From Flavobacterium daejeonense DSM 17708 (GTDB taxonomy: Bacteria > Bacteroidota > Bacteroidia > Flavobacteriales > Flavobacteriaceae), in the NCBI RefSeq assembly GCF_000425425.1, contig NZ_AUDK01000017.1:1-64000 (forward strand): a DNA stretch of 64,000 nucleotides, given 5' to 3'. Under the pieces are notes generated by a model. That model was not told the DNA's origin and did not search any database. It saw only the letters and a list, made by a program, of their open reading frames with translations. A program made the position numbers and the translations under genes. Below, piece after piece: positions 1-64,000 of this stretch; the first letter of the stretch is position 1, and each line of letters opens with the position of its first letter.

Positions 1-300
1 CAGGTATTAATACCAAAAAACAATAAAGAAAAAACAAAATACAAACAAGAAGTAGCTAGAAAAAGATTTAGAGCAAGAGCAGCCATCGAACCTACAATCT
101 CACACTTGAAAAAAAATCATTCTTTAGGACTAAACTTCCTTAAAGGCGTGACTGGAGATGTTCATAATGCACTACTAGCGGGAATTGGATACAATCTAAA
201 GCTCAGATTTAATCAAATCAAAGAGCAAATTATTTTTTGGCTACAATTATTGTTCAACTTTTTTACTAAAAACAAAACCACTATTTTAATCGAGATTTAA
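1..300 (+). pseudogene. IS5-type transposase, C-terminal part (5' end outside window)
   Basis: The frame is open from base 1 and ends in TAA at 298-300, giving about 99 residues. The segment with RFRARAAIEPTISHLKK followed by NFLKGVTGDVHNALLAGIGY is the conserved C-terminal end of DDE transposases of the IS5 group, where the Glu of AIEP is the last residue of the catalytic triad. The catalytic Asp residues lie outside the window, so I cannot say whether the element is intact. The stop codon sits inside a terminator hairpin. I could not delimit the IS right inverted repeat. An internal TTG at 106 is not a credible start. It is listed as a fragment only because the window edge cuts it. Confidence 0.75.
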
Positions 301-314
301 AATAGTGGCTTTTT
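278..314 (+). terminator. Intrinsic terminator of the transposase
   Basis: A 12-bp perfect stem (278-289 with 297-308) closes a 7-base loop and is followed by CTTTTT. It overlaps the transposase stop codon, so it most likely ends that transcript. The upstream flank on the other strand is less T-rich, but it may also stop minus-strand transcription from the J-domain gene. Confidence 0.75.
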
Positions 315-336
315 AAGGAATGACTAATTAATCTAG

Positions 337-777
337 TTAATCCTGATTAGTTACTTTTCTGTATGGGAAAGAACCAAAAACGTGTCTTTTAGCAAAACGA
401 GATGGAGAATCAGCATTAACCATTTTTACATAAGTAGCTTTAGGAACACTGATGTATTCGTAAACACTCCCGTTTGAAAAGTTCACAATTAGTCTTGCTT
501 CTTCAAATTTATAATCTGTAATGGTTGCAGTTGCAATAGTTTCCTGATATTCCGGCAAGTTTTGTTTGATAGTTTCAGGATTGATACTTACTAAATGGTG
601 GTAAGCTTCAATGATTTTTTTACTATTTTCTTCAGCTGCTTTTAAACCAGCCTCATCTCCTTGAAATTTATCAGGGTGAGCTTCTTTCATCGCGTTACGA
701 TAAATGGTTTTCAATTCTTTTAGCTGTACAGTTTTATCAACATTTAAGAGCTTGCGGTATTCAACTATTTTTTTCAT
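337..777 (-). CDS. J-domain protein with C-terminal KTSC domain
   Basis: A 146-residue cytoplasmic protein. The N-terminal ~65 residues form a DnaJ-like J domain with the HPDK signature (HPD is the loop that stimulates Hsp70/DnaK ATPase). The C-terminal ~60 residues (DYKFEEARLIVNFSNGSVYEY..VP) match the small KTSC domain, which is named for a lysyl-tRNA-synthetase C-terminal occurrence and has unclear function. There is no zinc-finger or client-binding region, so it is not a full DnaJ but a specialised co-chaperone. A good promoter (846-855) lies upstream. It stands alone, convergent with the transposase remnant. Family assignment is firm; client and role are unknown. Confidence 0.8.
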   Translation of the reverse strand: MKKIVEYRKLLNVDKTVQLKELKTIYRNAMKEAHPDKFQGDEAGLKAAEENSKKIIEAYHHLVSINPETIKQNLPEYQETIATATITDYKFEEARLIVNFSNGSVYEYISVPKATYVKMVNADSPSRFAKRHVFGSFPYRKVTNQD

Positions 778-845
778 AAATTATGTAACTACTTGTCTTT
801 TAGTTTGTAACCAATTATTTTTGGTTTCGTATTTGACAAAATTTT

Positions 846-876
846 TGCAAAGGTACACTTTTTTTTAAGTTTTCAA
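846..876 (-). promoter_or_regulatory. Promoter for the J-domain/KTSC gene
   Basis: Read on the minus strand, 855-846 is TACCTTTGCA, matching the Bacteroidetes -7 box TAnnTTTG. A TTG at 876-874 lies 18 nt upstream as the -33 element. The predicted start of transcription is roughly 60 nt upstream of the ATG at 777. Confidence 0.65.
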
Positions 877-935
877 TTTTTCATTTAAAAAAAAGAAAAA
901 AGTTTTTTTGAAGTTAAGTATCAGATAATCAGTAT

Positions 936-1184
936 TTATTGTTCCGGCTTGTTGTTGGCTTTATCGAAATTTTTAGATTTTTTAGGGTATTTTTCATAAC
1001 TGATGTCACTTGGGTTTTCAATTACTGATTTTATTGTTATCCAATCTCCTACAGTAAATTTTGCCTGAACCATTTTATAATCTAACAGATATTCTCCACA
1101 AAAAAAGTTGTTGTTTTCATCTTTTTCAATAATCCCTGTAAACACGCCTTTTTGCAACATCTTTTCTTCTGAAGCCTTGCTCAT
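936..1184 (-). CDS. Hypothetical small protein (82 aa)
   Basis: I do not recognise this protein. It has no signal peptide or membrane segment. The middle (GVFTGIIEKDENNNFFCGEYLL, then FTVGDWITIKSVIENP) looks like a small beta-strand-rich fold, and the C-terminal ~20 residues are lysine/asparagine-rich and probably disordered. A minus-strand TACCTTTGCA box at 1215-1206 lies about 20 nt upstream of the ATG, which supports this being a real transcribed gene with a short leader. It is divergent from the gene at 1270. Confidence 0.6.
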   Translation of the reverse strand: MSKASEEKMLQKGVFTGIIEKDENNNFFCGEYLLDYKMVQAKFTVGDWITIKSVIENPSDISYEKYPKKSKNFDKANNKPEQ

Positions 1185-1205
1185 GATATTTTATTTAAAA
1201 TTCAG

Positions 1206-1215
1206 TGCAAAGGTA
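1206..1215 (-). promoter_or_regulatory. -7 promoter box for the 82-aa gene
   Basis: The reverse complement reads TACCTTTGCA, a perfect TAnnTTTG -7 element. I see no clear -33 TTG at the usual distance. The same sequence is found upstream of the J-domain gene. Confidence 0.5.
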
Positions 1216-1257
1216 GTTAATTAATTATTGGCTTTAGAGAGTTTTAAGCTTTCTAAG

Positions 1258-1265
1258 TATATTTG
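1258..1265 (+). promoter_or_regulatory. -7 promoter box abutting the ATG at 1270
   Basis: TATATTTG fits TAnnTTTG exactly and ends only 4 nt before the ATG at 1270. Transcription would start at or next to the start codon, so the mRNA may be leaderless. No TTG lies at the ideal -33 spacing (the nearest is 1228-1230, 27 nt upstream). Confidence 0.5.
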
Positions 1266-1269
1266 CAGC

Positions 1270-1830
1270 ATGCAAAAAAATTACAAACCACATCCTAATT
1301 CGTTTAAAAATACTTTTTGTGTTTTTTATGAAGTCCTTCCTGAGGCCATTGAAGGTTTAAAAAAACAATTTGAAAGCAAAGCGGGAAGTAGTTATTATTA
1401 TTCAACCGAAGGAATGTATCGGATTTCTAATCATTGGGGGAGATTGGCTAACAGTAAATGGCGCCTGATCCCGATGGAACCCGAAACGACTTCTAAATAT
1501 AAAATTGGTTTTGCTAAATGGGATGGTTTTTATCCCGATAACGCAACGGATGAGTTGTATTATTTAGAAATGGATTATGCTAAGAATACGGTTAGTTATC
1601 AACATAAAAATAATCCGAATTACAATCAGCAAGCAGTACTTCGTACCAGTTTAGCCACCACAAAAAGAATTAAACAAATTCGGAATTTGATTGAACTCAG
1701 CTCCTGGGCGAAACATTTTGATTGCGATGATATTGGTCTTTTGCGAAAATTAATTATTGATGAATTGATTAATACCAATAAGAGTCTGGAAGAAATAAAA
1801 AGAGAAGTAGCTGAAAAATTAGAATCTTAA
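1270..1830 (+). CDS. Hypothetical protein (186 aa)
   Basis: I do not recognise a family with certainty. It is a soluble protein with no signal peptide. The N-terminal half is rich in aromatic residues (SSYYYSTEGMYRISNHWGRLANSKW, then a KWDGFYPDNATDELYYLEMDY stretch), suggesting a compact beta fold; the C-terminal half is helical and charged. The ATG at 1270 is preferred over the in-frame TTG at 1228 because a TATATTTG promoter box lies between them. The stop codon overlaps the end of the convergent response-regulator gene by 4 bp, so the two 3' ends share sequence. Confidence 0.65.
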   Translation: MQKNYKPHPNSFKNTFCVFYEVLPEAIEGLKKQFESKAGSSYYYSTEGMYRISNHWGRLANSKWRLIPMEPETTSKYKIGFAKWDGFYPDNATDELYYLEMDYAKNTVSYQHKNNPNYNQQAVLRTSLATTKRIKQIRNLIELSSWAKHFDCDDIGLLRKLIIDELINTNKSLEEIKREVAEKLES

Positions 1831-2219
1831 ACAGCTGAAATTTTAACCAAATCTTCAAGACTGATTGGTTTAGACATATAGCCAAAAATATCCGGATTGT
1901 ATTTGGCTCTTTCTTTGTCTTGTATGGCAATGGAAGAACTGGAAATGTAAATTTGAATTTCGCCGGTAATTTGAGGTTTCAATGTGGCAATTTCATCCAT
2001 AAATCCCCAACCGTCCAAAACCGGCATTTCGATGTCTAACAGAATAATATTGGGGTGTGTTTTCTGTTTCAGAATATTGCTTCTTAAAACATCAATAGCC
2101 TCTTTTCCGTTTGAAAAAGAGCGTACAGCCGAAAAAATCCCTGATTTAAGGATAATTTTTTTCATGATGATTTGATAAATAGGATCATCATCTACAACCC
2201 AAATTGTTTTTTCTGTCAT
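1827..2219 (-). CDS. CheY-like single-domain response regulator
   Basis: A 130-residue receiver domain without an output domain. The acidic pocket is VVDDDP near residue 10, the phosphoacceptor is Asp62 in LLDIEMP, the switch Ser/Thr lies in YISSSS, and the conserved Lys is in YMSKP. It probably relays the signal of the kinase encoded just upstream by protein contact, since it lacks a DNA-binding domain. Its ATG overlaps the kinase stop as ATGA (2216-2219), so the two are translationally coupled and form one two-component unit. Confidence 0.9.
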   Translation of the reverse strand: MTEKTIWVVDDDPIYQIIMKKIILKSGIFSAVRSFSNGKEAIDVLRSNILKQKTHPNIILLDIEMPVLDGWGFMDEIATLKPQITGEIQIYISSSSIAIQDKERAKYNPDIFGYMSKPISLEDLVKISAV

Positions 2220-4573
2220 GATATATACACTTTAAAAGTTGTACCTAAATTGGGTTCGCTCTCCACGGTTATACTGCCACCCATAGCGTCAATTTGATTT
2301 TTGGTAATAAATAATCCAATACCTCTTGAATCCTTATGAGTGCTGAATTTTTTATACATTCCAAATATTTTGTGACCGTTTTTGGCTAAATCAATCCCAA
2401 TTCCGTTATCCGATATTTTAAGCACCGTTTTGTTGTGTTCTGTATAACAATCAATAGTGATTATTGGGTGTTTTTCAGGGTGACTGTATCGGATGGCATT
2501 TGAGATAAGATTGTATAAAATACTTTCCAGATAAGCCGGATTGTAAATAACTTCAATGTCCTCTTTAATTGAATTAATTATTTTAATCCCTTTCAATTCA
2601 ATTTGATCCGCAAGTACAGCCAGTGTATTGTCTAAATATTGTTTTAAATTCAGTTGTTCGGTTACAATGCCTATATTGGTTTGAATATTGACCACTTCAT
2701 TTAGATTCAACATCGTTTCGTTTAATGAATCAGAAACGGATTTTAAGAGTTGAATCATTTCTTCTTTCTCTTCTTCAGATTCCGAATTATCAATTAAATC
2801 TACAATCGAAGAAATATTACTAGTGTGTGATCTTAAATTATGGGATACAATATACGAAAAATTGAGTAGTCTCTTATTTTGTTCTGTTACTAAGTTAAAC
2901 GAGTTGTTTAAATCTTTTTCAGTTTCTTTGTTTTTACTTACATCAATAATAATTCCTCTCAGGTTTTTTGCTTTACCATTCTCAATAATTACATTTACAA
3001 TATCGCGTACCCAAACAACCGAACCGTCTTTAGCAATCATTCGGTATTCAAAATCATGATTTTTTAATTTTTTAGTTTGATCTACGCAAAAATTAGCAGC
3101 GTAGTCTTTGTCTTCGGGATGAATATGATCTACCCAGAAATTAGGCGTTTTAAGCCATTCTTCAGAGGTATAGCCTAAAATGGATTCTACTTTTTTGCTT
3201 ACAAAAGTAAATTCAAAATTTTCGGCATTACATTCCCAAACAATTCCGTCAATAGTATTGATAAGTGATTCCATTCTTTTTTGTGAATCTAATATAACCT
3301 GTTCGGCAAGTTTGCGTTCGGTTACATCTTCGGCTATAGCAATATGATTAGTTGGAATTCCGTTTATTTCCCAAAGTGGAGAAATGGTAAGTTTAATCCA
3401 GATGGTGTCATTTGATTTTGTAATGTGTCTTCTTTCAGTTGAATATTCACGAATGATTCCTTTTTTTAATTTTTCAAAATTTTTAAAAGACTTTTTTAAA
3501 TCATCTGGATGGATTATCGTTATTATGTTTTTTTGCTTTATTTCCTCTTCAGTATAGCCTAATAAGTCACAATATTTTTTATTAGCTTCTAAAAGTTGTC
3601 CCGTAACCGTGTCTACATAAGTGATACCTACGGCTGCCTGATCAAAAACACTTTTAAATTTTATTTCGTTTTTTAAAAGTTCATTAGCTTGTTCCTTGAG
3701 TAGTTTTTCTAATTCGGCTGGTTTCTTGAAAAAAGCAGTCGTTAAAAATCCTATAAGAAGCGCCGTTATAAAGCCTAAAACTCCTTTAAGTATATAAGCT
3801 GCAAAAAATTCGTTAGGCTGTTTGTCAATCAAATAAAGTTTCCAGTCGCCATCCGGTACAAAAGCAGTAACGGTATTTTTAGGATTCGGTTTTTGATTAG
3901 AACCTAAAAAGAAAGTTTCTTTTTGGGTAATGCTGCTGAATTTAGAAATTTGAAAAGCATATCTCGAATGGTCAATGCTTTTAATTTCGGGATTGTTCAA
4001 TAAGGTTTCGAAACGAATAATGACAGCCGAAAATCCCCAAAATTTGTTGTTTTTATAAATAGCCAGACGGCCTAAAATCCCTAATCCGCCCTGTTTTAAT
4101 TCAAAAGGGCCTGCAAAATACATTTTTCGGGTTTGAATGGCTTTCAAAGTCTCATGTCGGTATTTTTTATCTTTGAGTAAATTGATTCCTATAGCGGCTT
4201 CATTTCCTTCTAATGGATAAGTATAACGGATAATGCCGTCAGGGACTAATTGAACGGCATCAATATTTTCGTTATTTGCCAAAATTTGTTTTCCAACGGC
4301 TTCAAAATTTTTAGGAATTCCTTTGTCATTAATTGTTAATGCCAATGTTAAGGCATCTACATAATTATCTTTTAAGGATTGTTCTATGGTTTTGTGAATG
4401 TTTTGAAGTATTCCACTCATTTCATCATCTTTAGCTTTCTGAGCAATACGATATTGTTGTGAAATGATTAAAGAAAAGATTACGCAAAAAAATAAAAAAA
4501 TGAAAATACCAGTCAATTTCGGCTTTAATGTAAACCATTTGTTATGACTTAGTAACGACTTTGTTAGATTCAT
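2216..4573 (-). CDS. CHASE/PAS membrane sensor histidine kinase
   Basis: A 785-residue inner-membrane kinase. A first membrane segment (about 18-42) and a second (about 262-285) flank a periplasmic region with CHASE-domain features (VQLVPDGIIRYTYPLEGNE). Two PAS/PAC domains follow (about 300-420 and 425-550), each with the typical HPDD or HPED motif. The phosphoacceptor His lies in SHNLRSH, and the ATPase domain shows NLISNAIRYS, DNGIGID and RGIGLF boxes. CHASE domains bind small extracellular ligands; the ligand here is unknown. The gene overlaps its response regulator by 4 bp. Nothing ties it directly to the sugar loci further on. Confidence 0.9.
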   Translation of the reverse strand: MNLTKSLLSHNKWFTLKPKLTGIFIFLFFCVIFSLIISQQYRIAQKAKDDEMSGILQNIHKTIEQSLKDNYVDALTLALTINDKGIPKNFEAVGKQILANNENIDAVQLVPDGIIRYTYPLEGNEAAIGINLLKDKKYRHETLKAIQTRKMYFAGPFELKQGGLGILGRLAIYKNNKFWGFSAVIIRFETLLNNPEIKSIDHSRYAFQISKFSSITQKETFFLGSNQKPNPKNTVTAFVPDGDWKLYLIDKQPNEFFAAYILKGVLGFITALLIGFLTTAFFKKPAELEKLLKEQANELLKNEIKFKSVFDQAAVGITYVDTVTGQLLEANKKYCDLLGYTEEEIKQKNIITIIHPDDLKKSFKNFEKLKKGIIREYSTERRHITKSNDTIWIKLTISPLWEINGIPTNHIAIAEDVTERKLAEQVILDSQKRMESLINTIDGIVWECNAENFEFTFVSKKVESILGYTSEEWLKTPNFWVDHIHPEDKDYAANFCVDQTKKLKNHDFEYRMIAKDGSVVWVRDIVNVIIENGKAKNLRGIIIDVSKNKETEKDLNNSFNLVTEQNKRLLNFSYIVSHNLRSHTSNISSIVDLIDNSESEEEKEEMIQLLKSVSDSLNETMLNLNEVVNIQTNIGIVTEQLNLKQYLDNTLAVLADQIELKGIKIINSIKEDIEVIYNPAYLESILYNLISNAIRYSHPEKHPIITIDCYTEHNKTVLKISDNGIGIDLAKNGHKIFGMYKKFSTHKDSRGIGLFITKNQIDAMGGSITVESEPNLGTTFKVYIS

Positions 4574-4883
4574 TTTTTATTATATAAAATCAGTAATAAG
4601 GATTAATTTATCATTTTTTTCTGGGAAATGATAAAAAACATTCAATAAAACAGCTTGTATTTAGTTCAAAACTAATAAAAATAATTAATAAATAATGACA
4701 CAGAAGTGTTTTTTTTACGGTGATTTAATCAGTTTAATTTTATGTTTTAAATGCCGATAATTTGTCAAAAAAAGAATAAAAAATAAGTAATTTTGAAAAC
4801 TAAATTTAATGTCTCAAATAAGAAGCTTTTTTTAGTGAACAAACGTCAAAATAGCAGTTTTTATTTTAGCCAATAATAAAGTC
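4574..4883. other. AT-rich divergent intergenic region (310 bp)
   Basis: It separates the minus-strand kinase from the plus-strand small-protein operon. I see no RNA gene or long repeat. A CAAAACTA at 4667-4674 (TAGTTTTG on the minus strand) could be the kinase -7 box, without a clear -33 element. The plus-strand promoter is listed separately. Confidence 0.5.
4761..4795 (+). promoter_or_regulatory. Promoter of the small basic/acidic protein operon
   Basis: TTTG at 4761-4764 and TAATTTTG at 4788-4795 fit the Bacteroidetes -33/-7 pattern with 23 nt between them, the upper end of the usual spacing. The leader to the ATG at 4884 would be about 80 nt. Confidence 0.45.
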
Positions 4884-5036
4884 ATGGGGAGAAATAATGA
4901 AAAGAATATAAAGAAGCATAACGATAAGTTGCATAAGGCTCAAGCCAAAGCTAAAAAATCCGAAATGCTTAGAAAAGAAAAGTTGAAAGAGATGGTGAAG
5001 AAATTTAATGAAGATAAAAACGAAGAAAACAAATAA
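4884..5036 (+). CDS. Small lysine-rich protein (50 aa)
   Basis: A short ORF, MGRNNEKNIKKHNDKLHK at the start, ending TAA at 5034-5036. Roughly a third of its residues are Lys or Arg, with Asn, Glu and Asp interspersed and no hydrophobic core, so it should be a highly basic, probably helical or disordered peptide. The ATG is followed two bases after the stop by the ATG of an acidic 76-residue protein, so the two are likely co-translated. It could bind nucleic acid or the acidic partner; both are inference. I know no named family. Being shorter than most gene-finder cut-offs it is easily missed. Confidence 0.65.
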   Translation: MGRNNEKNIKKHNDKLHKAQAKAKKSEMLRKEKLKEMVKKFNEDKNEENK

Positions 5037-5038
5037 AA

Positions 5039-5269
5039 ATGACAAACGATAAATATGCTTCACTAAAAGCGGAAGTTCAGGAAATAATTGATTTAATCGC
5101 GGCAAAAAATGCTAAAGAAGCCAATAATAAATTAGTTGACGTAAGCGAGCAACTGGATGATTTACTGGACACCAGCGATGAAGATGAGGATTTAATCGAG
5201 CTAAGTAAATATCAGGTGTTGTTAAATCAATTGTATCAAAAAATAGTAGCTCTTAACGGTCAGGTTTAA
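5039..5269 (+). CDS. Small acidic helical protein (76 aa)
   Basis: I do not recognise a named family. The sequence is predicted all-helical with Leu/Ile heptad-like spacing and a strongly acidic centre (LLDTSDEDEDLIEL), which gives a negative overall charge. There is no signal peptide. It begins 2 bp after the stop of the basic 50-residue protein and ends 10 bp before a YchJ-like gene, so the three form an operon. The opposite charges of the first two products suggest they might pair. Confidence 0.7.
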   Translation: MTNDKYASLKAEVQEIIDLIAAKNAKEANNKLVDVSEQLDDLLDTSDEDEDLIELSKYQVLLNQLYQKIVALNGQV

Positions 5270-5279
5270 GATTTTCAGG

Positions 5280-5657
5280 ATGAATTTATGTTATTGTAAT
5301 TCTCAAAAACAATTTAAAGATTGTTGCGAACCTTATATTAAAGGTCAAAAAAATGTACCCACAGCCGAAGCGTTAATGCGTTCCCGATATAGTGCTTATG
5401 CTACTCATCAGGCGTATTATTTGGTGGAAACCACTCATGTTTCTCAAAGAGCGCTGCATTCTAAAGCTGATATTTTGCTTTGGGCTACGGCTAACCAATG
5501 GCAAAAATTAGAAGTTTTAAACGCTACTCCAACAACCGTTGAGTTTAAAGCTTATTATTTGGATTCCAATAAAAAACCGCATATTCATCATGAATTTTCC
5601 ACTTTCGTTCAGGAAGATGGAATTTGGTATTATGTTGGTGGTGAGTATTATGAATAG
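5280..5657 (+). CDS. YchJ-like protein (SEC-C motif plus NTF2-like domain)
   Basis: A 125-residue protein of the UPF0225/YchJ family. The N-terminal zinc-binding SEC-C-like motif is CYCNSQKQFKDCC, then PYIKGQKNVPTAEALMRSRY, the family hallmark; the remaining ~90 residues form the NTF2-like domain ending WYYVGGEYYE. The first Cys cluster varies from the usual CPCGSG. Function is unknown in the family; SEC-C motifs elsewhere mediate zinc-dependent contacts, for example of SecA with SecB and ribosomes. It is third in the small operon starting at 4884. Confidence 0.85.
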   Translation: MNLCYCNSQKQFKDCCEPYIKGQKNVPTAEALMRSRYSAYATHQAYYLVETTHVSQRALHSKADILLWATANQWQKLEVLNATPTTVEFKAYYLDSNKKPHIHHEFSTFVQEDGIWYYVGGEYYE

Positions 5658-5759
5658 AAAAATTTAATATTTGTTATTGCTGTTGCAAAGTTCTTTTTAA
5701 CTAAAAATTAATAACTGTTTGCTTGAAGTACTCTTTAAAATGCTGTAATTTTAAGGACT

Positions 5760-6878
5760 ATGGAAAACAGTATTAAAAAAGGATTCTATTTTAAACAGTA
5801 TCAGGCTCCTAATCAGTCTCCATTTGATAAATTATTTGAAATTTTCAAAGAATTAATCACTTATACTTCGGGAGATTTTGACGAAGCTATCAGTTGGTTG
5901 CGCGAATTAGATAAAGAATACAAGTTAACCGACGAAAATTATACCATTGATGATTTTATTGAAGACCTGAAGAAGAAAGGTTATATTAAAGATGAAGTCA
6001 AAGAAGATGGAACTTCGGGATTAGGAATTACTGCAAAAACCGAAAGAGCCATTCGTCAGCAAGCCCTGGATCAGATTTTTGGGAAATTAAAACGTTCCGG
6101 AAACGGAAATCATAAAACCAAATATTCCGGTAGTGGCGATGAACACACAGGAGAATTTCGTGAATTTCATTTTGGAGACAGTTTGGAACGAATTTCGTTA
6201 ACTGAAAGTTTGCGAAATGCCCAAATCAATAATGGCGTTGCCGATTTTATGCTCACTGAAAATGATTTGGTAGTTGAAGATGCACAATACAAAGCCCAGA
6301 TGAGTACGGTCTTGATGATTGACATTAGCCACAGTATGATTTTGTATGGCGAAGACCGGATAACTCCCGCCAAGAAAGTGGCGATGGCTTTGGCTGAATT
6401 AATTACCACACGTTATCCTAAAGATACGCTCGATATTTTGGTTTTTGGAAATGATGCCTGGCCCATAGCTATCAAAGATTTACCTTATTTAAAAGTTGGA
6501 CCCTTTCACACCAATACAGTTGCCGGTTTGCAATTGGCGATGGATATGTTACGTAGAAAACGCAATACCAATAAGCAAATTTTTATGATTACTGATGGCA
6601 AACCAAGCTGCGTTAAAGAGCGGGATGGTTCGTATTATATGAACAGTAATGGTTTAGATGAATACATTGTGGATAAATGTTATACGCAGGCGCAACAAGC
6701 TCGAAAGTTGCACATTCCCATCACCACTTTTATGATTGCGAGTGATCCTTATTTGCAAAAATTTGTCAAAAGATTCACCGAAGCCAATCAGGGAAAAGCG
6801 TTTTATACCGGTTTGAAAGGTTTGGGTGAAATGATTTTTGAAGATTACGAAACGAATAGGAAAAAGAGAATTAAGTAA
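5760..6878 (+). CDS. VWA-domain protein, partner of an AAA+ ATPase
   Basis: A 372-residue cytoplasmic protein. Residues ~1-175 are a charged helical region, and residues ~183-370 form a von Willebrand A domain with a complete MIDAS motif, Asp188-Ile-Ser190-His-Ser192, plus the TDGK segment. VWA/MIDAS proteins pair with MoxR- or Mg-chelatase-like AAA+ ATPases, where the VWA subunit recruits the client for metal insertion or complex assembly. The AAA+ partner is the next gene (7014). No client is apparent. The pair is a known conserved arrangement, but this one has no assigned role. Confidence 0.8.
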   Translation: MENSIKKGFYFKQYQAPNQSPFDKLFEIFKELITYTSGDFDEAISWLRELDKEYKLTDENYTIDDFIEDLKKKGYIKDEVKEDGTSGLGITAKTERAIRQQALDQIFGKLKRSGNGNHKTKYSGSGDEHTGEFREFHFGDSLERISLTESLRNAQINNGVADFMLTENDLVVEDAQYKAQMSTVLMIDISHSMILYGEDRITPAKKVAMALAELITTRYPKDTLDILVFGNDAWPIAIKDLPYLKVGPFHTNTVAGLQLAMDMLRRKRNTNKQIFMITDGKPSCVKERDGSYYMNSNGLDEYIVDKCYTQAQQARKLHIPITTFMIASDPYLQKFVKRFTEANQGKAFYTGLKGLGEMIFEDYETNRKKRIK

Positions 6879-6960
6879 TCAGAAAGCAGTATTCAGAAAG
6901 TAGATAGACAGGAAGTTTTGTGTTCTTGTCGGTTAAATAAAAAATAAACAATCTAAAAAA

Positions 6961-7004
6961 ACTTAGTGAGCTTTGCGTAAAACTTAGTGCACTTTGTAGT
7001 TAAA
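6961..7004 (+). repeat. Imperfect direct repeat (2 x about 22 bp)
   Basis: Two adjacent copies at 6961-6981 and 6982-7004 share ACTTAGTG, then CTTTG and TAAA, with small differences. They sit just upstream of the AAA+ ATPase ATG. The composition is more GC-rich than the flanks. It resembles short dispersed intergenic repeats of flavobacterial genomes, but I cannot confirm other genomic copies from this window. Confidence 0.45.
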
Positions 7005-7013
7005 CATACAAAA

Positions 7014-8477
7014 ATGAAAATAGAAAATATGAATACTTTAGGTGAGTTAAGGGCATCTGGTTATCAAAGCAAAAGTATTAAAGACGAATTGAGAGATAAT
7101 CTTCGGGAGAAAATCAAATCAGGAAGTTCAACTTTTGAAGGAATTCATGGATTTGAAAATACGGTGATTCCGGAATTGGAACGAGCAATTCTTTCGCGTC
7201 ATAATATCAATTTATTAGGACTTCGTGGTCAGGCTAAAACCCGACTGGCGCGTAAAATGGTTGAATTGTTAGATGAATACATTCCGTATGTAAGTGGTTC
7301 CGAAATTAATGACGATCCATTTTGTCCCATTTCCCGATTTGCTAAGGATTTAATTATCGCCAAAGGTGATGAAACACCGATTTCCTGGTTGCACCGAAGT
7401 GAACGTTTTTATGAAAAATTAGCTACTCCGGATGTTACCGTAGCTGATTTAATAGGGGATGTTGATCCGATAAAAGCAGCTAATTTAAAGTTATCTTATG
7501 CAGATGACCGTGTGATTCATTTTGGGATGATTCCGCGTGCCAATCGCTGTATTTTTGTGATAAATGAATTACCTGATTTACAAGCCCGAATTCAGGTGGC
7601 GCTGTTTAATATTTTGCAGGAAGGTGATATTCAAATCAGAGGTTTTAAGTTGCGAATGCCATTGGATATGCAATTTGTATTTACGGCCAATCCGGAAGAT
7701 TATACAAACAGAGGAAGTATTGTAACACCGTTGAAAGACCGAATTGGTTCTCAAATTTTAACACATTATCCCGAAAATATTCAAATTGCAAGAACCATTA
7801 CAGAACAGGAAGCTCAATTTGATTCTAATCAGGATAACACCGTTTATGTGCCTTCGTTAGCCAAAGATTTATTGGAACAAATAAGTTTTGAAGCCAGAGA
7901 AAGTGAGTATGTTGATCATAAAAGTGGTGTAAGTGCCCGAATGAGTATCACGGCTTATGAAAATTTAATCAGCACTGCTGAACGTCGCGCATTGAAATCA
8001 GGAGCAACTCAAACTACAGTTCGTTTGTCGGATTTTATGGGAATTATTCCCGCCATTACCGGAAAAGTAGAGTTGGTTTACGAAGGGGAGCAGGAGGGAG
8101 CTGCTGTTGTAGCCGAGCACTTAATTGCAGCTGCGGTTCGCACTTTATTCCCAAATTATTTTCCTAAAATTGAAAAATTAGAAAAACCGAATGAAAAAAC
8201 AGCTTATTCTGATTTGATAGAATGGTTTTTTGCCGAAAATGGTTTTCAATTGTTGGATGACTGTTCTGATGAAGAATACCAAACTATCTTAGGAGCTATA
8301 GTTCCTTTAGAAATATTATTAAAAGAGTACCAGGCTGATTTAGTTAAAGAAGATGAGTTATTTATGAAAGAATTTGTGCTTTGGGGATTGGTTGAATTTC
8401 GAAAATTAAGCAAGGATAGAATTTTTGAAGGCTATCAGTTTAAAGATATTTATGGAAGTTACATCAGTAAGTTGTAA
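7014..8477 (+). CDS. MoxR/Mg-chelatase-like AAA+ ATPase
   Basis: A ~487-residue AAA+ ATPase. Walker A is GLRGQAKTRLARKM; Walker B is CIFVINELPDL; a sensor/arginine region follows in FTANPEDYTNRGSIVTPLKDRIG, the arrangement seen in magnesium-chelatase I and MoxR proteins. The C-terminal ~200 residues are helical. It should remodel a target together with the VWA protein encoded 135 bp upstream. The ATG at 7014 is chosen over the GTG at 6987 because the latter falls in a direct repeat and adds residues unlike the family. An ATG at 7029 is also possible. Confidence 0.8.
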   Translation: MKIENMNTLGELRASGYQSKSIKDELRDNLREKIKSGSSTFEGIHGFENTVIPELERAILSRHNINLLGLRGQAKTRLARKMVELLDEYIPYVSGSEINDDPFCPISRFAKDLIIAKGDETPISWLHRSERFYEKLATPDVTVADLIGDVDPIKAANLKLSYADDRVIHFGMIPRANRCIFVINELPDLQARIQVALFNILQEGDIQIRGFKLRMPLDMQFVFTANPEDYTNRGSIVTPLKDRIGSQILTHYPENIQIARTITEQEAQFDSNQDNTVYVPSLAKDLLEQISFEARESEYVDHKSGVSARMSITAYENLISTAERRALKSGATQTTVRLSDFMGIIPAITGKVELVYEGEQEGAAVVAEHLIAAAVRTLFPNYFPKIEKLEKPNEKTAYSDLIEWFFAENGFQLLDDCSDEEYQTILGAIVPLEILLKEYQADLVKEDELFMKEFVLWGLVEFRKLSKDRIFEGYQFKDIYGSYISKL

Positions 8478-8514
8478 TTTTAGAGGGATTAAGTTTTGGC
8501 AACGGTTTAAAATG

Positions 8515-8555
8515 AAAAAGTTCTTCATTTGTTAAAAACAGATGAAGAACTTTTT
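8515..8555. terminator. Bidirectional terminator
   Basis: A 14-bp perfect stem (8515-8528 with 8542-8555) starts with AAAAA and ends with TTTTT, so it works as an intrinsic terminator on both strands. It lies between the convergent AAA+ ATPase and fucP genes. Confidence 0.85.
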
Positions 8556-8573
8556 GTATGATGTAGATAAGAA

Positions 8574-9902
8574 TTATTTCTTAAGTGTCATTCTTCCATA
8601 ATTTGCTACTACAACAAGGCAAATTAGCGGTAAAATAAATGAAAAGTTGACTTCAGGGATAAAGCCTAAAATTTTCATATCCGAGAAACCAGGTCCGCCC
8701 CAGTCTAAAATACTTCCTTGTAAAACAGGCATCAATGCTCCACCTACAATTGCCATTACTAATCCGGCTGAACCTATTTTGGCTTCGTCACCCATTCCTT
8801 TTAAAGCAATTCCATAAATAGTAGGGAACATAATTGACATGAATAAAGAAATTCCAATTAAAGAATAAAGCCCAATAGTTCCCGGTAACAAAATAGCCCC
8901 AGCACAGCAGCAAACACCGCCAATACCGAAAAGCATTAATATTTTAGACGGATTAATCGTTCTCATAAGTGCTGTTCCTATCCATCTTCCGCTCAGAAAA
9001 ATAATCATTGCCGAAATATTATACCAGGAGGCAGTAAGTTGTTGTTCTTGTGGTAAGCCTTCGTTAATATTATCCACGTATTGAAATATAAAAGTCCAAC
9101 ACATAATTTGAGCGCCTACATAAAATGCCTGTGCAATCACTCCCTGAATGTATATTTTATTTACAAATAATTTTTTAAAAGATTCCGAAATAGACATTTT
9201 ATCGTGATCGGCAGTTTTTGGAATTTTAGTAAAAAGAATAATTGCCATAATACTCAAAACGACTAAACCTAATATGATATAAGGAACACTAATTACTCCT
9301 AAATCATTTTCGCGAATACTTGCTTTGGCAGTTTCAGATAGTGTATCGTAAATTAAGGCTCCAGAAGCATCTTTATCGTCGGATCGAAGCGCTGAAATAA
9401 TAAATTGTTGGGCTACTACCATTCCCATTAAGGAACCTACAGGATTAAAAGATTGAGCGAGATTCAATCTTCGGGTAGCTGTTTCACTATCACCTAAAGC
9501 TAAAATTAAGGGATTAGATGTTGTTTCTAAAAAGGCTAATCCACAGGTGATTACCCAAAGAGAGATCAGGAAGAAATTATAGTCCTGATAGGCTGCTGCA
9601 GGATAAAATAAGAAAGCACCAGTAGCATATAGACATAAGCCTAAAATGATTCCGGATTTATAACTGTACTTTCTGATGAATAAAGCTGCGGGTAATGCCA
9701 TGAAAAAATAACCGAAGTAGAAAGCAAATTGCACTAATGAAGCCTGAGTATTTGATAATTCAGGCATTACTTTTTTGAAGGCAGAAACCATAGGATTGGT
9801 TAAATCGTTGGCTACTCCCCATAGTGCGAATAAGGAGGTAATAATTATAAAAGGGAAAAGTAAATCCTTTTTTACTACAGCAATTGAGGTGGAATAATTC
9901 AT
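8574..9902 (-). CDS. fucP: L-fucose:H+ symporter (FucP-type MFS permease)
   Basis: A 442-residue MFS transporter with about 12 hydrophobic segments. The N-terminus FALWGVANDLTNPM, followed by SLVQFAFYFGYFFMALPAAL, is characteristic of the FucP/GluP/NagP family, and in this family the Asn/Asp pair after FALWG takes part in sugar and proton recognition. Placement behind an SDR dehydrogenase and an amidohydrolase supports L-fucose as substrate. The ATG at 9902 is used; a longer frame to 9953 would add a hydrophobic, non-family extension. A terminator-like hairpin precedes it, so it may be expressed by read-through from the operon or from its own promoter. Confidence 0.85.
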   Translation of the reverse strand: MNYSTSIAVVKKDLLFPFIIITSLFALWGVANDLTNPMVSAFKKVMPELSNTQASLVQFAFYFGYFFMALPAALFIRKYSYKSGIILGLCLYATGAFLFYPAAAYQDYNFFLISLWVITCGLAFLETTSNPLILALGDSETATRRLNLAQSFNPVGSLMGMVVAQQFIISALRSDDKDASGALIYDTLSETAKASIRENDLGVISVPYIILGLVVLSIMAIILFTKIPKTADHDKMSISESFKKLFVNKIYIQGVIAQAFYVGAQIMCWTFIFQYVDNINEGLPQEQQLTASWYNISAMIIFLSGRWIGTALMRTINPSKILMLFGIGGVCCCAGAILLPGTIGLYSLIGISLFMSIMFPTIYGIALKGMGDEAKIGSAGLVMAIVGGALMPVLQGSILDWGGPGFSDMKILGFIPEVNFSFILPLICLVVVANYGRMTLKK

Positions 9903-9934
9903 TTTTTTTAAATTAAAAAAGTTGGTTGATTGGT

Positions 9935-9977
9935 AAAAAAAAGAACAAAGCATAAAAAAACTTATGATTTGTTCTTT
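9935..9977 (-). terminator. Hairpin between the SDR gene and fucP
   Basis: A 16-bp stem with one mismatch (9940-9955 with 9962-9977) has a 6-base loop. On the minus strand it is followed by TTTTTTACC, so it has the form of an intrinsic terminator inside the fucose operon. It probably reduces fucP expression relative to the enzyme genes or ends the first transcript. Confidence 0.65.
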
Positions 9978-9992
9978 GTTGTTTTGAAAGTT

Positions 9993-10784
9993 TTATTCCG
10001 TTAGTAAGGCACGGTCTAAGTGAACATAACCTCCGTCACAAAAAATAAATTGTCCTGTGGTATGTGATGATCTTTCAGAAATGGTGAATAAACAAGTATC
10101 TGCAATTTCATCAGGTGTGGTCATACGATTTTCCAAAGGGATTTTTTTAACGATAGATTGTAATTTTTCTTCTCCGTTTTCTAAAGTTTTAATCCAGTTA
10201 TCGTAAGCAGGTGTCCAGCTTTCGGCAATGATAATCGCATTGACACGGATAGAATATTTGATTAAATCCACTGCCCATTCACGGGTTAAACCTAAAACAC
10301 CACCTTTGGCGGCTGCATAACCTGAAGTTCCGCCTTGGCCTGTTAAGCCTACTTTGGAACCAATATTTAAAATAGGTCCTTTGGAAGCTTTTAAGTAAGG
10401 AAGTGCGCTTTTTACCGTTACGAAATAACTTACCATGTTCAGTTTTAAAGAATCCATAAATTCTTCGTACGAAGCGTCAAGTCCGGCACCGTCATTTACA
10501 CCTACATTGTTGATTAGGGCATCAATACGACCATATTTAGCAGTAATTTGTGCAATTGCAGCTTCGATTTGTTTTGGGTCAGTAACATCGGTTTTACAAA
10601 ACAAGCCATCAATTCCCTGTTTTTGAATTTCTTCAATATATCCAAAACCTCTGTCGTTACGGTCAATAACCGCCGGGATAGCACCTTCGGAAGCTAAATG
10701 TTGCAAAATAGTTTCTCCAATACTTCCTTTAATTCCAGCTGCACCAGTGATGACAACTACTTTTCCTTTTAATCCTAAATCCAT
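9993..10784 (-). CDS. SDR-family dehydrogenase, probably L-fucose dehydrogenase
   Basis: A 263-residue classical short-chain dehydrogenase. The nucleotide-binding loop is TGAAGIKGSIG, with NNVG for strand 4, catalytic Ser in NIGSKVG and the Tyr-Lys pair in SGYAAAKGG. In non-phosphorylative fucose pathways an SDR oxidises L-fucose to L-fuconolactone; the same family also supplies 2-keto-3-deoxy-fuconate dehydrogenase, so either step is possible. It lies 3 bp downstream of the lactonase gene and upstream of fucP, matching the SDR-amidohydrolase-FucP grouping known from the Campylobacter jejuni fucose locus. Assignment to fucose rests on context. Confidence 0.75.
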   Translation of the reverse strand: MDLGLKGKVVVITGAAGIKGSIGETILQHLASEGAIPAVIDRNDRGFGYIEEIQKQGIDGLFCKTDVTDPKQIEAAIAQITAKYGRIDALINNVGVNDGAGLDASYEEFMDSLKLNMVSYFVTVKSALPYLKASKGPILNIGSKVGLTGQGGTSGYAAAKGGVLGLTREWAVDLIKYSIRVNAIIIAESWTPAYDNWIKTLENGEEKLQSIVKKIPLENRMTTPDEIADTCLFTISERSSHTTGQFIFCDGGYVHLDRALLTE

Positions 10785-10787
10785 AAT

Positions 10788-11615
10788 TTATAAGTTATAA
10801 AATTTAATTGCGTTTTTTCCCATAATTCCGGATTGTTCATCCGGACTTAATTTTGCAATAAAATTGGTTACTAATTCTTTTGTTTTTGTATAGTTTCCGG
10901 CTACTAAACATACCGGCCAATCGGAGCCAAAAAGGATTCTATCGGTTCCAAATGAGTCTAAAACCAATTGCATATAAGGTTCAATTTGTTCCGGATTCCA
11001 ATTGTTATAATCAGCTTCGGTGGTCATTCCTGATAGTTTGCAATATATATTTTGGTGTTCGCTTATCGCTTTCATTGAAGTTGCCCAACCATCATAAAAT
11101 CCGTCTTTAATGTATGGTTTTGCAATGTGATCAATAACAAATTTTTGATTTGGAAAACGACGGACTAATTCTAAAGCAGCTCCTAATTGATGTGGAAAAA
11201 TAAGAATGTCATACGTGAAATTGTGTTTTTCCAGAGCGGCAATTCCGTTTAAAAAATTAGGGCGTAACATAAAATTATGATCGGCTTCACCCTGAACCAC
11301 ATGACGGAAACCTTTCAGTTTTGGAAATTGACTGTGTTTTTCTAAAACTTCATCAATATTAGCTGCTCTCAGATCAACCCAACCTACAATTCCTTTGATA
11401 AAATCATTTTTGGCTGCCAAATCCAAAAGGAAACCGGTTTCAGCCAATGTTTGGTCGGACTGAACCGCTACACAACCATCAATATTGTTTTGCTGATAAA
11501 TGATTTTTAAATCTTCCGGTAAAAAATTTTTACGAATGACTTTCATGTTATCGTCAATCCAGGCGTGTTTTTCGGCTTCGTAAATCCAAAAATGCTGATG
11601 TGAATCGATTACCAT
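10788..11615 (-). CDS. Amidohydrolase, probably L-fuconolactonase
   Basis: A 275-residue metal-dependent TIM-barrel hydrolase of the amidohydrolase_2 (COG3618) family. The N-terminal DSHQHFW motif carries the first metal ligands; the C-terminal FGSDWPVC carries the conserved Asp. Members hydrolyse sugar lactones such as L-fucono-1,4-lactone and L-rhamnono-lactone. Here it would open the lactone made by the dehydrogenase. It sits between the Zn-dependent dehydrogenase (2 bp gap) and the SDR (3 bp gap), so the three are one operon under the divergent LacI-type repressor. Confidence 0.85.
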   Translation of the reverse strand: MVIDSHQHFWIYEAEKHAWIDDNMKVIRKNFLPEDLKIIYQQNNIDGCVAVQSDQTLAETGFLLDLAAKNDFIKGIVGWVDLRAANIDEVLEKHSQFPKLKGFRHVVQGEADHNFMLRPNFLNGIAALEKHNFTYDILIFPHQLGAALELVRRFPNQKFVIDHIAKPYIKDGFYDGWATSMKAISEHQNIYCKLSGMTTEADYNNWNPEQIEPYMQLVLDSFGTDRILFGSDWPVCLVAGNYTKTKELVTNFIAKLSPDEQSGIMGKNAIKFYNL

Positions 11616-11617
11616 AA

Positions 11618-12634
11618 TTATTTTAATTTAAAATCAACAGTAGCTTTAATTACTCCGGTTGCAGGATTTAACCAGCTGTCAAAGTTTTCAATCATTTCAG
11701 TGTAAGGGACCGTGTGTGTAATAAAAGAATCGGTAGGGAATTGATTTAGTACATTGATTACATGTTCAAAATCCTCAGTGGTAGCGTTTCGGCTGCACAT
11801 TAAAGTCATTTCTTTGGCGTGAATAGCCGGATGACTATAAGTCAATTCCCCTTTTGATAAACCAACTAATACAAAACGTCCTCCGTGAGACATATAATTT
11901 GGACAAGTTTCTAAAGCGCCTTTGTGTCCGGAAGCATCAAAAACAGCGGTACATAAATCGCCATTGGTAATTTTAGTGATTTCTTCAACGGTATTTTCAC
12001 CTGCTTTTACCGTGTAATCCACTCCAATTTTTTCTTTGGCGTAAGCTAAACGTTGCTCATTCATATCAATGGCAATTACTTTGGCACCGGCAATTTGTGC
12101 CAGTTTCATAATTCCGATTCCAATTGGTCCACAACCTACCACTGCAACAGTTTCTCCCGGAACAATGGCTGCTCTGCGGATAGCGTGTGCGCCAATTGCT
12201 AATGGTTCTACAATTGCCATTTGATCATCAGTTAAATTATTTGCCGGTAAAAGAATAGAGGTAGGAACGGTAATTTGTTCCTGCATTCCGCCGTCAGCGT
12301 GAACGCCTAAAACTTTGATGTTGGTACAGCAGTTTGTTTTTCCGTTTCGACAAGCGATACAAGTTCCGCAGCTCACGTATGGCATTACCACAACATTGTC
12401 TCCGGCTTTAATTCCTTTTGGATTGTCTCCAATTTCCAAAACAGTGGATGCTAATTCGTGTCCTAAAATTCTTGGATAGGTAAAAAATGCCTGATTTCCG
12501 CCATAAGCGTGTAAATCGGTTCCGCAAATTCCTACTTTGTTAATTTGTAACAGTGCTTCATTTTCTTTTCTAATCGGAGCTTCTTTTTCTTTTAGAATAA
12601 ATTCTCCCGGTTTTTCGCAAACAATGTATTTCAT
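11618..12634 (-). CDS. Zn-dependent medium-chain dehydrogenase
   Basis: A 338-residue medium-chain alcohol dehydrogenase. Catalytic zinc ligands are seen in GICGTDLHAYGG and GHE, structural zinc ligands in the Cys cluster CGTCIACRNGKTNCC, and the NAD-binding loop in VVGCGPIGIG. It resembles sugar-acid oxidoreductases such as L-galactonate dehydrogenase. In this operon it likely oxidises fucose, fuconate or a keto-deoxy intermediate; which one cannot be told from sequence. The ATG at 12634 is used. Extending upstream to 12778 would translate the operator DNA, producing a duplicated FKRWNK peptide, and is rejected. Confidence 0.8.
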   Translation of the reverse strand: MKYIVCEKPGEFILKEKEAPIRKENEALLQINKVGICGTDLHAYGGNQAFFTYPRILGHELASTVLEIGDNPKGIKAGDNVVVMPYVSCGTCIACRNGKTNCCTNIKVLGVHADGGMQEQITVPTSILLPANNLTDDQMAIVEPLAIGAHAIRRAAIVPGETVAVVGCGPIGIGIMKLAQIAGAKVIAIDMNEQRLAYAKEKIGVDYTVKAGENTVEEITKITNGDLCTAVFDASGHKGALETCPNYMSHGGRFVLVGLSKGELTYSHPAIHAKEMTLMCSRNATTEDFEHVINVLNQFPTDSFITHTVPYTEMIENFDSWLNPATGVIKATVDFKLK

Positions 12635-12678
12635 TTGATATTGATTGTTTATTTGGTTTTTTGATGAATTATTTATTT

Positions 12679-12696
12679 TGTTCCAACGTTTGAACA
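12679..12696. promoter_or_regulatory. LacI-family operator 1
   Basis: TGTTCCAACGTTTGAACA is a near-perfect 18-bp palindrome centred on CG, the form used by LacI/GalR regulators. It ends 45 bp upstream of the Zn-dehydrogenase ATG and differs from operator 2 by one base. The two lie 81 bp apart (start to start), close to eight helical turns, which would allow looping by a tetrameric repressor. Confidence 0.85.
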
Positions 12697-12710
12697 GTTG
12701 TAGAAATAAA

Positions 12711-12741
12711 AAAAACACAATTTGATAATTATTGTGTTTTT
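12711..12741. repeat. Inverted repeat between the two operators
   Basis: AAAAACACAAT (12711-12721) and ATTGTGTTTTT (12731-12741) form a perfect 11-bp stem with a 9-base loop midway between the operators. It looks like a bidirectional terminator and could insulate the divergent promoters. It also contains the candidate -33 TTG of the lacI promoter. Confidence 0.55.
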
Positions 12742-12761
12742 CATTTAAAATGCTATTTTTG
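12732..12761 (+). promoter_or_regulatory. Promoter of the LacI-type regulator gene
   Basis: TTG at 12732-12734, 19 nt, then TATTTTTG at 12754-12761 is an exact Bacteroidetes TTG-N19-TAnnTTTG promoter. The last two bases of the -7 box are the first two of operator 2, so repressor binding would cover the transcription start. This predicts autorepression. Confidence 0.7.
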
Positions 12762-12777
12762 TTCCATCGTTTGAACA
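12760..12777. promoter_or_regulatory. LacI-family operator 2
   Basis: TGTTCCATCGTTTGAACA, one base different from operator 1. It overlaps the -7 box of the regulator's promoter and ends 14 bp before its TTG start codon. Confidence 0.85.
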
Positions 12778-12791
12778 AATATAAAAACTAA

Positions 12792-13814
12792 TTGGAAAAT
12801 AAAAAAAAATCTACGATAAAAGATATTGCGGCAGTGCTGGGATTAACCCCTTCGGCGGTATCAAAAGCTTTGAATAACCACCCCAGAATTAGCGAAAAAA
12901 CCAAGCTTGCCGTTAAAGAAATGGCGGTAGAATTGGACTATCAGCCGAATTTTTTGTCGAGTGCGTTGCGAAAAGGAAAAAGTAATCTGGTAGGTGTGAT
13001 AATTCCACGTGTGAACAGCCATTTTTTTTCTTCTGTAGTTGAAAATATTGAAAAAATGCTCAACCTCAACGGTTACAATATCATCATGACGCAGTCGAAT
13101 GAATTGTATGCCAAAGAATGTCAGGAAATCGATACTTTACTCAAAATTCAGGTAGACGGCATTATTGCATCGATGGCTAATGAAACGACCAATTTAGAGT
13201 TTTACGAAAAAATAAAATCCAGAGGAACCGAATTGGTTTTGTTTGACAGAGGTGAAGAGGAGCTGAATGTGGATTATGTGGGGATTGATGATTATAAAAG
13301 TAGTCATTTGGTCGTTGATCATTTGGTGTCACAAAATTGTAAACGCATTGCACATATAGCCGGTTTTCATCATATTCGAATTTATAAAGAACGAATTCGC
13401 GGTTATAAAGACGCACTGGAGAAATGGAATTTAGATATTCAGGACAATTGGATTATTGAAAGTAATTTGCGCATTGAGGACGGACGCCAAATCATGCAGC
13501 AATTATTGAATGCTCCAGAAAGACCGGATGCGGTTTACGTGGCGGGTGATATTGCGGCTTTAGGAGCTTTACAGGTGCTTTTGGAAAATAATATTAAGAT
13601 TCCCGAAGAAATAGCTTTGGTTGGTTTTAGTGATGAGCCGTTTACTTCGCTTACACAACCTTCCATTTCTACGATTAATCAGCATAGTGACCAAATTGGT
13701 AAATTGGCGGCTGAAGCTTTTTTAAATCGAATGAGCCATCCGAAGAAAAAAACGGTTAACCGAATTATTTTAGAACCGGAATTGATAGTCAGACAGTCTT
13801 CGAAAAGAATTTAA
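12792..13814 (+). CDS. LacI/GalR-family repressor of the fucose operon
   Basis: A 340-residue regulator. An N-terminal helix-turn-helix, DIAAVLGLTPSAVSKAL, with the hinge helix SSALRKGKSN, is followed by a periplasmic-binding-protein-like effector domain (VGVIIPRVNSHFF to SDEPFTSLTQPSISTI). The start must be TTG at 12792: an in-frame TAA lies directly before it and the first internal ATG would delete the DNA-binding domain. Two palindromic operators between it and the fucose operon are the expected target. Inducer unknown, presumably fucose or a pathway intermediate. A weak TTG start would keep its level low. Confidence 0.9.
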   Translation: MENKKKSTIKDIAAVLGLTPSAVSKALNNHPRISEKTKLAVKEMAVELDYQPNFLSSALRKGKSNLVGVIIPRVNSHFFSSVVENIEKMLNLNGYNIIMTQSNELYAKECQEIDTLLKIQVDGIIASMANETTNLEFYEKIKSRGTELVLFDRGEEELNVDYVGIDDYKSSHLVVDHLVSQNCKRIAHIAGFHHIRIYKERIRGYKDALEKWNLDIQDNWIIESNLRIEDGRQIMQQLLNAPERPDAVYVAGDIAALGALQVLLENNIKIPEEIALVGFSDEPFTSLTQPSISTINQHSDQIGKLAAEAFLNRMSHPKKKTVNRIILEPELIVRQSSKRI

Positions 13815-13909
13815 ACCGTTTTTAAAGTTGGAGCATTAAGAAATTAAGGGGAGTTAAGGCTTAATTTTCTAAATGTCTTAATGGTTAAAATTATAAAATA
13901 AATGGTTTT

Positions 13910-15052
13910 TTAAATTTTTCCATAAACCGGAACGATGAAACTTCCGTTTAAAAATGATTTAGCATCGATTTGACTTTGCAAAATCACACCTTTTAAGTTT
14001 TGTTCCAGTAATAATTGAGCTGATTGTACCAAAGAAGCTGCTGTTGTGACTTGTATGGCTCTTAATTTGTGTTTTCCAACTTGCAAAGGTTGAATTTCTT
14101 TGACAATTTCGCGTCTTCTTAAAATACCTTTGATGTCTTTTCCTTCCACGGCTGCGTAAAGGATTATTTGATCATCTTCCATTAACGGAATTTCTTTCTG
14201 CATGATTTTTTCTAATTCTTTTATCTTGTTTTTGGAAGAATCTATTGTTTTTAATTTGTTTTGTACCCAGCTATAATGTCCTGGAAAACGAAGGGTTTTA
14301 TAGTCTAAATCGCGAACTTTTCCGCTTAAAGCATCCGGTAAATCAGCGGCACCGCCCGAAGTTAAATCATCTTCATAAGTTGTGTCATTAATGATTATGG
14401 AACTCCTTTCGGATAAAGCGGGAAGCTCGATTTTGCTGAAATTTCGAATAGCATTCGCATTCTTCAAATATTCGGTTGCAACGCCTATTGGACTCCAGGT
14501 GAATCCGTAGTAATGTGGTGCAACGGCATTTTTAGTCAGCGCCCCAACTTTAAATTCTAATTTGTCGGCTGTATTTACATTAAAATCAGAACAGAATTCC
14601 TGAAACAAATGATTTGCCAAAACATCAATATAACCGGGAGCAATCCCTGTTTGTAGAACAAATCCCGTTTCGGCATCTTTGGCTAAAGTCATGATTTTGG
14701 CAGTTTCATCTACATATTCAGTAAGATTAGCATAATGTAAATGATAATCTTTGGCAATTTGCGCAATTTTAGGAGCCTGACTTCCCGGAAGACAATCTAA
14801 AATAATGTTTCCCTGAGTGAAAATAGCTCTCATTTCCGGTGTGATTTCGTCCGGACTGAGATGAAAAGCTTTAACCGTGCAGTTTCTGGTTGTTCCTTTT
14901 TCAACCCATCCGGCAACAGATTCGGCTTTAGAAAGGGTTCGGTTTCCAATATATATGATGGGAGTAATAAGGCTCCATTCGGCGAGAATTAAAGCGGCTG
15001 CTTCGGCTATACCGCCGGCTCCGGCAATGATAATGTTGTAATGCTTTTCCAT
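13910..15052 (-). CDS. Saccharopine dehydrogenase-like oxidoreductase
   Basis: A 380-residue enzyme. The Rossmann loop IIAGAGGIAEAAALIL is at the N-terminus, followed by the saccharopine-dehydrogenase NAD(P) domain (DCLPGSQAPKIAQIA) and a C-terminal catalytic domain with TGIAPGYIDVLANHLF. Family members act in lysine metabolism or on related amino-acid conjugates. There is no lysine-pathway neighbour, so the substrate is open. It starts a run of minus-strand genes unrelated to sugars. Its terminus is convergent with the LacI gene across ~95 bp containing only short repeats of TTAAGG type. Confidence 0.75.
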   Translation of the reverse strand: MEKHYNIIIAGAGGIAEAAALILAEWSLITPIIYIGNRTLSKAESVAGWVEKGTTRNCTVKAFHLSPDEITPEMRAIFTQGNIILDCLPGSQAPKIAQIAKDYHLHYANLTEYVDETAKIMTLAKDAETGFVLQTGIAPGYIDVLANHLFQEFCSDFNVNTADKLEFKVGALTKNAVAPHYYGFTWSPIGVATEYLKNANAIRNFSKIELPALSERSSIIINDTTYEDDLTSGGAADLPDALSGKVRDLDYKTLRFPGHYSWVQNKLKTIDSSKNKIKELEKIMQKEIPLMEDDQIILYAAVEGKDIKGILRRREIVKEIQPLQVGKHKLRAIQVTTAASLVQSAQLLLEQNLKGVILQSQIDAKSFLNGSFIVPVYGKI

Positions 15053-15127
15053 ATTCTAAATTTACGTTTTTTCGGTTTGATGCCGAAATAAATTTAGAAA
15101 ATAGCTAAAAGTTAATTGTTTAAGTTT

Positions 15128-15691
15128 TTAAAAAAGTGTTCCCTGTTCGAGTGAAGGTTTGGAATTACTGTTGAAATGAAAGCGGTCAATAATTTCAAAT
15201 TGTTTGATTTTTGGGTTAAAAAGCCGAAGTGCAATATTGTCGCAAATAAAATTCAATTGAATTTCCTCAGAAAAAAGATGATAGGCTGCGGCAATTTTTT
15301 CAGGACCTAGCCGGCGTGCAATGGAAAGGTGAGGCTCATTGTTTTTAAAAATCGTTTTGGGACGAAAGGATTGATTAACATGTTTCATGATTTCTTTCAA
15401 TTCTTTTTTGGAATTTTCGTTAGGAGCTATAAAAAAAGCACCGTTTGGAAAAGTAGCAAAAGAATCTAAGCAGACTGATTTTGGGCTAAGGCAGTCGCAA
15501 ATTTGAAATAATTGTTGTTTGATTAACTCCATTTCGCTTTCAGTAGCCATGAATTCGTTTATCGTAATATGAGCCAATGAGTTTTTACTGTTGAACCAGC
15601 CTATTTCTTTGGCTAAATCTTCTTTCATTTTTTTTACAAAAGCAATGATTTCCTCAGTAGGACTGATGACTAACGAATAACGATTTTGCAT
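15128..15691 (-). CDS. 2H phosphoesterase (2'-5' RNA ligase/cyclic phosphodiesterase-like)
   Basis: A 187-residue cytoplasmic protein with the two H-x-T/S motifs that define the 2H superfamily: HIT at residues 41-43 (AHITINEF) and HLS in EPHLSIARRL. Such enzymes open 2',3'-cyclic phosphates or ligate 2'-5' RNA ends. The second motif has Ser instead of Thr, which is common. It is flanked by the saccharopine-dehydrogenase-like gene and a GYF protein. Family certain; substrate unknown. Confidence 0.8.
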   Translation of the reverse strand: MQNRYSLVISPTEEIIAFVKKMKEDLAKEIGWFNSKNSLAHITINEFMATESEMELIKQQLFQICDCLSPKSVCLDSFATFPNGAFFIAPNENSKKELKEIMKHVNQSFRPKTIFKNNEPHLSIARRLGPEKIAAAYHLFSEEIQLNFICDNIALRLFNPKIKQFEIIDRFHFNSNSKPSLEQGTLF

Positions 15692-15718
15692 ATTTTTAAA
15701 TACTAAAGGTGACTTTTT

Positions 15719-16432
15719 TTAGTGTTTTAATTGAATGTTTTCTAATTCCAAATTCAATTGAGTTCGTTCTCGGTCTAGTGATTCCAGTTCGTCTTGCAAA
15801 AGCTTGAGTTTGGTTTGGATAATGTTGATTTCGTTATTCTTTTCCTCTTCTGTTCTAAAAAAATGAAATTGATTTGCTTTAACCAATTCATTTTTAGTTG
15901 CTTCAAAAAGATTTTGTTTTTCAAGATGTTCAATTTGAATTTCAGATAAGCGTTTGTTTATGATTCCTTTTTTTTCTTTAAGCAATCTTTCGGCTTCTAA
16001 TCGTTCCTTTTCAGCCAGTTGTTCTTTTTGCGCCTTAATTTCTTCTTCCTGCAATAGAAATTGACGATTTTCCCTTTCGGTTTTATCGTTTCTTGCTTCT
16101 AATTCCTGTTTTCGATTTTCGTTAATAAAATTTAAAGCAAAACTTCCAATTACCAGTAAAGTTAAAAATGCAAACAAATAGAATCGTCCTTTGTTCAGCC
16201 CCATAATTTTGTTGCTTTTTTCTTTGCTTTTGGGAGTTGGCGAATTGCTTTTAAAAGGAGGCGGAGTTACTTTCAACAGCGTTTGAAGTTCCTCGATTTC
16301 ACCTGCAGTTTTCCAATCGGGCATTCCGGAAAACCATACCGGTGTTGCGGCAGTGATTTGTTTTTCTTCTAATTCGGTTAAACTAAATGGACCGCTGCTC
16401 TCCACACCGTTATGTAAATAATATTTTTTCAT
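15719..16432 (-). CDS. GYF-domain membrane protein with coiled coil
   Basis: A 237-residue protein. Residues 3-50 are a GYF_2 domain (KYYLHNGVESSGPFSLTEL, then PVWFSGMPDWKTAGE); after a Pro/Ser-rich linker a single membrane segment lies at about 84-103 (FYLFAFLTLLVIGSFAL). The C-terminal 130 residues are a Glu/Lys/Gln-rich coiled coil. GYF_2 domains in bacteria are thought to bind proline-rich peptides. Function unknown. Confidence 0.75.
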   Translation of the reverse strand: MKKYYLHNGVESSGPFSLTELEEKQITAATPVWFSGMPDWKTAGEIEELQTLLKVTPPPFKSNSPTPKSKEKSNKIMGLNKGRFYLFAFLTLLVIGSFALNFINENRKQELEARNDKTERENRQFLLQEEEIKAQKEQLAEKERLEAERLLKEKKGIINKRLSEIQIEHLEKQNLFEATKNELVKANQFHFFRTEEEKNNEINIIQTKLKLLQDELESLDRERTQLNLELENIQLKH

Positions 16433-16534
16433 TACAGATAAGTTTGTGTAAAATTATATTGATTAACCCAAAAACAAAAAATATGCCGTAGAATTTTATC
16501 TGCTTTTGAAGAAGTGTTAAAAAGAACGAAGCTT

Positions 16535-17092
16535 TTAATAATACAATCTGAAATCAAGGAATTTACAAAGGGCATAATGTTTTTGATGCAATTCTTCCAC
16601 ATTTTCGATAGGATCGTCGGAATCCTGAAACAGACTAAAAAATACTCTGTCAAGGTGAATACTGTCCACTTTGCTATGCTCGATTCCGTATCCCGAAATC
16701 GCTCTGGCATTAGTAATATCTAAAAAATATTGTGCTTCATCTTCGGTTAAATCCAGAATTTTTTTATTCGAAAAATGGATGATTTTACCTTTTAATTTTC
16801 CTTCAAATATTTCGGCAATTTCTTCCAGACTGTAATAATAATTGTGAAGGCAAATGTTGTTTTGCTGACCGGGCATCACCAGATAAATGATTTCGTAATC
16901 TTTAAAATGCTCGTCATAAAGCAGGGTATTCAAACTTTCTTCCAGTCCTTCAATGGTGTCGCAAGTTTTGTAAATACTGGCAATTCCGTGAGAAAAAGCA
17001 AGCGTTTCCAAATTTTTGACCACTTCAGTTTCTATTAAATGATCTATATCCGGAACGGCTTCCAGACAAAAGATAAAATTCTCATTTCCCAT
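16535..17092 (-). CDS. Hypothetical protein (185 aa), DUF6642-like
   Basis: A soluble protein, MGNENFIFCLEAVPDIDHL at its start, with a CHAT/caspase-like or nucleotide-fold feel in the central strands (YEIIYLVMPG, GKIIHFSNKK), but I can give no firm family; a DUF6642 match is a weak recollection. No signal peptide. The ATG at 17092 is used: upstream codons to 17161 encode a lysine-rich stretch unlikely to be translated. It is the last minus-strand gene before the glycan locus. Confidence 0.55.
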   Translation of the reverse strand: MGNENFIFCLEAVPDIDHLIETEVVKNLETLAFSHGIASIYKTCDTIEGLEESLNTLLYDEHFKDYEIIYLVMPGQQNNICLHNYYYSLEEIAEIFEGKLKGKIIHFSNKKILDLTEDEAQYFLDITNARAISGYGIEHSKVDSIHLDRVFFSLFQDSDDPIENVEELHQKHYALCKFLDFRLYY

Positions 17093-17197
17093 AAATAACA
17101 CTTGCTTTTTGAAGCCATAAAAATATGATTTATTTGTTTTCTTTTGGTTTAGCAACATCAATAAAAGACGGCTTTTTTTTCTTAAGTGCTTTTATAA

Positions 17198-17224
17198 TTG
17201 TTGTTGGTCGAAATTATATGTTTG
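17198..17224 (+). promoter_or_regulatory. Promoter of the first GH29 gene with shared 16-bp element
   Basis: TATGTTTG at 17217-17224 is a perfect TAnnTTTG -7 box and TTG at 17198-17200 is a plausible -33 element (16 nt spacing). The interval includes TTGGTCGAAATTATAT (17204-17219), which recurs exactly at 46238-46253 upstream of susC. Confidence 0.6.
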
Positions 17225-17292
17225 GAAAATTATTAAGTTTTAAATTTATACTTTAACTTAATTGAATAACTTAAGAAAAAGTGTAAATACAA

Positions 17293-19389
17293 ATGAAAAA
17301 ACTATTCTTATTATTAAATTTTTTTTCGATATTTTACTCTGTTTATAGCCAGGAGTTAATTAATGAACCCAGCCCTTTTGGACCAATACCTACACAAAAA
17401 CAGCTTGACTGGCAGGAGATGGAATTTTATGCTTTTATCCATTTTTCATTAAATACTTTTACAAATAAAGAGTGGGGTTTTGGAGATGAATCATCACAAT
17501 TATTTAGTCCAACGGATTTAGATGCACGACAATGGGCGCGAATTGTTAAAGATGCCGGAATGAAAGGAATTATTTTGGTAGCAAAACATCACGATGGATT
17601 TTGTTTATGGCCGTCGGCATATACTGAACGTTCGGTGAAAAATTCACCTTGGAAAAATGGAAAAGGAGATGTGGTCAAAGAATTAACCGAAGCATGTAAA
17701 GAGTACAATCTTAAATTAGGACTTTATCTTTCGCCTTGGGATCGCAATCATCCGCAATATGGTAAGCCGGAATACATTACTTATTTCAGAAATCAATTGA
17801 AAGAATTGTTGACTAATTATGGAGATGTTTTTGAAATGTGGTTTGACGGAGCCAATGGAGGTGATGGTTACTATGGAGGGGCTAATGAAATCAGAAAAAT
17901 AAATACGCTGGAATATTACAATTGGGAAGAAACGTATAAAATGATTTATAATCTGGCACCTAATACTTTGGTTTGGGGAATTGGTCCATCAGAAGCCAGG
18001 TGGATAGGAAATGAAGAAGGTTATGCTAATAAAACCAATTGGAGTCTTTTACGCCAAAAAGATGATTTAGCTGGGAAAGTACATTATACGGAATATATGT
18101 CGGGGCATGAAGATGGAGAAAAATGGGTTCCCGGTGAAGCAGATGTGTCTATAAGACCGGGTTGGTTTTATCATGCTGCTGAAGATGATAAAGTACGTTC
18201 ATTAGATGAATTGGTGGATATTTATTATAAATCGGTAGGGCGAAATGCGAATCTTTTGCTTAATCTTCCGGTGGATAAAAGAGGTTTGGTGAATGAGAAT
18301 GATGAAAAGCGATTAAAAGAATTAGTAGCAGTTGTAAAAGCCGATTTTAAAACGGAATTATTGAGAGGAACGAAAGTTAAAGCTTCAAATTTTAGAGATA
18401 ATAATCGTCTTTTTTCGGCTGAAAATTTAACAGATGGCGATAAAAATACGTATTGGGCTACCGATGACGGAGTTAAAAATGCCCGTATCGAATTTCAATT
18501 TGAAAAACCAACAGCCATTAATAGAATATTGCTTCAAGAGTACATTAAGCTGGGACAAAGAGTTAAAGCTTTTACTGTTGAAGCTGAAGCAGATGGAAAA
18601 TGGATAACTGTAGCTAATGAAACTACCATTGGATACAAGCGAATAGTAAGGATAAACCGCGTAAAGGCGACAGCTTTACGAGTTAGTATTACTGATGCAA
18701 AAGCCAATATAGTACTTTCTGAAATTAAGGCTTATAATGCGCCTACTTTTGTAAAAATGCCAATAGTTCAAAGAGATAAAAACGGGATTGTTACTATGGA
18801 AACCACCGAAGGAAATGCAATTTATTATACCGTTGATGGAACAGAACCAACTGAAAAGAGTCAATTATATCAAGGATCTTTTATGTTTGATAAAACTGCG
18901 GTTGTAAAAACTATTGCCAGAAATACTTCAGAGCAAATAAACAGCGCTGTTAAAACCGTAAAATTTGGTCTTTCTAAAACGAATTGGAAAATATGGAAAG
19001 TTTCCAGCGGTGATATCAAAGAAGCAGAAAAGATTATTGATGAGAATCCTGATACGTGTTGGACTTTTGGAGATAATACTCATAAGCTTCCACAGGAGGT
19101 TATTATAGATATGGGAAAAGTATCAAAAATCAAGGGATTTAGTTATATGCCTTTACAAATGGGAAACCAACTCAATTTAATTTCAAATTATGAGTTTTAT
19201 ACAAGTAAAGACGCTAAAAAGTGGAGAAAACAATCAGAAGGAGAATTTTCAAATATTAAAAATAATCCTATAGAACAGTTGAAAATATTTAAAAAGGTTA
19301 AAGCACGATATTTGCGTTTTGTGGCATTATCCGCGATTGGTAAGGGAGAAAGGGTTTCTATAGGGGAGTTGAGTGTGATTGAGAAATAA
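17293..19389 (+). CDS. GH29 alpha-L-fucosidase with accessory domains
   Basis: A 698-residue secreted or periplasmic enzyme with a signal peptide (MKKLFLLLNFFSIFYSVYSQ). The GH29 catalytic barrel spans about 25-360: LVAKHHDGFCLWPS is the active-site loop and Asp185 in EMWFDGANGG the likely nucleophile. A discoidin (F5/8C)-like domain (~365-490), a chitobiase/HEX_C-like module (~500-565, YYTVDGTEPTEKS) and a second F5/8C-like domain follow. This architecture is usual for GH29 subfamily B enzymes, which prefer branched alpha-1,3/4-fucose such as Lewis antennae. It has its own promoter. It likely removes antennary fucose from N-glycans. Confidence 0.9.
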   Translation: MKKLFLLLNFFSIFYSVYSQELINEPSPFGPIPTQKQLDWQEMEFYAFIHFSLNTFTNKEWGFGDESSQLFSPTDLDARQWARIVKDAGMKGIILVAKHHDGFCLWPSAYTERSVKNSPWKNGKGDVVKELTEACKEYNLKLGLYLSPWDRNHPQYGKPEYITYFRNQLKELLTNYGDVFEMWFDGANGGDGYYGGANEIRKINTLEYYNWEETYKMIYNLAPNTLVWGIGPSEARWIGNEEGYANKTNWSLLRQKDDLAGKVHYTEYMSGHEDGEKWVPGEADVSIRPGWFYHAAEDDKVRSLDELVDIYYKSVGRNANLLLNLPVDKRGLVNENDEKRLKELVAVVKADFKTELLRGTKVKASNFRDNNRLFSAENLTDGDKNTYWATDDGVKNARIEFQFEKPTAINRILLQEYIKLGQRVKAFTVEAEADGKWITVANETTIGYKRIVRINRVKATALRVSITDAKANIVLSEIKAYNAPTFVKMPIVQRDKNGIVTMETTEGNAIYYTVDGTEPTEKSQLYQGSFMFDKTAVVKTIARNTSEQINSAVKTVKFGLSKTNWKIWKVSSGDIKEAEKIIDENPDTCWTFGDNTHKLPQEVIIDMGKVSKIKGFSYMPLQMGNQLNLISNYEFYTSKDAKKWRKQSEGEFSNIKNNPIEQLKIFKKVKARYLRFVALSAIGKGERVSIGELSVIEK

Positions 19390-19523
19390 TAAAATAAGGT
19401 AAAAAAAGATTAAAAGTTTTAATTGTGTTTTTTGCCGAAGCACAAAGGTTGTTAGTCGAATAAATAATTTTAAGCTGTAAAAGAACAGTAATTTTATCTT
19501 AATAATTTAATTCAGCAAATAAA

Positions 19524-21437
19524 ATGATTAAAGAAGATATTAATTTCAAAGAAGCAGGAAGGTTTGAAGAAACCCGTTTTGAAAAAATTCACAATGTAAT
19601 TTTTGACTCTTCAAAAGAGGCTTCATTATTGGTAGCACATGAAATCGCTAATTTGATTCAGAGAAAAGAAGAATTAAATGAACCTTGTGTTTTAGGGCTG
19701 GCTACAGGTTCTTCACCTATAAAAGTATATGAAGAATTGGTTAGAATGCATAAAGAAGAAGGGTTAAGTTTTAAAAATGTAATAACTTTTAATTTAGACG
19801 AATACTATCCTATGGATAAAGATAATATTCAGAGTTATTATTATTTTATGCATGAACATTTATTTAATCATGTTGATATTCCGGCTGAAAATATTAATAT
19901 TCCTGACGGAAAAGTTAGTGCCGAAGAATTACGTCAATATTGTATTGATTACGATATGAAAATTAATTCTTATGGTGGTTTGGATTTTCAATTATTAGGA
20001 ATTGGGAGAACCGGTCATATCGGGTTTAATGAACCAGGATCACATGTTAATTCAGCAACCAGAAGTATCACATTAGATCATATTACACGTGTAGATGCGG
20101 CACCTGCTTTTTTAGGTGTAGATAATGTACCCCGAAAAGCCATTACTATGGGAATAGGAACTGTTAGAAATGCAAAGAGAATTGTGCTTCTGGCCTGGGG
20201 AATCAGTAAGGCTGATATTATCAAAGAAACGATTGAAGGAGAAATATCTTCTCAGGTTCCGGCAACCTATTTACAGGAACATCCAAATACAACTTTTGTT
20301 TTAGATACCGAAGCATCTTCTGAACTAACGAGAGTAAAAACTCCCTGGCTAGTTAAATCATGTTTTTGGACAAATGAATTAAAATTGAAAGCAGTCGTTT
20401 GGTTAAGTGAACTAACAAGCAAACCAATTTTGAAACTTACCGATAAAGATTATAATGATAATGGAATGTCAGGTTTGTTAGCCGAAGAGGGAACAGCTTA
20501 TAATTTAAATATTAAGATGTTTAATACCCTGCAACATACTATTACAGGCTGGCCGGGCGGAAAACCTAATGCTGACGATACTTACAGACCGGAACGTTCA
20601 ACTCCGGCTAAGAAACGTATCATCATTTTTAGTCCGCATCCGGATGATGATGTGATTTCGATGGGAGGAACATTTGACAGATTGGTAGAACAAGGGCATG
20701 AAGTACATATTGCTTATCAAACATCCGGAAATATTGCAGTTTCTAATGAAGAAGCTTTAAAATTTGCAGAAGTTTCCACAGTTCTAAATTCAAAATCAAG
20801 CGAATCGGATAGTATTATTAATTTTTTAAAAAATAAATCTAAAAATGATATTGATACTCTTGAGGTTAGAAAATTAAAAGGACTTATTAGGCGTAGTGAA
20901 TCTCTGGGAGCTACAAGGTATTTAGGCGTTCCGGACGAGCAGGTTCACTTTTTGAACCTTCCGTTCTATGAAACCGGTACTGTAAAGAAAGGAAATCTTA
21001 CCGATGCAGATATTGATATTATGTGTAATCTTATTGAAGAGGTAAAACCACATCAAATATATGCCGCCGGAGATTTAGCCGATCCGCATGGAACTCACAA
21101 GGTTTGTCTGGATAGTTTGTTTGAGGCTTTAAAGCGACTAAAAAGCAAAAGTTTTATGGACGATTGTTGGGTTTGGTTGTATCGTGGTGCCTGGCATGAG
21201 TGGGAAACTTATGAGATTGAAATGGCGGTACCAATGAGTCCTGATCAGGTTCTTAAAAAACGTTACGCCATTTTCTATCATCAATCCCAAAAAGATGGTG
21301 TGATGTTCCAAGGAGATGATTCCCGCGAATTTTGGGTAAGAGCCGAAGACAGAAACAGAGCGACAGCTAAAAAATATAATGATTTAGGATTAGCCGAATA
21401 TGCGGCAATTGAAGCGTTTAAACGCTATCATTTTTAA
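19524..21437 (+). CDS. nagB: Glucosamine-6-phosphate deaminase fused to PIG-L-type deacetylase
   Basis: A 637-residue cytoplasmic bifunctional protein. The N-terminal ~270 residues are NagB: LATGSSPIKVYEEL for phosphosugar binding, NLDEYYP and GIGRTGHIGFNEPGS with the catalytic Asp/His. From ~355 a PIG-L/LmbE deacetylase domain begins with SPHPDDDVISMGG, which holds its zinc ligands. NagB converts GlcN-6-P to fructose-6-P and ammonia; the fused domain presumably deacetylates an N-acetylated sugar, perhaps GlcNAc-6-P. This fusion is known in Bacteroidetes. It would handle GlcNAc released by the GH20, GH18, GH130 and glycosylasparaginase genes of the locus. Confidence 0.85.
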   Translation: MIKEDINFKEAGRFEETRFEKIHNVIFDSSKEASLLVAHEIANLIQRKEELNEPCVLGLATGSSPIKVYEELVRMHKEEGLSFKNVITFNLDEYYPMDKDNIQSYYYFMHEHLFNHVDIPAENINIPDGKVSAEELRQYCIDYDMKINSYGGLDFQLLGIGRTGHIGFNEPGSHVNSATRSITLDHITRVDAAPAFLGVDNVPRKAITMGIGTVRNAKRIVLLAWGISKADIIKETIEGEISSQVPATYLQEHPNTTFVLDTEASSELTRVKTPWLVKSCFWTNELKLKAVVWLSELTSKPILKLTDKDYNDNGMSGLLAEEGTAYNLNIKMFNTLQHTITGWPGGKPNADDTYRPERSTPAKKRIIIFSPHPDDDVISMGGTFDRLVEQGHEVHIAYQTSGNIAVSNEEALKFAEVSTVLNSKSSESDSIINFLKNKSKNDIDTLEVRKLKGLIRRSESLGATRYLGVPDEQVHFLNLPFYETGTVKKGNLTDADIDIMCNLIEEVKPHQIYAAGDLADPHGTHKVCLDSLFEALKRLKSKSFMDDCWVWLYRGAWHEWETYEIEMAVPMSPDQVLKKRYAIFYHQSQKDGVMFQGDDSREFWVRAEDRNRATAKKYNDLGLAEYAAIEAFKRYHF

Positions 21438-21490
21438 CTTTTTTTTTAACTAGATATAGATAACATTTGTTTGGTTGGTTATTTATATTG

Positions 21491-21522
21491 AAAAAGCAAC
21501 CTGAAAAAGGTTGCTTTTTTTT
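21491..21522. terminator. Bidirectional terminator after nagB
   Basis: A 12-bp perfect stem (21491-21502 with 21508-21519), loop GAAAA, flanked by A- and T-tracts. It separates nagB from the convergent LytTR regulator gene. Confidence 0.9.
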
Positions 21523-21539
21523 TAGTATTGTATTTAAAC

Positions 21540-22253
21540 TTATATTGAAGCATTTAATATTCGTTGTTTTACTTCGTCTATATAAGAACGACCTATAACA
21601 TATCGAAGGCCTTCAATTTCAATGCTATTTCCTTCAACGGCATCAATTTTATCAATAGCAATGGTATAGGAACGGTGGATTCTTAAAAAATCTTTTTCGG
21701 GTAGCAAACTGGTAAAATCAGATAATGTACTGTGAATAATGTATTTGCCAGTTGTGGTGTTGATTTTTAAATAATCCTTCAGGCTTTCGATGACTAAAAT
21801 TTCATTTAAAAAAATCTTCTTCATCCTTTTTTTGTCAATTTTTACAAAAATAAAAGGATTCTCTTTACTATTATCGATTGCGATTCTATTAGCAGTACTG
21901 AGTCTTTTGTGGACTTTGTTTACCGCTTTCATCAATCTGGGAAATTCAATTGGTTTTACCAGATAGTCTAAAACGTCTAATTCATACGTTTCAATAGCAA
22001 ATTCACCATAGGCGCTTGTTATAATTAGCAAAGGCGGATTTTCTAAACTTTTTATAAAATTAATACCATCTAAAACAGGCATATTGATGTCTAAAAAAAG
22101 GACATCGACCGAATTGTTTTTTAAAAAATTGAGTCCTTCAATGGGATTACTAAAGGAATTTATAAATTCTAACTCTTCAATTTGTTCAATATAATTTTTA
22201 ATGACATTAATTGCTAATGGTTCATCATCTATTATTAGACATTTAATTTTCAT
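21540..22253 (-). CDS. LytTR-family response regulator
   Basis: A 237-residue regulator with an N-terminal receiver domain (acidic IIDDEP, phosphoacceptor Asp55 in LFLDINMP, Lys in YLVKPIEF) and a C-terminal LytTR DNA-binding domain (about 135-237, with FLRIHRSYTIAIDKI). LytTR domains bind direct repeats in promoter DNA. The kinase gene upstream is its partner. Both lie inside the glycan locus, between nagB and the first GH92 gene, making them candidate regulators of it; many other PULs use hybrid two-component or ECF-sigma/anti-sigma systems instead, and neither was seen here. Confidence 0.9.
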   Translation of the reverse strand: MKIKCLIIDDEPLAINVIKNYIEQIEELEFINSFSNPIEGLNFLKNNSVDVLFLDINMPVLDGINFIKSLENPPLLIITSAYGEFAIETYELDVLDYLVKPIEFPRLMKAVNKVHKRLSTANRIAIDNSKENPFIFVKIDKKRMKKIFLNEILVIESLKDYLKINTTTGKYIIHSTLSDFTSLLPEKDFLRIHRSYTIAIDKIDAVEGNSIEIEGLRYVIGRSYIDEVKQRILNASI

Positions 22254-22312
22254 ATGTAATTTTTAGGGTCAAAATAATCGGAAAGTTTGTAAGCTGAATT
22301 TTGAAAGTTTGT

Positions 22313-23371
22313 TTATGAAACTTTGATTTTTAGCTTTACTACAAAAATATTATTTTTATTCTTAATAGACAGTTTATAATCATTTTTGTTGTATCCTAAT
22401 TCCAATCTTTTTTTAACATTTTCGATTCCTATTCCGCTTGATTTGTTGAATTTATCTACATGATTCGTTACTGTAGGCATCGGGTTTGATACCGAAAAAT
22501 AGAGATAATCTTCTTTGATCTTAAATTTGATATCGATTTTAACATTTCCCACATTTTTATTAGCACCATGTTTGAAAGAATTTTCTATAAAGGTCAGTAA
22601 GAGCATAGGAGAAATCTCTTTATCCTGGATGTCACCAGAAATATACATATTGACTTCCAGCCTCTCATCATGTCTGATTCGTTCCAGATCTAAGTAATTT
22701 TGAATGCAAAGAATTTCATTTTCTAAACTTTGTTTTTTACTCTGTGTTTCATAAAGCATATACCGCATTAGTTCAGATAACTTCAAAATAATTTTAGGCG
22801 TTTTATTTGATTTTTCGACTGATAAGGAATAAATATTATTTAAGGTGTTGAAGAAAAAGTGTGGGGAAATTTGTGATTTTAAAAATAAGAGTTCGGTTTC
22901 CAATTGTGATTTTTCAAGATCGGTTACTCTTTTATGTTCTTCTAAAAAGTCAAATGTAATTTTAATAGCCGTAACAAAAGTGATTACATAAAGTTCGCCC
23001 AGCATCATGTCGATACAGTAATTGAGGGAAAGGCTGTCGATGTATTCCGGACCTTCCGGCCAAACATTGTGATTAATTAAAAAATAAGTAAGATTAAATT
23101 TTACCACAACCATAAGAAATATAACAGCTAGCAGGGTAATTATATAAAAGAAGTATTTTTTTCGAAATAATAAATAAGGCATCAAGATAAAAATATTCAA
23201 ATAACAAAGACTCATGTGAATAGGGAAACCTAATAAGTTTGTTTTTAAAGAATAGAGGTAATCATTAAAATAACTGCCCCATCTAAAGGTGTTAAATATA
23301 AAATAGACTATCCAAAAAAGTATATGGTAGCGCAGTGGTAATCGGTATAATTTGTTATTGTTAAAAAGCAT
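22313..23371 (-). CDS. LytS/YehU-type sensor histidine kinase
   Basis: A 352-residue inner-membrane kinase. About four hydrophobic segments occupy residues 10-150 (HILFWIVYFIFNTF and others), followed by a short coiled linker and the His_kinase domain (PF06580) with LKSQISPHFFFNTLNNIYS, whose His is the phosphoacceptor. The ATPase part ends with GIGIENVKKRLEL. No large extracellular sensor is present, so it may sense via its membrane domain or a transporter. It is divergent from the GH92 gene at 23497 and 59 bp upstream of its regulator gene. Confidence 0.9.
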   Translation of the reverse strand: MLFNNNKLYRLPLRYHILFWIVYFIFNTFRWGSYFNDYLYSLKTNLLGFPIHMSLCYLNIFILMPYLLFRKKYFFYIITLLAVIFLMVVVKFNLTYFLINHNVWPEGPEYIDSLSLNYCIDMMLGELYVITFVTAIKITFDFLEEHKRVTDLEKSQLETELLFLKSQISPHFFFNTLNNIYSLSVEKSNKTPKIILKLSELMRYMLYETQSKKQSLENEILCIQNYLDLERIRHDERLEVNMYISGDIQDKEISPMLLLTFIENSFKHGANKNVGNVKIDIKFKIKEDYLYFSVSNPMPTVTNHVDKFNKSSGIGIENVKKRLELGYNKNDYKLSIKNKNNIFVVKLKIKVS

Positions 23372-23421
23372 AAAAAAATGGATTGTTTATTCGTTTTTTT
23401 TTGATGTTTAGCTAAGTTTAT

Positions 23422-23440
23422 ATGTCATCCGTCTAAATTA
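23422..23440 (+). promoter_or_regulatory. Candidate regulatory element upstream of first GH92
   Basis: ATGTCATCCGTCTAAATTA matches ATGTCATTGGTCGAAATTA at 46232-46250 (upstream of susC) in 16 of 19 positions. It lies 56 bp before the GH92 ATG. A shared regulator site is plausible but not proven. Confidence 0.4.
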
Positions 23441-23496
23441 ATTTCAGTAGAAATCAAATTTATCTAAATTTAAAGTTAAATTAAAGATTGTTTGAT

Positions 23497-25740
23497 ATGA
23501 GGAAATTCGGAATCGTTATTTTAGGTGTAATTCTGGTCGCGGGTTGCAGGGTAAATATAGACAAAAATAAACATAAAAATATTTTTTTAACGCGTCATGT
23601 AGCTCCTTTAATAGGGACTGGAGGACACGGTCATACTTATCCGGGAGCAACGGTTCCTTTTGGAATGGTACAGGTTAGCCCTGATAATGGAATTTCAAGT
23701 TGGGATTGGTGTTCGGGTTATCATTATTCCGATTCGATTGTTGCCGGATTTAGTCACTTACATTTAAGCGGAACAGGAATTGGTGATTTAGCTGATATTC
23801 TTTTGATGCCAATCAATAAAAAAGTAGTATTAACTACAACTTCAACTTCCAGAGATTCATTATCCTATAAATCTACTTATTCTCATAAAAATGAAACTTC
23901 TAAACCTGGTTATTACCAGGTGTATTTGAATGATCCTAAAATTAATGTTGAGTTGACAGCTACACAGCGTAAGGCTTACCATAAGTATACATTTACTAAA
24001 AATGATGAGCAGGCAGTTGTTATAGACCTTGGTTTTGCAATCAACTGGGATAAAGCCACTCAATCTCAACTTACAATTGAGAATAAAACTACGATTAGCG
24101 GTTACCGTTACAGTACAGGTTGGGCCAAAAATCAAAAAGTATTTTTTGTAGTTCAATTTTCTAAGCCAATTTCTCATTATAATATAGTTGCTGATGAAAC
24201 AAAAAAGGAATCTGCAACCGCTTCAGGAGAAAAAGTCATTGCACAATTGTTTTTTGATGAACAAAATTCAAATGAATTATTGGCTAAAGTAGCACTGTCT
24301 TCAGTAAGTGTAGCTAATGCTAAAGATAATTTGAATGCCGGAGATTTTAATTTTGAGAAAGTAAAATCAGAAGCTCAAAAAAACTGGAATCACTCTTTGT
24401 CTACAATTGAAGTGGAAACCCCGGTTGATTCTTTAAAAACTATTTTTTATAGCGCTATGTATCATGCGCAATTAGCACCTGTTACTTACAGCGATAAAAA
24501 CGGGGAGTTTAGAAGAGAGGATGATACCATTATTACAGCTAAAGATTACACTGCCTATTCTACTTTGTCACTTTGGGATACTTTTAGAGCTGAAAATCCT
24601 TTGTTGACTTTACTTGCTCCAGATAAAGTTTCGGATATTATCAATTCGATGTTGGCTTATTATGAAACAAAAAAAATATTGCCCGTTTGGACATTATATG
24701 CTAATGAAACCAATACAATGACTGGGTATCATGCGATTCCTGTAATTGTAAATGCGTATAAAAATGGTATTAAAGGTTTTGATGCCGAAAAAGCATTTGA
24801 AGCTATGAAAAATACTATGATGCAAAACGAACGCGGATTAGATTTGTATAAAAAATACGGTTTCATTCCTTATAATCTATTGGATGAGTCGGTAACGATT
24901 ACATTAGAATATGCTTATGATGATTGGTGTGTGGCTCAAATGGCTAAAGCTCTGGGTAAAGAAGATGATTACAACTATTTTCTAAAACGTTCAAAAGCCT
25001 ATGAGTTTTTATTTGATGCTCAAACCGGATTTATGAGAGGAAAAGCAGCTGATGGAAAAACATGGAATCCTTCTTTTGACCCAAAACACTCTAACCACAG
25101 AGAACATACCGATTATACTGAAGGTAATGCCTGGCAACACAGTTGGTTTGTACCACAAGATGTAGATGATTTTATCATTTTGCACGGAGGTAATCAAAAA
25201 TTCTCTCAAAAATTAGAACAATTGTTTACGGAAAGTTCAGAGATAACCGGAAATAATGTTTCTGCAGATATTTCGGGGTTAATCGGGCAATATGCTCACG
25301 GGAATGAACCGAGTCATCACATTGCTTATATGTTTAATCATGCTAATCAGCCTTGGAGAACACAATATTGGGTACATCATATTTTAGATACTCAATACAA
25401 TACGACTCCAAACGGATTAAGTGGTAATGAAGATTGCGGACAAATGTCAGCTTGGTATATTTTTAGTTCAATAGGATTGTATCCAATGAATCCTGCCTCG
25501 GGTGAATATGAAATAGGTAGTCCTTTATTCGAAAAAACAACCATAAAACTTCCGGAAGGTAAAAGTTTTACTATTGAAGCTGAAAATGTTTCAACTAAGA
25601 ATTTTTACATACAATCAGCAACACTTAATGGTGTTGAATTTAACAAAACAACAATTACGCATCAACAGCTATTACAAGGTGGGACTTTACATTTTGTTAT
25701 GGGGTCTGAGCCAAATAAAAATTGGGGATTAACGAAATAA
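23497..25740 (+). CDS. GH92 alpha-mannosidase (lipoprotein), copy 1
   Basis: A ~747-residue Ca-dependent exo-alpha-mannosidase. A lipoprotein signal peptide (MRKFGIVILGVILVAGC) predicts attachment to an outer or periplasmic membrane face. GH92 hallmarks are complete: GTGGHGHTYPGATVPFGM near the N-terminus, HGNEPSHH, and GNEDCGQMSAWY near the C-terminus. The GNE-type pocket residues go with alpha-1,2-mannosidases in characterised GH92 enzymes. ATG at 23497 is chosen over the TTG at 23488. It starts a co-directional run of thirteen genes to 46024, most separated by fewer than 45 bp. Role: trimming mannose from N-glycans. Confidence 0.9.
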   Translation: MRKFGIVILGVILVAGCRVNIDKNKHKNIFLTRHVAPLIGTGGHGHTYPGATVPFGMVQVSPDNGISSWDWCSGYHYSDSIVAGFSHLHLSGTGIGDLADILLMPINKKVVLTTTSTSRDSLSYKSTYSHKNETSKPGYYQVYLNDPKINVELTATQRKAYHKYTFTKNDEQAVVIDLGFAINWDKATQSQLTIENKTTISGYRYSTGWAKNQKVFFVVQFSKPISHYNIVADETKKESATASGEKVIAQLFFDEQNSNELLAKVALSSVSVANAKDNLNAGDFNFEKVKSEAQKNWNHSLSTIEVETPVDSLKTIFYSAMYHAQLAPVTYSDKNGEFRREDDTIITAKDYTAYSTLSLWDTFRAENPLLTLLAPDKVSDIINSMLAYYETKKILPVWTLYANETNTMTGYHAIPVIVNAYKNGIKGFDAEKAFEAMKNTMMQNERGLDLYKKYGFIPYNLLDESVTITLEYAYDDWCVAQMAKALGKEDDYNYFLKRSKAYEFLFDAQTGFMRGKAADGKTWNPSFDPKHSNHREHTDYTEGNAWQHSWFVPQDVDDFIILHGGNQKFSQKLEQLFTESSEITGNNVSADISGLIGQYAHGNEPSHHIAYMFNHANQPWRTQYWVHHILDTQYNTTPNGLSGNEDCGQMSAWYIFSSIGLYPMNPASGEYEIGSPLFEKTTIKLPEGKSFTIEAENVSTKNFYIQSATLNGVEFNKTTITHQQLLQGGTLHFVMGSEPNKNWGLTK

Positions 25741-25751
25741 CAAAAAGAAGC

Positions 25752-27629
25752 ATGGATAGCATAGATGTATCAATAATCGTTTTTTATATCCTATTAACAA
25801 TAGGAATCGGAATTTGGATTTCACGAAAAGCCTCTCAGGGTCTTGATGATTATTTTTTAGGTGGAAATTCGATAAAATGGTATTATTTAGGATTGAGTAA
25901 TGGTTCGGGAATGTTTGATGTTTCCGGAACGGCCTGGATGGTTGGAGTCCTTTTTTTATACGGTATTAAAAGTTTCTTTTTAATGTGGCTTTGGCCTATT
26001 TGGAATCAGGTTTTTGTCATGATGTTTTTGTCAATCTGGATTAGAAAATCGAATACCATGACAGGATCTGAGTGGATTTTGACCCGATTTGGAAATGATA
26101 GAGCGGGGAGAGCTTCACATATTATTGTAGCGGTTTTTGCAATTGTATCTACCATTGGTTTTATTGCTTACTTCTTTGAGGGAATCGGTAAGTTTATGAC
26201 GATTATTTTACCTTGGGATTTAGCACTGCATTTTGGTGATATTTCTTTATTGACTTCTGAACAAAGTTATGCCTTATTAGTTATTTTTTTAACTACAATT
26301 TATACTATCAAGGGAGGAATGTTTTCTGTAGTTGCCACTGAGGTTTTACAATACGGTATTATGGTTGTTTCAGGTTTATTAGTGGCGGCTTACACTTTAA
26401 TTACCTATACAGATATTCAAATTAGTTCGGTGATTACAGAAGAGTGGAAGAATGTATTTTTCTCGCCCGAACTTGAATCGCATTGGGGTGAAAAATTTCA
26501 AGCTTTTAACAATTTGATTGATTCAGAAGGTTATAAAATGTTTGGAGCCTTGGTTGGAATGTCTTTATTTAAAGGTTTTTTTGCCAGTATTGCAGGACCT
26601 ACACCTAGTTATGATTTGCAACGTATTCTTTCTACCAAATCAGTTAAAGAAGCGGCTTACATGAGTGGTTTTACAAATCTTATTTTATTTATTCCACGAT
26701 ACCTTTTAATAGCCGGTATTGTTGTAATTGCACTGGTTACTTTGGCACCTGAAATGGCAGTTAATCCTCATTTGAGTGGTGCAGATTTGGAGGTTATTAT
26801 GCCAAAAGTAATTAATCTTCATATACCGGTAGGAATTAAAGGTTTGTTATTAGCAGGATTATTAGCTGCTTTTATGTCAACTTTCTCAGCATTCGTGAAT
26901 GCAGGGCCTGCTTATATCGTAAATGATTTGTATAAGAAATATTTTAAACCGGACGAAACTAGCGAACATTATATTAAAGTTAGCCAAATTGCTTCTTTTT
27001 TAGTGGTTGGCTTAGGTATTTTTATGGGATTTTTTGCTGAATCAATCAATTCATTGACTTTGTGGATAACTAGTGCATTGTTTGGAGGTTATGTGGCAGC
27101 TAATTTCCTTAAATGGGTTTGGTGGCGATTTAATGGTTGGGGGTATTTTTGGGGAATGTTTTCCGGACTTATTATCGCATCTTTAGAATTTGTATTAGAG
27201 CAAAATAAAGGAAGTTTCGTTGAAGGAAGTTTATTGTATACTTTATCAGAAATGCAGGCTATTTATTTATTCCCAATAATTTTAGGATTTTCTACTTTAG
27301 GATGTATTCTTGGAACTTATTTGAGTCAACCAACAGATATGGAGGTTCTAAAATCATTTTATACCAATGTAAGACCTTGGGGATGGTGGAAACCTGTATA
27401 TGAGTTATTGAAAAATGAGAATCAGAGTTTTGAAAAAAATAATGATTTTATCAAAGATATGCTTAATTGTCTTGTTGGTATCATTTGGCAATCGAGTATG
27501 ATTGTTTTGCCGGTATATTTTATTATTCGCGATTACCCCAAAGCATTAATTTCCTTGGTTGTTTTCTTAGTAACATCCATTATTTTAAAATATACCTGGT
27601 TAGATAAAGTTAGAAAAATTGTTAATTAA
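25752..27629 (+). CDS. SSS-family sodium/sugar symporter
   Basis: A 625-residue inner-membrane protein with about 14 hydrophobic segments. The N-terminal FYILLTIGIGIWISRKASQ and DDYFLGGNSIKWYYLGLSN are classic sodium:solute symporter (SLC5) motifs. The ATG at 25752 follows AAAAAGAAG; a TTG at 25722 overlaps the preceding gene and is rejected. Its position between a mannosidase and the GH130 phosphorylase suggests it imports mannose or the disaccharide Man-beta-1,4-GlcNAc for the cytoplasmic GH130. The substrate is inference. Confidence 0.85.
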   Translation: MDSIDVSIIVFYILLTIGIGIWISRKASQGLDDYFLGGNSIKWYYLGLSNGSGMFDVSGTAWMVGVLFLYGIKSFFLMWLWPIWNQVFVMMFLSIWIRKSNTMTGSEWILTRFGNDRAGRASHIIVAVFAIVSTIGFIAYFFEGIGKFMTIILPWDLALHFGDISLLTSEQSYALLVIFLTTIYTIKGGMFSVVATEVLQYGIMVVSGLLVAAYTLITYTDIQISSVITEEWKNVFFSPELESHWGEKFQAFNNLIDSEGYKMFGALVGMSLFKGFFASIAGPTPSYDLQRILSTKSVKEAAYMSGFTNLILFIPRYLLIAGIVVIALVTLAPEMAVNPHLSGADLEVIMPKVINLHIPVGIKGLLLAGLLAAFMSTFSAFVNAGPAYIVNDLYKKYFKPDETSEHYIKVSQIASFLVVGLGIFMGFFAESINSLTLWITSALFGGYVAANFLKWVWWRFNGWGYFWGMFSGLIIASLEFVLEQNKGSFVEGSLLYTLSEMQAIYLFPIILGFSTLGCILGTYLSQPTDMEVLKSFYTNVRPWGWWKPVYELLKNENQSFEKNNDFIKDMLNCLVGIIWQSSMIVLPVYFIIRDYPKALISLVVFLVTSIILKYTWLDKVRKIVN

Positions 27630-27706
27630 AATGTTTGTATTTTAGAGTTTAGAGTACAAATTTCAGAGATAAAATTCAGAACGTTTAATTTATAAATAAT
27701 AAAAAA

Positions 27707-28672
27707 GTGAGTGCAATTCCTTGGCAAGATAGACCTGAAAATAGTAATGATATTATGTGGAGATATTCTGAAAACCCCATTATTAACAGATTTGCTATTC
27801 CATCATCAAACAGTGTATTTAATAGTGCTGTAGTTCCTTTTGGAGATGGTTTTGCAGGTGTTTTCAGATGTGATAATAAAGCGGTACAAATGAATATTTT
27901 TGCCGGATTTAGTAAAGACGGAATCAATTGGGAGATTAATCATGAACCAATTGTAATGAAAGCGGGTAATACCGAAATGATCGAATCAGCTTATAAGTAT
28001 GATCCTCGTGTGGTTTTTATTGAAGATCGTTACTGGATTACCTGGTGTAATGGTTACAATGGACCAACTATTGGTATTGGATACACTTTTGATTTCGTAG
28101 AATTTTTCCAATGTGAAAATGCTTATTTACCATTCAACAGAAACGGAGTTTTATTTCCACAAAAAATTAATGGGAAATATGCGATGTTAAGCCGTCCTAG
28201 TGATAATGGTCATACTCCTTTTGGTGATATTTGGATTAGTTTTAGTCCGGATATGAAGTATTGGGGTGAACATCGTTTGGTAATGAAGCCAACTCCTTTT
28301 GAAGACAGTGCCTGGCAATGTACTAAGATTGGTGCGGGTCCTATTCCAATTTTGACTGAAGAAGGCTGGTTAATGATTTACCATGGTGTAATCAACACTT
28401 GTAACGGTTTCCGTTATGCGATGGGAGCTGCCATTTTAGAAACAGATCAACCTGATAAAGTAAAATACAGAACGCAACCGTATTTATTAGGACCAGCGGT
28501 AAATTATGAGCAAGTTGGTGATGTGCCAAATGTAGTTTTCCCGTGTGCGGCTTTGCATGATACAGAGGAAGATAAATTGACGGTTTATTATGGAGCTGCT
28601 GATACAGTAGTTGCGATGGCTTTTGGAAAATTAAGTGAAGTAATTCAATTTACAAAAGATAATAGCTTGTAA
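27707..28672 (+). CDS. GH130 beta-1,4-mannosyl-N-acetylglucosamine phosphorylase (probable)
   Basis: A 321-residue cytoplasmic enzyme (no signal peptide) with a five-bladed beta-propeller pattern: [38 protein letters not shown] and a late [16 protein letters not shown]130 enzymes phosphorolyse beta-mannosides. The subgroup acting on Man-beta-1,4-GlcNAc (N-glycan core) is the best fit given GH92, GH18 and nagB neighbours, and gives mannose-1-phosphate and GlcNAc. The start is GTG at 27707; the next ATG (27755) would remove the conserved first propeller strand. Confidence 0.85.
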
Positions 28673-28677
28673 AAAGT

Positions 28678-29745
28678 ATGATTAGTAAAATTAAAAGTAT
28701 AGTGTTTGTTTTAAGTTTCATTTCTTCTATTGGCTTTGCCCAATCAAAAGGAATTATACCCAAAAACTATGTGGCTTACAAAACATCAGAAAAAATCCAA
28801 ATTGACGGTGATGAATTAGAAACTTCATGGTCAAAAGCGGAATGGACAGATGCTTTTATTGATATTGAAGGTGTTGAAAAACCTAAATACAATACAAAGG
28901 TAAAAATGCTTTGGGATGATAAAAATTATTATATCCTGGCAAAAATTCAAGAACCACATGTTTGGGCAAATTTGAAACAACACGATACAATTATATTTTA
29001 CAATAATGATTTTGAAGTTTTTATTGATCCTGATGGTGATACTTTTAACTATTACGAGTTAGAAATCAATGCTTTGAATACGGCTTGGGATTTGTTTTTA
29101 ACCAAGCCTTATCGTGAAAAAAATGTCGTGCTTAATGATTGGAATAATACGGGATTACAATCGGCGGTAAAAATTCAGGGGACATTAAATAATCCTGCTG
29201 ATACAGACGAAGGTTGGACTTTAGAAATTGCAATTCCTTGGGCTGCTTATCAAAAATCTTATGGAGAAGATAATGTTCCAAGAGATAAATTTTGGAGGGT
29301 GAATTTTTCCAGAGTCAATTGGCAACATGATATTGTAAACGGAAAATACGTACGCAAAAAAGATGCGTCAGGTAAATATTTACCGGAATACAATTGGGTT
29401 TGGTCTCCACAAGGTGTCATAAACATGCACGAACCTGAAAAATGGGGATATGTATATTTTACTTCTAAAGAAACAGGAAGTAGTGTTGCTTTTACAATTC
29501 CTCAGGATGAAAAAATTAAATGGGAATTGTTTCAGTTGTACAGAGCTCAAAAACAATATTTAGCTAAAAATAAAAAATGGGCAGTAACAATAAATGAATT
29601 AACAAAAAGGGTGATTAAAGTTGGTACAAATGTGATAACTCCTAAATTAGAGAACTATAGTTTTGGTTGGAATATATTAGTAAAAAGTCCTTTTTCAAGC
29701 AAAACGTTTATCATCAAAGAAGATGGTCAGTTAATTGAGAAATAG
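28678..29745 (+). CDS. Secreted CBM9-like carbohydrate-binding protein
   Basis: A 355-residue protein with a signal peptide (ISSIGFAQ). The CBM9/DOMON-type fold is seen in IDGDELETSWSKAEWTDAF, VKMLWDDKNYYILAKIQEP, DFEVFIDPDGD and WTLEIAIPWAAY. No catalytic domain follows, and there is no lipobox. Such stand-alone proteins are common in Bacteroidetes PULs, sometimes annotated as xylanase-like. It begins 5 bp after GH130, and is followed 37 bp later by GH18, so it belongs to the operon. It may present glycans to enzymes; ligand unknown. Confidence 0.7.
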   Translation: MISKIKSIVFVLSFISSIGFAQSKGIIPKNYVAYKTSEKIQIDGDELETSWSKAEWTDAFIDIEGVEKPKYNTKVKMLWDDKNYYILAKIQEPHVWANLKQHDTIIFYNNDFEVFIDPDGDTFNYYELEINALNTAWDLFLTKPYREKNVVLNDWNNTGLQSAVKIQGTLNNPADTDEGWTLEIAIPWAAYQKSYGEDNVPRDKFWRVNFSRVNWQHDIVNGKYVRKKDASGKYLPEYNWVWSPQGVINMHEPEKWGYVYFTSKETGSSVAFTIPQDEKIKWELFQLYRAQKQYLAKNKKWAVTINELTKRVIKVGTNVITPKLENYSFGWNILVKSPFSSKTFIIKEDGQLIEK

Positions 29746-29782
29746 TGCAATTTAATTATAAATAGGATAAAGAAAATAAAGG

Positions 29783-30907
29783 ATGAAATTAAGTCTTTAC
29801 ATAGTGATTATCAGTTGTTTTTTTGCTTGTTCTATTTTAGAAACTAAAAAGAAGAGCAAAGCAGAGAATGCTAAAATTATTGGTTACGTTGCAGGTTATG
29901 AGGATTTTGATCCGGCTAAAGTTGATGTTTCTAAATTAACTCATGTCAATTATGCTTTTGCAAATATTGTAAATGGCAACGTTCAGTTTGAATTGGCAAC
30001 TGATGATACTAAAATTAAAGCCTTGATGGGACTTAAAAAACAAAATCCTTCTTTGGAAGTTTTATTTTCAATAGGCGGATGGGTTTGGTCAGATCAGTTT
30101 TCGAATATAGCTGCCTATGAAAAATCAAGAGTACAGTTTGCACAAAGCGCTGTTCAATTGATGAAAAAATATGAATTTGACGGAATTGATATCGATTGGG
30201 AATTTCCGGGACAGAGAGCAGAGGATAATGTGTTCAGACCATCGGATAAAGAAAATTTCACATTGCTTCTGGCTGAATTAAGAAAACAACTAGAAATTCA
30301 AACCGCCTCCGATAAAGTTCATTATTTATTAAGTATAGCTTCTGGTGCTGACCAAAATTATTTAGACCATACTGATTTAAAAGAAGCTCAAAAATACCTG
30401 GATTACATCAACATCATGGGCTATGATTTTTATAACGGTTGGATGTATCAAACCGGTCATCATGCTAATTTAAATGCTTCAAAATTTGAAAAATTAGATG
30501 GAGATAATTTGACTAAAACAGTTCAGGCTTATTTGAAAACAGGAATAGCAGCCAATAAATTGGTGGTAGGAATTCCTTTTTACGGAAGAAAATGGGCTAA
30601 AGTAAATCCACAAAATAATGGTTTGTATCAATCGGCGCAAACGGGTGCAGAGATTATTGCTTATTGGAAAATCAAAGAAGAATTGGCTACCGGAAAATAC
30701 AAACAGCTTTATGATGAATCAGCCAAGGCTTCTTATTTGTGGAATGAAAAAGACAGCATTTTCATCTCTTATGAAACCCCAAATGAAATAGAATTGAAAG
30801 CAAATTTTATTAAAAGTAAAGGTTTAGGTGGAGCTATGTTTTGGGAATATAGTCTGGATAATAAGCAGGAATTGCTAAATGCACTTTTTGAAAGTATGAA
30901 AAAATAG
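29783..30907 (+). CDS. GH18 lipoprotein (chitobiosidase/endo-N-acetylglucosaminidase)
   Basis: A 374-residue lipoprotein (signal with lipobox FFAC). Family hallmarks: SIGGW at 96-100 and DGIDIDWE with catalytic Glu140, substrate-assisted retaining hydrolysis of GlcNAc-beta-1,4-GlcNAc. The chain resembles chitinase-type GH18, lacking chitin-binding modules. In an N-glycan locus the natural role is to cut the chitobiose core (ENGase-like), but a chitin-oligosaccharide role cannot be excluded from sequence. It lies between the CBM9 protein and an uncharacterised TIM-barrel lipoprotein. Confidence 0.85.
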   Translation: MKLSLYIVIISCFFACSILETKKKSKAENAKIIGYVAGYEDFDPAKVDVSKLTHVNYAFANIVNGNVQFELATDDTKIKALMGLKKQNPSLEVLFSIGGWVWSDQFSNIAAYEKSRVQFAQSAVQLMKKYEFDGIDIDWEFPGQRAEDNVFRPSDKENFTLLLAELRKQLEIQTASDKVHYLLSIASGADQNYLDHTDLKEAQKYLDYINIMGYDFYNGWMYQTGHHANLNASKFEKLDGDNLTKTVQAYLKTGIAANKLVVGIPFYGRKWAKVNPQNNGLYQSAQTGAEIIAYWKIKEELATGKYKQLYDESAKASYLWNEKDSIFISYETPNEIELKANFIKSKGLGGAMFWEYSLDNKQELLNALFESMKK

Positions 30908-30938
30908 TTTTAAGATTAACTAACAGAAACTGGATATT

Positions 30939-32036
30939 ATGAAATATGTACAACTATTATTTTTAGGAATTCTTTTTACCGCTTGTTCGAATAAGATAGT
31001 TCAAAGTTCAGAAGTTGAGCAAAAAGATCAAAAATTTGAATTTGCAGTTTGGACTTCAGCAGATGCTAAACGTTCAGATGATTCGTATACAGCAGAATTT
31101 AAAAAATATAAAGATGCCGGAATTGATGAAGTTTTAATTAATACAGGTACAAGTCCTGATTTATTGAAACGTGTTGCTCCATTGGCTAAGAAAGAAGGAT
31201 TAAGAGTTCATGCCTGGATTATGACGATGAATCGTCCTGGTGATAAACTTGCCTTACAACATCCGGATTGGTACATGGTAAGCCGCAGCGGAAAATCCTG
31301 TTTTGATAATCGTCCTTATGTAGATTATTATCAATGGTTGTCTCCAAGCCATCCTGAGGCACGAGAGCATATCTATGATTTATTAGAAGGATTAGCCAAA
31401 GTAGAAGGAGTAGAAAGTGTACACTTAGATTATATTCGTTACCCTGATGTGTTTTTGCCAATTGGTTTGTTGCCAAAATACAATTTAGTTCAAAATACCG
31501 AATTACCGGATTATGATTTTGATTATTCAGATGCCAGTGTCAATGCTTTTATGGCGGCATTTGGCAGAGATCCAAGAAAAATAGAACATCCTGAAATTGA
31601 TATGGAATGGAAACAATTTCGTATGAACCAAATTAGAAATGTAGTCAATCACGCTTATGAAATTGCACATAAATATGGAAAAACATTAACAGCAGCAGTG
31701 TTTCCTTATCCTGAAATGGCAGATCATATGGTGCGTCAGCGTTGGGATAAATGGGATATTGATGAGGTTTATCCAATGATTTATCATAACTTTTATAATG
31801 AAGGAATCAATTGGATTGGGTATGCTACTAAGCAAGGGGTTACCGATTTGCAAGGAAGAAAAACTAAATTAAATACAGGGATTTATATTCCCGGAATAGA
31901 AAATGAAGCTGATTTAAGAAAAGCTATTTTGACAGCTAAAGAAAACGGTGCTAAAGGTGTTGCTTTTTTTGACGGAAATGTGATATCTGATGCTTATTTA
32001 AAAGTGATTGCAGCAACTAAAGAAAGTCTAAAATAA
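30939..32036 (+). CDS. Uncharacterised glycosidase-like TIM-barrel lipoprotein (GHL10/DUF187-like)
   Basis: A 365-residue lipoprotein (ILFTAC lipobox). The sequence has features of the glycosyl-hydrolase-like GHL10 superfamily: FAVWTSADAKR, KEGLRVHAWIMTMNRP, LSPSHPEAREHIYDLLEG, VHLDYIRYPD and IDEVYPMIYHNF. Acidic residues at strand ends (Asp of LDYIRYPD, Asp/Glu of DEVYPM) are possible catalysts. I do not know a defined activity. Spacing of 31 bp after GH18 and 7 bp before GH92 shows it is part of the operon, so it probably acts on the same glycan. Confidence 0.7.
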   Translation: MKYVQLLFLGILFTACSNKIVQSSEVEQKDQKFEFAVWTSADAKRSDDSYTAEFKKYKDAGIDEVLINTGTSPDLLKRVAPLAKKEGLRVHAWIMTMNRPGDKLALQHPDWYMVSRSGKSCFDNRPYVDYYQWLSPSHPEAREHIYDLLEGLAKVEGVESVHLDYIRYPDVFLPIGLLPKYNLVQNTELPDYDFDYSDASVNAFMAAFGRDPRKIEHPEIDMEWKQFRMNQIRNVVNHAYEIAHKYGKTLTAAVFPYPEMADHMVRQRWDKWDIDEVYPMIYHNFYNEGINWIGYATKQGVTDLQGRKTKLNTGIYIPGIENEADLRKAILTAKENGAKGVAFFDGNVISDAYLKVIAATKESLK

Positions 32037-32043
32037 AACTAGA

Positions 32044-34278
32044 ATGAGAATTCGACTAATTTTTATATTTCTAACCACCTTTTTATGTAGCTGTAATTTA
32101 AAGAAAGCTGAGGCTGTTGAATTAACGAGTTATGTAAATCCATTTATAGGTACAGATGGTCCAGGAAACACTTATCCTGGGGCAACTGTTCCTTATGGTA
32201 TGGTACAATTAAGTCCAGATATAGGAATACCAGGCTGGGATAGAATAGCAGGTTATTTTCATAAAGATTCAATTATTACGGGGTTTTCTCATATGCATTT
32301 AACGGGTACTGGTGCAGGTGATTTATATGATATTTTAGTAATGCCCACCAATAGTAGATTTGTAAAAAGGATTAAGAGCAATAATTTTATGCCTTTTTCA
32401 AGTTTTTCTCATCTAAAAGAAAAAGCGTCTCCTGGTTATTATGCCGTAGAATTGTTGGATTTTGATATTAAAGCAGAATTAACAACTACAGCAAGAACAG
32501 GAATTCATAAGTATACTTTTCCTAAAGATGATGCCTCACAAATTCATATTGATTTGGGTTATGCTTTAAATTGGGATGCACCCACAAAAACATATATTAA
32601 AGTAGTTGATAGTACTACCATTGAAGGTTTTAGAAAATCTACAGGATGGGCAAAAGATCAAAGAGTATATTTTGTAATGAAATTTTCTAAACCATTTGAA
32701 TCCTATCAAATTTATAAAAATGATTCGTTGACAATTAGTCCAGTTGAAGCCGTAAAAACTAAAATTATTTTAAATTATAAAACAGCGGATAATGACCAAA
32801 TCATTTTAAAAACGGGACTCTCTACGGCTAGTATTGATGGAGCATATAAATCGTTAGCTGTTGAAACACCTGATTTTGATTTTGAAAAATACAAAGCAAA
32901 AGCTAGAAATCTTTGGGAAAAAGAACTGCAAAAAATTCAAGTAACAACAAAAGATACCGTTAAAAAGAGAATTTTTTACACCATGATGTACCAATCTATG
33001 TTGGCACCAACGCTTTTGAGTGATTTAAATGGAGATTATAAAGGAGCTAATGGAAAGATTGAAAAAGCCATTGGATTTGATCGATACGATACTTTTTCAC
33101 TTTGGGATACCTATCGTGCTGCACATCCTTTGTACACTATTTTACAGTCTAAAAGAGTGTCAAGTATGATCAATTCGTTATTAGCTCATTATAAAGAGAC
33201 TGGATTATTACCTGTTTGGTCTTTGCAAGGAAATGAAACCAATATGATGATTGCTAATCATGCTATTCCTGTTATTGTAGATGCTTATTTTAAAGGAATT
33301 AAAAATTTCAATGTTGCATTAGCCTATAAAGCCTGTAAAGAAAGTGCAATGGTGGATTCTAGGCAATTAGATAGTTATAAAACATTAGGTTTTATTCCAG
33401 TGGATGAAAGTGGCGAAAATTGGTCGGTTTCTAAAACTTTAGAATACGCTTATGACGATTGGTGTTTGGCACAATTTGCAAAAGCTTTAAACCAATATGA
33501 CGATTATAAATATTTTTTGAATCGTTCCGAAAATTGGAGAAATCTTTATGATACCAAAAGTACTTTTATGCGTCCTAAATTAAAAAACGGTCAGTTTATA
33601 AATGAGTTTGTACCTAAAGAGTATACTGCTTATTTCTGTGAAAGTAATGCGTGGCAATACTTCTGGTCGGTTCCACAAAATATTGAAGGTTTAATAAAAG
33701 TAGTGGGTGGGAATACTGGTTTTGAACAAAAGCTGGATTCGATGTTTAGTTTAAAACCATCAGCAGAAGATAAATTACCCATATTTAGTACAGGAATGAT
33801 TGGTCAATATGCCCATGGAAATGAACCAAGTCATCATGTGGCTTATTTGTATGATTACATTGGTAAACCTTGGAAAACTCAAAAATTAGTTAGAGAAATT
33901 TTAGAGACACAGTACAAAAATGAACCTAATGGACATTGTGGTAATGAAGATTGCGGGCAAATGTCTTCATGGTATGTTCTGAGTTCACTTGGCTTTTATC
34001 CTGTAAATCCAGCACAAAGTATTTATGTTTTTGGTTCTCCAATGTTTGATTCGGCGACTATTAATTTAGAAAATGGTAAAAAATTTAGAGTTGAAGCTAC
34101 TAATAATTGTGATAAAAATATTTATATCCAAAGTGTTGCATTAAATGGAAAAATAATACATAGAAATTACATCACTCATAAAGAAATAATGCAAGGTGGA
34201 ACTTTAGTTTTTACAATGGGAGATTCTCCACAAAGCAATCCGAACAGTATGGCTTTATCTTCAAAAATTTATAATTAA
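32044..34278 (+). CDS. GH92 alpha-mannosidase (lipoprotein), copy 2
   Basis: A 744-residue lipoprotein (lipobox FLCSC) closely like copy 1: GTDGPGNTYPGATVPYGM, HGNEPSHH and GNEDCGQMSSWY are all present. It is likely another alpha-1,2-type exo-mannosidase, perhaps with different linkage or membrane position. It is 7 bp after the TIM-barrel lipoprotein and 6 bp before glycosylasparaginase, so all are co-transcribed. Two close paralogues in one locus suggest division of labour over the mannose branches. Confidence 0.9.
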   Translation: MRIRLIFIFLTTFLCSCNLKKAEAVELTSYVNPFIGTDGPGNTYPGATVPYGMVQLSPDIGIPGWDRIAGYFHKDSIITGFSHMHLTGTGAGDLYDILVMPTNSRFVKRIKSNNFMPFSSFSHLKEKASPGYYAVELLDFDIKAELTTTARTGIHKYTFPKDDASQIHIDLGYALNWDAPTKTYIKVVDSTTIEGFRKSTGWAKDQRVYFVMKFSKPFESYQIYKNDSLTISPVEAVKTKIILNYKTADNDQIILKTGLSTASIDGAYKSLAVETPDFDFEKYKAKARNLWEKELQKIQVTTKDTVKKRIFYTMMYQSMLAPTLLSDLNGDYKGANGKIEKAIGFDRYDTFSLWDTYRAAHPLYTILQSKRVSSMINSLLAHYKETGLLPVWSLQGNETNMMIANHAIPVIVDAYFKGIKNFNVALAYKACKESAMVDSRQLDSYKTLGFIPVDESGENWSVSKTLEYAYDDWCLAQFAKALNQYDDYKYFLNRSENWRNLYDTKSTFMRPKLKNGQFINEFVPKEYTAYFCESNAWQYFWSVPQNIEGLIKVVGGNTGFEQKLDSMFSLKPSAEDKLPIFSTGMIGQYAHGNEPSHHVAYLYDYIGKPWKTQKLVREILETQYKNEPNGHCGNEDCGQMSSWYVLSSLGFYPVNPAQSIYVFGSPMFDSATINLENGKKFRVEATNNCDKNIYIQSVALNGKIIHRNYITHKEIMQGGTLVFTMGDSPQSNPNSMALSSKIYN

Positions 34279-34284
34279 AAATAT

Positions 34285-35301
34285 ATGTCAAACAGGAGAG
34301 ATTTTATCAAAAAAACGACTTTAGGAACTATAGGTTTAGGAACTTTTATAGTCGCTAATGGTATGAATAAAGCTGAGGCTCCTTTTTCAAGTGTCGAAGT
34401 AAAAGTTAAAAAGAAACCATTAATTATTTCTACATGGAATCACGGTTTACCAGCTAATGCTGAAACCTGGAAACAATTAAAAGCTGGAAAACCAACATTA
34501 GATGCTATTGAAGCAGGAATGAAAATCCCTGAAGCCGATCCAAATGTTAGAAGTGTGGGTTACGGTGGTTATCCTGACAGAGAAGGAAAAGTCACGCTCG
34601 ATGCCTGTATTATGGATCATAATAGTAATTGTGGTTCGGTTTCTTTTTTAGAAGGAATTATGCATCCTATTTCTGTCGCTAAAAGAGTTTTGGAAAACAC
34701 GCCTCACGTCATGTTATCGGGAGAAGGAGCTTTGCAATTTGCTTTATCCGAAGGCTTCAAAGTAGAAAATTTATTGACACCAGAAGCAGAAAAAGATTGG
34801 AAAAAATGGCTGGAAGAATCAAAATACAAGCCTGTTATCAATATAGAAAATCACGATACTATAAGCATGCTTGTTATTGATGCCGATGGAAATCTTTCCG
34901 GTGGTTGTACCACAAGCGGAGCTGCTTGGAAAATGCACGGCCGCGTTGGTGATTCCCCAATAATCGGAGCGGGTCTTTTTCTGGATAATGAGGTGGGAGC
35001 AGCTGCAGCAACCGGTTTAGGTGAAGCAGTCATAAGAACAGCGGGTAGTGCCATGGTGGTCGAATTAATGCGTCAGGGGAAATCGCCTTTTGAAGCCTGT
35101 AAAGAAATCACTGAGCGTATTTATGAAAAACATAAAAACCACCGTGATATGGAGTATTTGCAGGTTGGTTTCATCGCTTTAAATAATAAAGGAGAACATG
35201 GAGCTTACAGTTTGCGTTCCGGTTTTAACTATGCCATTTGTGATGAGGAAAAAGGAAACCGAATGGAAGATGCAAAGTTTAAAATGACTTGGGATAAATA
35301 A
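34285..35301 (+). CDS. N4-(beta-N-acetylglucosaminyl)-L-asparaginase (glycosylasparaginase)
   Basis: A 338-residue Ntn-hydrolase that cleaves the GlcNAc-Asn bond of glyco-asparagine after the protein has been digested. The nucleophile is Thr192 in the NHDTIS motif, the autoprocessing site that makes the alpha and beta chains; further family blocks are STWNHG, GYGGYPDREG and GGCTTSGAAWK. An N-terminal twin-arginine sequence (SNRRDFIKK plus hydrophobic stretch) suggests Tat export to the periplasm. The family's best studied bacterial member comes from Elizabethkingia/Flavobacterium meningosepticum. It proves that the locus addresses asparagine-linked glycans. Confidence 0.92.
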   Translation: MSNRRDFIKKTTLGTIGLGTFIVANGMNKAEAPFSSVEVKVKKKPLIISTWNHGLPANAETWKQLKAGKPTLDAIEAGMKIPEADPNVRSVGYGGYPDREGKVTLDACIMDHNSNCGSVSFLEGIMHPISVAKRVLENTPHVMLSGEGALQFALSEGFKVENLLTPEAEKDWKKWLEESKYKPVINIENHDTISMLVIDADGNLSGGCTTSGAAWKMHGRVGDSPIIGAGLFLDNEVGAAAATGLGEAVIRTAGSAMVVELMRQGKSPFEACKEITERIYEKHKNHRDMEYLQVGFIALNNKGEHGAYSLRSGFNYAICDEEKGNRMEDAKFKMTWDK

Positions 35302-35371
35302 TTTGATTCGATTTATTATAACAGCTATAATAGCTATTAAAAAATATACGAAGCCTTTAAATATATAATTT

Positions 35372-37675
35372 ATGAGAATAATTAAAACTACGATTGCCTT
35401 GTTTTTACTTCTGATTACGACTTCGGTTGTGGCACAGGAAGAAATAACCATTATACCTAAACCTGCTCATACAGAAGTTAAAGAAGGAAAGTTTCAATTT
35501 TCTTCAAATTCCACATTTATTGTAAAAGGGGATGCACAAAAGGAAATAGCAGAGGCATTGATTGCTAAATTTCAACTTGCAGCAGGATGGAAACCACAAA
35601 TTTCAAATAAGAAGTCTAAAAATAATTTTATCGAATTTAAAGTTGATAAAAACTTAAATAGAGAAGCTTATAAATTGGACGTTACTTCCAAAAATATTGT
35701 AATAACAGCAAAGGAAAATGCCGGTTTTATTTATGCTTTGGAAACAATCCGACAATTATTACCTACTGCAATTGAAAGTAAAAAAACGGTTGCCAATGTA
35801 AATTGGTCTATTCCTAATGTAAATATTGTTGATGAACCTCGCTTTCAATGGAGAGGTTTAATGTTGGATTTATCCCGTCATTTTTTTGATAAATCGTATA
35901 TCGAAGCCACAATTGATCGTTTAGCAATGCTTAAAATGAATGTGTTGCATTTGCATTTAGTTGACGATCAGGGATGGCGAATTGAAATCAAGAAATATCC
36001 AAAATTAACTGATATTGGTGCATGGAGAGTAGATCAGGAAAATCTAATATGGAATGCGAGATTAAGGACAAATCCTGATGAAAAAGGAACTTATGGTGGA
36101 TTTTTGACTCAGGAAGAACTCAAAGAAATTGTAAGTTATGCTCAAAATAAAAATATTGAAATCATTCCTGAAATCGAAATGCCGGCACACGTAAGTAGCG
36201 CTATTGCATCATATCCTGAATTGGCTTGTTTCAATCAGCGAATTGGTGTCCCATCCGGAGGAGTTTGGCCGTTAACAGATATTTATTGTGCTGGTAAAGA
36301 ATCGACTTTTGAATTTTTGCAAAATGTAATTGACGAAGTAATTTCAATTTTCCCTTCGAAATATATTCATATCGGAGGCGATGAAGCTACTAAAACCAAT
36401 TGGGAAATATGTCCTCATTGTCAAAAAAGAATGAAAGACGAAGGATTGAAAAATGTCCATGAATTACAAAGTTATTTTGTAAAGCGTATGGAAAAATACA
36501 TCAATTCAAAAGGTAAAAGAGTAATAGGATGGGATGAGATATTAGAAGGTGGTTTAGCTCCGGATGCAACTGTGATGAGTTGGAGAGGTACTAAAGGCGG
36601 AATTGAAGCAGCAGATCAAGGTCATGATGTGATTATGACTCCTGAGAACCCTTGTTATTTCAATTTTTATCAGGGACCTCAAAACGAAGAACCATTGGCT
36701 TTTAATGCTTATAATTTTTTAAATGAAGTGTACAAATTTGATCCTGTAGTTTCATCTATGTCACCAAAAGAGGCTGCACATGTTTTAGGTGGACAGGCTA
36801 ATTTATGGGCAGAATATCTGTCTTCACCAAAAGATTCAGAATACATGATTTTTCCAAGGTTGGCTGCTTTGTCCGAAACGCTTTGGAGTCCAAAAGAAAA
36901 TCGTAGTTGGAATGATTTTACTTTAAGATTATTCCCTTTATTAAAACGCTATGATTATTTAGGAATCAATTATTCAAAGAGTGCTTATTTAGTAACAGCT
37001 TTTTCTTCAGCCGATTTAGCTAACAAATCAATAAAAATTGAATTAAAAAATGAGTTTCCTAATCCAGATATTCGTTATGTTTTAGGTGATAAAAGTATTG
37101 AAGTTGATGCTGTAAAATATGTGAATCCAATTGAAATTAAAGAGTCTACAATTTTAAAAGCTTCTTTATTTCAAGATGATAAACCAGTTGGAAAAACATT
37201 TATTGATTCGATTGTTTTTCATAAAGCCTTTGCAAATAAAGTAAAATACAATACGCTTTACAATTCAAATTATAAAGGAGATGATCATACACTTGTAAAT
37301 TCTATCCGAGGAAGCAAAAATTTCCACGACGGACAATGGCAGGCTTGGTTAGTTGATGATATGGAAGTAGTGATTGACTTAGAAACTACAAAAACAATCA
37401 GTCAGCTGGCTTTAGGTTCATTAGAAAATCAAGGAGCCGGAATCTATTTTCCTACAGAGATCAAAGCATTTGTGTCTACAGATGGAGTAAATTATAAAGA
37501 AGTTGGAGAGCTAGTTCATCCATTTGCCATCAATTCTTCTGTAGAATTAAAAGATTTTAAGATGAACTTTAAACCTACTGCTGCAAAATTTGTAAAAGTG
37601 GTGGCTACTAATTTGAAAAAGAGTCCTAAAGGAGATAGTTCCTTTATGTTCTTTGATGAAATTGTAGTGAAGTAA
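35372..37675 (+). CDS. GH20 beta-N-acetylhexosaminidase
   Basis: A 767-residue secreted or periplasmic enzyme with a signal peptide ending VVAQ. An N-terminal GH20b domain (~25-155) precedes the catalytic barrel with HIGGDEATK, where Asp337 and Glu338 are the catalytic pair of substrate-assisted catalysis. C-terminally there is a HEX_C-like part and an F5/8C-like domain (VSTDGVNYKEVGEL). It removes terminal beta-GlcNAc or GalNAc, exposing mannose for GH92. It lies 70 bp after glycosylasparaginase. The CPHC segment after the active site may bind metal or form a disulfide. Confidence 0.9.
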   Translation: MRIIKTTIALFLLLITTSVVAQEEITIIPKPAHTEVKEGKFQFSSNSTFIVKGDAQKEIAEALIAKFQLAAGWKPQISNKKSKNNFIEFKVDKNLNREAYKLDVTSKNIVITAKENAGFIYALETIRQLLPTAIESKKTVANVNWSIPNVNIVDEPRFQWRGLMLDLSRHFFDKSYIEATIDRLAMLKMNVLHLHLVDDQGWRIEIKKYPKLTDIGAWRVDQENLIWNARLRTNPDEKGTYGGFLTQEELKEIVSYAQNKNIEIIPEIEMPAHVSSAIASYPELACFNQRIGVPSGGVWPLTDIYCAGKESTFEFLQNVIDEVISIFPSKYIHIGGDEATKTNWEICPHCQKRMKDEGLKNVHELQSYFVKRMEKYINSKGKRVIGWDEILEGGLAPDATVMSWRGTKGGIEAADQGHDVIMTPENPCYFNFYQGPQNEEPLAFNAYNFLNEVYKFDPVVSSMSPKEAAHVLGGQANLWAEYLSSPKDSEYMIFPRLAALSETLWSPKENRSWNDFTLRLFPLLKRYDYLGINYSKSAYLVTAFSSADLANKSIKIELKNEFPNPDIRYVLGDKSIEVDAVKYVNPIEIKESTILKASLFQDDKPVGKTFIDSIVFHKAFANKVKYNTLYNSNYKGDDHTLVNSIRGSKNFHDGQWQAWLVDDMEVVIDLETTKTISQLALGSLENQGAGIYFPTEIKAFVSTDGVNYKEVGELVHPFAINSSVELKDFKMNFKPTAAKFVKVVATNLKKSPKGDSSFMFFDEIVVK

Positions 37676-37719
37676 CTATTCAACTTTAAATTTTATAAAT
37701 GTATAATTTAGAACAAAGA

Positions 37720-39582
37720 ATGAACAAACTATTATTTAAACTCGGAATAGTATTAATTTGTTTGATGCCAATGTTTAATCAGGCGCAAACAAAGGGATTT
37801 TCTATCGCTAATGGAGAATTCAAGCAAGATGGAAAAATTGCTAAAATACATTCAGGAGAAATGCACTATGAACGTATTCCAAAGGAATATTGGAGACATA
37901 GATTGCAAATGCTTAAAGCTATGGGGATGAATACGGTGGCGACTTATGTATTTTGGAATTATCATGAAGTAGCTCCGGGAGTATGGGATTTTAAAACGGG
38001 AAATAAAAATTTGGCTGAATTTATCCGCACAGCCAAAAGTGAAGGATTGTATGTGATTTTGAGACCAGGACCTTATGCTTGTGGAGAATGGGAATTTGGA
38101 GGCTATCCTTGGTGGTTACAAAATAACCCAGATTTAGTAGTTCGTACTAACAACAAAGCATTCCTGGAAGCTTGTAAAAGCTACTTGGAACATTTGTCTG
38201 CCGAGCTAAAAGGACTTTTTTCTAATCAGGGAGGGCCAATTATTATGGTTCAGGTTGAAAATGAATTTGGTTCCTATGTTTCTCAAAGAACAGATATCAA
38301 TCCTAACGAGCATAAGGAATACAAAACAGCCATTTATAATATGCTTAAATCCACTGGTTTTCAGGAGCCTTTTTTTACTTCTGACGGAACCTGGTTGTTT
38401 GAAGGTGGAGCAGTTGACGGAGTTTTGCCAACTGCTAATGGAGAATCAAATATTGAAAATTTAAAGAAACAGGTTGATAAATTTCATAAAGGACAAGGAC
38501 CTTATATGGTAGCGGAGTTTTATCCGGGCTGGTTGGATCATTGGGCTGAACCATTTGTTAAAATAGGTTCTGAAGAAATTGCAAATCAGACCAAAAAGTA
38601 CCTAGAAGCAGGCGTGTCTTTTAATTATTATATGGCTCATGGAGGGACTAATTTTGGATTCACTTCTGGTGCTAATTATAATGAAGAAAGTGATATACAA
38701 CCTGATATTACAAGTTATGATTATGATGCACCTATTAGCGAAGCGGGTTGGACAACACCAAAGTTTATGGCAATTCGTGAAGTCATGCAAAAATATTCTA
38801 AAACAAAATTACCAGCTATACCTGAGAAAATTCCAGTAACAAAATTTCCTAATCAGCCTTTAAAATCCAGCATGGATATTTTAAGCTGGATTAAAAAAGA
38901 AAAAGCAGTTGTAAACGATCAACCCTTGACTTTTGAAAAACTGGGTCAGGGTAATGGCTATGTTTTATATCGAAAAAGATTCGCACAACCTATTTCTGGT
39001 ACAATGAAAATACAGGGATTAAGAGACTTTGCTACCATTTATGTTAATGGATCAAAGGTGGGTGAACTGAACAGAGTTTTCAAAAACTACGAATTGACAG
39101 TTACAATTCCTTTTAATGGAATTTTAGAAATTTTGGTTGAGAACATGGGACGTATTAATTATGGGGCCGAAATTGTTCACAATAGCAAAGGAATTATTTC
39201 TCCTGTAATAATTAATGAATATGAAATTACCGGAGGTTGGGAAATGTATAAAATGCCAATGAATGAAGTTCCGCTTGTTAAAAATGAGACAATAAAATTT
39301 GGACGCCCAGTTTTATACGAATCCATTGTAAATATTGATAAACCTGCTGATACTTTTCTGGATATGTCAGCTTGGGGTAAAGGAATTGTATTTGTAAACG
39401 GACATAATTTAGGACGCTATTGGAAAGTAGGACCGCAACAAACACTGTATGTACCAGGTTGTTGGTTGAATAAAGGTGTAAATAGCTTTGTAGTATTGGA
39501 ACAACTAAATGAAAATGCGCAAACACAATTAACATTTACTGACCAACCGATACTTGAAACATTAAATACAGAGACTAAGTAA
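37720..39582 (+). CDS. GH35 beta-galactosidase
   Basis: A ~620-residue secreted or periplasmic enzyme with a signal peptide (MNKLLFKLGIVLICLMPMF). GH35 motifs: HSGEMHYERIPKEYW, ILRPGPYACGEWEFGG, acid/base Glu in VQVENEFGS and nucleophile Glu in VAEFYPGWLDHW. C-terminal jelly-roll domains follow. It hydrolyses beta-galactosides, often beta-1,3 linkages, so it fits the terminal galactose of Lewis-a-type antennae. ATG at 37720 gives the better signal peptide; an in-frame ATG at 37699 adds seven residues. Part of the long operon. Confidence 0.9.
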   Translation: MNKLLFKLGIVLICLMPMFNQAQTKGFSIANGEFKQDGKIAKIHSGEMHYERIPKEYWRHRLQMLKAMGMNTVATYVFWNYHEVAPGVWDFKTGNKNLAEFIRTAKSEGLYVILRPGPYACGEWEFGGYPWWLQNNPDLVVRTNNKAFLEACKSYLEHLSAELKGLFSNQGGPIIMVQVENEFGSYVSQRTDINPNEHKEYKTAIYNMLKSTGFQEPFFTSDGTWLFEGGAVDGVLPTANGESNIENLKKQVDKFHKGQGPYMVAEFYPGWLDHWAEPFVKIGSEEIANQTKKYLEAGVSFNYYMAHGGTNFGFTSGANYNEESDIQPDITSYDYDAPISEAGWTTPKFMAIREVMQKYSKTKLPAIPEKIPVTKFPNQPLKSSMDILSWIKKEKAVVNDQPLTFEKLGQGNGYVLYRKRFAQPISGTMKIQGLRDFATIYVNGSKVGELNRVFKNYELTVTIPFNGILEILVENMGRINYGAEIVHNSKGIISPVIINEYEITGGWEMYKMPMNEVPLVKNETIKFGRPVLYESIVNIDKPADTFLDMSAWGKGIVFVNGHNLGRYWKVGPQQTLYVPGCWLNKGVNSFVVLEQLNENAQTQLTFTDQPILETLNTETK

Positions 39583-39612
39583 TAACAGATTTAAGAATTA
39601 AAATACGAAAGA

Positions 39613-41097
39613 ATGAAAAAAAGCATAGCAATCTTAGCATTATTGTTTTCAGTACAAATCTTTTCACAAGCCATTTATGAAGATGAGCGTTATGTACCGG
39701 AAACCGACCCATTGGTATTGAAAAATTTAGAGGAATGGCAAGGTAAAAAGTTTGGATTGTTAATGCACTGGGGAACTTACAGCCAATGGGGAATAGTAGA
39801 ATCATGGTCTATTTGTCCTGAAGATTATGGCTGGTGTGAACGTAAAAAAGGGAGTAATCCTTCAAATTATACCGACTATGTTAAGGATTATGAAAATTTA
39901 AGAAAAACATTTAATCCGGTAAAATTTGATCCTGCAAAATGGGCTAAAGCGGCAAAATATGCAGGTATGAAATATATGGTTTTTACGACTAAACACCATG
40001 ACGGATTTAATATGTACGATACTAAATATTCTGATTATAAAGTGACTGATAAATCGGTTCCTTTTAGTACTAACCCAAAAGCTAATATTGCAAAAGAAGT
40101 TTTCAATGCTTTTAGAAATGAAAAACTTTCTGTTGGAGCTTACTTCTCTAAACCAGATTGGCATAATGAGAACTACTGGGATCCTTATTTTCCTCCTTTT
40201 GACAGAAACGTAAACTATGATCCTTCATTATATCCTGAAAAATGGCAGAAATATGTTGATTTTACGCACAATCAAATATTAGAATTATTGTCAGATTATG
40301 GTAAAATTGATATTCTTTGGCTTGATGGCGGATGGGTTAAAAAGAGAGATGCGCAAAACATCAAAGAAAACTATGATGAAAAATTTGCAGAAAACGAATC
40401 TAAAAATGGTTTTATCAAACACAGAGTAGTTGATCAGGATCCAAAAATGGACGAATTGGTAATAAAAGCTCGTGCTAAACAACCTGGATTAATTGTAGTG
40501 GACAGAGCAGTTCACGGTAAAAATCAAAACTACCTTACACCAGAAAACAGAGTTCCTGAAAAAACGTTACCTTATCCTTGGGAATCTTGTATTACTTCAG
40601 GCGGAGGATGGTCCTATACTCCGGATGCTAAATATTTAACAGGAAGAGAAGGAATTCATATGTTAGTAGATATTGTTGCAAAAGGTGGAAACTTATTATT
40701 AAACATTGCTCCAAGTCCTGGAGGGGAGTGGGATAAAGGAGCTTATGATTTGTTACAGGCTTATGGAGACTGGATGAAAGTAAACAGCATAGCGATTTAC
40801 AATACAAAACCAATTGAACCTTACAAAGAAGAAAACATCTGTTTTACACAAAATAAAGCAGGAAATGTATTTGCTTTTTATTTAGCTAAAGACGAAGAAG
40901 ACAAAATTCCGGCTGAAGTAACAGTAAAATCAATCAGTCCTAAAAAAGGAACTAAGATTACGCTTTTAGGTTCTAAAACGGCGCTAAAATGGACTAAATT
41001 AGACCAAGGTTTCAAAGTTACAATTCCTGAAAGTTTAAGAAATAATTTGCCTTGTAAAGAAGCTTGGACTTTAAAAATGGAAGCAATTAACAGATAA
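39613..41097 (+). CDS. GH29 alpha-L-fucosidase, single-domain
   Basis: A 494-residue enzyme with a signal peptide (MKKSIAILALLFSVQIFSQA). It has FGLLMHWGTYSQWG, FTTKHHDGFNMYD and the nucleophile Asp238 in DILWLDGGW, as in typical GH29. The C-terminal domain is short and there are no F5/8C modules, unlike the GH29 at 17293, indicating different linkage specificity, for example core fucose versus antennary fucose. It lies 30 bp after GH35 and 9 bp before the third GH92. Confidence 0.9.
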   Translation: MKKSIAILALLFSVQIFSQAIYEDERYVPETDPLVLKNLEEWQGKKFGLLMHWGTYSQWGIVESWSICPEDYGWCERKKGSNPSNYTDYVKDYENLRKTFNPVKFDPAKWAKAAKYAGMKYMVFTTKHHDGFNMYDTKYSDYKVTDKSVPFSTNPKANIAKEVFNAFRNEKLSVGAYFSKPDWHNENYWDPYFPPFDRNVNYDPSLYPEKWQKYVDFTHNQILELLSDYGKIDILWLDGGWVKKRDAQNIKENYDEKFAENESKNGFIKHRVVDQDPKMDELVIKARAKQPGLIVVDRAVHGKNQNYLTPENRVPEKTLPYPWESCITSGGGWSYTPDAKYLTGREGIHMLVDIVAKGGNLLLNIAPSPGGEWDKGAYDLLQAYGDWMKVNSIAIYNTKPIEPYKEENICFTQNKAGNVFAFYLAKDEEDKIPAEVTVKSISPKKGTKITLLGSKTALKWTKLDQGFKVTIPESLRNNLPCKEAWTLKMEAINR

Positions 41098-41106
41098 AAC
41101 TCAAGT

Positions 41107-43347
41107 ATGGTTTTAAATAAAAGAATAATACGATTAACAGCAAGTTTTGGCTTACTGTTTTTTAGCGCAACTATTTTTGCTCAGCAGCCAGCCGATTTTG
41201 TAAATCCGTTTATTGGAACTTCCAATTTTGGAGCGGCTTTTCCCGGGCCTATTGCACCACGTGGAATGGCAAGTATTAGTCCGTTTAATGTGTCTGGGCC
41301 ACAGAATCGACCTTTGGAAAAAGACAGTCAGTGGCTTTCAAATCCCTATGTAAATGAGAATACTTTTTTGACAGGATTTAGCCAGGTGAATTTGAGTGGT
41401 GTCGGCTGTCCGGAATTGGGGGTTATTTTACTAATGCCAACTACTGGTGAAGTGGAAATAGATCATTTAAAATACGGTTCAACTTATTCTAATGAAGTAG
41501 CCAAAACCGCTTATTATGGGCTGAATATTGACAAATACAATATCAAAGCAGAATTTACAGCTTCAAAAAGAGTAGGAGTGAGCAAATTTACTTTCCCGAA
41601 AGGACAATCCAATGTTTTATTAAATCTGGGTGTTGGTTTAACTAATGAAGAAGGGGCAATGATAAAAGTGGTTTCTAATACCGAAATTGAAGGAATTCGT
41701 TCTGTTGGTTCGTTTTGTTATAACAGTCCGGAAGAGGCGTATCCGGTTTATTTTGTGGCCAAATTTTCTAAACCGGCTGATAAATTTGGTGTGTGGAAAA
41801 AACCTGCGAAATATAATGGTGTTGAAGCACAATGGATGGGTTACAATGGAAAAGCAAGGATGATGGAAAATACAATTAAAACCGTTGTAGGCGATAGTAT
41901 TGGAAGTTATTTCACGTATAAATTTGACAAAGAAGAAACGGTTGAAGTGAAAATTGGTATTTCGTATGTCAGTATAGAAAATGCTCGTGAAAACTTAGCA
42001 AAAGAAGTGGGAGACAAAGCTTTTGAAGCAGTTTACAAAGAAACTTACAACGAATGGAACGAAGAGTTATCTAAAATTGCAGTCGAAGGTGGTTCTAAAG
42101 ACGACAAAACGATTTTTTACACTGCTTTGTATCATACATTAATTCATCCCAATACTTTAAATGATAGCAATGGAGAATATCCGGAAATTAAAAGAAGTAA
42201 AATAGGTAAAACCGATGGTACTCGTTATACCGTATTTTCATTATGGGATACGTATAGAAACTTACATCAGTTGATGTCTTTGGTGTATCCAAAACAGCAA
42301 TCCAATATGGTAAAAAGTATGATTCAAATGTACGATGAAAACGGCTGGTTGCCTAAATGGGAATTGAATTCAACGGAAACTTTTACCATGGTAGGAGATC
42401 CCGCAAGTATTGTAATTGCTGATACTTACCTGAAAGGAATCCGTGATTTTGATGTTCAGAAAGCCTATAAAGCGATGCTGAAAGGAGCTGATCAAATGGA
42501 GAATAATCCGCTTCGTCCGGGATTGAAAGATTATATTGAAAAAGGGTTTTTAACTACTGACAGTAAAGGTCCGGTTTCGACCACTCAGGAATATAATATT
42601 TCTGATTATGCCATTTCACTTTTAGCGGATGCTTTAGGGAAAAAAGCCGATGCGAAACGTTTTAAAGCACGTTCCTTATCGTATCGAAAATTATTCGATA
42701 AAAATTTAAAATTATTGCGACCAAGAGTAGCTAATGGAAATTGGTACGAACCTTTCGATCCTAATTCCGGAGCTAATTTTGAAGAGAATGTTGGTTTTAT
42801 CGAAGGAAATGCGTGGCAGTATAATTTTATGGTTTTACACGATATGAATGGATTGAAAAAAATGATGGGTGGTGATAAAGCCTTTTCGTCGCAATTGCAG
42901 AAAATCTTTGACAGCAAACAGTTTGATATGGCTAACGAGCCTGATATTGCTAATCCGTATTTGTTTAATTATGTAAAAGGCGAAGAATGGAAAGCTCAGG
43001 AAAATGTAAAAAGACTGGTACGCGAATATTTTCAAAATATACCAAAAGGTTTGCCTGGAAATGATGATACCGGAACCATGTCGGCCTGGTTGGTGTATTC
43101 AATGATGGGAATTTACCCAATTGTTCCTGGCGAACCAGTTTATACAATTACAACACCAATGTTTGATAAAATAACAATCAAACTTGATCCTAAATATTAT
43201 AAAAACGAACGTATTGTGATTGAAAAAGAAAGCAATACTGGCGGAAAAATCAACGCAATACAACTAGACGGAAAACCATTTAACAGTTATTTTATTTCTC
43301 ATGAAAATTTGGTTAATGGAAAGACTTTAAAAGTGATACAGAATTAA
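41107..43347 (+). CDS. Divergent GH92 alpha-mannosidase, copy 3
   Basis: A 746-residue protein with an ordinary signal peptide (LLFFSATIFAQ) instead of a lipobox. It is recognisably GH92 (FVNPFIGTSNFGAAFPGP and GNDDTGTMSAWLVYSMMGI), but the HGNEPSHH pocket of copies 1 and 2 is replaced by MANEPDIANPYLF and the GHGHTYPGATVPFGM stretch by GAAFPGPIAPRGM. These are substrate-pocket positions in GH92, so linkage specificity should differ. It sits between GH29 and GH3. Confidence 0.85.
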   Translation: MVLNKRIIRLTASFGLLFFSATIFAQQPADFVNPFIGTSNFGAAFPGPIAPRGMASISPFNVSGPQNRPLEKDSQWLSNPYVNENTFLTGFSQVNLSGVGCPELGVILLMPTTGEVEIDHLKYGSTYSNEVAKTAYYGLNIDKYNIKAEFTASKRVGVSKFTFPKGQSNVLLNLGVGLTNEEGAMIKVVSNTEIEGIRSVGSFCYNSPEEAYPVYFVAKFSKPADKFGVWKKPAKYNGVEAQWMGYNGKARMMENTIKTVVGDSIGSYFTYKFDKEETVEVKIGISYVSIENARENLAKEVGDKAFEAVYKETYNEWNEELSKIAVEGGSKDDKTIFYTALYHTLIHPNTLNDSNGEYPEIKRSKIGKTDGTRYTVFSLWDTYRNLHQLMSLVYPKQQSNMVKSMIQMYDENGWLPKWELNSTETFTMVGDPASIVIADTYLKGIRDFDVQKAYKAMLKGADQMENNPLRPGLKDYIEKGFLTTDSKGPVSTTQEYNISDYAISLLADALGKKADAKRFKARSLSYRKLFDKNLKLLRPRVANGNWYEPFDPNSGANFEENVGFIEGNAWQYNFMVLHDMNGLKKMMGGDKAFSSQLQKIFDSKQFDMANEPDIANPYLFNYVKGEEWKAQENVKRLVREYFQNIPKGLPGNDDTGTMSAWLVYSMMGIYPIVPGEPVYTITTPMFDKITIKLDPKYYKNERIVIEKESNTGGKINAIQLDGKPFNSYFISHENLVNGKTLKVIQN

Positions 43348-43363
43348 AAATTACGCCTAAAAT

Positions 43364-46024
43364 ATGTTAGAAATAAAAATTAAAAAAACAGCTATTCTTT
43401 TTGTGATGGCTGTAGGCTTTAGTCAAGCCGGTTTTGCCCAGAAAAAATACCCGTATCAGGATGCTAAATTAGGAGTTGAGGAGCGGGTAAAAGATTTATT
43501 AAACCGAATGACTCTGGAAGAAAAAGTGCGTCAAATGGACATGTACAGAGGTGATTTTTTTAAAGAAAATGAAGATTTTGCCAAGTCTAAATCGGCTGAA
43601 AAAATTGGGAAATTAGGAATTGGAGCGATTCATGACCTTTATCCGCGTTCAGCAAAAATGATTAATGATCTACAGACTAATGTCATTAAAGGTAACCGTT
43701 GGGGAATTCCGGCTTTAATTATGTGTGAAATGCTTCACGGATATTTAGACGAAGGAAGTACAGCGTTCCCAATGAACATCGGACTTGGTGCTACTTGGGA
43801 TACTGCGCTGATGAAAAAAGTAGGAGTTGTTATTGGAAGTGAAGCCCGTGCTCATGGTGTTCATTTTGGTTTTGGACCTAATTTAGATTTAGGACGTGAA
43901 CCAAGATGGGGAAGAGTTGCTGAAACTTTTGGTGAAGATGCTTACCTGAATAGTGAAATTGGTTTAGGATTTATCCAAGGATTGCAAGGAGATGATTTAA
44001 AATCGGATCGTTCTATTATTGCTGAACCAAAGCACTTTGCTGTTCACGGTATTCCACAGGCGGGAGGAAATTCTTCACCAATTTTGGTAGGAGAACGTTC
44101 AGCTCGTGAAGATCATTTGCCGTCTTTCGAAAAAGCCTTTAGAAAAGGTGGCGCTTTAGGAACCATGTGTGCTTATTCGGAATTAGACGGAATTCCTTGT
44201 GCTGCAAATCATTGGTTATTAACGGATGTTTTGAGAAATGAATGGGGTTTTAAAGGGCTTGTTGTATCCGATTTAGGCGCTATTAAATACATCCAAACGA
44301 CTCATAAAGTATCTGATTCTCCGAAAGAAAGTATCAGAGAAGCCGTTTCAGCAGGAGTTGATATGCAGTTTTATGATTTTTCAAATGAATTTTGGCAAAA
44401 TACAATTGTTGAATTAGTAAATGAAAAGAAATTAACAATGGAAAACATTGACCGTGCAGCGGGAGACGTTTTACGTTTGAAATTCTTATTAGGATTATTT
44501 GAAAATCCATTTACTGAAAAAAATCTAATCAAAGAACGTTTTCATACTAAAGAAAATCAGGCTGTTGCTTTAGAAGCAGCTCAAAAATCGATGATTTTAT
44601 TGAAAAATGAAAACAATCTTCTTCCATTAAAAAAAGACCTCAAAAATATTGCAGTTATTGGACCAAATGCCAATGCTTCAAGAATGGGAGGTTATGCTCC
44701 TAAGAATAGTGTAGGAGTAACTGTTTTTGAAGGAATTCAGCAATTGGTTGGAAAAACGGCCAATGTTGTTTATGAAGAAGGAGTTCCTTTGATTATAAAA
44801 GGACAGGCTATTCCATCAAAATATTTATTTACTTCAGACGGATCTCAAAACGGATTAAAAGGAGAATATTTTAACAATAGAGAATTAGAAGGAACTCCAG
44901 CTTTAACCCGTATCGACAGCCAATTAGAATTTGACTGGCCATGGGCACCTGGTGATGGTGTAAATGTGGATGATTTTTCTATTCGTTGGACAGGCTATAT
45001 TCAATCAGATAAAGCTTTTGACGGATGGTTGGGTTTAAGTTCAGATGATGGAATAAGAATGTGGGTTGATGATCAATTAGTGATTGATAACTGGACAAAA
45101 GGAGCGACAAGTATTGTAACGACGCCAAAAAATATCGAAGCAGGAAAAAAATACAAAGTTCGTATCGAAATGTGGGAAGGAGGCTGGGGAGCCAGAGCTC
45201 ACTTGCGTTGGAATTTAGAAAAAGTAAATTTACAACCAGCTATTGAAGCTGCCAAAAAAGCGGATGTTGCCATTGTTGTTTTAGGAGAATCAAATGAATT
45301 GGTTGAAGAAAACAGAGATGTGGCTACTTTAGATTTACACGGAATGCAACAGGAATTAATTGAAGCCATTCAGCAAACAGGAACTCCTGTAGTTTGTGTA
45401 TTATTGAACGGTCGTCCATTATCAACGAACTGGATTGCCGAAAATATTCCGGCTATAGTAGAAGGATGGTTTCCTGGAGAGAAGGGGGGTAGAGCAGTAG
45501 CAGATGTATTATTTGGTGATTTCAATCCTGCCGGAAGATTACCTATTACAGTTCCTAAATCGGTTGGACAATTACCAATTTATTACAACCAAAAACCATC
45601 TGCCATTCACAGATATGTTAGCGAAAGCGAAAATCCATTATTTACTTTTGGTTACGGATTAAGCTATACCACTTTTGAATATTCTAATTTAAAATTGAAT
45701 GCTTCAGAAATTAAAAGGGATGGTGAAATTAAAGTAGCAGTGGATGTAAAAAATACGGGTGACAGAGACGGAGAAGAAGTTGTACAACTTTACATTAATG
45801 ATGTTTATAGCAGTACTACAACTCCAGAAAAAACATTGAAAGGATTTAAAAGAATATTCATTAAAAAAGGAGAAACACAACATGTAGAATTTACATTAAC
45901 TCCTGATGAATTATCACTTTGGAACCGTGAAATGAAAAGAGTTGTAGAACCAGGTGATTTTGAAGTAATGGTGGGAGGGAATTCAAAAGATGTTCAAAAA
46001 GTGAAATTTCGTGTTAGTGAATAA
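43364..46024 (+). CDS. GH3 glycosidase with PA14 domain
   Basis: An 886-residue secreted or periplasmic enzyme (signal peptide ending GFAQ). The GH3 N-domain carries HGVHFGFGPNLDLGREPRWG, EPKHFAVHG and the nucleophile Asp in VVSDLGAI. A PA14 sugar-binding domain is inserted in the second domain (KGEYFNN to ARAHLRW), and a fibronectin-III-like end follows. GH3 enzymes remove beta-glucose, beta-xylose or others. In an N-glycan locus beta-1,2-xylose of plant N-glycans is the most natural substrate, but sequence alone does not tell. Last gene of the run that starts at 23497; a terminator follows. Confidence 0.85.
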   Translation: MLEIKIKKTAILFVMAVGFSQAGFAQKKYPYQDAKLGVEERVKDLLNRMTLEEKVRQMDMYRGDFFKENEDFAKSKSAEKIGKLGIGAIHDLYPRSAKMINDLQTNVIKGNRWGIPALIMCEMLHGYLDEGSTAFPMNIGLGATWDTALMKKVGVVIGSEARAHGVHFGFGPNLDLGREPRWGRVAETFGEDAYLNSEIGLGFIQGLQGDDLKSDRSIIAEPKHFAVHGIPQAGGNSSPILVGERSAREDHLPSFEKAFRKGGALGTMCAYSELDGIPCAANHWLLTDVLRNEWGFKGLVVSDLGAIKYIQTTHKVSDSPKESIREAVSAGVDMQFYDFSNEFWQNTIVELVNEKKLTMENIDRAAGDVLRLKFLLGLFENPFTEKNLIKERFHTKENQAVALEAAQKSMILLKNENNLLPLKKDLKNIAVIGPNANASRMGGYAPKNSVGVTVFEGIQQLVGKTANVVYEEGVPLIIKGQAIPSKYLFTSDGSQNGLKGEYFNNRELEGTPALTRIDSQLEFDWPWAPGDGVNVDDFSIRWTGYIQSDKAFDGWLGLSSDDGIRMWVDDQLVIDNWTKGATSIVTTPKNIEAGKKYKVRIEMWEGGWGARAHLRWNLEKVNLQPAIEAAKKADVAIVVLGESNELVEENRDVATLDLHGMQQELIEAIQQTGTPVVCVLLNGRPLSTNWIAENIPAIVEGWFPGEKGGRAVADVLFGDFNPAGRLPITVPKSVGQLPIYYNQKPSAIHRYVSESENPLFTFGYGLSYTTFEYSNLKLNASEIKRDGEIKVAVDVKNTGDRDGEEVVQLYINDVYSSTTTPEKTLKGFKRIFIKKGETQHVEFTLTPDELSLWNREMKRVVEPGDFEVMVGGNSKDVQKVKFRVSE

Positions 46025-46074
46025 ATATTACTGATACAAAAAAGATTTAGAATCTTTTCTTTGTTAAAATTATA

Positions 46075-46112
46075 AAAAACATTAATCTTTATAAAAGGTT
46101 GATGTTTTTTTT
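46075..46112 (+). terminator. Intrinsic terminator after GH3
   Basis: A 13-bp stem (46075-46087 with 46097-46109, two G-U pairs) with a 9-base loop is followed by further T residues. It ends the upstream operon and separates it from the susCD transcript. Confidence 0.75.
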
Positions 46113-46344
46113 TGAGTAAAACTTTTATTTTGTTGCATAATAATCAAGGCTATTTGTAATTAGTTGTTAATTGTTTACAAAAGTTGTTATTTGTGTTAAA
46201 AAACAAAAAAACGACAAACGTCTTTTGAAATATGTCATTGGTCGAAATTATATTTTTATAACGTTTTATAATAATAAATTTAACAAACAATTAACCTCAG
46301 GCTGATTGTAAAGTAAACAAAATTAATAACTCAAAAACCAAATT
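46113..46344 (+). promoter_or_regulatory. susC leader/promoter region
   Basis: With the terminator, this makes a 320-bp gap. It holds two similar TAGTTGTTAATTG/AAGTTGTTATTTG stretches (about 46158-46196), a GACAAACGTC palindrome-like site near 46213 and the TTGGTCGAAATTATAT element at 46238-46253, identical to that at 17204-17219. I see no perfect TAnnTTTG box. About 90 nt of AT-rich leader precede the ATG. Confidence 0.5.
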
Positions 46345-49300
46345 ATGAATCAAAATGTATTAAAACTACTGTTTGTGTTTTGCTTGTTAGGGTTTCAATA
46401 TTCGCAAGCCCAAATTAAAGTGACAGGAACAGTTACAGATGCAAAAAGTGGTGTTCCTTTGCCAGGAGCAAACATTAATGTAAAAGGGACGACAAATGGG
46501 GTGTCATCAGATTTTGACGGGAAGTACACAATAAGTGTTCCTAATCAATCAGCAGTTCTTGTATTTACTTTTATAGGTTCTGTTCCAAAAGAGGTAGTAG
46601 TTGGAAATTCCACTACAATTAGCATTGCTTTATCTGAAGATGCACAACAATTAGGGGAGGTTGTTGTAACGGCTTTAGGTATTAAAAGAGAGAAAAAATC
46701 GTTGACTTATTCGGCACAGACGGTGTCTACAAAAGAACTTTCGGAAGCAAGATCTTTAAACGTTGCGAACTCACTATCTGGAAAAGTAGCGGGGCTTAAC
46801 TTTTCAACTACTGGTTCAGGAGTAGGAAGTTCTTCCAGGATTACATTAAGAGGGAATCGTTCTCTAACCGGGAATAACCAACCTTTATATGTTATTGATG
46901 GAGTTCCTATGGATAACTCTGTAACTTCTCCAGCTACAGATATTGGAGGAACTACAAGTTTTGATGGAATTTCAAATATCAACCCTGAAGATATTGAAAG
47001 TATAACTGTATTGAAAGGCCCTTCGGCAGCAGCTTTATACGGTTCACGTGCTAGTAACGGGGTTATCGTGATAACAACTAAAAGCGGATCTAAAGAAGGA
47101 AAAGCAAAAATTTCAGTTTCTTCAAATTTCATGGCATCAAATGCTTATAATTTGTTGAATCAACAAAATGTTTACGGTCAAGGAGCCGGAGGAGTTTATA
47201 ATCCTTTATCAAAAACTAGTTGGGGACCAAAAATGGAAGGTCAGGCAGTTGCTGCCTGGCAATTAAGTCATAACCCTAATTATGATGGTCCGGCTACTTA
47301 TGCGTTTACCCCACAACCAAATAACTCTTCAGACTTTTTTAAAGGTGGTTATAACTGGTCTAAAAATTTAACAGCATCAATGGGTAATGAAAAAACGCAA
47401 GGTTATTTTTCTTACACAAACACTACAGCTGAAGGCATTGTTGTTGGTAATGAACTTGACAGACATAATGTGAATTTACGTTTGACTAGTAACTTAACAG
47501 ACAAATTAAAATTGGATGTTAAAACTAATTATATTAATCAAAAAATTGAAAATGCTATTGGTGCTGGTGAAGGAGGAATTGGTGAAGCCGTTTACACCAT
47601 GCCAAGAAGTTTACCTTACAGTCAATATAAAGATTTTGAATACATTGATGATGCCGGGCAAATTAGATATAATTATCCGGATGCAAATACTTTAAGTACT
47701 TTGGGAGCAAACCCTTTTTGGTTAGCTAAAAGAAATTTAAGAACTGATGAAAGAAGCAGAATTATCGCTTTTGGATCTTTAACGTATGATTTTACAAAAG
47801 AATTAAGTTTAATGGTTAGATCAGGTATAGATCAGGCTACCAATAAATCTAAAAATTCTCGTTATGCAGCAGTCGCTATCTTAAATCAGGATTATGGAAG
47901 TTATTCAGAGTCGATTGGAGATGTTTTAGAAATGAATACCGATTTCCTTTTGTCTTACAAAAAAGAATTAGGTGTTTTTAAATTAAATGCCAATTTTGGA
48001 GGAAATGCCAGAAATCAAAAAAGTACTGGTTTAAGTAGTGGGGGAACTTTAACTAAGAGAAATTATTTTACATTGACTAATTTACAAAGCACTACTGTAA
48101 CTCCAGAATATAGTCACAAAAAAGTAAATTCTTTGTATGGTTCTGCTCAGTTAGGATATAAAGATTATTTGTTTTTAGATGTTACAGCACGTAATGATTG
48201 GGATTCAACTTTGCCAGAGAATGACAGGTCTTTCTTTTATCCGTCAGTAGGATTATCAGGGATTGTTACCGATATGTTAGATATTAAATCGGATGTGTTA
48301 TCTTTCTTAAAAGTTAGAGGTTCTTTTGCTCAGGTAGGTAACGCTACAGATCCTTATCTTTTGGCTAACCAATTGTATTTTTATGGTTTTAACGGAGGTG
48401 TAGTACAATCTTCAACTTTAAAGAACAACCCAAATCTTAAACCGGAAATTTCAAGTTCAACAGAATTTGGTTTGAATACAAGACTTTTTAAGAATAGAAT
48501 TGGTTTAGATTTTACTTGGTTCCAAACTGATACTAAGGATCAGATTTTTACAATTAACTTACCAGAGTCTTCAGGATATTCTAAACAAGTTATTAACGGT
48601 GGAAAAATTCAAAATAAAGGTTTTGAAATGGTCTTGAATGCTAAAATTTTCGATGATGAAAAATTTAGTTGGGATGCAACAGCAAACTTTGCAACTTACA
48701 GAACTAAAGTTTTAAGTCTTTCTGAAGGACAGGATGAATTAAATCTTTCTACTGGTTATGAAAGGTTAGCACAAACAATTGTTAAAAAAGGTGGTGGTTA
48801 TGGAGATTTGTATATTAGAGGATTTAAACGTAATGATGCTGGGGAAATTATTGTAAATGCTACAAGTGGATTACCTGAATTTACTTCTGGATTTGACGTG
48901 TTGGCTGGAAGTTTTAATCCAGACTGGACAGCAGGTTTACAAAATACTTTTAGATATAAAGATTTTAGACTTAGCTTTTTGGTAGATTTCCGTATGGGAG
49001 GTAAAACGATTTCTTACTCTCAGGCAAGAATGGCTGGAGCCGGAGCAAGTGAAATTACTTTAGCTGGTAGAGATGGTTTTGTAGTTAATGGTGTCAATGA
49101 TAATGGGGATGGTACTTATTCACCAAATGCAACTTCCATAACTGCTGAAAATTATTGGTCACAAGTTGCCAGCAGAGATCCTAAATCAGCAGAAGATTTT
49201 GTCTTTGACGCTACGAACATCAGATTAAGAGAAGTAGTTCTAGGATATTCACTTCCAAGTAAATTTTTGAAAAAATCACCATTTACAGGAGTTGATTTCT

Positions 49301-49452
49301 CTTTAGTAGGTAGAAATTTATTCTTCTTTGTTAATAAAGCAAAATATTTTGATCCCGAACAAGGAGTTAGTGTAGGTAACCTTCAGGGAATAGAATCTTA
49401 TAACATTCCAAGTACAAGAGACTTTGGATTTAATGTAAAATTCAACTTTTAA
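46345..49452 (+). CDS. susC: SusC-like TonB-dependent outer-membrane receptor
   Basis: A 1035-residue protein with a signal peptide ending SQAQ, a carboxypeptidase-D-regulatory-like N-terminal domain (VTGTVTDAKSGVPLPGANI), a plug (PLYVIDGVPMDN) and an outer-membrane barrel ending in NVKFNF with the terminal Phe. It imports oligosaccharides across the outer membrane using TonB energy. A SusD partner follows after 10 bp. Since the catabolic operon sits immediately upstream, its cargo should be N-glycan fragments or glycopeptides. Confidence 0.92.
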   Translation: MNQNVLKLLFVFCLLGFQYSQAQIKVTGTVTDAKSGVPLPGANINVKGTTNGVSSDFDGKYTISVPNQSAVLVFTFIGSVPKEVVVGNSTTISIALSEDAQQLGEVVVTALGIKREKKSLTYSAQTVSTKELSEARSLNVANSLSGKVAGLNFSTTGSGVGSSSRITLRGNRSLTGNNQPLYVIDGVPMDNSVTSPATDIGGTTSFDGISNINPEDIESITVLKGPSAAALYGSRASNGVIVITTKSGSKEGKAKISVSSNFMASNAYNLLNQQNVYGQGAGGVYNPLSKTSWGPKMEGQAVAAWQLSHNPNYDGPATYAFTPQPNNSSDFFKGGYNWSKNLTASMGNEKTQGYFSYTNTTAEGIVVGNELDRHNVNLRLTSNLTDKLKLDVKTNYINQKIENAIGAGEGGIGEAVYTMPRSLPYSQYKDFEYIDDAGQIRYNYPDANTLSTLGANPFWLAKRNLRTDERSRIIAFGSLTYDFTKELSLMVRSGIDQATNKSKNSRYAAVAILNQDYGSYSESIGDVLEMNTDFLLSYKKELGVFKLNANFGGNARNQKSTGLSSGGTLTKRNYFTLTNLQSTTVTPEYSHKKVNSLYGSAQLGYKDYLFLDVTARNDWDSTLPENDRSFFYPSVGLSGIVTDMLDIKSDVLSFLKVRGSFAQVGNATDPYLLANQLYFYGFNGGVVQSSTLKNNPNLKPEISSSTEFGLNTRLFKNRIGLDFTWFQTDTKDQIFTINLPESSGYSKQVINGGKIQNKGFEMVLNAKIFDDEKFSWDATANFATYRTKVLSLSEGQDELNLSTGYERLAQTIVKKGGGYGDLYIRGFKRNDAGEIIVNATSGLPEFTSGFDVLAGSFNPDWTAGLQNTFRYKDFRLSFLVDFRMGGKTISYSQARMAGAGASEITLAGRDGFVVNGVNDNGDGTYSPNATSITAENYWSQVASRDPKSAEDFVFDATNIRLREVVLGYSLPSKFLKKSPFTGVDFSLVGRNLFFFVNKAKYFDPEQGVSVGNLQGIESYNIPSTRDFGFNVKFNF

Positions 49453-49462
49453 TAAATAAATT

Positions 49463-51031
49463 ATGAAAAACAATATAGTTAAATTTATAGCGATAGCTTT
49501 CTTGTTTCAGATAACAGGGTGTACTTCGGATTTTAATGAAGTAAATACAAATCCAAATACCCTTACTTCTGATCAGTTAGATGCAACAATGGCAGGGCCA
49601 TCATTTGCAAATGCTTTATATAAAGGAATAGGGAATGCTTCTTGGAGTTTACCAGGAGATGATTATGGAACTTATGGATTAGCTACAGCCTTACATTCAA
49701 TGGTTTTTTCACATTATATGGCCTATCCGGGTGGAGCAACAGATGCCAATGGAATAAATGATGGATGGAGAAGTAGAGGTTGGTTAAGATTCTATACAAT
49801 AGCAGTACCATCTCTTTTAAATACCTATAAAGCTGCTGCAGGAAATGCAGAAGCGTTAGCTGTTTTAGATATCTGGAAAGTTTATATGTTTCACAGATTT
49901 ACTGATGAGTGGGGACCAATTCCTTATACTCAGGCAGGTATTGGAGGTAAATCAGTAGCTTATGATTCTCAAGAAGCAATGTATACTGATTTTTTCAAAC
50001 TATTGGATGCTGCTAATACGACTTTGAGTACCAGTTCTGCAACTACTGTTGGTGTATTTAAAGATTATGATGCATTATATAGCGGAGATGTCGAAAAATG
50101 GAGAAAGTTTGGAAATTCATTGCGATTGCGTTTAGCTTTAAGAATTTCTGATATAGATGCTGCAAAAGCTAAAACAGAAGCAGAAGCAGCTGTAAGTGCC
50201 GGAGTGATGGTGTCAAATAGTGATAATGCATACTATAAAGTTACTTCAGATACCTATAATAATTTTGTAGATATTATGAAATACTGGGGATTTTATATGA
50301 CTGCAGATATGGAAAGTATTCTTAAAGGTTATAATGATCCCCGTATGGCAAAATGGTTTAGCCCTGTATTAGATAATACTTCTACATATAAAGGACAGTA
50401 TGTAGGCTTACCTAATGGTATTGGAACAACAATTCCTTATCAAGGTAAAAATTTTAGTGGAACTAATCAGGTAACTACATTTTCAGATAATGCAACAAAA
50501 GACATAGAAGTAATGATGGCTTCGGAATCAGATTTTAATAGAGCAGAAGGGGCTTTGAAAGGATGGAGTATGGGAAGTACCGCAAAAGAATTATATGAAG
50601 ATGGTATTCGCTTATCTCTACAACAATGGGGTGTAACTGACGAAAGTCAAATAACTGCTTATATCGCGGGAACCACTACTGGTGCTGTACCTACATTTGG
50701 AAGTTTGTATACCAATTCTACACCACCTGTGAATGTACCAGTTGCATGGTCAGGTACTGTAGCAAATCAAAAAAAGCAAATTGCTGTTCAAAAATATTTA
50801 GGTCTTTTCCCAGAGTCATGGGAAGCTTGGTCTGATTTACGCAGAACGGATGCTAATATTTTATATCCTTTGCTTACAACAGAAGATCCTACAATAGGAA
50901 AAGGAATTATGAAGCGTATCACTTATTTACCTAATGAATATAGTACCAATGGTGATGCGGTTAATGCAGCGGTTCAATTACTAGGAGGTGCTGATAAAGG
51001 AAGTACTAAACTTTGGTGGGACGTTAATTAA
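49463..51031 (+). CDS. susD: SusD/RagB-like outer-membrane lipoprotein
   Basis: A 522-residue lipoprotein (FQITGC lipobox) of the SusD-like superfamily (SusD/RagB-like_2 type): the C-terminal region has FNRAEGALKGW, IAVQKYLGLFPESWEAW and the LWWDVN end. It forms the lid of the SusC channel and captures glycans at the cell surface. It begins 10 bp after susC. No SusE/F-like surface protein follows, so this is the minimum uptake pair. Confidence 0.9.
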   Translation: MKNNIVKFIAIAFLFQITGCTSDFNEVNTNPNTLTSDQLDATMAGPSFANALYKGIGNASWSLPGDDYGTYGLATALHSMVFSHYMAYPGGATDANGINDGWRSRGWLRFYTIAVPSLLNTYKAAAGNAEALAVLDIWKVYMFHRFTDEWGPIPYTQAGIGGKSVAYDSQEAMYTDFFKLLDAANTTLSTSSATTVGVFKDYDALYSGDVEKWRKFGNSLRLRLALRISDIDAAKAKTEAEAAVSAGVMVSNSDNAYYKVTSDTYNNFVDIMKYWGFYMTADMESILKGYNDPRMAKWFSPVLDNTSTYKGQYVGLPNGIGTTIPYQGKNFSGTNQVTTFSDNATKDIEVMMASESDFNRAEGALKGWSMGSTAKELYEDGIRLSLQQWGVTDESQITAYIAGTTTGAVPTFGSLYTNSTPPVNVPVAWSGTVANQKKQIAVQKYLGLFPESWEAWSDLRRTDANILYPLLTTEDPTIGKGIMKRITYLPNEYSTNGDAVNAAVQLLGGADKGSTKLWWDVN

Positions 51032-51075
51032 TACATCCTGTGAGATGTTTTTTTAGTCTCTTTCATTTAATAATT

Positions 51076-51112
51076 AAAATAAAAGGAGAAGGAATTCTCC
51101 TTTTATTTTTTC
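51076..51112. terminator. Terminator after susD
   Basis: A 15-bp perfect stem (51076-51090 with 51095-51109, loop GGAA), A-rich before and T-rich after. It marks the end of the susCD transcript. Confidence 0.9.
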
Positions 51113-51164
51113 CAAATGTGAAATTTTTATTTTGCATTTTATCTGAATTCTTATAATACTTAAT

Positions 51165-51887
51165 ATGCTACTTGAAATCTGCGCTTCATCGTATCAATCG
51201 GCTATAAATGCGCAAAATGCAGGTGCACATCGTATAGAGTTGTGTTCTGAATTAGCCTTAGGAGGAATTACGCCTTCATATGGCTTAATCAAAAGAGTAA
51301 AGGATAATCTTTCCATACCGGTACATGTATTGATAAGACCACGGAGTGGAAATTTTACTTATTCTGATGAAGAATTTGAAATTATGAAAGCCGATATTGA
51401 ATTGTGTAAAAAAATGGGGTGTCAGGGAATTGTTTCAGGCGTTTTAAAATCAGACAATACCATTGATGTTATTAGAACGCAAGAATTAATTGCTTTAGCA
51501 AAACCATTGTCTTTTACTTTTCACAGAGCTTTTGATTGGGTTGAGAATTCTTTTGAAGCACTTGAAGTATTAAAAACTATTGATGTAAATCGGATTTTGA
51601 CTTCTGGGAAAAAAAGTACGGCTCAGCAAGGAATTGAACTCCTTAAAGATTTAGAATCCAAAGCCCAAAATCAATTAATAATCCTTCCCGGTAGCGGAAT
51701 CAATTCAGAAAATGTCTTCCAATTTAAAGAAGCAGGATTTAAAGAAATTCATTGTTCTGCTTCGACTATACACTATGTAAATAAATTGGGAACAATACCG
51801 ATGAATAGTTCTGTTTTTTTTGATGAACATATTCTCGTTCATTCTGATTATGATAAAATTAAAAAAATACTAGCATCCGTTAGTTAA
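51165..51887 (+). CDS. cutC: CutC-family protein
   Basis: A 240-residue TIM-barrel protein with the CutC signatures: LEICASSYQSAINAQNAGAHRIELC, HVLIRPRSGNF and FHRAFDW. CutC was named for copper homeostasis in E. coli, but its biochemical function is unsettled, and a metabolic or sugar-related role fits the present context at least as well. It starts a new transcriptional block after the susD terminator and precedes a sugar transporter by about 80 bp. Confidence 0.85.
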   Translation: MLLEICASSYQSAINAQNAGAHRIELCSELALGGITPSYGLIKRVKDNLSIPVHVLIRPRSGNFTYSDEEFEIMKADIELCKKMGCQGIVSGVLKSDNTIDVIRTQELIALAKPLSFTFHRAFDWVENSFEALEVLKTIDVNRILTSGKKSTAQQGIELLKDLESKAQNQLIILPGSGINSENVFQFKEAGFKEIHCSASTIHYVNKLGTIPMNSSVFFDEHILVHSDYDKIKKILASVS

Positions 51888-51969
51888 AGTGCCTATTGCG
51901 CATACTACTTACATAAATACTCATTGTTTCAACTCATAAATGTGGTTGAACATACAAAAGATAATTAAA

Positions 51970-53304
51970 ATGAATACTAGCAGCATCACTTTACCGCAAA
52001 CTAAAAATAATAGTTTGATTCCAATCTTAATTATAGCAGGACTATTTTTTATTTTTGGATTTGTTACCTGGATTAACGGAGCTTTAATTCCGTTTATGAA
52101 AACCATTAATGAATTAACTTCAGCCCAATCTTTTTTAGTTGCTTCGGCTTCTTACATTTCATTTGTGGTGATGGCTTTACCAGCTTCTTATGTTTTGTCT
52201 AAAGTTGGGTATAAAAAAGGAATGTCTTTGGGCTTATTTATTATGGGCTTGGGAGCTTTGGTTTTTATTCCGGCTGCTGAAGCAAGAACGTATTGGATGT
52301 TTTTAACTGGAATTTTTATTCAAGGTGCCGGAATGACTTTGTTGCAAACGGCGTCCAATCCTTATATTACTATTTTAGGGCCAATTGAAAGTGCTGCAAA
52401 ACGCATTTCCATTATGGGAATTGCTAATAAAGTTGCAGGAGCTTTAGGTTCGCTTATTTTTGGGGCATTGCTTTTAACCGGTATTGATGAAATCAAAGAA
52501 AAATTAAATGTGGTTAGCGCTGCCGAAAAAGCAGAATTATTAAATACTATGGCTGATAGCGTGGTGATGCCTTATGTTGTGATGGCTTCTGTTTTGTTTA
52601 TTTTAGCTGTTTTAATTAGAAAAGCACCTCTTCCTGATGTTGAAGCAGAACCGATTGAAGAATCAAAAGATGGAAGTACATCTAAAACTAGTATTTTTCA
52701 ATTTCCACATTTATGGTTGGGTGTACTCACACTTTTTATGTATGTGGGAGTAGAGGTTATTGCCGGTGATACTATTATTGCTTATGGAATTTCATTAGGT
52801 ATTCCTGTTGCGGATGCTAAGTTTTTTACCACTTTTACTTTGATGGCAATGGTAGCCACTTATGCTACGGGGGCTATTTTAATTCCAAAATATATTTCGC
52901 AAACATTAGCTTTAAAATTGAGTGCAACTTTAGGTATTATTTTATCTTTTTGTATTGTGTTTACAACAGGATTTACCTCAGTATTATTTGTAGCCGCTCT
53001 AGGAGTTGCTAATGCTTTGGTTTGGCCTGCTGTTTGGCCCCTTACTTTAAACGGATTGGGAAAATTTACTAAAACAGCTTCTGCTTTATTAATTATGGCT
53101 ATTTCTGGTGGTGCAATTATTCCTCCTCTGTATGGAAAATGGGTTGATGCAAATAAAGCGGAATTTTTAACCCAGGGGATGGACGAGGCTCTGGCAACGG
53201 CTACCGCTTCCACTAAAGGTTATTGGATTTTATTACCTTGTTATCTGGTTATTTTATATTATGCTGTTGCCGGACATAAATTAGGACTTAAAGGCGAAAA
53301 ATAA
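51970..53304 (+). CDS. FucP/NagP-type sugar MFS transporter
   Basis: A 444-residue, ~12-TM protein with FFIFGFVTWINGALIPFMK and FLVASASYISFVVMALPASYVL, typical of the FucP/GluP/NagP branch. It is only distantly like the fucose permease at 8574 in the variable loops (for example the acidic loop about residues 210-235 here). In a GlcNAc- and hexose-releasing locus it is likely to carry GlcNAc, glucose/galactose or mannose. The ATG at 51970 starts after AAAAATTAAAA; the frame open from 51940 adds a non-family extension. Its stop overlaps the next ATG by 1 bp. Confidence 0.8.
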   Translation: MNTSSITLPQTKNNSLIPILIIAGLFFIFGFVTWINGALIPFMKTINELTSAQSFLVASASYISFVVMALPASYVLSKVGYKKGMSLGLFIMGLGALVFIPAAEARTYWMFLTGIFIQGAGMTLLQTASNPYITILGPIESAAKRISIMGIANKVAGALGSLIFGALLLTGIDEIKEKLNVVSAAEKAELLNTMADSVVMPYVVMASVLFILAVLIRKAPLPDVEAEPIEESKDGSTSKTSIFQFPHLWLGVLTLFMYVGVEVIAGDTIIAYGISLGIPVADAKFFTTFTLMAMVATYATGAILIPKYISQTLALKLSATLGIILSFCIVFTTGFTSVLFVAALGVANALVWPAVWPLTLNGLGKFTKTASALLIMAISGGAIIPPLYGKWVDANKAEFLTQGMDEALATATASTKGYWILLPCYLVILYYAVAGHKLGLKGEK

Positions 53305-54362
53305 TGAAATTTTTAAAATTAAAATATTTTGTTTTAGGGATTGTTTCAATGTTTTTTTCCTGTAATGCCTTGCTTAAGAAACCTTCTGTCATTAAGGTTA
53401 CAAACAGTTATATTGCAAGTGAACCAGTAACCATTAATAGCCATGCGGCAACTTTAGTTGAATATAAGCCAAATAAAATTATGGCAGCATGGTTTGGAGG
53501 AAGTTATGAAGGAGCAAAAGATGTTGCTATCTATATTTCAAAATTAGAAGCAAGTACTTGGACACCACCTCAATTGGTTGTAAAACCTGCAGTGAAACAA
53601 GGCGATACTTTAGCCTGTTGGAATCCAGTTTTATTTAAGAGTAAGAAGACTAAAAAATTATATTTATTTTACAAAGTTGGCAAAAACCCGAGAGAATGGT
53701 TTGGAGCAATGATTACATCCATTGATGATGGAAATTCATGGAGTGCACCAAAATATCTGCCTGATGGATTTTTGGGACCCATTAGAAATAAAGCTATTGA
53801 AGTTAATCCAGGTGTTATTTTATGCGGGAGCAGTACCGAAAGTGTCGAAAACAACCAATGGAGAGCTCATATAGAAATCTATAATGAATTAACTGATACC
53901 TGGTCTAAAATTTCTATCCCAAATGATGAGGAATACGATATAATTCAGCCTACAATTTTAGAACATTCCAATAAAAAATTACAATTACTTTTTAGAAGTA
54001 AGCATAATAAATTGGTAACTAGCTGGTCTGTTAATAACGGAGAAACATGGACTAATGCTGAAATCATTGATGTAGTAAATTCTAATTCAGGTATTGATGC
54101 TTTAAGTTTATCAAACCATTCTTTTTTATTAGTTAACAATCCATTGCCACAAGGAAAAGACTGGTTTTACGGGCGAAATGTTTTGGATGTTGAATTTTCT
54201 ACTAATGGTATAAAATGGGAGAAGTTATTGGATCTTGAAAATCAAAATGAAGGAGAATTTAGCTATCCCGCCATTATTCAAACGGCTAATCGTAAAATTC
54301 ACATTGTATATACTTATAACAGGAGATATAGTAAGTATGTAAGTTTTGAAATGAAAAAATAA
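53304..54362 (+). CDS. Neuraminidase-like BNR lipoprotein
   Basis: A 352-residue lipoprotein (SMFFSC lipobox) with a six-bladed propeller pattern. Asp-box repeats are seen in SIDDGNSW and SVNNGETW, and the family segment is AAWFGGSYEGAKDVAI with LACWNPVLF. This group (BNR_2, PF13088) is annotated as sialidase, but does not show a clear RIP motif of GH33 sialidases, so activity on sialic acid is doubtful. It overlaps the transporter by 1 bp, indicating translational coupling, and precedes a mutarotase. Confidence 0.7.
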   Translation: MKFLKLKYFVLGIVSMFFSCNALLKKPSVIKVTNSYIASEPVTINSHAATLVEYKPNKIMAAWFGGSYEGAKDVAIYISKLEASTWTPPQLVVKPAVKQGDTLACWNPVLFKSKKTKKLYLFYKVGKNPREWFGAMITSIDDGNSWSAPKYLPDGFLGPIRNKAIEVNPGVILCGSSTESVENNQWRAHIEIYNELTDTWSKISIPNDEEYDIIQPTILEHSNKKLQLLFRSKHNKLVTSWSVNNGETWTNAEIIDVVNSNSGIDALSLSNHSFLLVNNPLPQGKDWFYGRNVLDVEFSTNGIKWEKLLDLENQNEGEFSYPAIIQTANRKIHIVYTYNRRYSKYVSFEMKK

Positions 54363-54371
54363 TTGTAGTTT

Positions 54372-54704
54372 ATGAAAAAATACTGTTTTGCTTTGGATTT
54401 AAAAAATGATTCTCATTTAATTGATGAATATAAAACTTTCCACCAGAATGTTTGGCCTGAAATTATAGAGAGTATAAAAAAATCCGGAATTATAAATTTG
54501 GAGATATACAATGTGCAAAATCGTTTGCTGATGATTATGGAAGTTGATGAAAACTTTTCTTTTGCGAAAAAATCAAAATTGGATGCAATAAATCCAAAAG
54601 TTCAGGAATGGGAAACCTTAATGTGGAAATTTCAACAAGCACTTCCGGATACGCAACCAGGAGAGAAATGGTTGTTGATGGATAAAATTTTTGAATTAAA
54701 ATAA
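54372..54704 (+). CDS. RhaM/FucM-type L-sugar mutarotase
   Basis: A 110-residue cytoplasmic enzyme of the L-rhamnose mutarotase family (PF05336). KYCFALDLKNDSHLIDEY and the His24 in FHQNVWPE match the family core; the His is the general acid/base in RhaM. It interconverts alpha and beta anomers of 6-deoxy-L-sugars. The equivalent gene is part of fucose loci in other bacteria, so here it may feed L-fucose into the dehydrogenase operon 40 kb away. L-rhamnose remains possible. Starts 9 bp after the neuraminidase-like gene. Confidence 0.8.
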   Translation: MKKYCFALDLKNDSHLIDEYKTFHQNVWPEIIESIKKSGIINLEIYNVQNRLLMIMEVDENFSFAKKSKLDAINPKVQEWETLMWKFQQALPDTQPGEKWLLMDKIFELK

Positions 54705-54713
54705 ACATTAAAT

Positions 54714-55697
54714 ATGTTATTGGTAAAAAGAATAGAATGGAAATATTTGTGGGTGATTGCAATCTTTTTTAGTTGTACTGTGCGTGCTCAAAATAACCAT
54801 TTGGCAAAAACATTTTATAAACATGATAAATATCTTTCTTCGGATAAAATGGAAGGAAGATTTCCGGGAACCAAGGAGAATAATGAAGCAGCAGCTTATA
54901 TAAAAAAATATTTTCAGAAATACCATTTACAGCCTTTGAATGCCGATGGTTATTATCAATCTTTCAAATTATTTGTAAAAGAAGGGGTGAATAAAATGCC
55001 ATCAGACACAGTGCAAACACAGAATGTTGTGGGATTTATTGAAGGTTCAGATCCAAAACTCAAAAATGAATACATTGTGATTGGCGCGCATTATGACCAT
55101 TGGGGTTGGGGCGGAGTAGGCTCTGGCAGCAAAAAGAAAGATACTGTGGCGATTCATAATGGAGCAGACGATAATGCTTCTGGAGTTGCTGCTTTACTTT
55201 GTATTTTAGAGAAAGTTTCTAAGTCTAAAGAAAAACCTGCAAGAAGCATTGTTTTTATTGGTTTTAGTGGAGAAGAAGAAGGCTTGTTAGGGTCAAAATA
55301 TTTTATCAATCATCTGGCTGTTCCTAAAGATGCTGTAAAAGTAATGCTGAATATGGATATGGTAGGACGATTAAATGCTGAAAAACAAATTTATATGGGA
55401 GGTGCAGGAACTTTCCCTGAAGGCGTAGCACTGATGAAAAAAATAGGAGAAAATAGTGGTTTGAATCCGGTTATTCATGCCGGTGATGTAGGAGGTTCTG
55501 ATCATGTTTCTTTCTATAAAGCGGGTATCTCGGCTGTAGGATTTCATACAGGTGGTCATCCACAATACCATACTCCGGAGGATGATATTGATTTGATTAA
55601 TTTTGAAGGTGGCGCTTTGGTGAGTCAATATATTTACAATGCTTTAATGGCAATAGCAAATTATCCGCAGGCGTTGTATTTTATCAATCAGGATTAG
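54714..55697 (+). CDS. M28-family zinc aminopeptidase
   Basis: A 327-residue exported peptidase with a signal-like N-terminus (VIAIFFSCTVRAQ). Zinc ligands are seen in GAHYDHWG, NGADDNASGVA, SGEEEGLLGS and NMDMVG, and the last in HTGGHPQYHTPEDD. It would remove amino acids from peptides or glycopeptides left after glycan and protein cleavage, consistent with a glycopeptide-processing locus and with glycosylasparaginase needing a free alpha-amino group on Asn. It begins 9 bp after the mutarotase and ends the operon. Confidence 0.88.
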   Translation: MLLVKRIEWKYLWVIAIFFSCTVRAQNNHLAKTFYKHDKYLSSDKMEGRFPGTKENNEAAAYIKKYFQKYHLQPLNADGYYQSFKLFVKEGVNKMPSDTVQTQNVVGFIEGSDPKLKNEYIVIGAHYDHWGWGGVGSGSKKKDTVAIHNGADDNASGVAALLCILEKVSKSKEKPARSIVFIGFSGEEEGLLGSKYFINHLAVPKDAVKVMLNMDMVGRLNAEKQIYMGGAGTFPEGVALMKKIGENSGLNPVIHAGDVGGSDHVSFYKAGISAVGFHTGGHPQYHTPEDDIDLINFEGGALVSQYIYNALMAIANYPQALYFINQD

Positions 55698-55828
55698 ATT
55701 ATCCTATTTTTTGATTTCTTATTAACGTTAATTATTTAAGTGTTTGAATGAAATAATTAGTTAGTCATGGAATAAAGAATAATATTTGTATTGTTTAACA
55801 AATTTATTAACACTATAAATGCATTTTA

Positions 55829-58729
55829 ATGATACAAAGATATTTTTACTTTAGTCTTTTTTTGATTTTTTTTAGCCTAAGTGGTTTTGCTCAGGAAAAA
55901 ACAATCAGTTTAAAGGGCGACTGGCAATTTCAAATTGACCGCAATGATGAAGGAATTCAGCAAAAATGGTTCAATAAGAATCTTTCAGATAAAATTCATT
56001 TGCCCGGTTCCATGGCTGAATTTTTAAAAGGAGACAAAATTACTTTGAAAACCAAATGGACAGGTTCTATTTATGATAGTTCTTTTTATTTCAGACCCAG
56101 TTTAGAAAAATACCGTCAACCCGGAAATATTCATATTCCTTTTTGGTTAACGCCAGCCCGACATTATGTGGGGGCGGCCTGGTACCAAAAAGAAGTTAAT
56201 GTTCCTGAAAACTGGAAAGGAAAGCGTATCGTTTTGCATTTGGAAAGAGCGCATATTGAAACCCGTGTTTGGATAAATGACAAAGAAGTGGGTATGCAAA
56301 ATTCATTGGTGGCACCACATGATTATGATTTGACTAACTTTTTAACTCCCGGAAAACAGCGCATTTCCATTCGAATAGATAATAGTATCAAAAAAATTAA
56401 CGTAGGTCCTGATTCTCATAGTGTAACCGATCATACGCAGGGAAACTGGAATGGAATTATAGGTGATATTGCGTTGCAATCTTCCGAATTGGTTTATTTT
56501 GATGATGTTCAGGTGTATCCTGATTTGAAAAACCGTAAAGCGATTGTGAAAATTTCTGTTGCAAACAATTCTTTAAATACCTTCAAAGGAACAATAGAAA
56601 TAGCTGCTAAAAGTTTTAATAGTATGACTTCTGATGTAGCCAAAGAGGTGTCTTCGAAATTTTTGGTGGAGAAAATGTCTAAAAATACTATTATGCTCGA
56701 ATTGTCTTTTGGCAAAGGAATGTTGACCTGGGACGAATTCCATCCTGCTTTGTACAATTTGAAAGTAAAATTAGATTCAAAAGCAATTCAAACAGAGAAA
56801 ACGGTTTCTTTTGGAATGCGTGAATTTAAAATTCAAGGGAATCATTTTATGATAAATGGTGTTCCGGTAGTTTTGAGAGGTACGGTTCATAACTGCGAAT
56901 TTCCGCTTACGGGTTATCCGGCAACAACGGTGGAAGAGTGGGAAGTTACTTTTAAAAAGATTAAGTCTTACGGATTGAATCACGTGCGTTTTCATTCCTG
57001 GTGTCCACCGGAAGAAGCTTTTATTGCTGCTGATAAAGTTGGTCTCTATTTACAACCCGAAGGACCAAGCTGGCCAAATCACGGGCCAAAAATTGGATTA
57101 GGACAGCCCGTGGATAAATTTCTTTACGAAGAAACCGAACGTATGGTTAAGGATTATGGAAATTATGCTTCCTTTACAATGCTCTCGGCCGGGAATGAAC
57201 CAGCAGGAAATCAGGTGAAGTATCTCAATGAATTTGTTGATTTTTGGAAAACAAAAGACAGCAGAAGAGTTTATACAGGAATGTCAGTAGGAGGAAGCTG
57301 GCCAGTGGTTCCTAATGCCGAATATTTGGTTCGTGGAGGAGTTCGCGGATTGAAATGGGATAAAACTTTAGAAACAGTTTCCGATTTTAGTGCTGAAATT
57401 CAAAAGTTCCAAGTGCCATTTGTAGCACATGAAATTGGGCAATACTGTGTGTTTCCAAACTTTGATGAAATCCAAAAATATACCGGAGTGTATCGTGCCA
57501 AAAATTTTGAAATGTTCCGTCAGGATTTAGCCGATCATCACATGGGCGACCAGGCGAAAGATTTCTTGAATGCATCCGGAAAATTACAAGTACTTTGTTA
57601 TAAAAATGAAATTGAAAAAATACTTCGCACTCCTGATTACGGTGGTTTCCAAATGTTAGGATTACAGGATTTTCCAGGTCAGGGAACGGCTTTAGTAGGT
57701 GTTTTAGATGCTTTTTTTCAGGAGAAAGGTTATGTTACAGCTAAAGAATTTTCGCGTTTTTGTAATTCGACTGTGCCTTTGGCAAAAATCGAGAAGTTTG
57801 TTTATTCGAACAATGAAACTTTCAAAGCAGATATTGCACTTTTTCATTCTGCTGATGTGCCATTGAAAAATACGATTGTTAGTTGGACAATAAAAGATGA
57901 AAAGGGAAATATGGTTGCTTCCGGAAATTTTGATGCTAAAACCTATGAAAACGGAAATGGTTTGCCGGTTGGGAATTTGAGTTATTCTTTGAATCAAATG
58001 AAAGAAGCTGGTAAATATAATCTGGAAGTAAAAGTGGATGGAACTGACTTTGTGAACGACTGGGATTTTTGGGTGTATCCTGAGGTAAAAACAGAAATGG
58101 TACCATCCATATACTACACCACTATTTTGGACGAAAAAGCCAAAGCGGTTTTAGACAAAGGAGAAAAAGTATTTTTGAATGTAGCCGGAAAAGTGGTAAA
58201 AGGAAAAGAAGTAGCAATGAATTTTTTGCCGGTATTTTGGAATACTTCCTGGTTCAAAATGCGTCCGCCACACGTAACCGGAATGTTAATTCAGGACAAG
58301 AGTGCAGCCTTTAAAAACTTCCCAACCGATTATTACAGTGATTTGCAATGGTGGGATATTCAAAACAAAGCTCAGGTAATGACTCTGGAAGATTTTCCGG
58401 CAAATTTCCGTCCGCTAATCCAACCAATTGATACTTGGTTTATGAACCGCCGATTGGCTTTGGTTTTTGAAGCTCAGGTAGGAAAGGGAAAAATTATAGT
58501 GAGTAGCGCTAATTTAGGTCCGGAAGTACAAAACAAATTGGCTTCGAAACAATTGTTTTATTCGCTTCAAAATTATATGAATTCGGATAATTTTAATCCG
58601 AAAAACAAAGTTTCTTTTGAAGTAATTCAGGATATTATGGTAAGTCCGTCAAAAGAAGTTTTTAATACTTATACTAAAGACAGTCCGGACGAATTGAAAC
58701 CCAATTCGAATCAGAATAAAGTAAAATAG
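55829..58729 (+). CDS. GH2-family glycosidase
   Basis: A 966-residue secreted or periplasmic enzyme (signal peptide ending GFAQ). A jelly-roll sugar-binding domain (~30-215), an immunoglobulin-like domain and a TIM barrel with acid/base Glu in LSAGNEPAGN and probable nucleophile Glu in HEIGQYC are followed by about 300 C-terminal residues. GH2 covers beta-galactosidase, beta-mannosidase, beta-glucuronidase and others; HEIGQYC differs from the classical lacZ and UidA types. Being adjacent to a pectinesterase suggests a pectin side-chain target, but it could also serve the N-glycan locus. Specificity open. Confidence 0.8.
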   Translation: MIQRYFYFSLFLIFFSLSGFAQEKTISLKGDWQFQIDRNDEGIQQKWFNKNLSDKIHLPGSMAEFLKGDKITLKTKWTGSIYDSSFYFRPSLEKYRQPGNIHIPFWLTPARHYVGAAWYQKEVNVPENWKGKRIVLHLERAHIETRVWINDKEVGMQNSLVAPHDYDLTNFLTPGKQRISIRIDNSIKKINVGPDSHSVTDHTQGNWNGIIGDIALQSSELVYFDDVQVYPDLKNRKAIVKISVANNSLNTFKGTIEIAAKSFNSMTSDVAKEVSSKFLVEKMSKNTIMLELSFGKGMLTWDEFHPALYNLKVKLDSKAIQTEKTVSFGMREFKIQGNHFMINGVPVVLRGTVHNCEFPLTGYPATTVEEWEVTFKKIKSYGLNHVRFHSWCPPEEAFIAADKVGLYLQPEGPSWPNHGPKIGLGQPVDKFLYEETERMVKDYGNYASFTMLSAGNEPAGNQVKYLNEFVDFWKTKDSRRVYTGMSVGGSWPVVPNAEYLVRGGVRGLKWDKTLETVSDFSAEIQKFQVPFVAHEIGQYCVFPNFDEIQKYTGVYRAKNFEMFRQDLADHHMGDQAKDFLNASGKLQVLCYKNEIEKILRTPDYGGFQMLGLQDFPGQGTALVGVLDAFFQEKGYVTAKEFSRFCNSTVPLAKIEKFVYSNNETFKADIALFHSADVPLKNTIVSWTIKDEKGNMVASGNFDAKTYENGNGLPVGNLSYSLNQMKEAGKYNLEVKVDGTDFVNDWDFWVYPEVKTEMVPSIYYTTILDEKAKAVLDKGEKVFLNVAGKVVKGKEVAMNFLPVFWNTSWFKMRPPHVTGMLIQDKSAAFKNFPTDYYSDLQWWDIQNKAQVMTLEDFPANFRPLIQPIDTWFMNRRLALVFEAQVGKGKIIVSSANLGPEVQNKLASKQLFYSLQNYMNSDNFNPKNKVSFEVIQDIMVSPSKEVFNTYTKDSPDELKPNSNQNKVK

Positions 58730-58735
58730 AAATAG

Positions 58736-58795
58736 AATAGCGCAAACAACAAAGGAGTTAAATTAAGTTTTAACTCCTTTGTTGTTTGCGCTATT
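58736..58795. repeat. 27-bp perfect inverted repeat after GH2 gene
   Basis: Arms 58736-58762 and 58769-58795 are perfect complements with a 6-base loop (TTAAGT). The stem is much longer than the other terminators in this window (12-16 bp) and more GC-rich than its surroundings. It begins 6 bp after the GH2 stop; only TTTTG follows, so it has terminator form without a strong T-tract. Confidence 0.85.
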
Positions 58796-59034
58796 TTGAG
58801 ATTAAAATAATTGGATAAAAGAGGTTTGTTGTAATATTACCCTGTTTAAATTGTAAAATAGCCTACTTGTTAAGCATTAGAAAAACTAAGTTTGCAGAAG
58901 GTTAGTAATAAAATTTTTAAAAAATATTATGCTTAAAGTGAGTACTATGATTTTGAAAATTTAATGGTTAGTTTTGAAAGAAAGGATAATAAATCACAGT
59001 TTGTTATTCTTTCTTTTTTTAATATTAATGAAGA
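58796..59034 (+). other. Intergenic region before pectinesterase
   Basis: With the hairpin it forms a 305-bp gap. It is AT-rich. I see GGTTAGTAATAAAA (58901) and GGTTAGTTTTGAAAG (58966), a weak repeated GGTTAGT, but no perfect promoter box, small ORF or RNA structure. Confidence 0.4.
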
Positions 59035-60006
59035 ATGAAGAAATATTTTTTTGGGTGGCTACTAAGTTATTTGTTGTTAATTTCAACGAATACATTATTT
59101 GCCACAAATCCCCGATATACTTACATCGTTGCTCTGGATGGTTCCGGAGATTATCAATCGATACAGGAAGCGGTGACTGCCTGTGGTGCTTTTTCGATGG
59201 AGGAAAAGATAATATTTATAAAAAAGGGACATTATAAAGAGAAAGTTTTAATTGACTCTTTTCACAGCAATATTACGCTTGTTGGTGAAAGTAAGAAAGA
59301 AACCATTATCGATTATAATAATTATTCCGGACAGCAGGGAATAGGAACTTTTACGAGTTATACTCTGAAAATTTTAGGCGATTATATCAAAATAGAAAAT
59401 CTTACTGTCGAAAATTCGGCTGGGAGAGTTGGTCAGGCTGTGGCTTTACATGTGGAAGGTGATTTTTTTATTGCCTCAAATTGCAGTATTTTAGGGAATC
59501 AGGATACTTTATATACAGCGGGAAAGAACAGTAGGCAGTATTTTAAAAACTGCTATATTTCCGGTACGACAGATTTTATTTTTGGTGCTGCTACGGCTAT
59601 TTTTTGGTGCTGTGAAATACACAGCAAAACTAATTCTTTTATTACGGCTGCCAATACTCCGAAAGAGAATGTTTTTGGATATGTATTTATAAAATGCCAT
59701 TTAACTGCCGATGACGGAGTTGATAAAGTTTATTTGGGCAGACCCTGGCGGGATTATGCTAAAGTAGTTTTTATGGATTGTGATTTAGGGAAACATATTT
59801 TGGCTGTTGGCTGGCATAATTGGGACAATCCTGAAAAAGAAAAGACCGCTTTTTTTGCCGAGTATAATAATAATGGAGAAGGCGCGAATGTTTCGAAACG
59901 GGTGAGTTGGTCGCATCAGTTGACTAAAAGTCAGGCTGAAAAATATCAGTTTAAAAATATTTTTCAAAAAGAAAGTAATTGGGATTTAGAAAAAGGGGAC
60001 ATGTAG
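59035..60006 (+). CDS. Pectin methylesterase (CE8)
   Basis: A 323-residue exported right-handed beta-helix enzyme with a signal peptide (LLSYLLLISTNTLFA). CE8 signatures are complete: DGSGDYQSIQEAV, GNQDTLY with Asp157, GTTDFIFG with Asp180 (the two catalytic Asp) and LGRPWR with the substrate Arg. It removes methyl groups from homogalacturonan. It marks the beginning of a pectin locus on the right side of the window, and shows a plant-polysaccharide lifestyle. The next gene starts 38 bp later. Confidence 0.92.
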   Translation: MKKYFFGWLLSYLLLISTNTLFATNPRYTYIVALDGSGDYQSIQEAVTACGAFSMEEKIIFIKKGHYKEKVLIDSFHSNITLVGESKKETIIDYNNYSGQQGIGTFTSYTLKILGDYIKIENLTVENSAGRVGQAVALHVEGDFFIASNCSILGNQDTLYTAGKNSRQYFKNCYISGTTDFIFGAATAIFWCCEIHSKTNSFITAANTPKENVFGYVFIKCHLTADDGVDKVYLGRPWRDYAKVVFMDCDLGKHILAVGWHNWDNPEKEKTAFFAEYNNNGEGANVSKRVSWSHQLTKSQAEKYQFKNIFQKESNWDLEKGDM

Positions 60007-60044
60007 TTCGCGTTTTTTTGACGACCCTACAAAATTATTTTATT

Positions 60045-60974
60045 ATGAAAAGCATAAAAAAATTAAATCTAATATTCGCTCTTGTTTTGTCTTTTTCCGC
60101 ATTGGGACAGGATTATATACCGCTTTGGCCTAAAGGAAAAATGCTTAATTCAAAGGGAATGCAATTAGAGCGTATTGAAGAACGCGAACGTGTTACTCAG
60201 GTAGATGTGCCGGGAATGTATGCTTTTTTTACATCGAAAGAAGAAAATTCCGGAACGGCCGTTTTAATATTTCCGCCGGGAGGTTATCAAAAACTAACTT
60301 ATAACATTGCCGGATTACAATTAGCTAAATGGTTTAACACTATTGGGGTAAATGCCTTTGTAGTGATGTATAGAATGCCAACTTCTCCTGATTTAAAAAA
60401 TCCAGCTTTCGGCCCTTTAATGGATGGGCAAAGAGCTATGAAAATAGTTCGAGATAATGCTACAAAATGGGGAATTGATAAGAATAAAATAGGTGTCATG
60501 GGATGTTCAGCGGGTGGAGGTTTGGCTGCGAATTTGGCAACCATTAAAACCGATTATTCGAAAATAAATGACTCTTTAGATTCTGTGTCGATAAATCCTG
60601 ATTTTCAGATTATTGTTTCCGGTGCTATTAGTATGAAACAAAAGACCCATAAAGGGAGTCACGATGCCTTATTAGGAAAAAAAACTTCAGACGAATTAGA
60701 GACTCTTTTTTCGGGAGAATTAAATGTTGATTCAGCTACTTCTCCGGCTTTTGTGGTGTGTGCAGCAAATGATCCGGTTGTTAATCCATTAAACAGTTTA
60801 CAATATTATAATGCTCTTTTACAGTCAAAAGTGATACAATCAGCATTACATATCTTTCCACAGGGAGGGCATTCAATCGCTTTAAGAAACAACCCTGGTT
60901 CTACGGAACTTTGGACTAGTCTATGTGAACTTTGGTTAAAAGAGTTGGGATTTTTAAAAACTAAGATGTATTAA
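60045..60974 (+). CDS. Alpha/beta-hydrolase esterase
   Basis: A 309-residue exported enzyme (signal peptide LVLSFSALGQ). It has FPPGGYQ for the oxyanion hole, GCSAGGGLAA with the nucleophile Ser, NDPVVNPLNS with the Asp and GGHSIALRN with the His: a complete catalytic triad. It belongs to the acetyl-xylan/acetyl-esterase-like group found in many pectin and xylan PULs, probably removing acetyl esters. It follows pectinesterase in the same direction. The ATG at 60045 is preferred over the upstream open frame at 59979, which overlaps the pectinesterase. Confidence 0.8.
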   Translation: MKSIKKLNLIFALVLSFSALGQDYIPLWPKGKMLNSKGMQLERIEERERVTQVDVPGMYAFFTSKEENSGTAVLIFPPGGYQKLTYNIAGLQLAKWFNTIGVNAFVVMYRMPTSPDLKNPAFGPLMDGQRAMKIVRDNATKWGIDKNKIGVMGCSAGGGLAANLATIKTDYSKINDSLDSVSINPDFQIIVSGAISMKQKTHKGSHDALLGKKTSDELETLFSGELNVDSATSPAFVVCAANDPVVNPLNSLQYYNALLQSKVIQSALHIFPQGGHSIALRNNPGSTELWTSLCELWLKELGFLKTKMY

Positions 60975-61431
60975 ATTATATTTTTATAAACGGAAGAGAA
61001 ATTTTCGATCGAAAAAATCCACATTAAAATCATTTTTTAGTGCGGATTTTTTTTTTGAGAAAAAGTGAATAATACTTTAAATTGGTTTAGGCCTAGTATT
61101 GCAATTTGTTTTAAACTTCCTTTAAAAACAAGGGTTTTGGTAATTTGACCCCCTTCAATTTGTATTTTATCCCTGTTCTTCAGTTTACTAAAACTTACTT
61201 TTGAAATAAACAAAATGCATTTTATTCAGGTTAAAATTTATATAAATGAATTTTAATTATTATAAAAATGCAATTGTTTAATTTTTATTGTTAAACCTTA
61301 TAAAATATTTTTTATGTAAAAAAAGACTTCCACTTTTTTTCTGGAGATTTTTAGTTGAATAGAGTTTACCATCAAAAAAAATTCAACTCTCCGGGACGCC
61401 AACAATTATTAACTAACTAAACCAAAAAATT
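60975..61431 (+). other. Intergenic region (457 bp) ahead of second susC
   Basis: A terminator (listed separately) and a TTTTCGATCGAAAA palindrome (61002-61015) lie at the left. The remaining ~370 bp are AT-rich with no ORF or RNA I can support; they must contain the second susC promoter, for which no exact TAnnTTTG was identified. A CCAACAATTATTAACTAACT stretch precedes the ATG. Confidence 0.5.
61013..61056 (+). terminator. Terminator after the esterase gene
   Basis: An imperfect hairpin: AAAAATCC at 61013-61020 pairs with GGATTTTT in 61044-61051, extended by TTAGTG pairing with CATTA; a run of T residues follows. Likely end of the pectinesterase-esterase transcript. Confidence 0.7.
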
Positions 61432-64000
61432 ATGAAGAATTATTTGTCGAAGGACAACTTTGACTTGTTTCAATTTTTGAAGAGAAAAACGCTATTGTTT
61501 TCAATTGCATTTTCTTTAATTGAATTTACAATTAGTGCTAATGTCAAATCTAAAACCATAAATTATTTAAATGGCAGATATACAGAAGTCAATACATTAA
61601 CTGATGTTATTCAAAATGAAATAACAGTAAAAGGTACGGTGGTTGATAGCAATGGCATGGGGGTACCTGGTGTTACAGTACTTTTAAAGGGAACTAAAAA
61701 TAGTGTTGTAACTGATATTGATGGAAAATTTGTAATTGCAAATGTTCCTGCTAATGGTCATCTGGTTTTTTCATTTATAGGAATGGAAACCCGTGATGTA
61801 GCAATAGCAGGAAAAACAACTTTGTCCATAACAATGAAAGATTCAGCAACTGATCTTGACGAAGTAAAGGTAGTTTCTTTTGGATACGGAACGATAAAGA
61901 AAGAAAACCTGTTAGGTTCTGTAGCTTCCATAGGAGCAAAAGAATTATCTAAAATTCCTGTAACGAATGTAGCAGAAGCGATGGCAGGACGATTGGCAGG
62001 TGTAAGTGTACAATCAGTCGATGGTGCTCCTGGTGCCGATATTGTAATTCGCGTGAGGGGAGGAGGATCTATTACTCAGGACAACTCACCTTTATATGTT
62101 GTAGATGGTTTTATAGTGAGTAATATAAATGATATACCACCAAGTGATATTCAGAGTATTGATATTTTGAAAGATGCTGCTACTACAGCTATTTATGGTG
62201 CTCAGGGAGCTAATGGTGTTGTAGTTATTACAACCAAAAAACCTAAAGTTGGAAAAACAACTATAAGTTACAACTCTTACATGCAGTTGTTAAAATTACC
62301 AAAAGACAGAAAATTAGATGTATTGTCACCATACGAATATGTTCAAATGCAATATGAAACGGCAAGAATGAAATCGGATGCTGACGTTCGAAATTTTGAA
62401 AAATATTTTGGAAAATTCGATGATTTAGAACTTTATAAATATAAAAAAGCTAACGACTGGCAAGATGAAGTTTTAGGTAATTCTACTATTTCCAGATATA
62501 ATAATTTAAGTATTTCCGGAGGAAGCGAAAAAACAAAAATGTCTTTGAGCTATACTTCCAATAGAGATCAGGGATTAATGATTGGATCCGGGTTAAATCG
62601 TGATGTACTTAATTTTAAATTAAATCATGAAATCTCTAAAAAATTAAGATTGGATTTATCTTCCAGAATTACAAATTTAGAAGTGGATGGAGCCGGAACT
62701 TCTGGTAGTTCTCAAATTAGAATTAAAAATCTAGTGACATCAAGACCTACAAATGGTATTGCTGATGAATTAGAATTTGATATTGCTAATGTAGATAATG
62801 AAGACGATTATCAGTCATTTATTTTGAATTTGATAAATCCGGTAGATTTAGTAAAGCAGGATTGGAGAAAAAGAACTACAAGAACTTATGTGTTTAATGC
62901 CGGATTATCATGGGATATTTTAGATAATTTAAAGGCACAATCTACAGTAACAACCAGTAGATCTTTTGGAGAAAATTTACGTTTTTATGGTCCTTTGACA
63001 GGTGTAGCGCAACAGGAGGGAAATAGTAGACCATTAGGAACAAAAGATAACTCGGAAGGTTTTTCATATAGAGTATCAAATACTGTAAATTATGATTTTA
63101 AAAATATAGGGGAGCATCAATTAGGAATTTTATTAGGGCAGGAAGTACGTTCCAGTGGTGGAAAATCGCAACATGCCAGAGTGGAGGATTTTAGAGAATC
63201 TATTACTCCTAAAGAAATGTTTGCCTCCATGAATTTAGGGACTTTAATAGAATATAGTACTTATGAAAATACGGATGAAAATTATTATTCTTTCTTTGGA
63301 AGACTAAATTATTCTTTTAAAGACAAATATTTATTTACAGCAACCGCCCGTCGCGATGCCTCAAGTAAATTTAGCAAGGAAAATAATGTTGGTATATTTC
63401 CGGCATTTGCAATAGGATGGAAAATATCTAATGAACCATTTTTTAAAAATTCTAAAATTGTTGATGAATTAAAATTAAGATTGACTTATGGGGAAACAGG
63501 AAATGACAGAATTTCTGCAAACTCAACAAAATTCTTATTTAAATCAGATACTAATAATGGACCTGGTTTTGGAACTAATAATTACAATGTATATTATGGA
63601 ATAAACGGGAATGTATTATTTAATCCGGATTTGATTTGGGAGACAACTATCAACAGAAATGCAGGATTAGATTTCAGATTATTTAATTCAATGATTAATG
63701 GTAGTTTGGATGTTTACAGAAACACAACTAAAGATTTATTATTACAATCTGCTGTTTCTCAAACATCAGGATTTAGTTCACAATGGGCAAATATTGGTAG
63801 TACGTCTAATGAAGGAGTTGAGTTAGCCGTAAATACAAATTTGATTAATAAAAAAGATTTTTCCCTGAATTTTAATTTCAATATAGGAACCAATAAAGCT
63901 AAAATAGTTGCTTTAGATGGTACAACAGAACGTTTTATCCAATCGAACTGGGGTAGTACAGACTTAAAAGACCGAGATGATTATTATTTAAGAGTAGGTA
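61432..64000 (+). CDS. susC: Second SusC-like TonB-dependent receptor (3' end outside window)
   Basis: An open frame of at least 856 codons from ATG at 61432 to the window edge. MKNYLSKDNFDLFQFLKRK precedes a hydrophobic signal segment. A carboxypeptidase-D-regulatory-like domain (VKGTVVDSNGMGVPGVTV) and plug (LYVVDGFIVSNINDIPPSDI, then DAATTAIYGAQGANGVVVIT) follow, then barrel strands. It takes up oligosaccharides, by context from pectin. It is more diverged from the first SusC in its plug and N-terminus. A SusD partner is expected just outside the window. Confidence 0.9.
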   Translation, partial: MKNYLSKDNFDLFQFLKRKTLLFSIAFSLIEFTISANVKSKTINYLNGRYTEVNTLTDVIQNEITVKGTVVDSNGMGVPGVTVLLKGTKNSVVTDIDGKFVIANVPANGHLVFSFIGMETRDVAIAGKTTLSITMKDSATDLDEVKVVSFGYGTIKKENLLGSVASIGAKELSKIPVTNVAEAMAGRLAGVSVQSVDGAPGADIVIRVRGGGSITQDNSPLYVVDGFIVSNINDIPPSDIQSIDILKDAATTAIYGAQGANGVVVITTKKPKVGKTTISYNSYMQLLKLPKDRKLDVLSPYEYVQMQYETARMKSDADVRNFEKYFGKFDDLELYKYKKANDWQDEVLGNSTISRYNNLSISGGSEKTKMSLSYTSNRDQGLMIGSGLNRDVLNFKLNHEISKKLRLDLSSRITNLEVDGAGTSGSSQIRIKNLVTSRPTNGIADELEFDIANVDNEDDYQSFILNLINPVDLVKQDWRKRTTRTYVFNAGLSWDILDNLKAQSTVTTSRSFGENLRFYGPLTGVAQQEGNSRPLGTKDNSEGFSYRVSNTVNYDFKNIGEHQLGILLGQEVRSSGGKSQHARVEDFRESITPKEMFASMNLGTLIEYSTYENTDENYYSFFGRLNYSFKDKYLFTATARRDASSKFSKENNVGIFPAFAIGWKISNEPFFKNSKIVDELKLRLTYGETGNDRISANSTKFLFKSDTNNGPGFGTNNYNVYYGINGNVLFNPDLIWETTINRNAGLDFRLFNSMINGSLDVYRNTTKDLLLQSAVSQTSGFSSQWANIGSTSNEGVELAVNTNLINKKDFSLNFNFNIGTNKAKIVALDGTTERFIQSNWGSTDLKDRDDYYLRVG

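Follow-up and report, generated by a model that had tools for sequence, protein, structure and literature searches.

The DNA analysed here (the window) is 64,000 nt long and covers positions 1-64,000 of contig NZ_AUDK01000017.1 of Flavobacterium daejeonense DSM 17708. It carries a glycosylasparaginase gene (AGA) among a large set of glycosidase genes. Does this locus serve the breakdown of N-glycans that are still joined to asparagine, and by which enzyme would such glycans be released? A review of bacterial N-glycan breakdown names GH18, GH85, and PNGase as the three families that release glycans (PMC10154615). In the open-access literature searched, no paper was found that brings glycosylasparaginase and GH92 together.

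Gene content of the locus

All of the genes named in the original prediction were located by Pfam, each at its predicted position (Table 1). Thirteen genes from GH92a to GH3 (23488-46024) run in one direction at an operon-like spacing, no gap being longer than 77 nt, and they may be co-expressed. The features of a polysaccharide utilisation locus (PUL) are present, namely a SusC/SusD pair, clustered CAZymes, and a regulator. By sequence, GH92 and a Man-GlcNAc phosphorylase-type GH130 are both present. The region of 17.3-55.7 kb is likely to be a locus for the utilisation of complex N-glycans. Members beyond those first listed are the two-component regulator (genes at 21540 and 22313), the CBM9-like protein, GHL10, CutC, and BNR_2. 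The LytTR regulator and the histidine kinase keep their position in related loci and are the probable regulators of the locus.

Table 1. Features of the locus and of the adjoining fucose genes.
Feature	Coordinates	Strand	Basis and remarks
L-fucose uptake/oxidation genes	8574..12778	-	FucP permease, L-fucose dehydrogenase, fuconolactonase-like amidohydrolase, Zn-dependent dehydrogenase
GH29 alpha-fucosidase with F5/8-type C domains	17293..19389	+	Pfam
NagB-PIG-L fusion	19524..21437	+	glucosamine-6-phosphate deaminase-like and de-N-acetylase-like; NF002557 1073 bits, cut-off 384
LytTR response regulator and histidine kinase	21540..23371	-	Pfam
GH92 alpha-mannosidase a	23488..25740	+	Pfam; lipoprotein-type signal
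SSF sodium:solute symporter	25722..27629	+	Pfam, NCBIfam
GH130, UhgbMP (mannosyl-GlcNAc phosphorylase) type	27707..28672	+	502 bits to 4udk
CBM9-like secreted protein	28678..29745	+	Pfam; near-invariant in block
GH18, mainly chitinase-like	29783..30907	+	lipoprotein-type signal; DGIDIDWE motif from residue 133
GHL10 glycosyl-hydrolase-like protein, putative	30939..32036	+	Pfam; lipoprotein-type signal; block member
GH92 alpha-mannosidase b	32044..34278	+	closest solved relative: putative alpha-1,2-mannosidase by name
Glycosylasparaginase (AGA)	34285..35301	+	Asparaginase_2; twin-arginine-like signal; predicted nucleophile Thr192
GH20 beta-N-acetylhexosaminidase	35372..37675	+	Pfam
GH35 beta-galactosidase	37699..39582	+	Pfam
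GH29 alpha-fucosidase with Fucosidase_C domain	39613..41097	+	Pfam
GH92 alpha-mannosidase c	41107..43347	+	Pfam
GH3 with PA14 insert	43364..46024	+	Pfam
SusC/SusD outer-membrane importer	46345..51031	+	SusC 46345, SusD 49463
CutC, TIM barrel	51165..51887	+	PF03932
MFS sugar transporter	51940..53304	+	Pfam, NCBIfam
BNR_2 protein	53304..54362	+	Pfam; lipoprotein-type signal
M28 peptidase, aminopeptidase-like	54714..55697	+	Pfam

The first solved relative of the GH29 at 17293 that bears a linkage in its name is an alpha-1,3/4-fucosidase. The best solved match of GH3 is a beta-xylosidase (584 bits), with beta-glucosidases close behind. Together with GH35, GH20, the three GH92, and GH130, these relatives would fit the plant N-glycans described for Bacteroides (PMC9522356); for GH3 and GH29, family membership alone is insufficient to assign specificity. 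The MFS transporter scored highest with the GlcNAc carrier NagP (NF046060) at 406 bits, below the cut-off of 625, and it passed the broader gluP model (TIGR01272, 279 bits, cut-off 203). The SSF symporter is a possible importer of sugars or oligosaccharides. No signal sequence was seen in the NagB-PIG-L fusion, GH130, or CutC. The fucose genes adjoin the locus and lie outside the range first proposed (17293-55697). The fucP model matched with 529 bits (cut-off 280), FucosDh with 354 (cut-off 300), and fuconolactonase with 263, below its cut-off of 400. These genes are a possible outlet for fucose from both GH29 enzymes.

The glycosylasparaginase and its conserved surroundings

The AGA protein aligned with the Elizabethkingia glycosylasparaginase over residues 41-333 with 422 bits, and it also matched human aspartylglucosaminidase. 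The solved mature beta chain (1ayy) aligns from residue 192, which is a threonine. Thr192 is the predicted autoproteolytic residue that opens the beta chain of this Ntn-hydrolase. The gene at 34285 is assigned by homology as a true glycosylasparaginase, with a predicted activity on GlcNAc-Asn. It starts 6 nt after GH92b and ends 70 nt before GH20, within the thirteen-gene run, and the block around it is conserved; it is an integral member of the locus, as was predicted.

The comparative search for glycosylasparaginase beside GH92 and GH130 genes was positive. Within 10 kb of the 80 named AGA loci, GH130 and the CBM9-like gene were each found in 79, GH20 in 78, GHL10 in 77, and GH92a in 75. A record of F. 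johnsoniae is one of these named loci. The CBM9-like protein, picked independently of AGA, was used as a marker in 199 genomes of the family. It was present in 48 of them. AGA was found in 46 of these 48 marker genomes against 82 of the 151 others (Fisher 2e-8, kinship ignored). It lies inside the block in 19 marker genomes, and far off or on a separate contig, outside the block, in 27. The combination had been called unusual, which applies only in part: AGA occurs in the same block in many Flavobacteriaceae, and a glycosylasparaginase operon of Lactobacillus casei has already been published (PMC6960285).

AGA might supply nitrogen by acting as an asparaginase or as a beta-aspartyl peptidase, with its location among glycan genes being incidental, but this is very improbable. 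It is true that isoaspartyl peptidases belong to the same fold family and that the sole NCBIfam model listed for AGA is a beta-aspartyl-peptidase model, matched with 106 bits, far under its cut-off of 567. However, the best isoaspartyl peptidase reached 112 bits against the 422 of the glycosylasparaginase, and the conserved block also speaks against this role. Besides, 45 of the 52 more distant AGA loci fetched have GH92, GH20, or CutC within 10 kb, and a GH2 beta-mannosidase lies near two AGA-CutC pairs.

Of 17 related block loci, 7 also contain a PNGase F-family gene. This links the block to N-glycans, and the predicted N-glycan function is supported. In F. limi, a PNGase F-family gene and a different SusC take the place of the SusCD-CutC-MFS genes of the window. 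Across the genomes compared, AGA is a regular component of the N-glycan loci of many Flavobacteriaceae, and PNGase is a variable one. This makes glyco-asparagine as the real substrate a testable idea.

Glycan release, the downstream end and CutC

The original prediction had seen no PNGase gene. A search of the whole genome with PF09113 agreed, giving zero matches with this one model in one draft genome (49 contigs, 100% complete by the tool used). The same model matched in 43 of the 199 family genomes, and thus it is able to detect such genes. GH85 was not found in the genome either, and its only GH18 is that of the locus. This GH18, of the chitinase-like branch, could act as an endo-enzyme (ENGase) on the chitobiose core and leave GlcNAc-Asn to be cleared by AGA. 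Its place inside the block, the presence of the same kind of GH18 in 6 of the 17 related block loci, and a borderline score of 28.0 bits with PF23916, a model of the EndoS barrel (cut-off 27), are in its favour. In addition, Foldseek ranked 6inx, titled a GH18 N-acetylglucosaminidase, first by E-value (seventh by Z, 42.9). However, the protein matches PF00704 with 297 bits, and the other nearest sequences and folds listed are chitinases or chitinase-like proteins. GH18 was found within 10 kb in 16 of the 80 named AGA loci and is missing in 64, and it stands alongside a PNGase F-family gene in three genomes (G127, G013, and G133). In lipoproteins, the signal for surface export is an acidic stretch after the cysteine. 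No such stretch was found after Cys16 of GH18, and therefore its surface export is doubtful. Release by GH18, one of the two routes first considered, is weakened by the chitinase-like sequence and predicted fold and by its absence from most related loci, and we consider it unlikely. GHL10 or BNR_2 is a possible release enzyme. In three block genomes (G159, G094, and G153), no PF09113, GH85, or GH18 match was obtained at the thresholds used.

M28 is likely the last member of the locus and is also its least certain one. BNR_2, which resembles pneumococcal sialidases weakly (best 7e-6), retains its position in F. limi and G159. M28 follows it after 351 nt and is separated by 131 nt from a GH2 gene at 55829. 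M28 and GH2 might belong to a neighbouring pectin-type locus, which is somewhat unlikely. This GH2 matches the model for BT4151-type exo-beta-1,4-galactosidases with 1645 bits (cut-off 1500), and M28 lies nearer to it than to BNR_2. The GH2 gene is followed by a terminator-shaped hairpin (58742-58789), a kind of site no commoner here than in shuffled sequences, and further on by a pectinesterase. On the other side, BNR_2 and M28 lie about as far from AGA in F. limi as they do in the window, and the F. limi stretch compared, which reaches 32 kb downstream, contains no match to this GH2. The predicted membership of M28 stands in part. Its place is kept in F. limi (76% identity), but it is absent near most AGA-CutC pairs. 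A distant relative (G314) has an M28 gene (53%) 54 nt upstream of its AGA-CutC pair; as this is 1 of 20 pair loci, M28 was rejected as a general partner of AGA. M28 and CutC are both inconstant members of the block.

CutC matches PF03932 (7.4e-69) and its predicted fold resembles human CutC (Z 36.9, rmsd 2.0, 235 residues aligned). The nearest other fold among those listed is MJ1099 (Z 21.4, rmsd 2.8, 212 aligned), and the hexulose-6-phosphate synthase, DERA, PdxJ, and TrpF barrels are also listed. These neighbours suggest an enzyme acting on phosphorylated small molecules. The function of the CutC family is unsettled, and the copper phenotype seen in E. coli has been attributed to the sRNA MicL. 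Among 247 Bacteroidota, 76 genomes have CutC and 75 of these also have AGA. The two genes lie less than 1 kb apart in 35 CutC genomes, where chance would give about 0.07 of 75 genomes (shared ancestry not removed); chance adjacency was rejected. On the other hand, 46 of 121 AGA genomes have no CutC, the two are rarely together in the clade of the window, and among 18 block genomes examined only the window has CutC inside the block.

CutC may act on the amino-sugar released by AGA. We tentatively propose, with more doubt than confidence, that CutC in Bacteroidota is not chiefly a copper protein and works in the cytoplasm as an enzyme of N-glycan amidase catabolism, which would convert the amino-sugar released by AGA or PNGase, with the adjoining MFS protein as importer. 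The proposed substrate is 1-amino-GlcNAc, possibly in its 6-phosphate form. Two results speak against a dedicated pathway. In 14 of the 20 AGA-CutC pair loci, tblastn found no further gene of the window set, and of 10 neighbouring genes annotated, 6 are unrelated to glycan or peptide trimming (H+-pyrophosphatase, met-zincin, MacB, arginine deiminase family, acyl synthase, and one without family). The prediction that the lone CutC genome without AGA (G418) carries PNGase F failed, with no match at E 1e-8. Among the open-access matches listed, with most subscription journals outside the scope, none joined CutC to glycosylasparaginase. The link gives a concrete pathway to examine for a protein family that is also present in humans. 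If the proposal holds, CutC of other organisms, including humans, may handle glycosylamines.

Proposed pathway and known systems

Probably, the locus is a PUL-type system for complex N-glycans, presumably of plant type, that arrive joined to asparagine or short peptides. The predicted use of glycopeptides or glyco-asparagine is supported. At first, SusCD would take up glycopeptides or glyco-asparagine. In the periplasm, GH29, GH35, GH20, GH3, and GH92 would then remove antennae, fucose, xylose, and alpha-mannose, and peptidases, perhaps M28 among them, would shorten the peptide to Asn. AGA, presumably exported through its twin-arginine-like signal, would cleave the GlcNAc-Asn amide, and the chitobiose core would be split by GH18 and/or GH20. 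Man-beta-1,4-GlcNAc would be imported by the SSF or MFS transporter and split by cytoplasmic GH130. Finally, the NagB fusion would serve the use of GlcNAc, and the FucP and fucose dehydrogenase genes nearby would serve that of fucose. CutC might process the amino-sugar product of AGA.

Glycoasparagine breakdown in the human lysosome likewise combines proteolysis, fucosidase, AGA, GH18-type chitobiose cleavage, and exoglycosidases, all in one compartment. The proposed bacterial pathway differs in its periplasmic site, its final GH130 phosphorolysis, and its mannosidase families. Elizabethkingia meningoseptica has PNGase F, F-II, and an AGA of the same family in one species (PMC10154615, PMC13204146). 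The Flavobacterium AGA is embedded in a degradation block, while the words 'gene cluster', 'operon', and 'CutC' are absent from the main text of PMC13204146. In the Bacteroides plant N-glycan loci, which carry a group 2 PNGase, an N-glycan amidase is likewise surrounded by SusC/D, GH29, GH3, GH130, and GH92, and their substrate features (core fucose, xylose, and Lewis A) match the enzyme set of the window (PMC9522356). However, the amidase is a PNGase there and a glycosylasparaginase, without PNGase F found, in Flavobacterium, and the B. massiliensis enzymes are spread over several loci (PMC9522356). The alf-2 operon of L. casei, for fucosyl-GlcNAc-Asn, also has a glycosylasparaginase (AsnA2, 28% identical to Elizabethkingia AGA) adjoining an alpha-fucosidase and an MFS carrier, and it serves the use of a glycoamino acid (PMC6960285). 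It is a small operon for the core stub only, and its AGA has no signal peptide (PMC6960285). In contrast, the Flavobacterium locus has a twin-arginine-like signal on its AGA and a full set for N-glycan trimming.

Organisation of the locus

The region 17293-55697 had been described in the original prediction as an N-glycan and glyco-asparagine locus with a built-in glycosylasparaginase (AGA) and M28 peptidase. This observation was confirmed, and every gene named in it was borne out by Pfam. The genome (4.24 Mb) is in 49 contigs. Thirteen co-directional genes run from GH92a to GH3, with neighbours never more than 77 nt apart; AGA starts 6 nt past GH92b, and GH20 lies 70 nt past AGA. A second unit, 320 nt beyond GH3, is composed of SusC, SusD, CutC, an MFS carrier and BNR_2. 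NagP was the top-scoring model for the carrier but remained under its cut-off, and the broader gluP was the only model passed. M28 follows 351 nt beyond BNR_2, and beyond it are a GH2 of the BT4151 galactosidase type, a terminator-shaped hairpin and pectin genes. The N-termini of GH92a, GH92b, GH18, GHL10 and BNR_2 are lipoprotein-like. No signal sequence was seen by eye in GH130, the NagB fusion or CutC. The fusion may place the deacetylase and deaminase steps for GlcNAc-6-phosphate on a single polypeptide. BNR_2 is only weakly sialidase-like; in F. limi its gene is retained with the importer genes on one side and M28 on the other, and in the comparison genome G159 it follows MFS.

Features of the window discussed in the text
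Feature	Position	Strand	Remark
L-fucose permease, L-fucose dehydrogenase, fuconolactonase-like enzyme	8574-12778		about 4.5 kb upstream of the locus
LacI-type regulator	12792		with the fucose genes; cluster span 8574-13814
NagB fused to PIG-L de-N-acetylase-like domain	19524-21437		matches existing NCBIfam subfamily NF002557
GH92a	23488		
CBM9-like protein	28678-29745		
GHL10	30939-32036		
GH92b	32044		
AGA	34285-35301	+	
GH29b	39613		
GH92c	41107		
GH3	43364-46024		
CutC	51165-51887	+	
BNR_2	53304-54362		
M28	54714-55697	+	

Glycosylasparaginase in a conserved block

AGA scored 422 bits to the Elizabethkingia enzyme, compared with at most 112 bits to isoaspartyl peptidases, and the solved mature beta chain aligns starting at Thr192. 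The residues His190-Asp191-Thr192, Arg220 and Asp223 are present and are conserved in at least 95% of 21 AGA proteins. Judged from its sequence, AGA is a real glycosylasparaginase. A twin-arginine-like N-terminus, shared with the 20 other AGA proteins listed, makes export to the periplasm likely. Its best segment is 90% identical to the AGAs of Flavobacterium glycines and F. pokkalii.

AGA belongs to the N-glycan locus. In the closest relatives the recurring order is a regulator pair, GH92a, SSF, GH130, CBM9, GHL10 and AGA, mostly followed by GH20 and GH92c. A synteny search for AGA beside GH92 and GH130 genes, proposed with the original prediction, was positive: among 80 named loci, picked by AGA similarity and mostly from Flavobacterium, the genes within 10 kb of AGA were GH130 (79), CBM9 (79), GH20 (78), SSF (78), GHL10 (77), GH92a (75), GH92c (73), GH29b (66), GH3 (59), GH35 (37), GH18 (16) and PNGase F (4). 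Given their near-invariance there, the CBM9-like protein and GHL10 probably contribute to N-glycan use. Yeosuana aromativorans (G133; contigs C2 and C3) carries a second AGA copy, and its GH130-CBM9-GHL10 segment is tandemly duplicated.

The CBM9-like protein was also used as a block marker to avoid selection by AGA. It was found in 48 of the 199 Flavobacteriaceae genomes, two of them by weak or partial matches alone; a family-wide search found AGA in 128. Coordinate comparison of the 48 marker genomes placed AGA inside the block in 19 and at a distance or on another contig in 27; it was not found in the other two (G155 and G002).

Release enzymes and likely substrate

The enzymes of N-glycan release are variable and come and go across block loci. 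Neither PF09113, the C-terminal domain of PNGase F, nor GH85 was found in the own genome, in agreement with the PNGase gene not seen originally. PF09113 was found in 43/199 family genomes, and seven of 17 related block loci include a PNGase F-family gene. After GH3, F. limi carries a SusC unlike that of the window (31% identity), then a PNGase F-family protein of 561 residues, which we tentatively take from its length alone to be F-II-like, and then BNR_2 (62%) and M28 (76%); the window has SusCD, CutC and MFS in place of this other SusC and the PNGase F-family protein. G159 has the window-type SusC (79%) and SusD (78%), MFS and BNR_2, with no PNGase in its locus.

Release by GH18, or by proteolysis plus AGA, had been proposed. 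The main point of the original interpretation stood, but its GH18 and M28 parts are weaker. The window GH18, the only one of the genome, shows a borderline match to the EndoS barrel model; however, it is mainly chitinase-like, and GH18 occurs in 6/17 related loci. No GH18, GH85 or PF09113 match was obtained at the thresholds used in three block genomes (G159, G094 and G153). In these genomes the link must be opened by AGA or by an enzyme outside those searched.

According to PMC9522356, the N-glycans of plants are decorated with core alpha-1,3-fucose and beta-1,2-xylose and have Lewis A antennae. One of the two GH29 has alpha-1,3/4-fucosidases among its solved relatives, the closest of which are not named by linkage. 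The first solved match of GH3 is a beta-xylosidase, with beta-glucosidases next. Together with GH35, GH20, three GH92 and a GH130 of the UhgbMP type, this set would fit plant-type N-glycans. The upstream genes near GH29 are probably a fucose oxidation cluster, in which the fuconolactonase-like gene scores under its model cut-off, and they could be an outlet for fucose freed by the two GH29.

Association of CutC with glycosylasparaginase

The most novel lead from the locus is the association of CutC with AGA. Among 247 Bacteroidota genomes, AGA was found in 121 and CutC in 76, and 75 of these 76 also have AGA, as raw genome counts ignoring kinship. The lone exception, G418, has no PNGase F match either. 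CutC lies less than 1 kb from AGA in 35 genomes of nine families, directly downstream on the same strand in 30 and divergently in five; 6 of 19 measured pairs touch or overlap. Among 52 more distant family loci, 21 have CutC no farther than 1.5 kb from AGA and 28 no farther than 10 kb. The neighbours in 20 loci with an adjacent pair include GH2 beta-mannosidase in two, M28 in one, and GH92, GH20 and GH29 in one; in 14, tblastn detected no other gene of the window's set. PF09113 was matched in 37 genomes. CutC and AGA occur in all 11 with matches above 150 bits, and CutC in 4 of the 26 with weaker ones (G229, G237, G241 and G314). It adjoins PNGase F in two family members (G138 and G195).

The link is not strict, however. 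CutC is absent from 46 of the 121 AGA genomes, and it is present in 10 of 18 block genomes, inside the block in the window only. It was also detected in the control genomes of E. coli, Caulobacter and Lactococcus. PF01112, the wider family of AGA, had no match in the Lactococcus control; therefore, CutC can exist without PF01112 outside Bacteroidota.

Glu4, Arg23, Glu25, Arg58, His120, Arg121, Asp124 and His196 are invariant in 19 CutC proteins. Among the matches listed, the nearest folds to the CutC barrel outside its own family are enzymes of phosphorylated small molecules. Becerra et al. (PMC6960285) describe 1-amino-GlcNAc, the product of AGA, as not metabolisable as such and unstable at acidic pH. 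Therefore, a putative role of CutC as a cytoplasmic enzyme handling this amino-sugar is reasonable.
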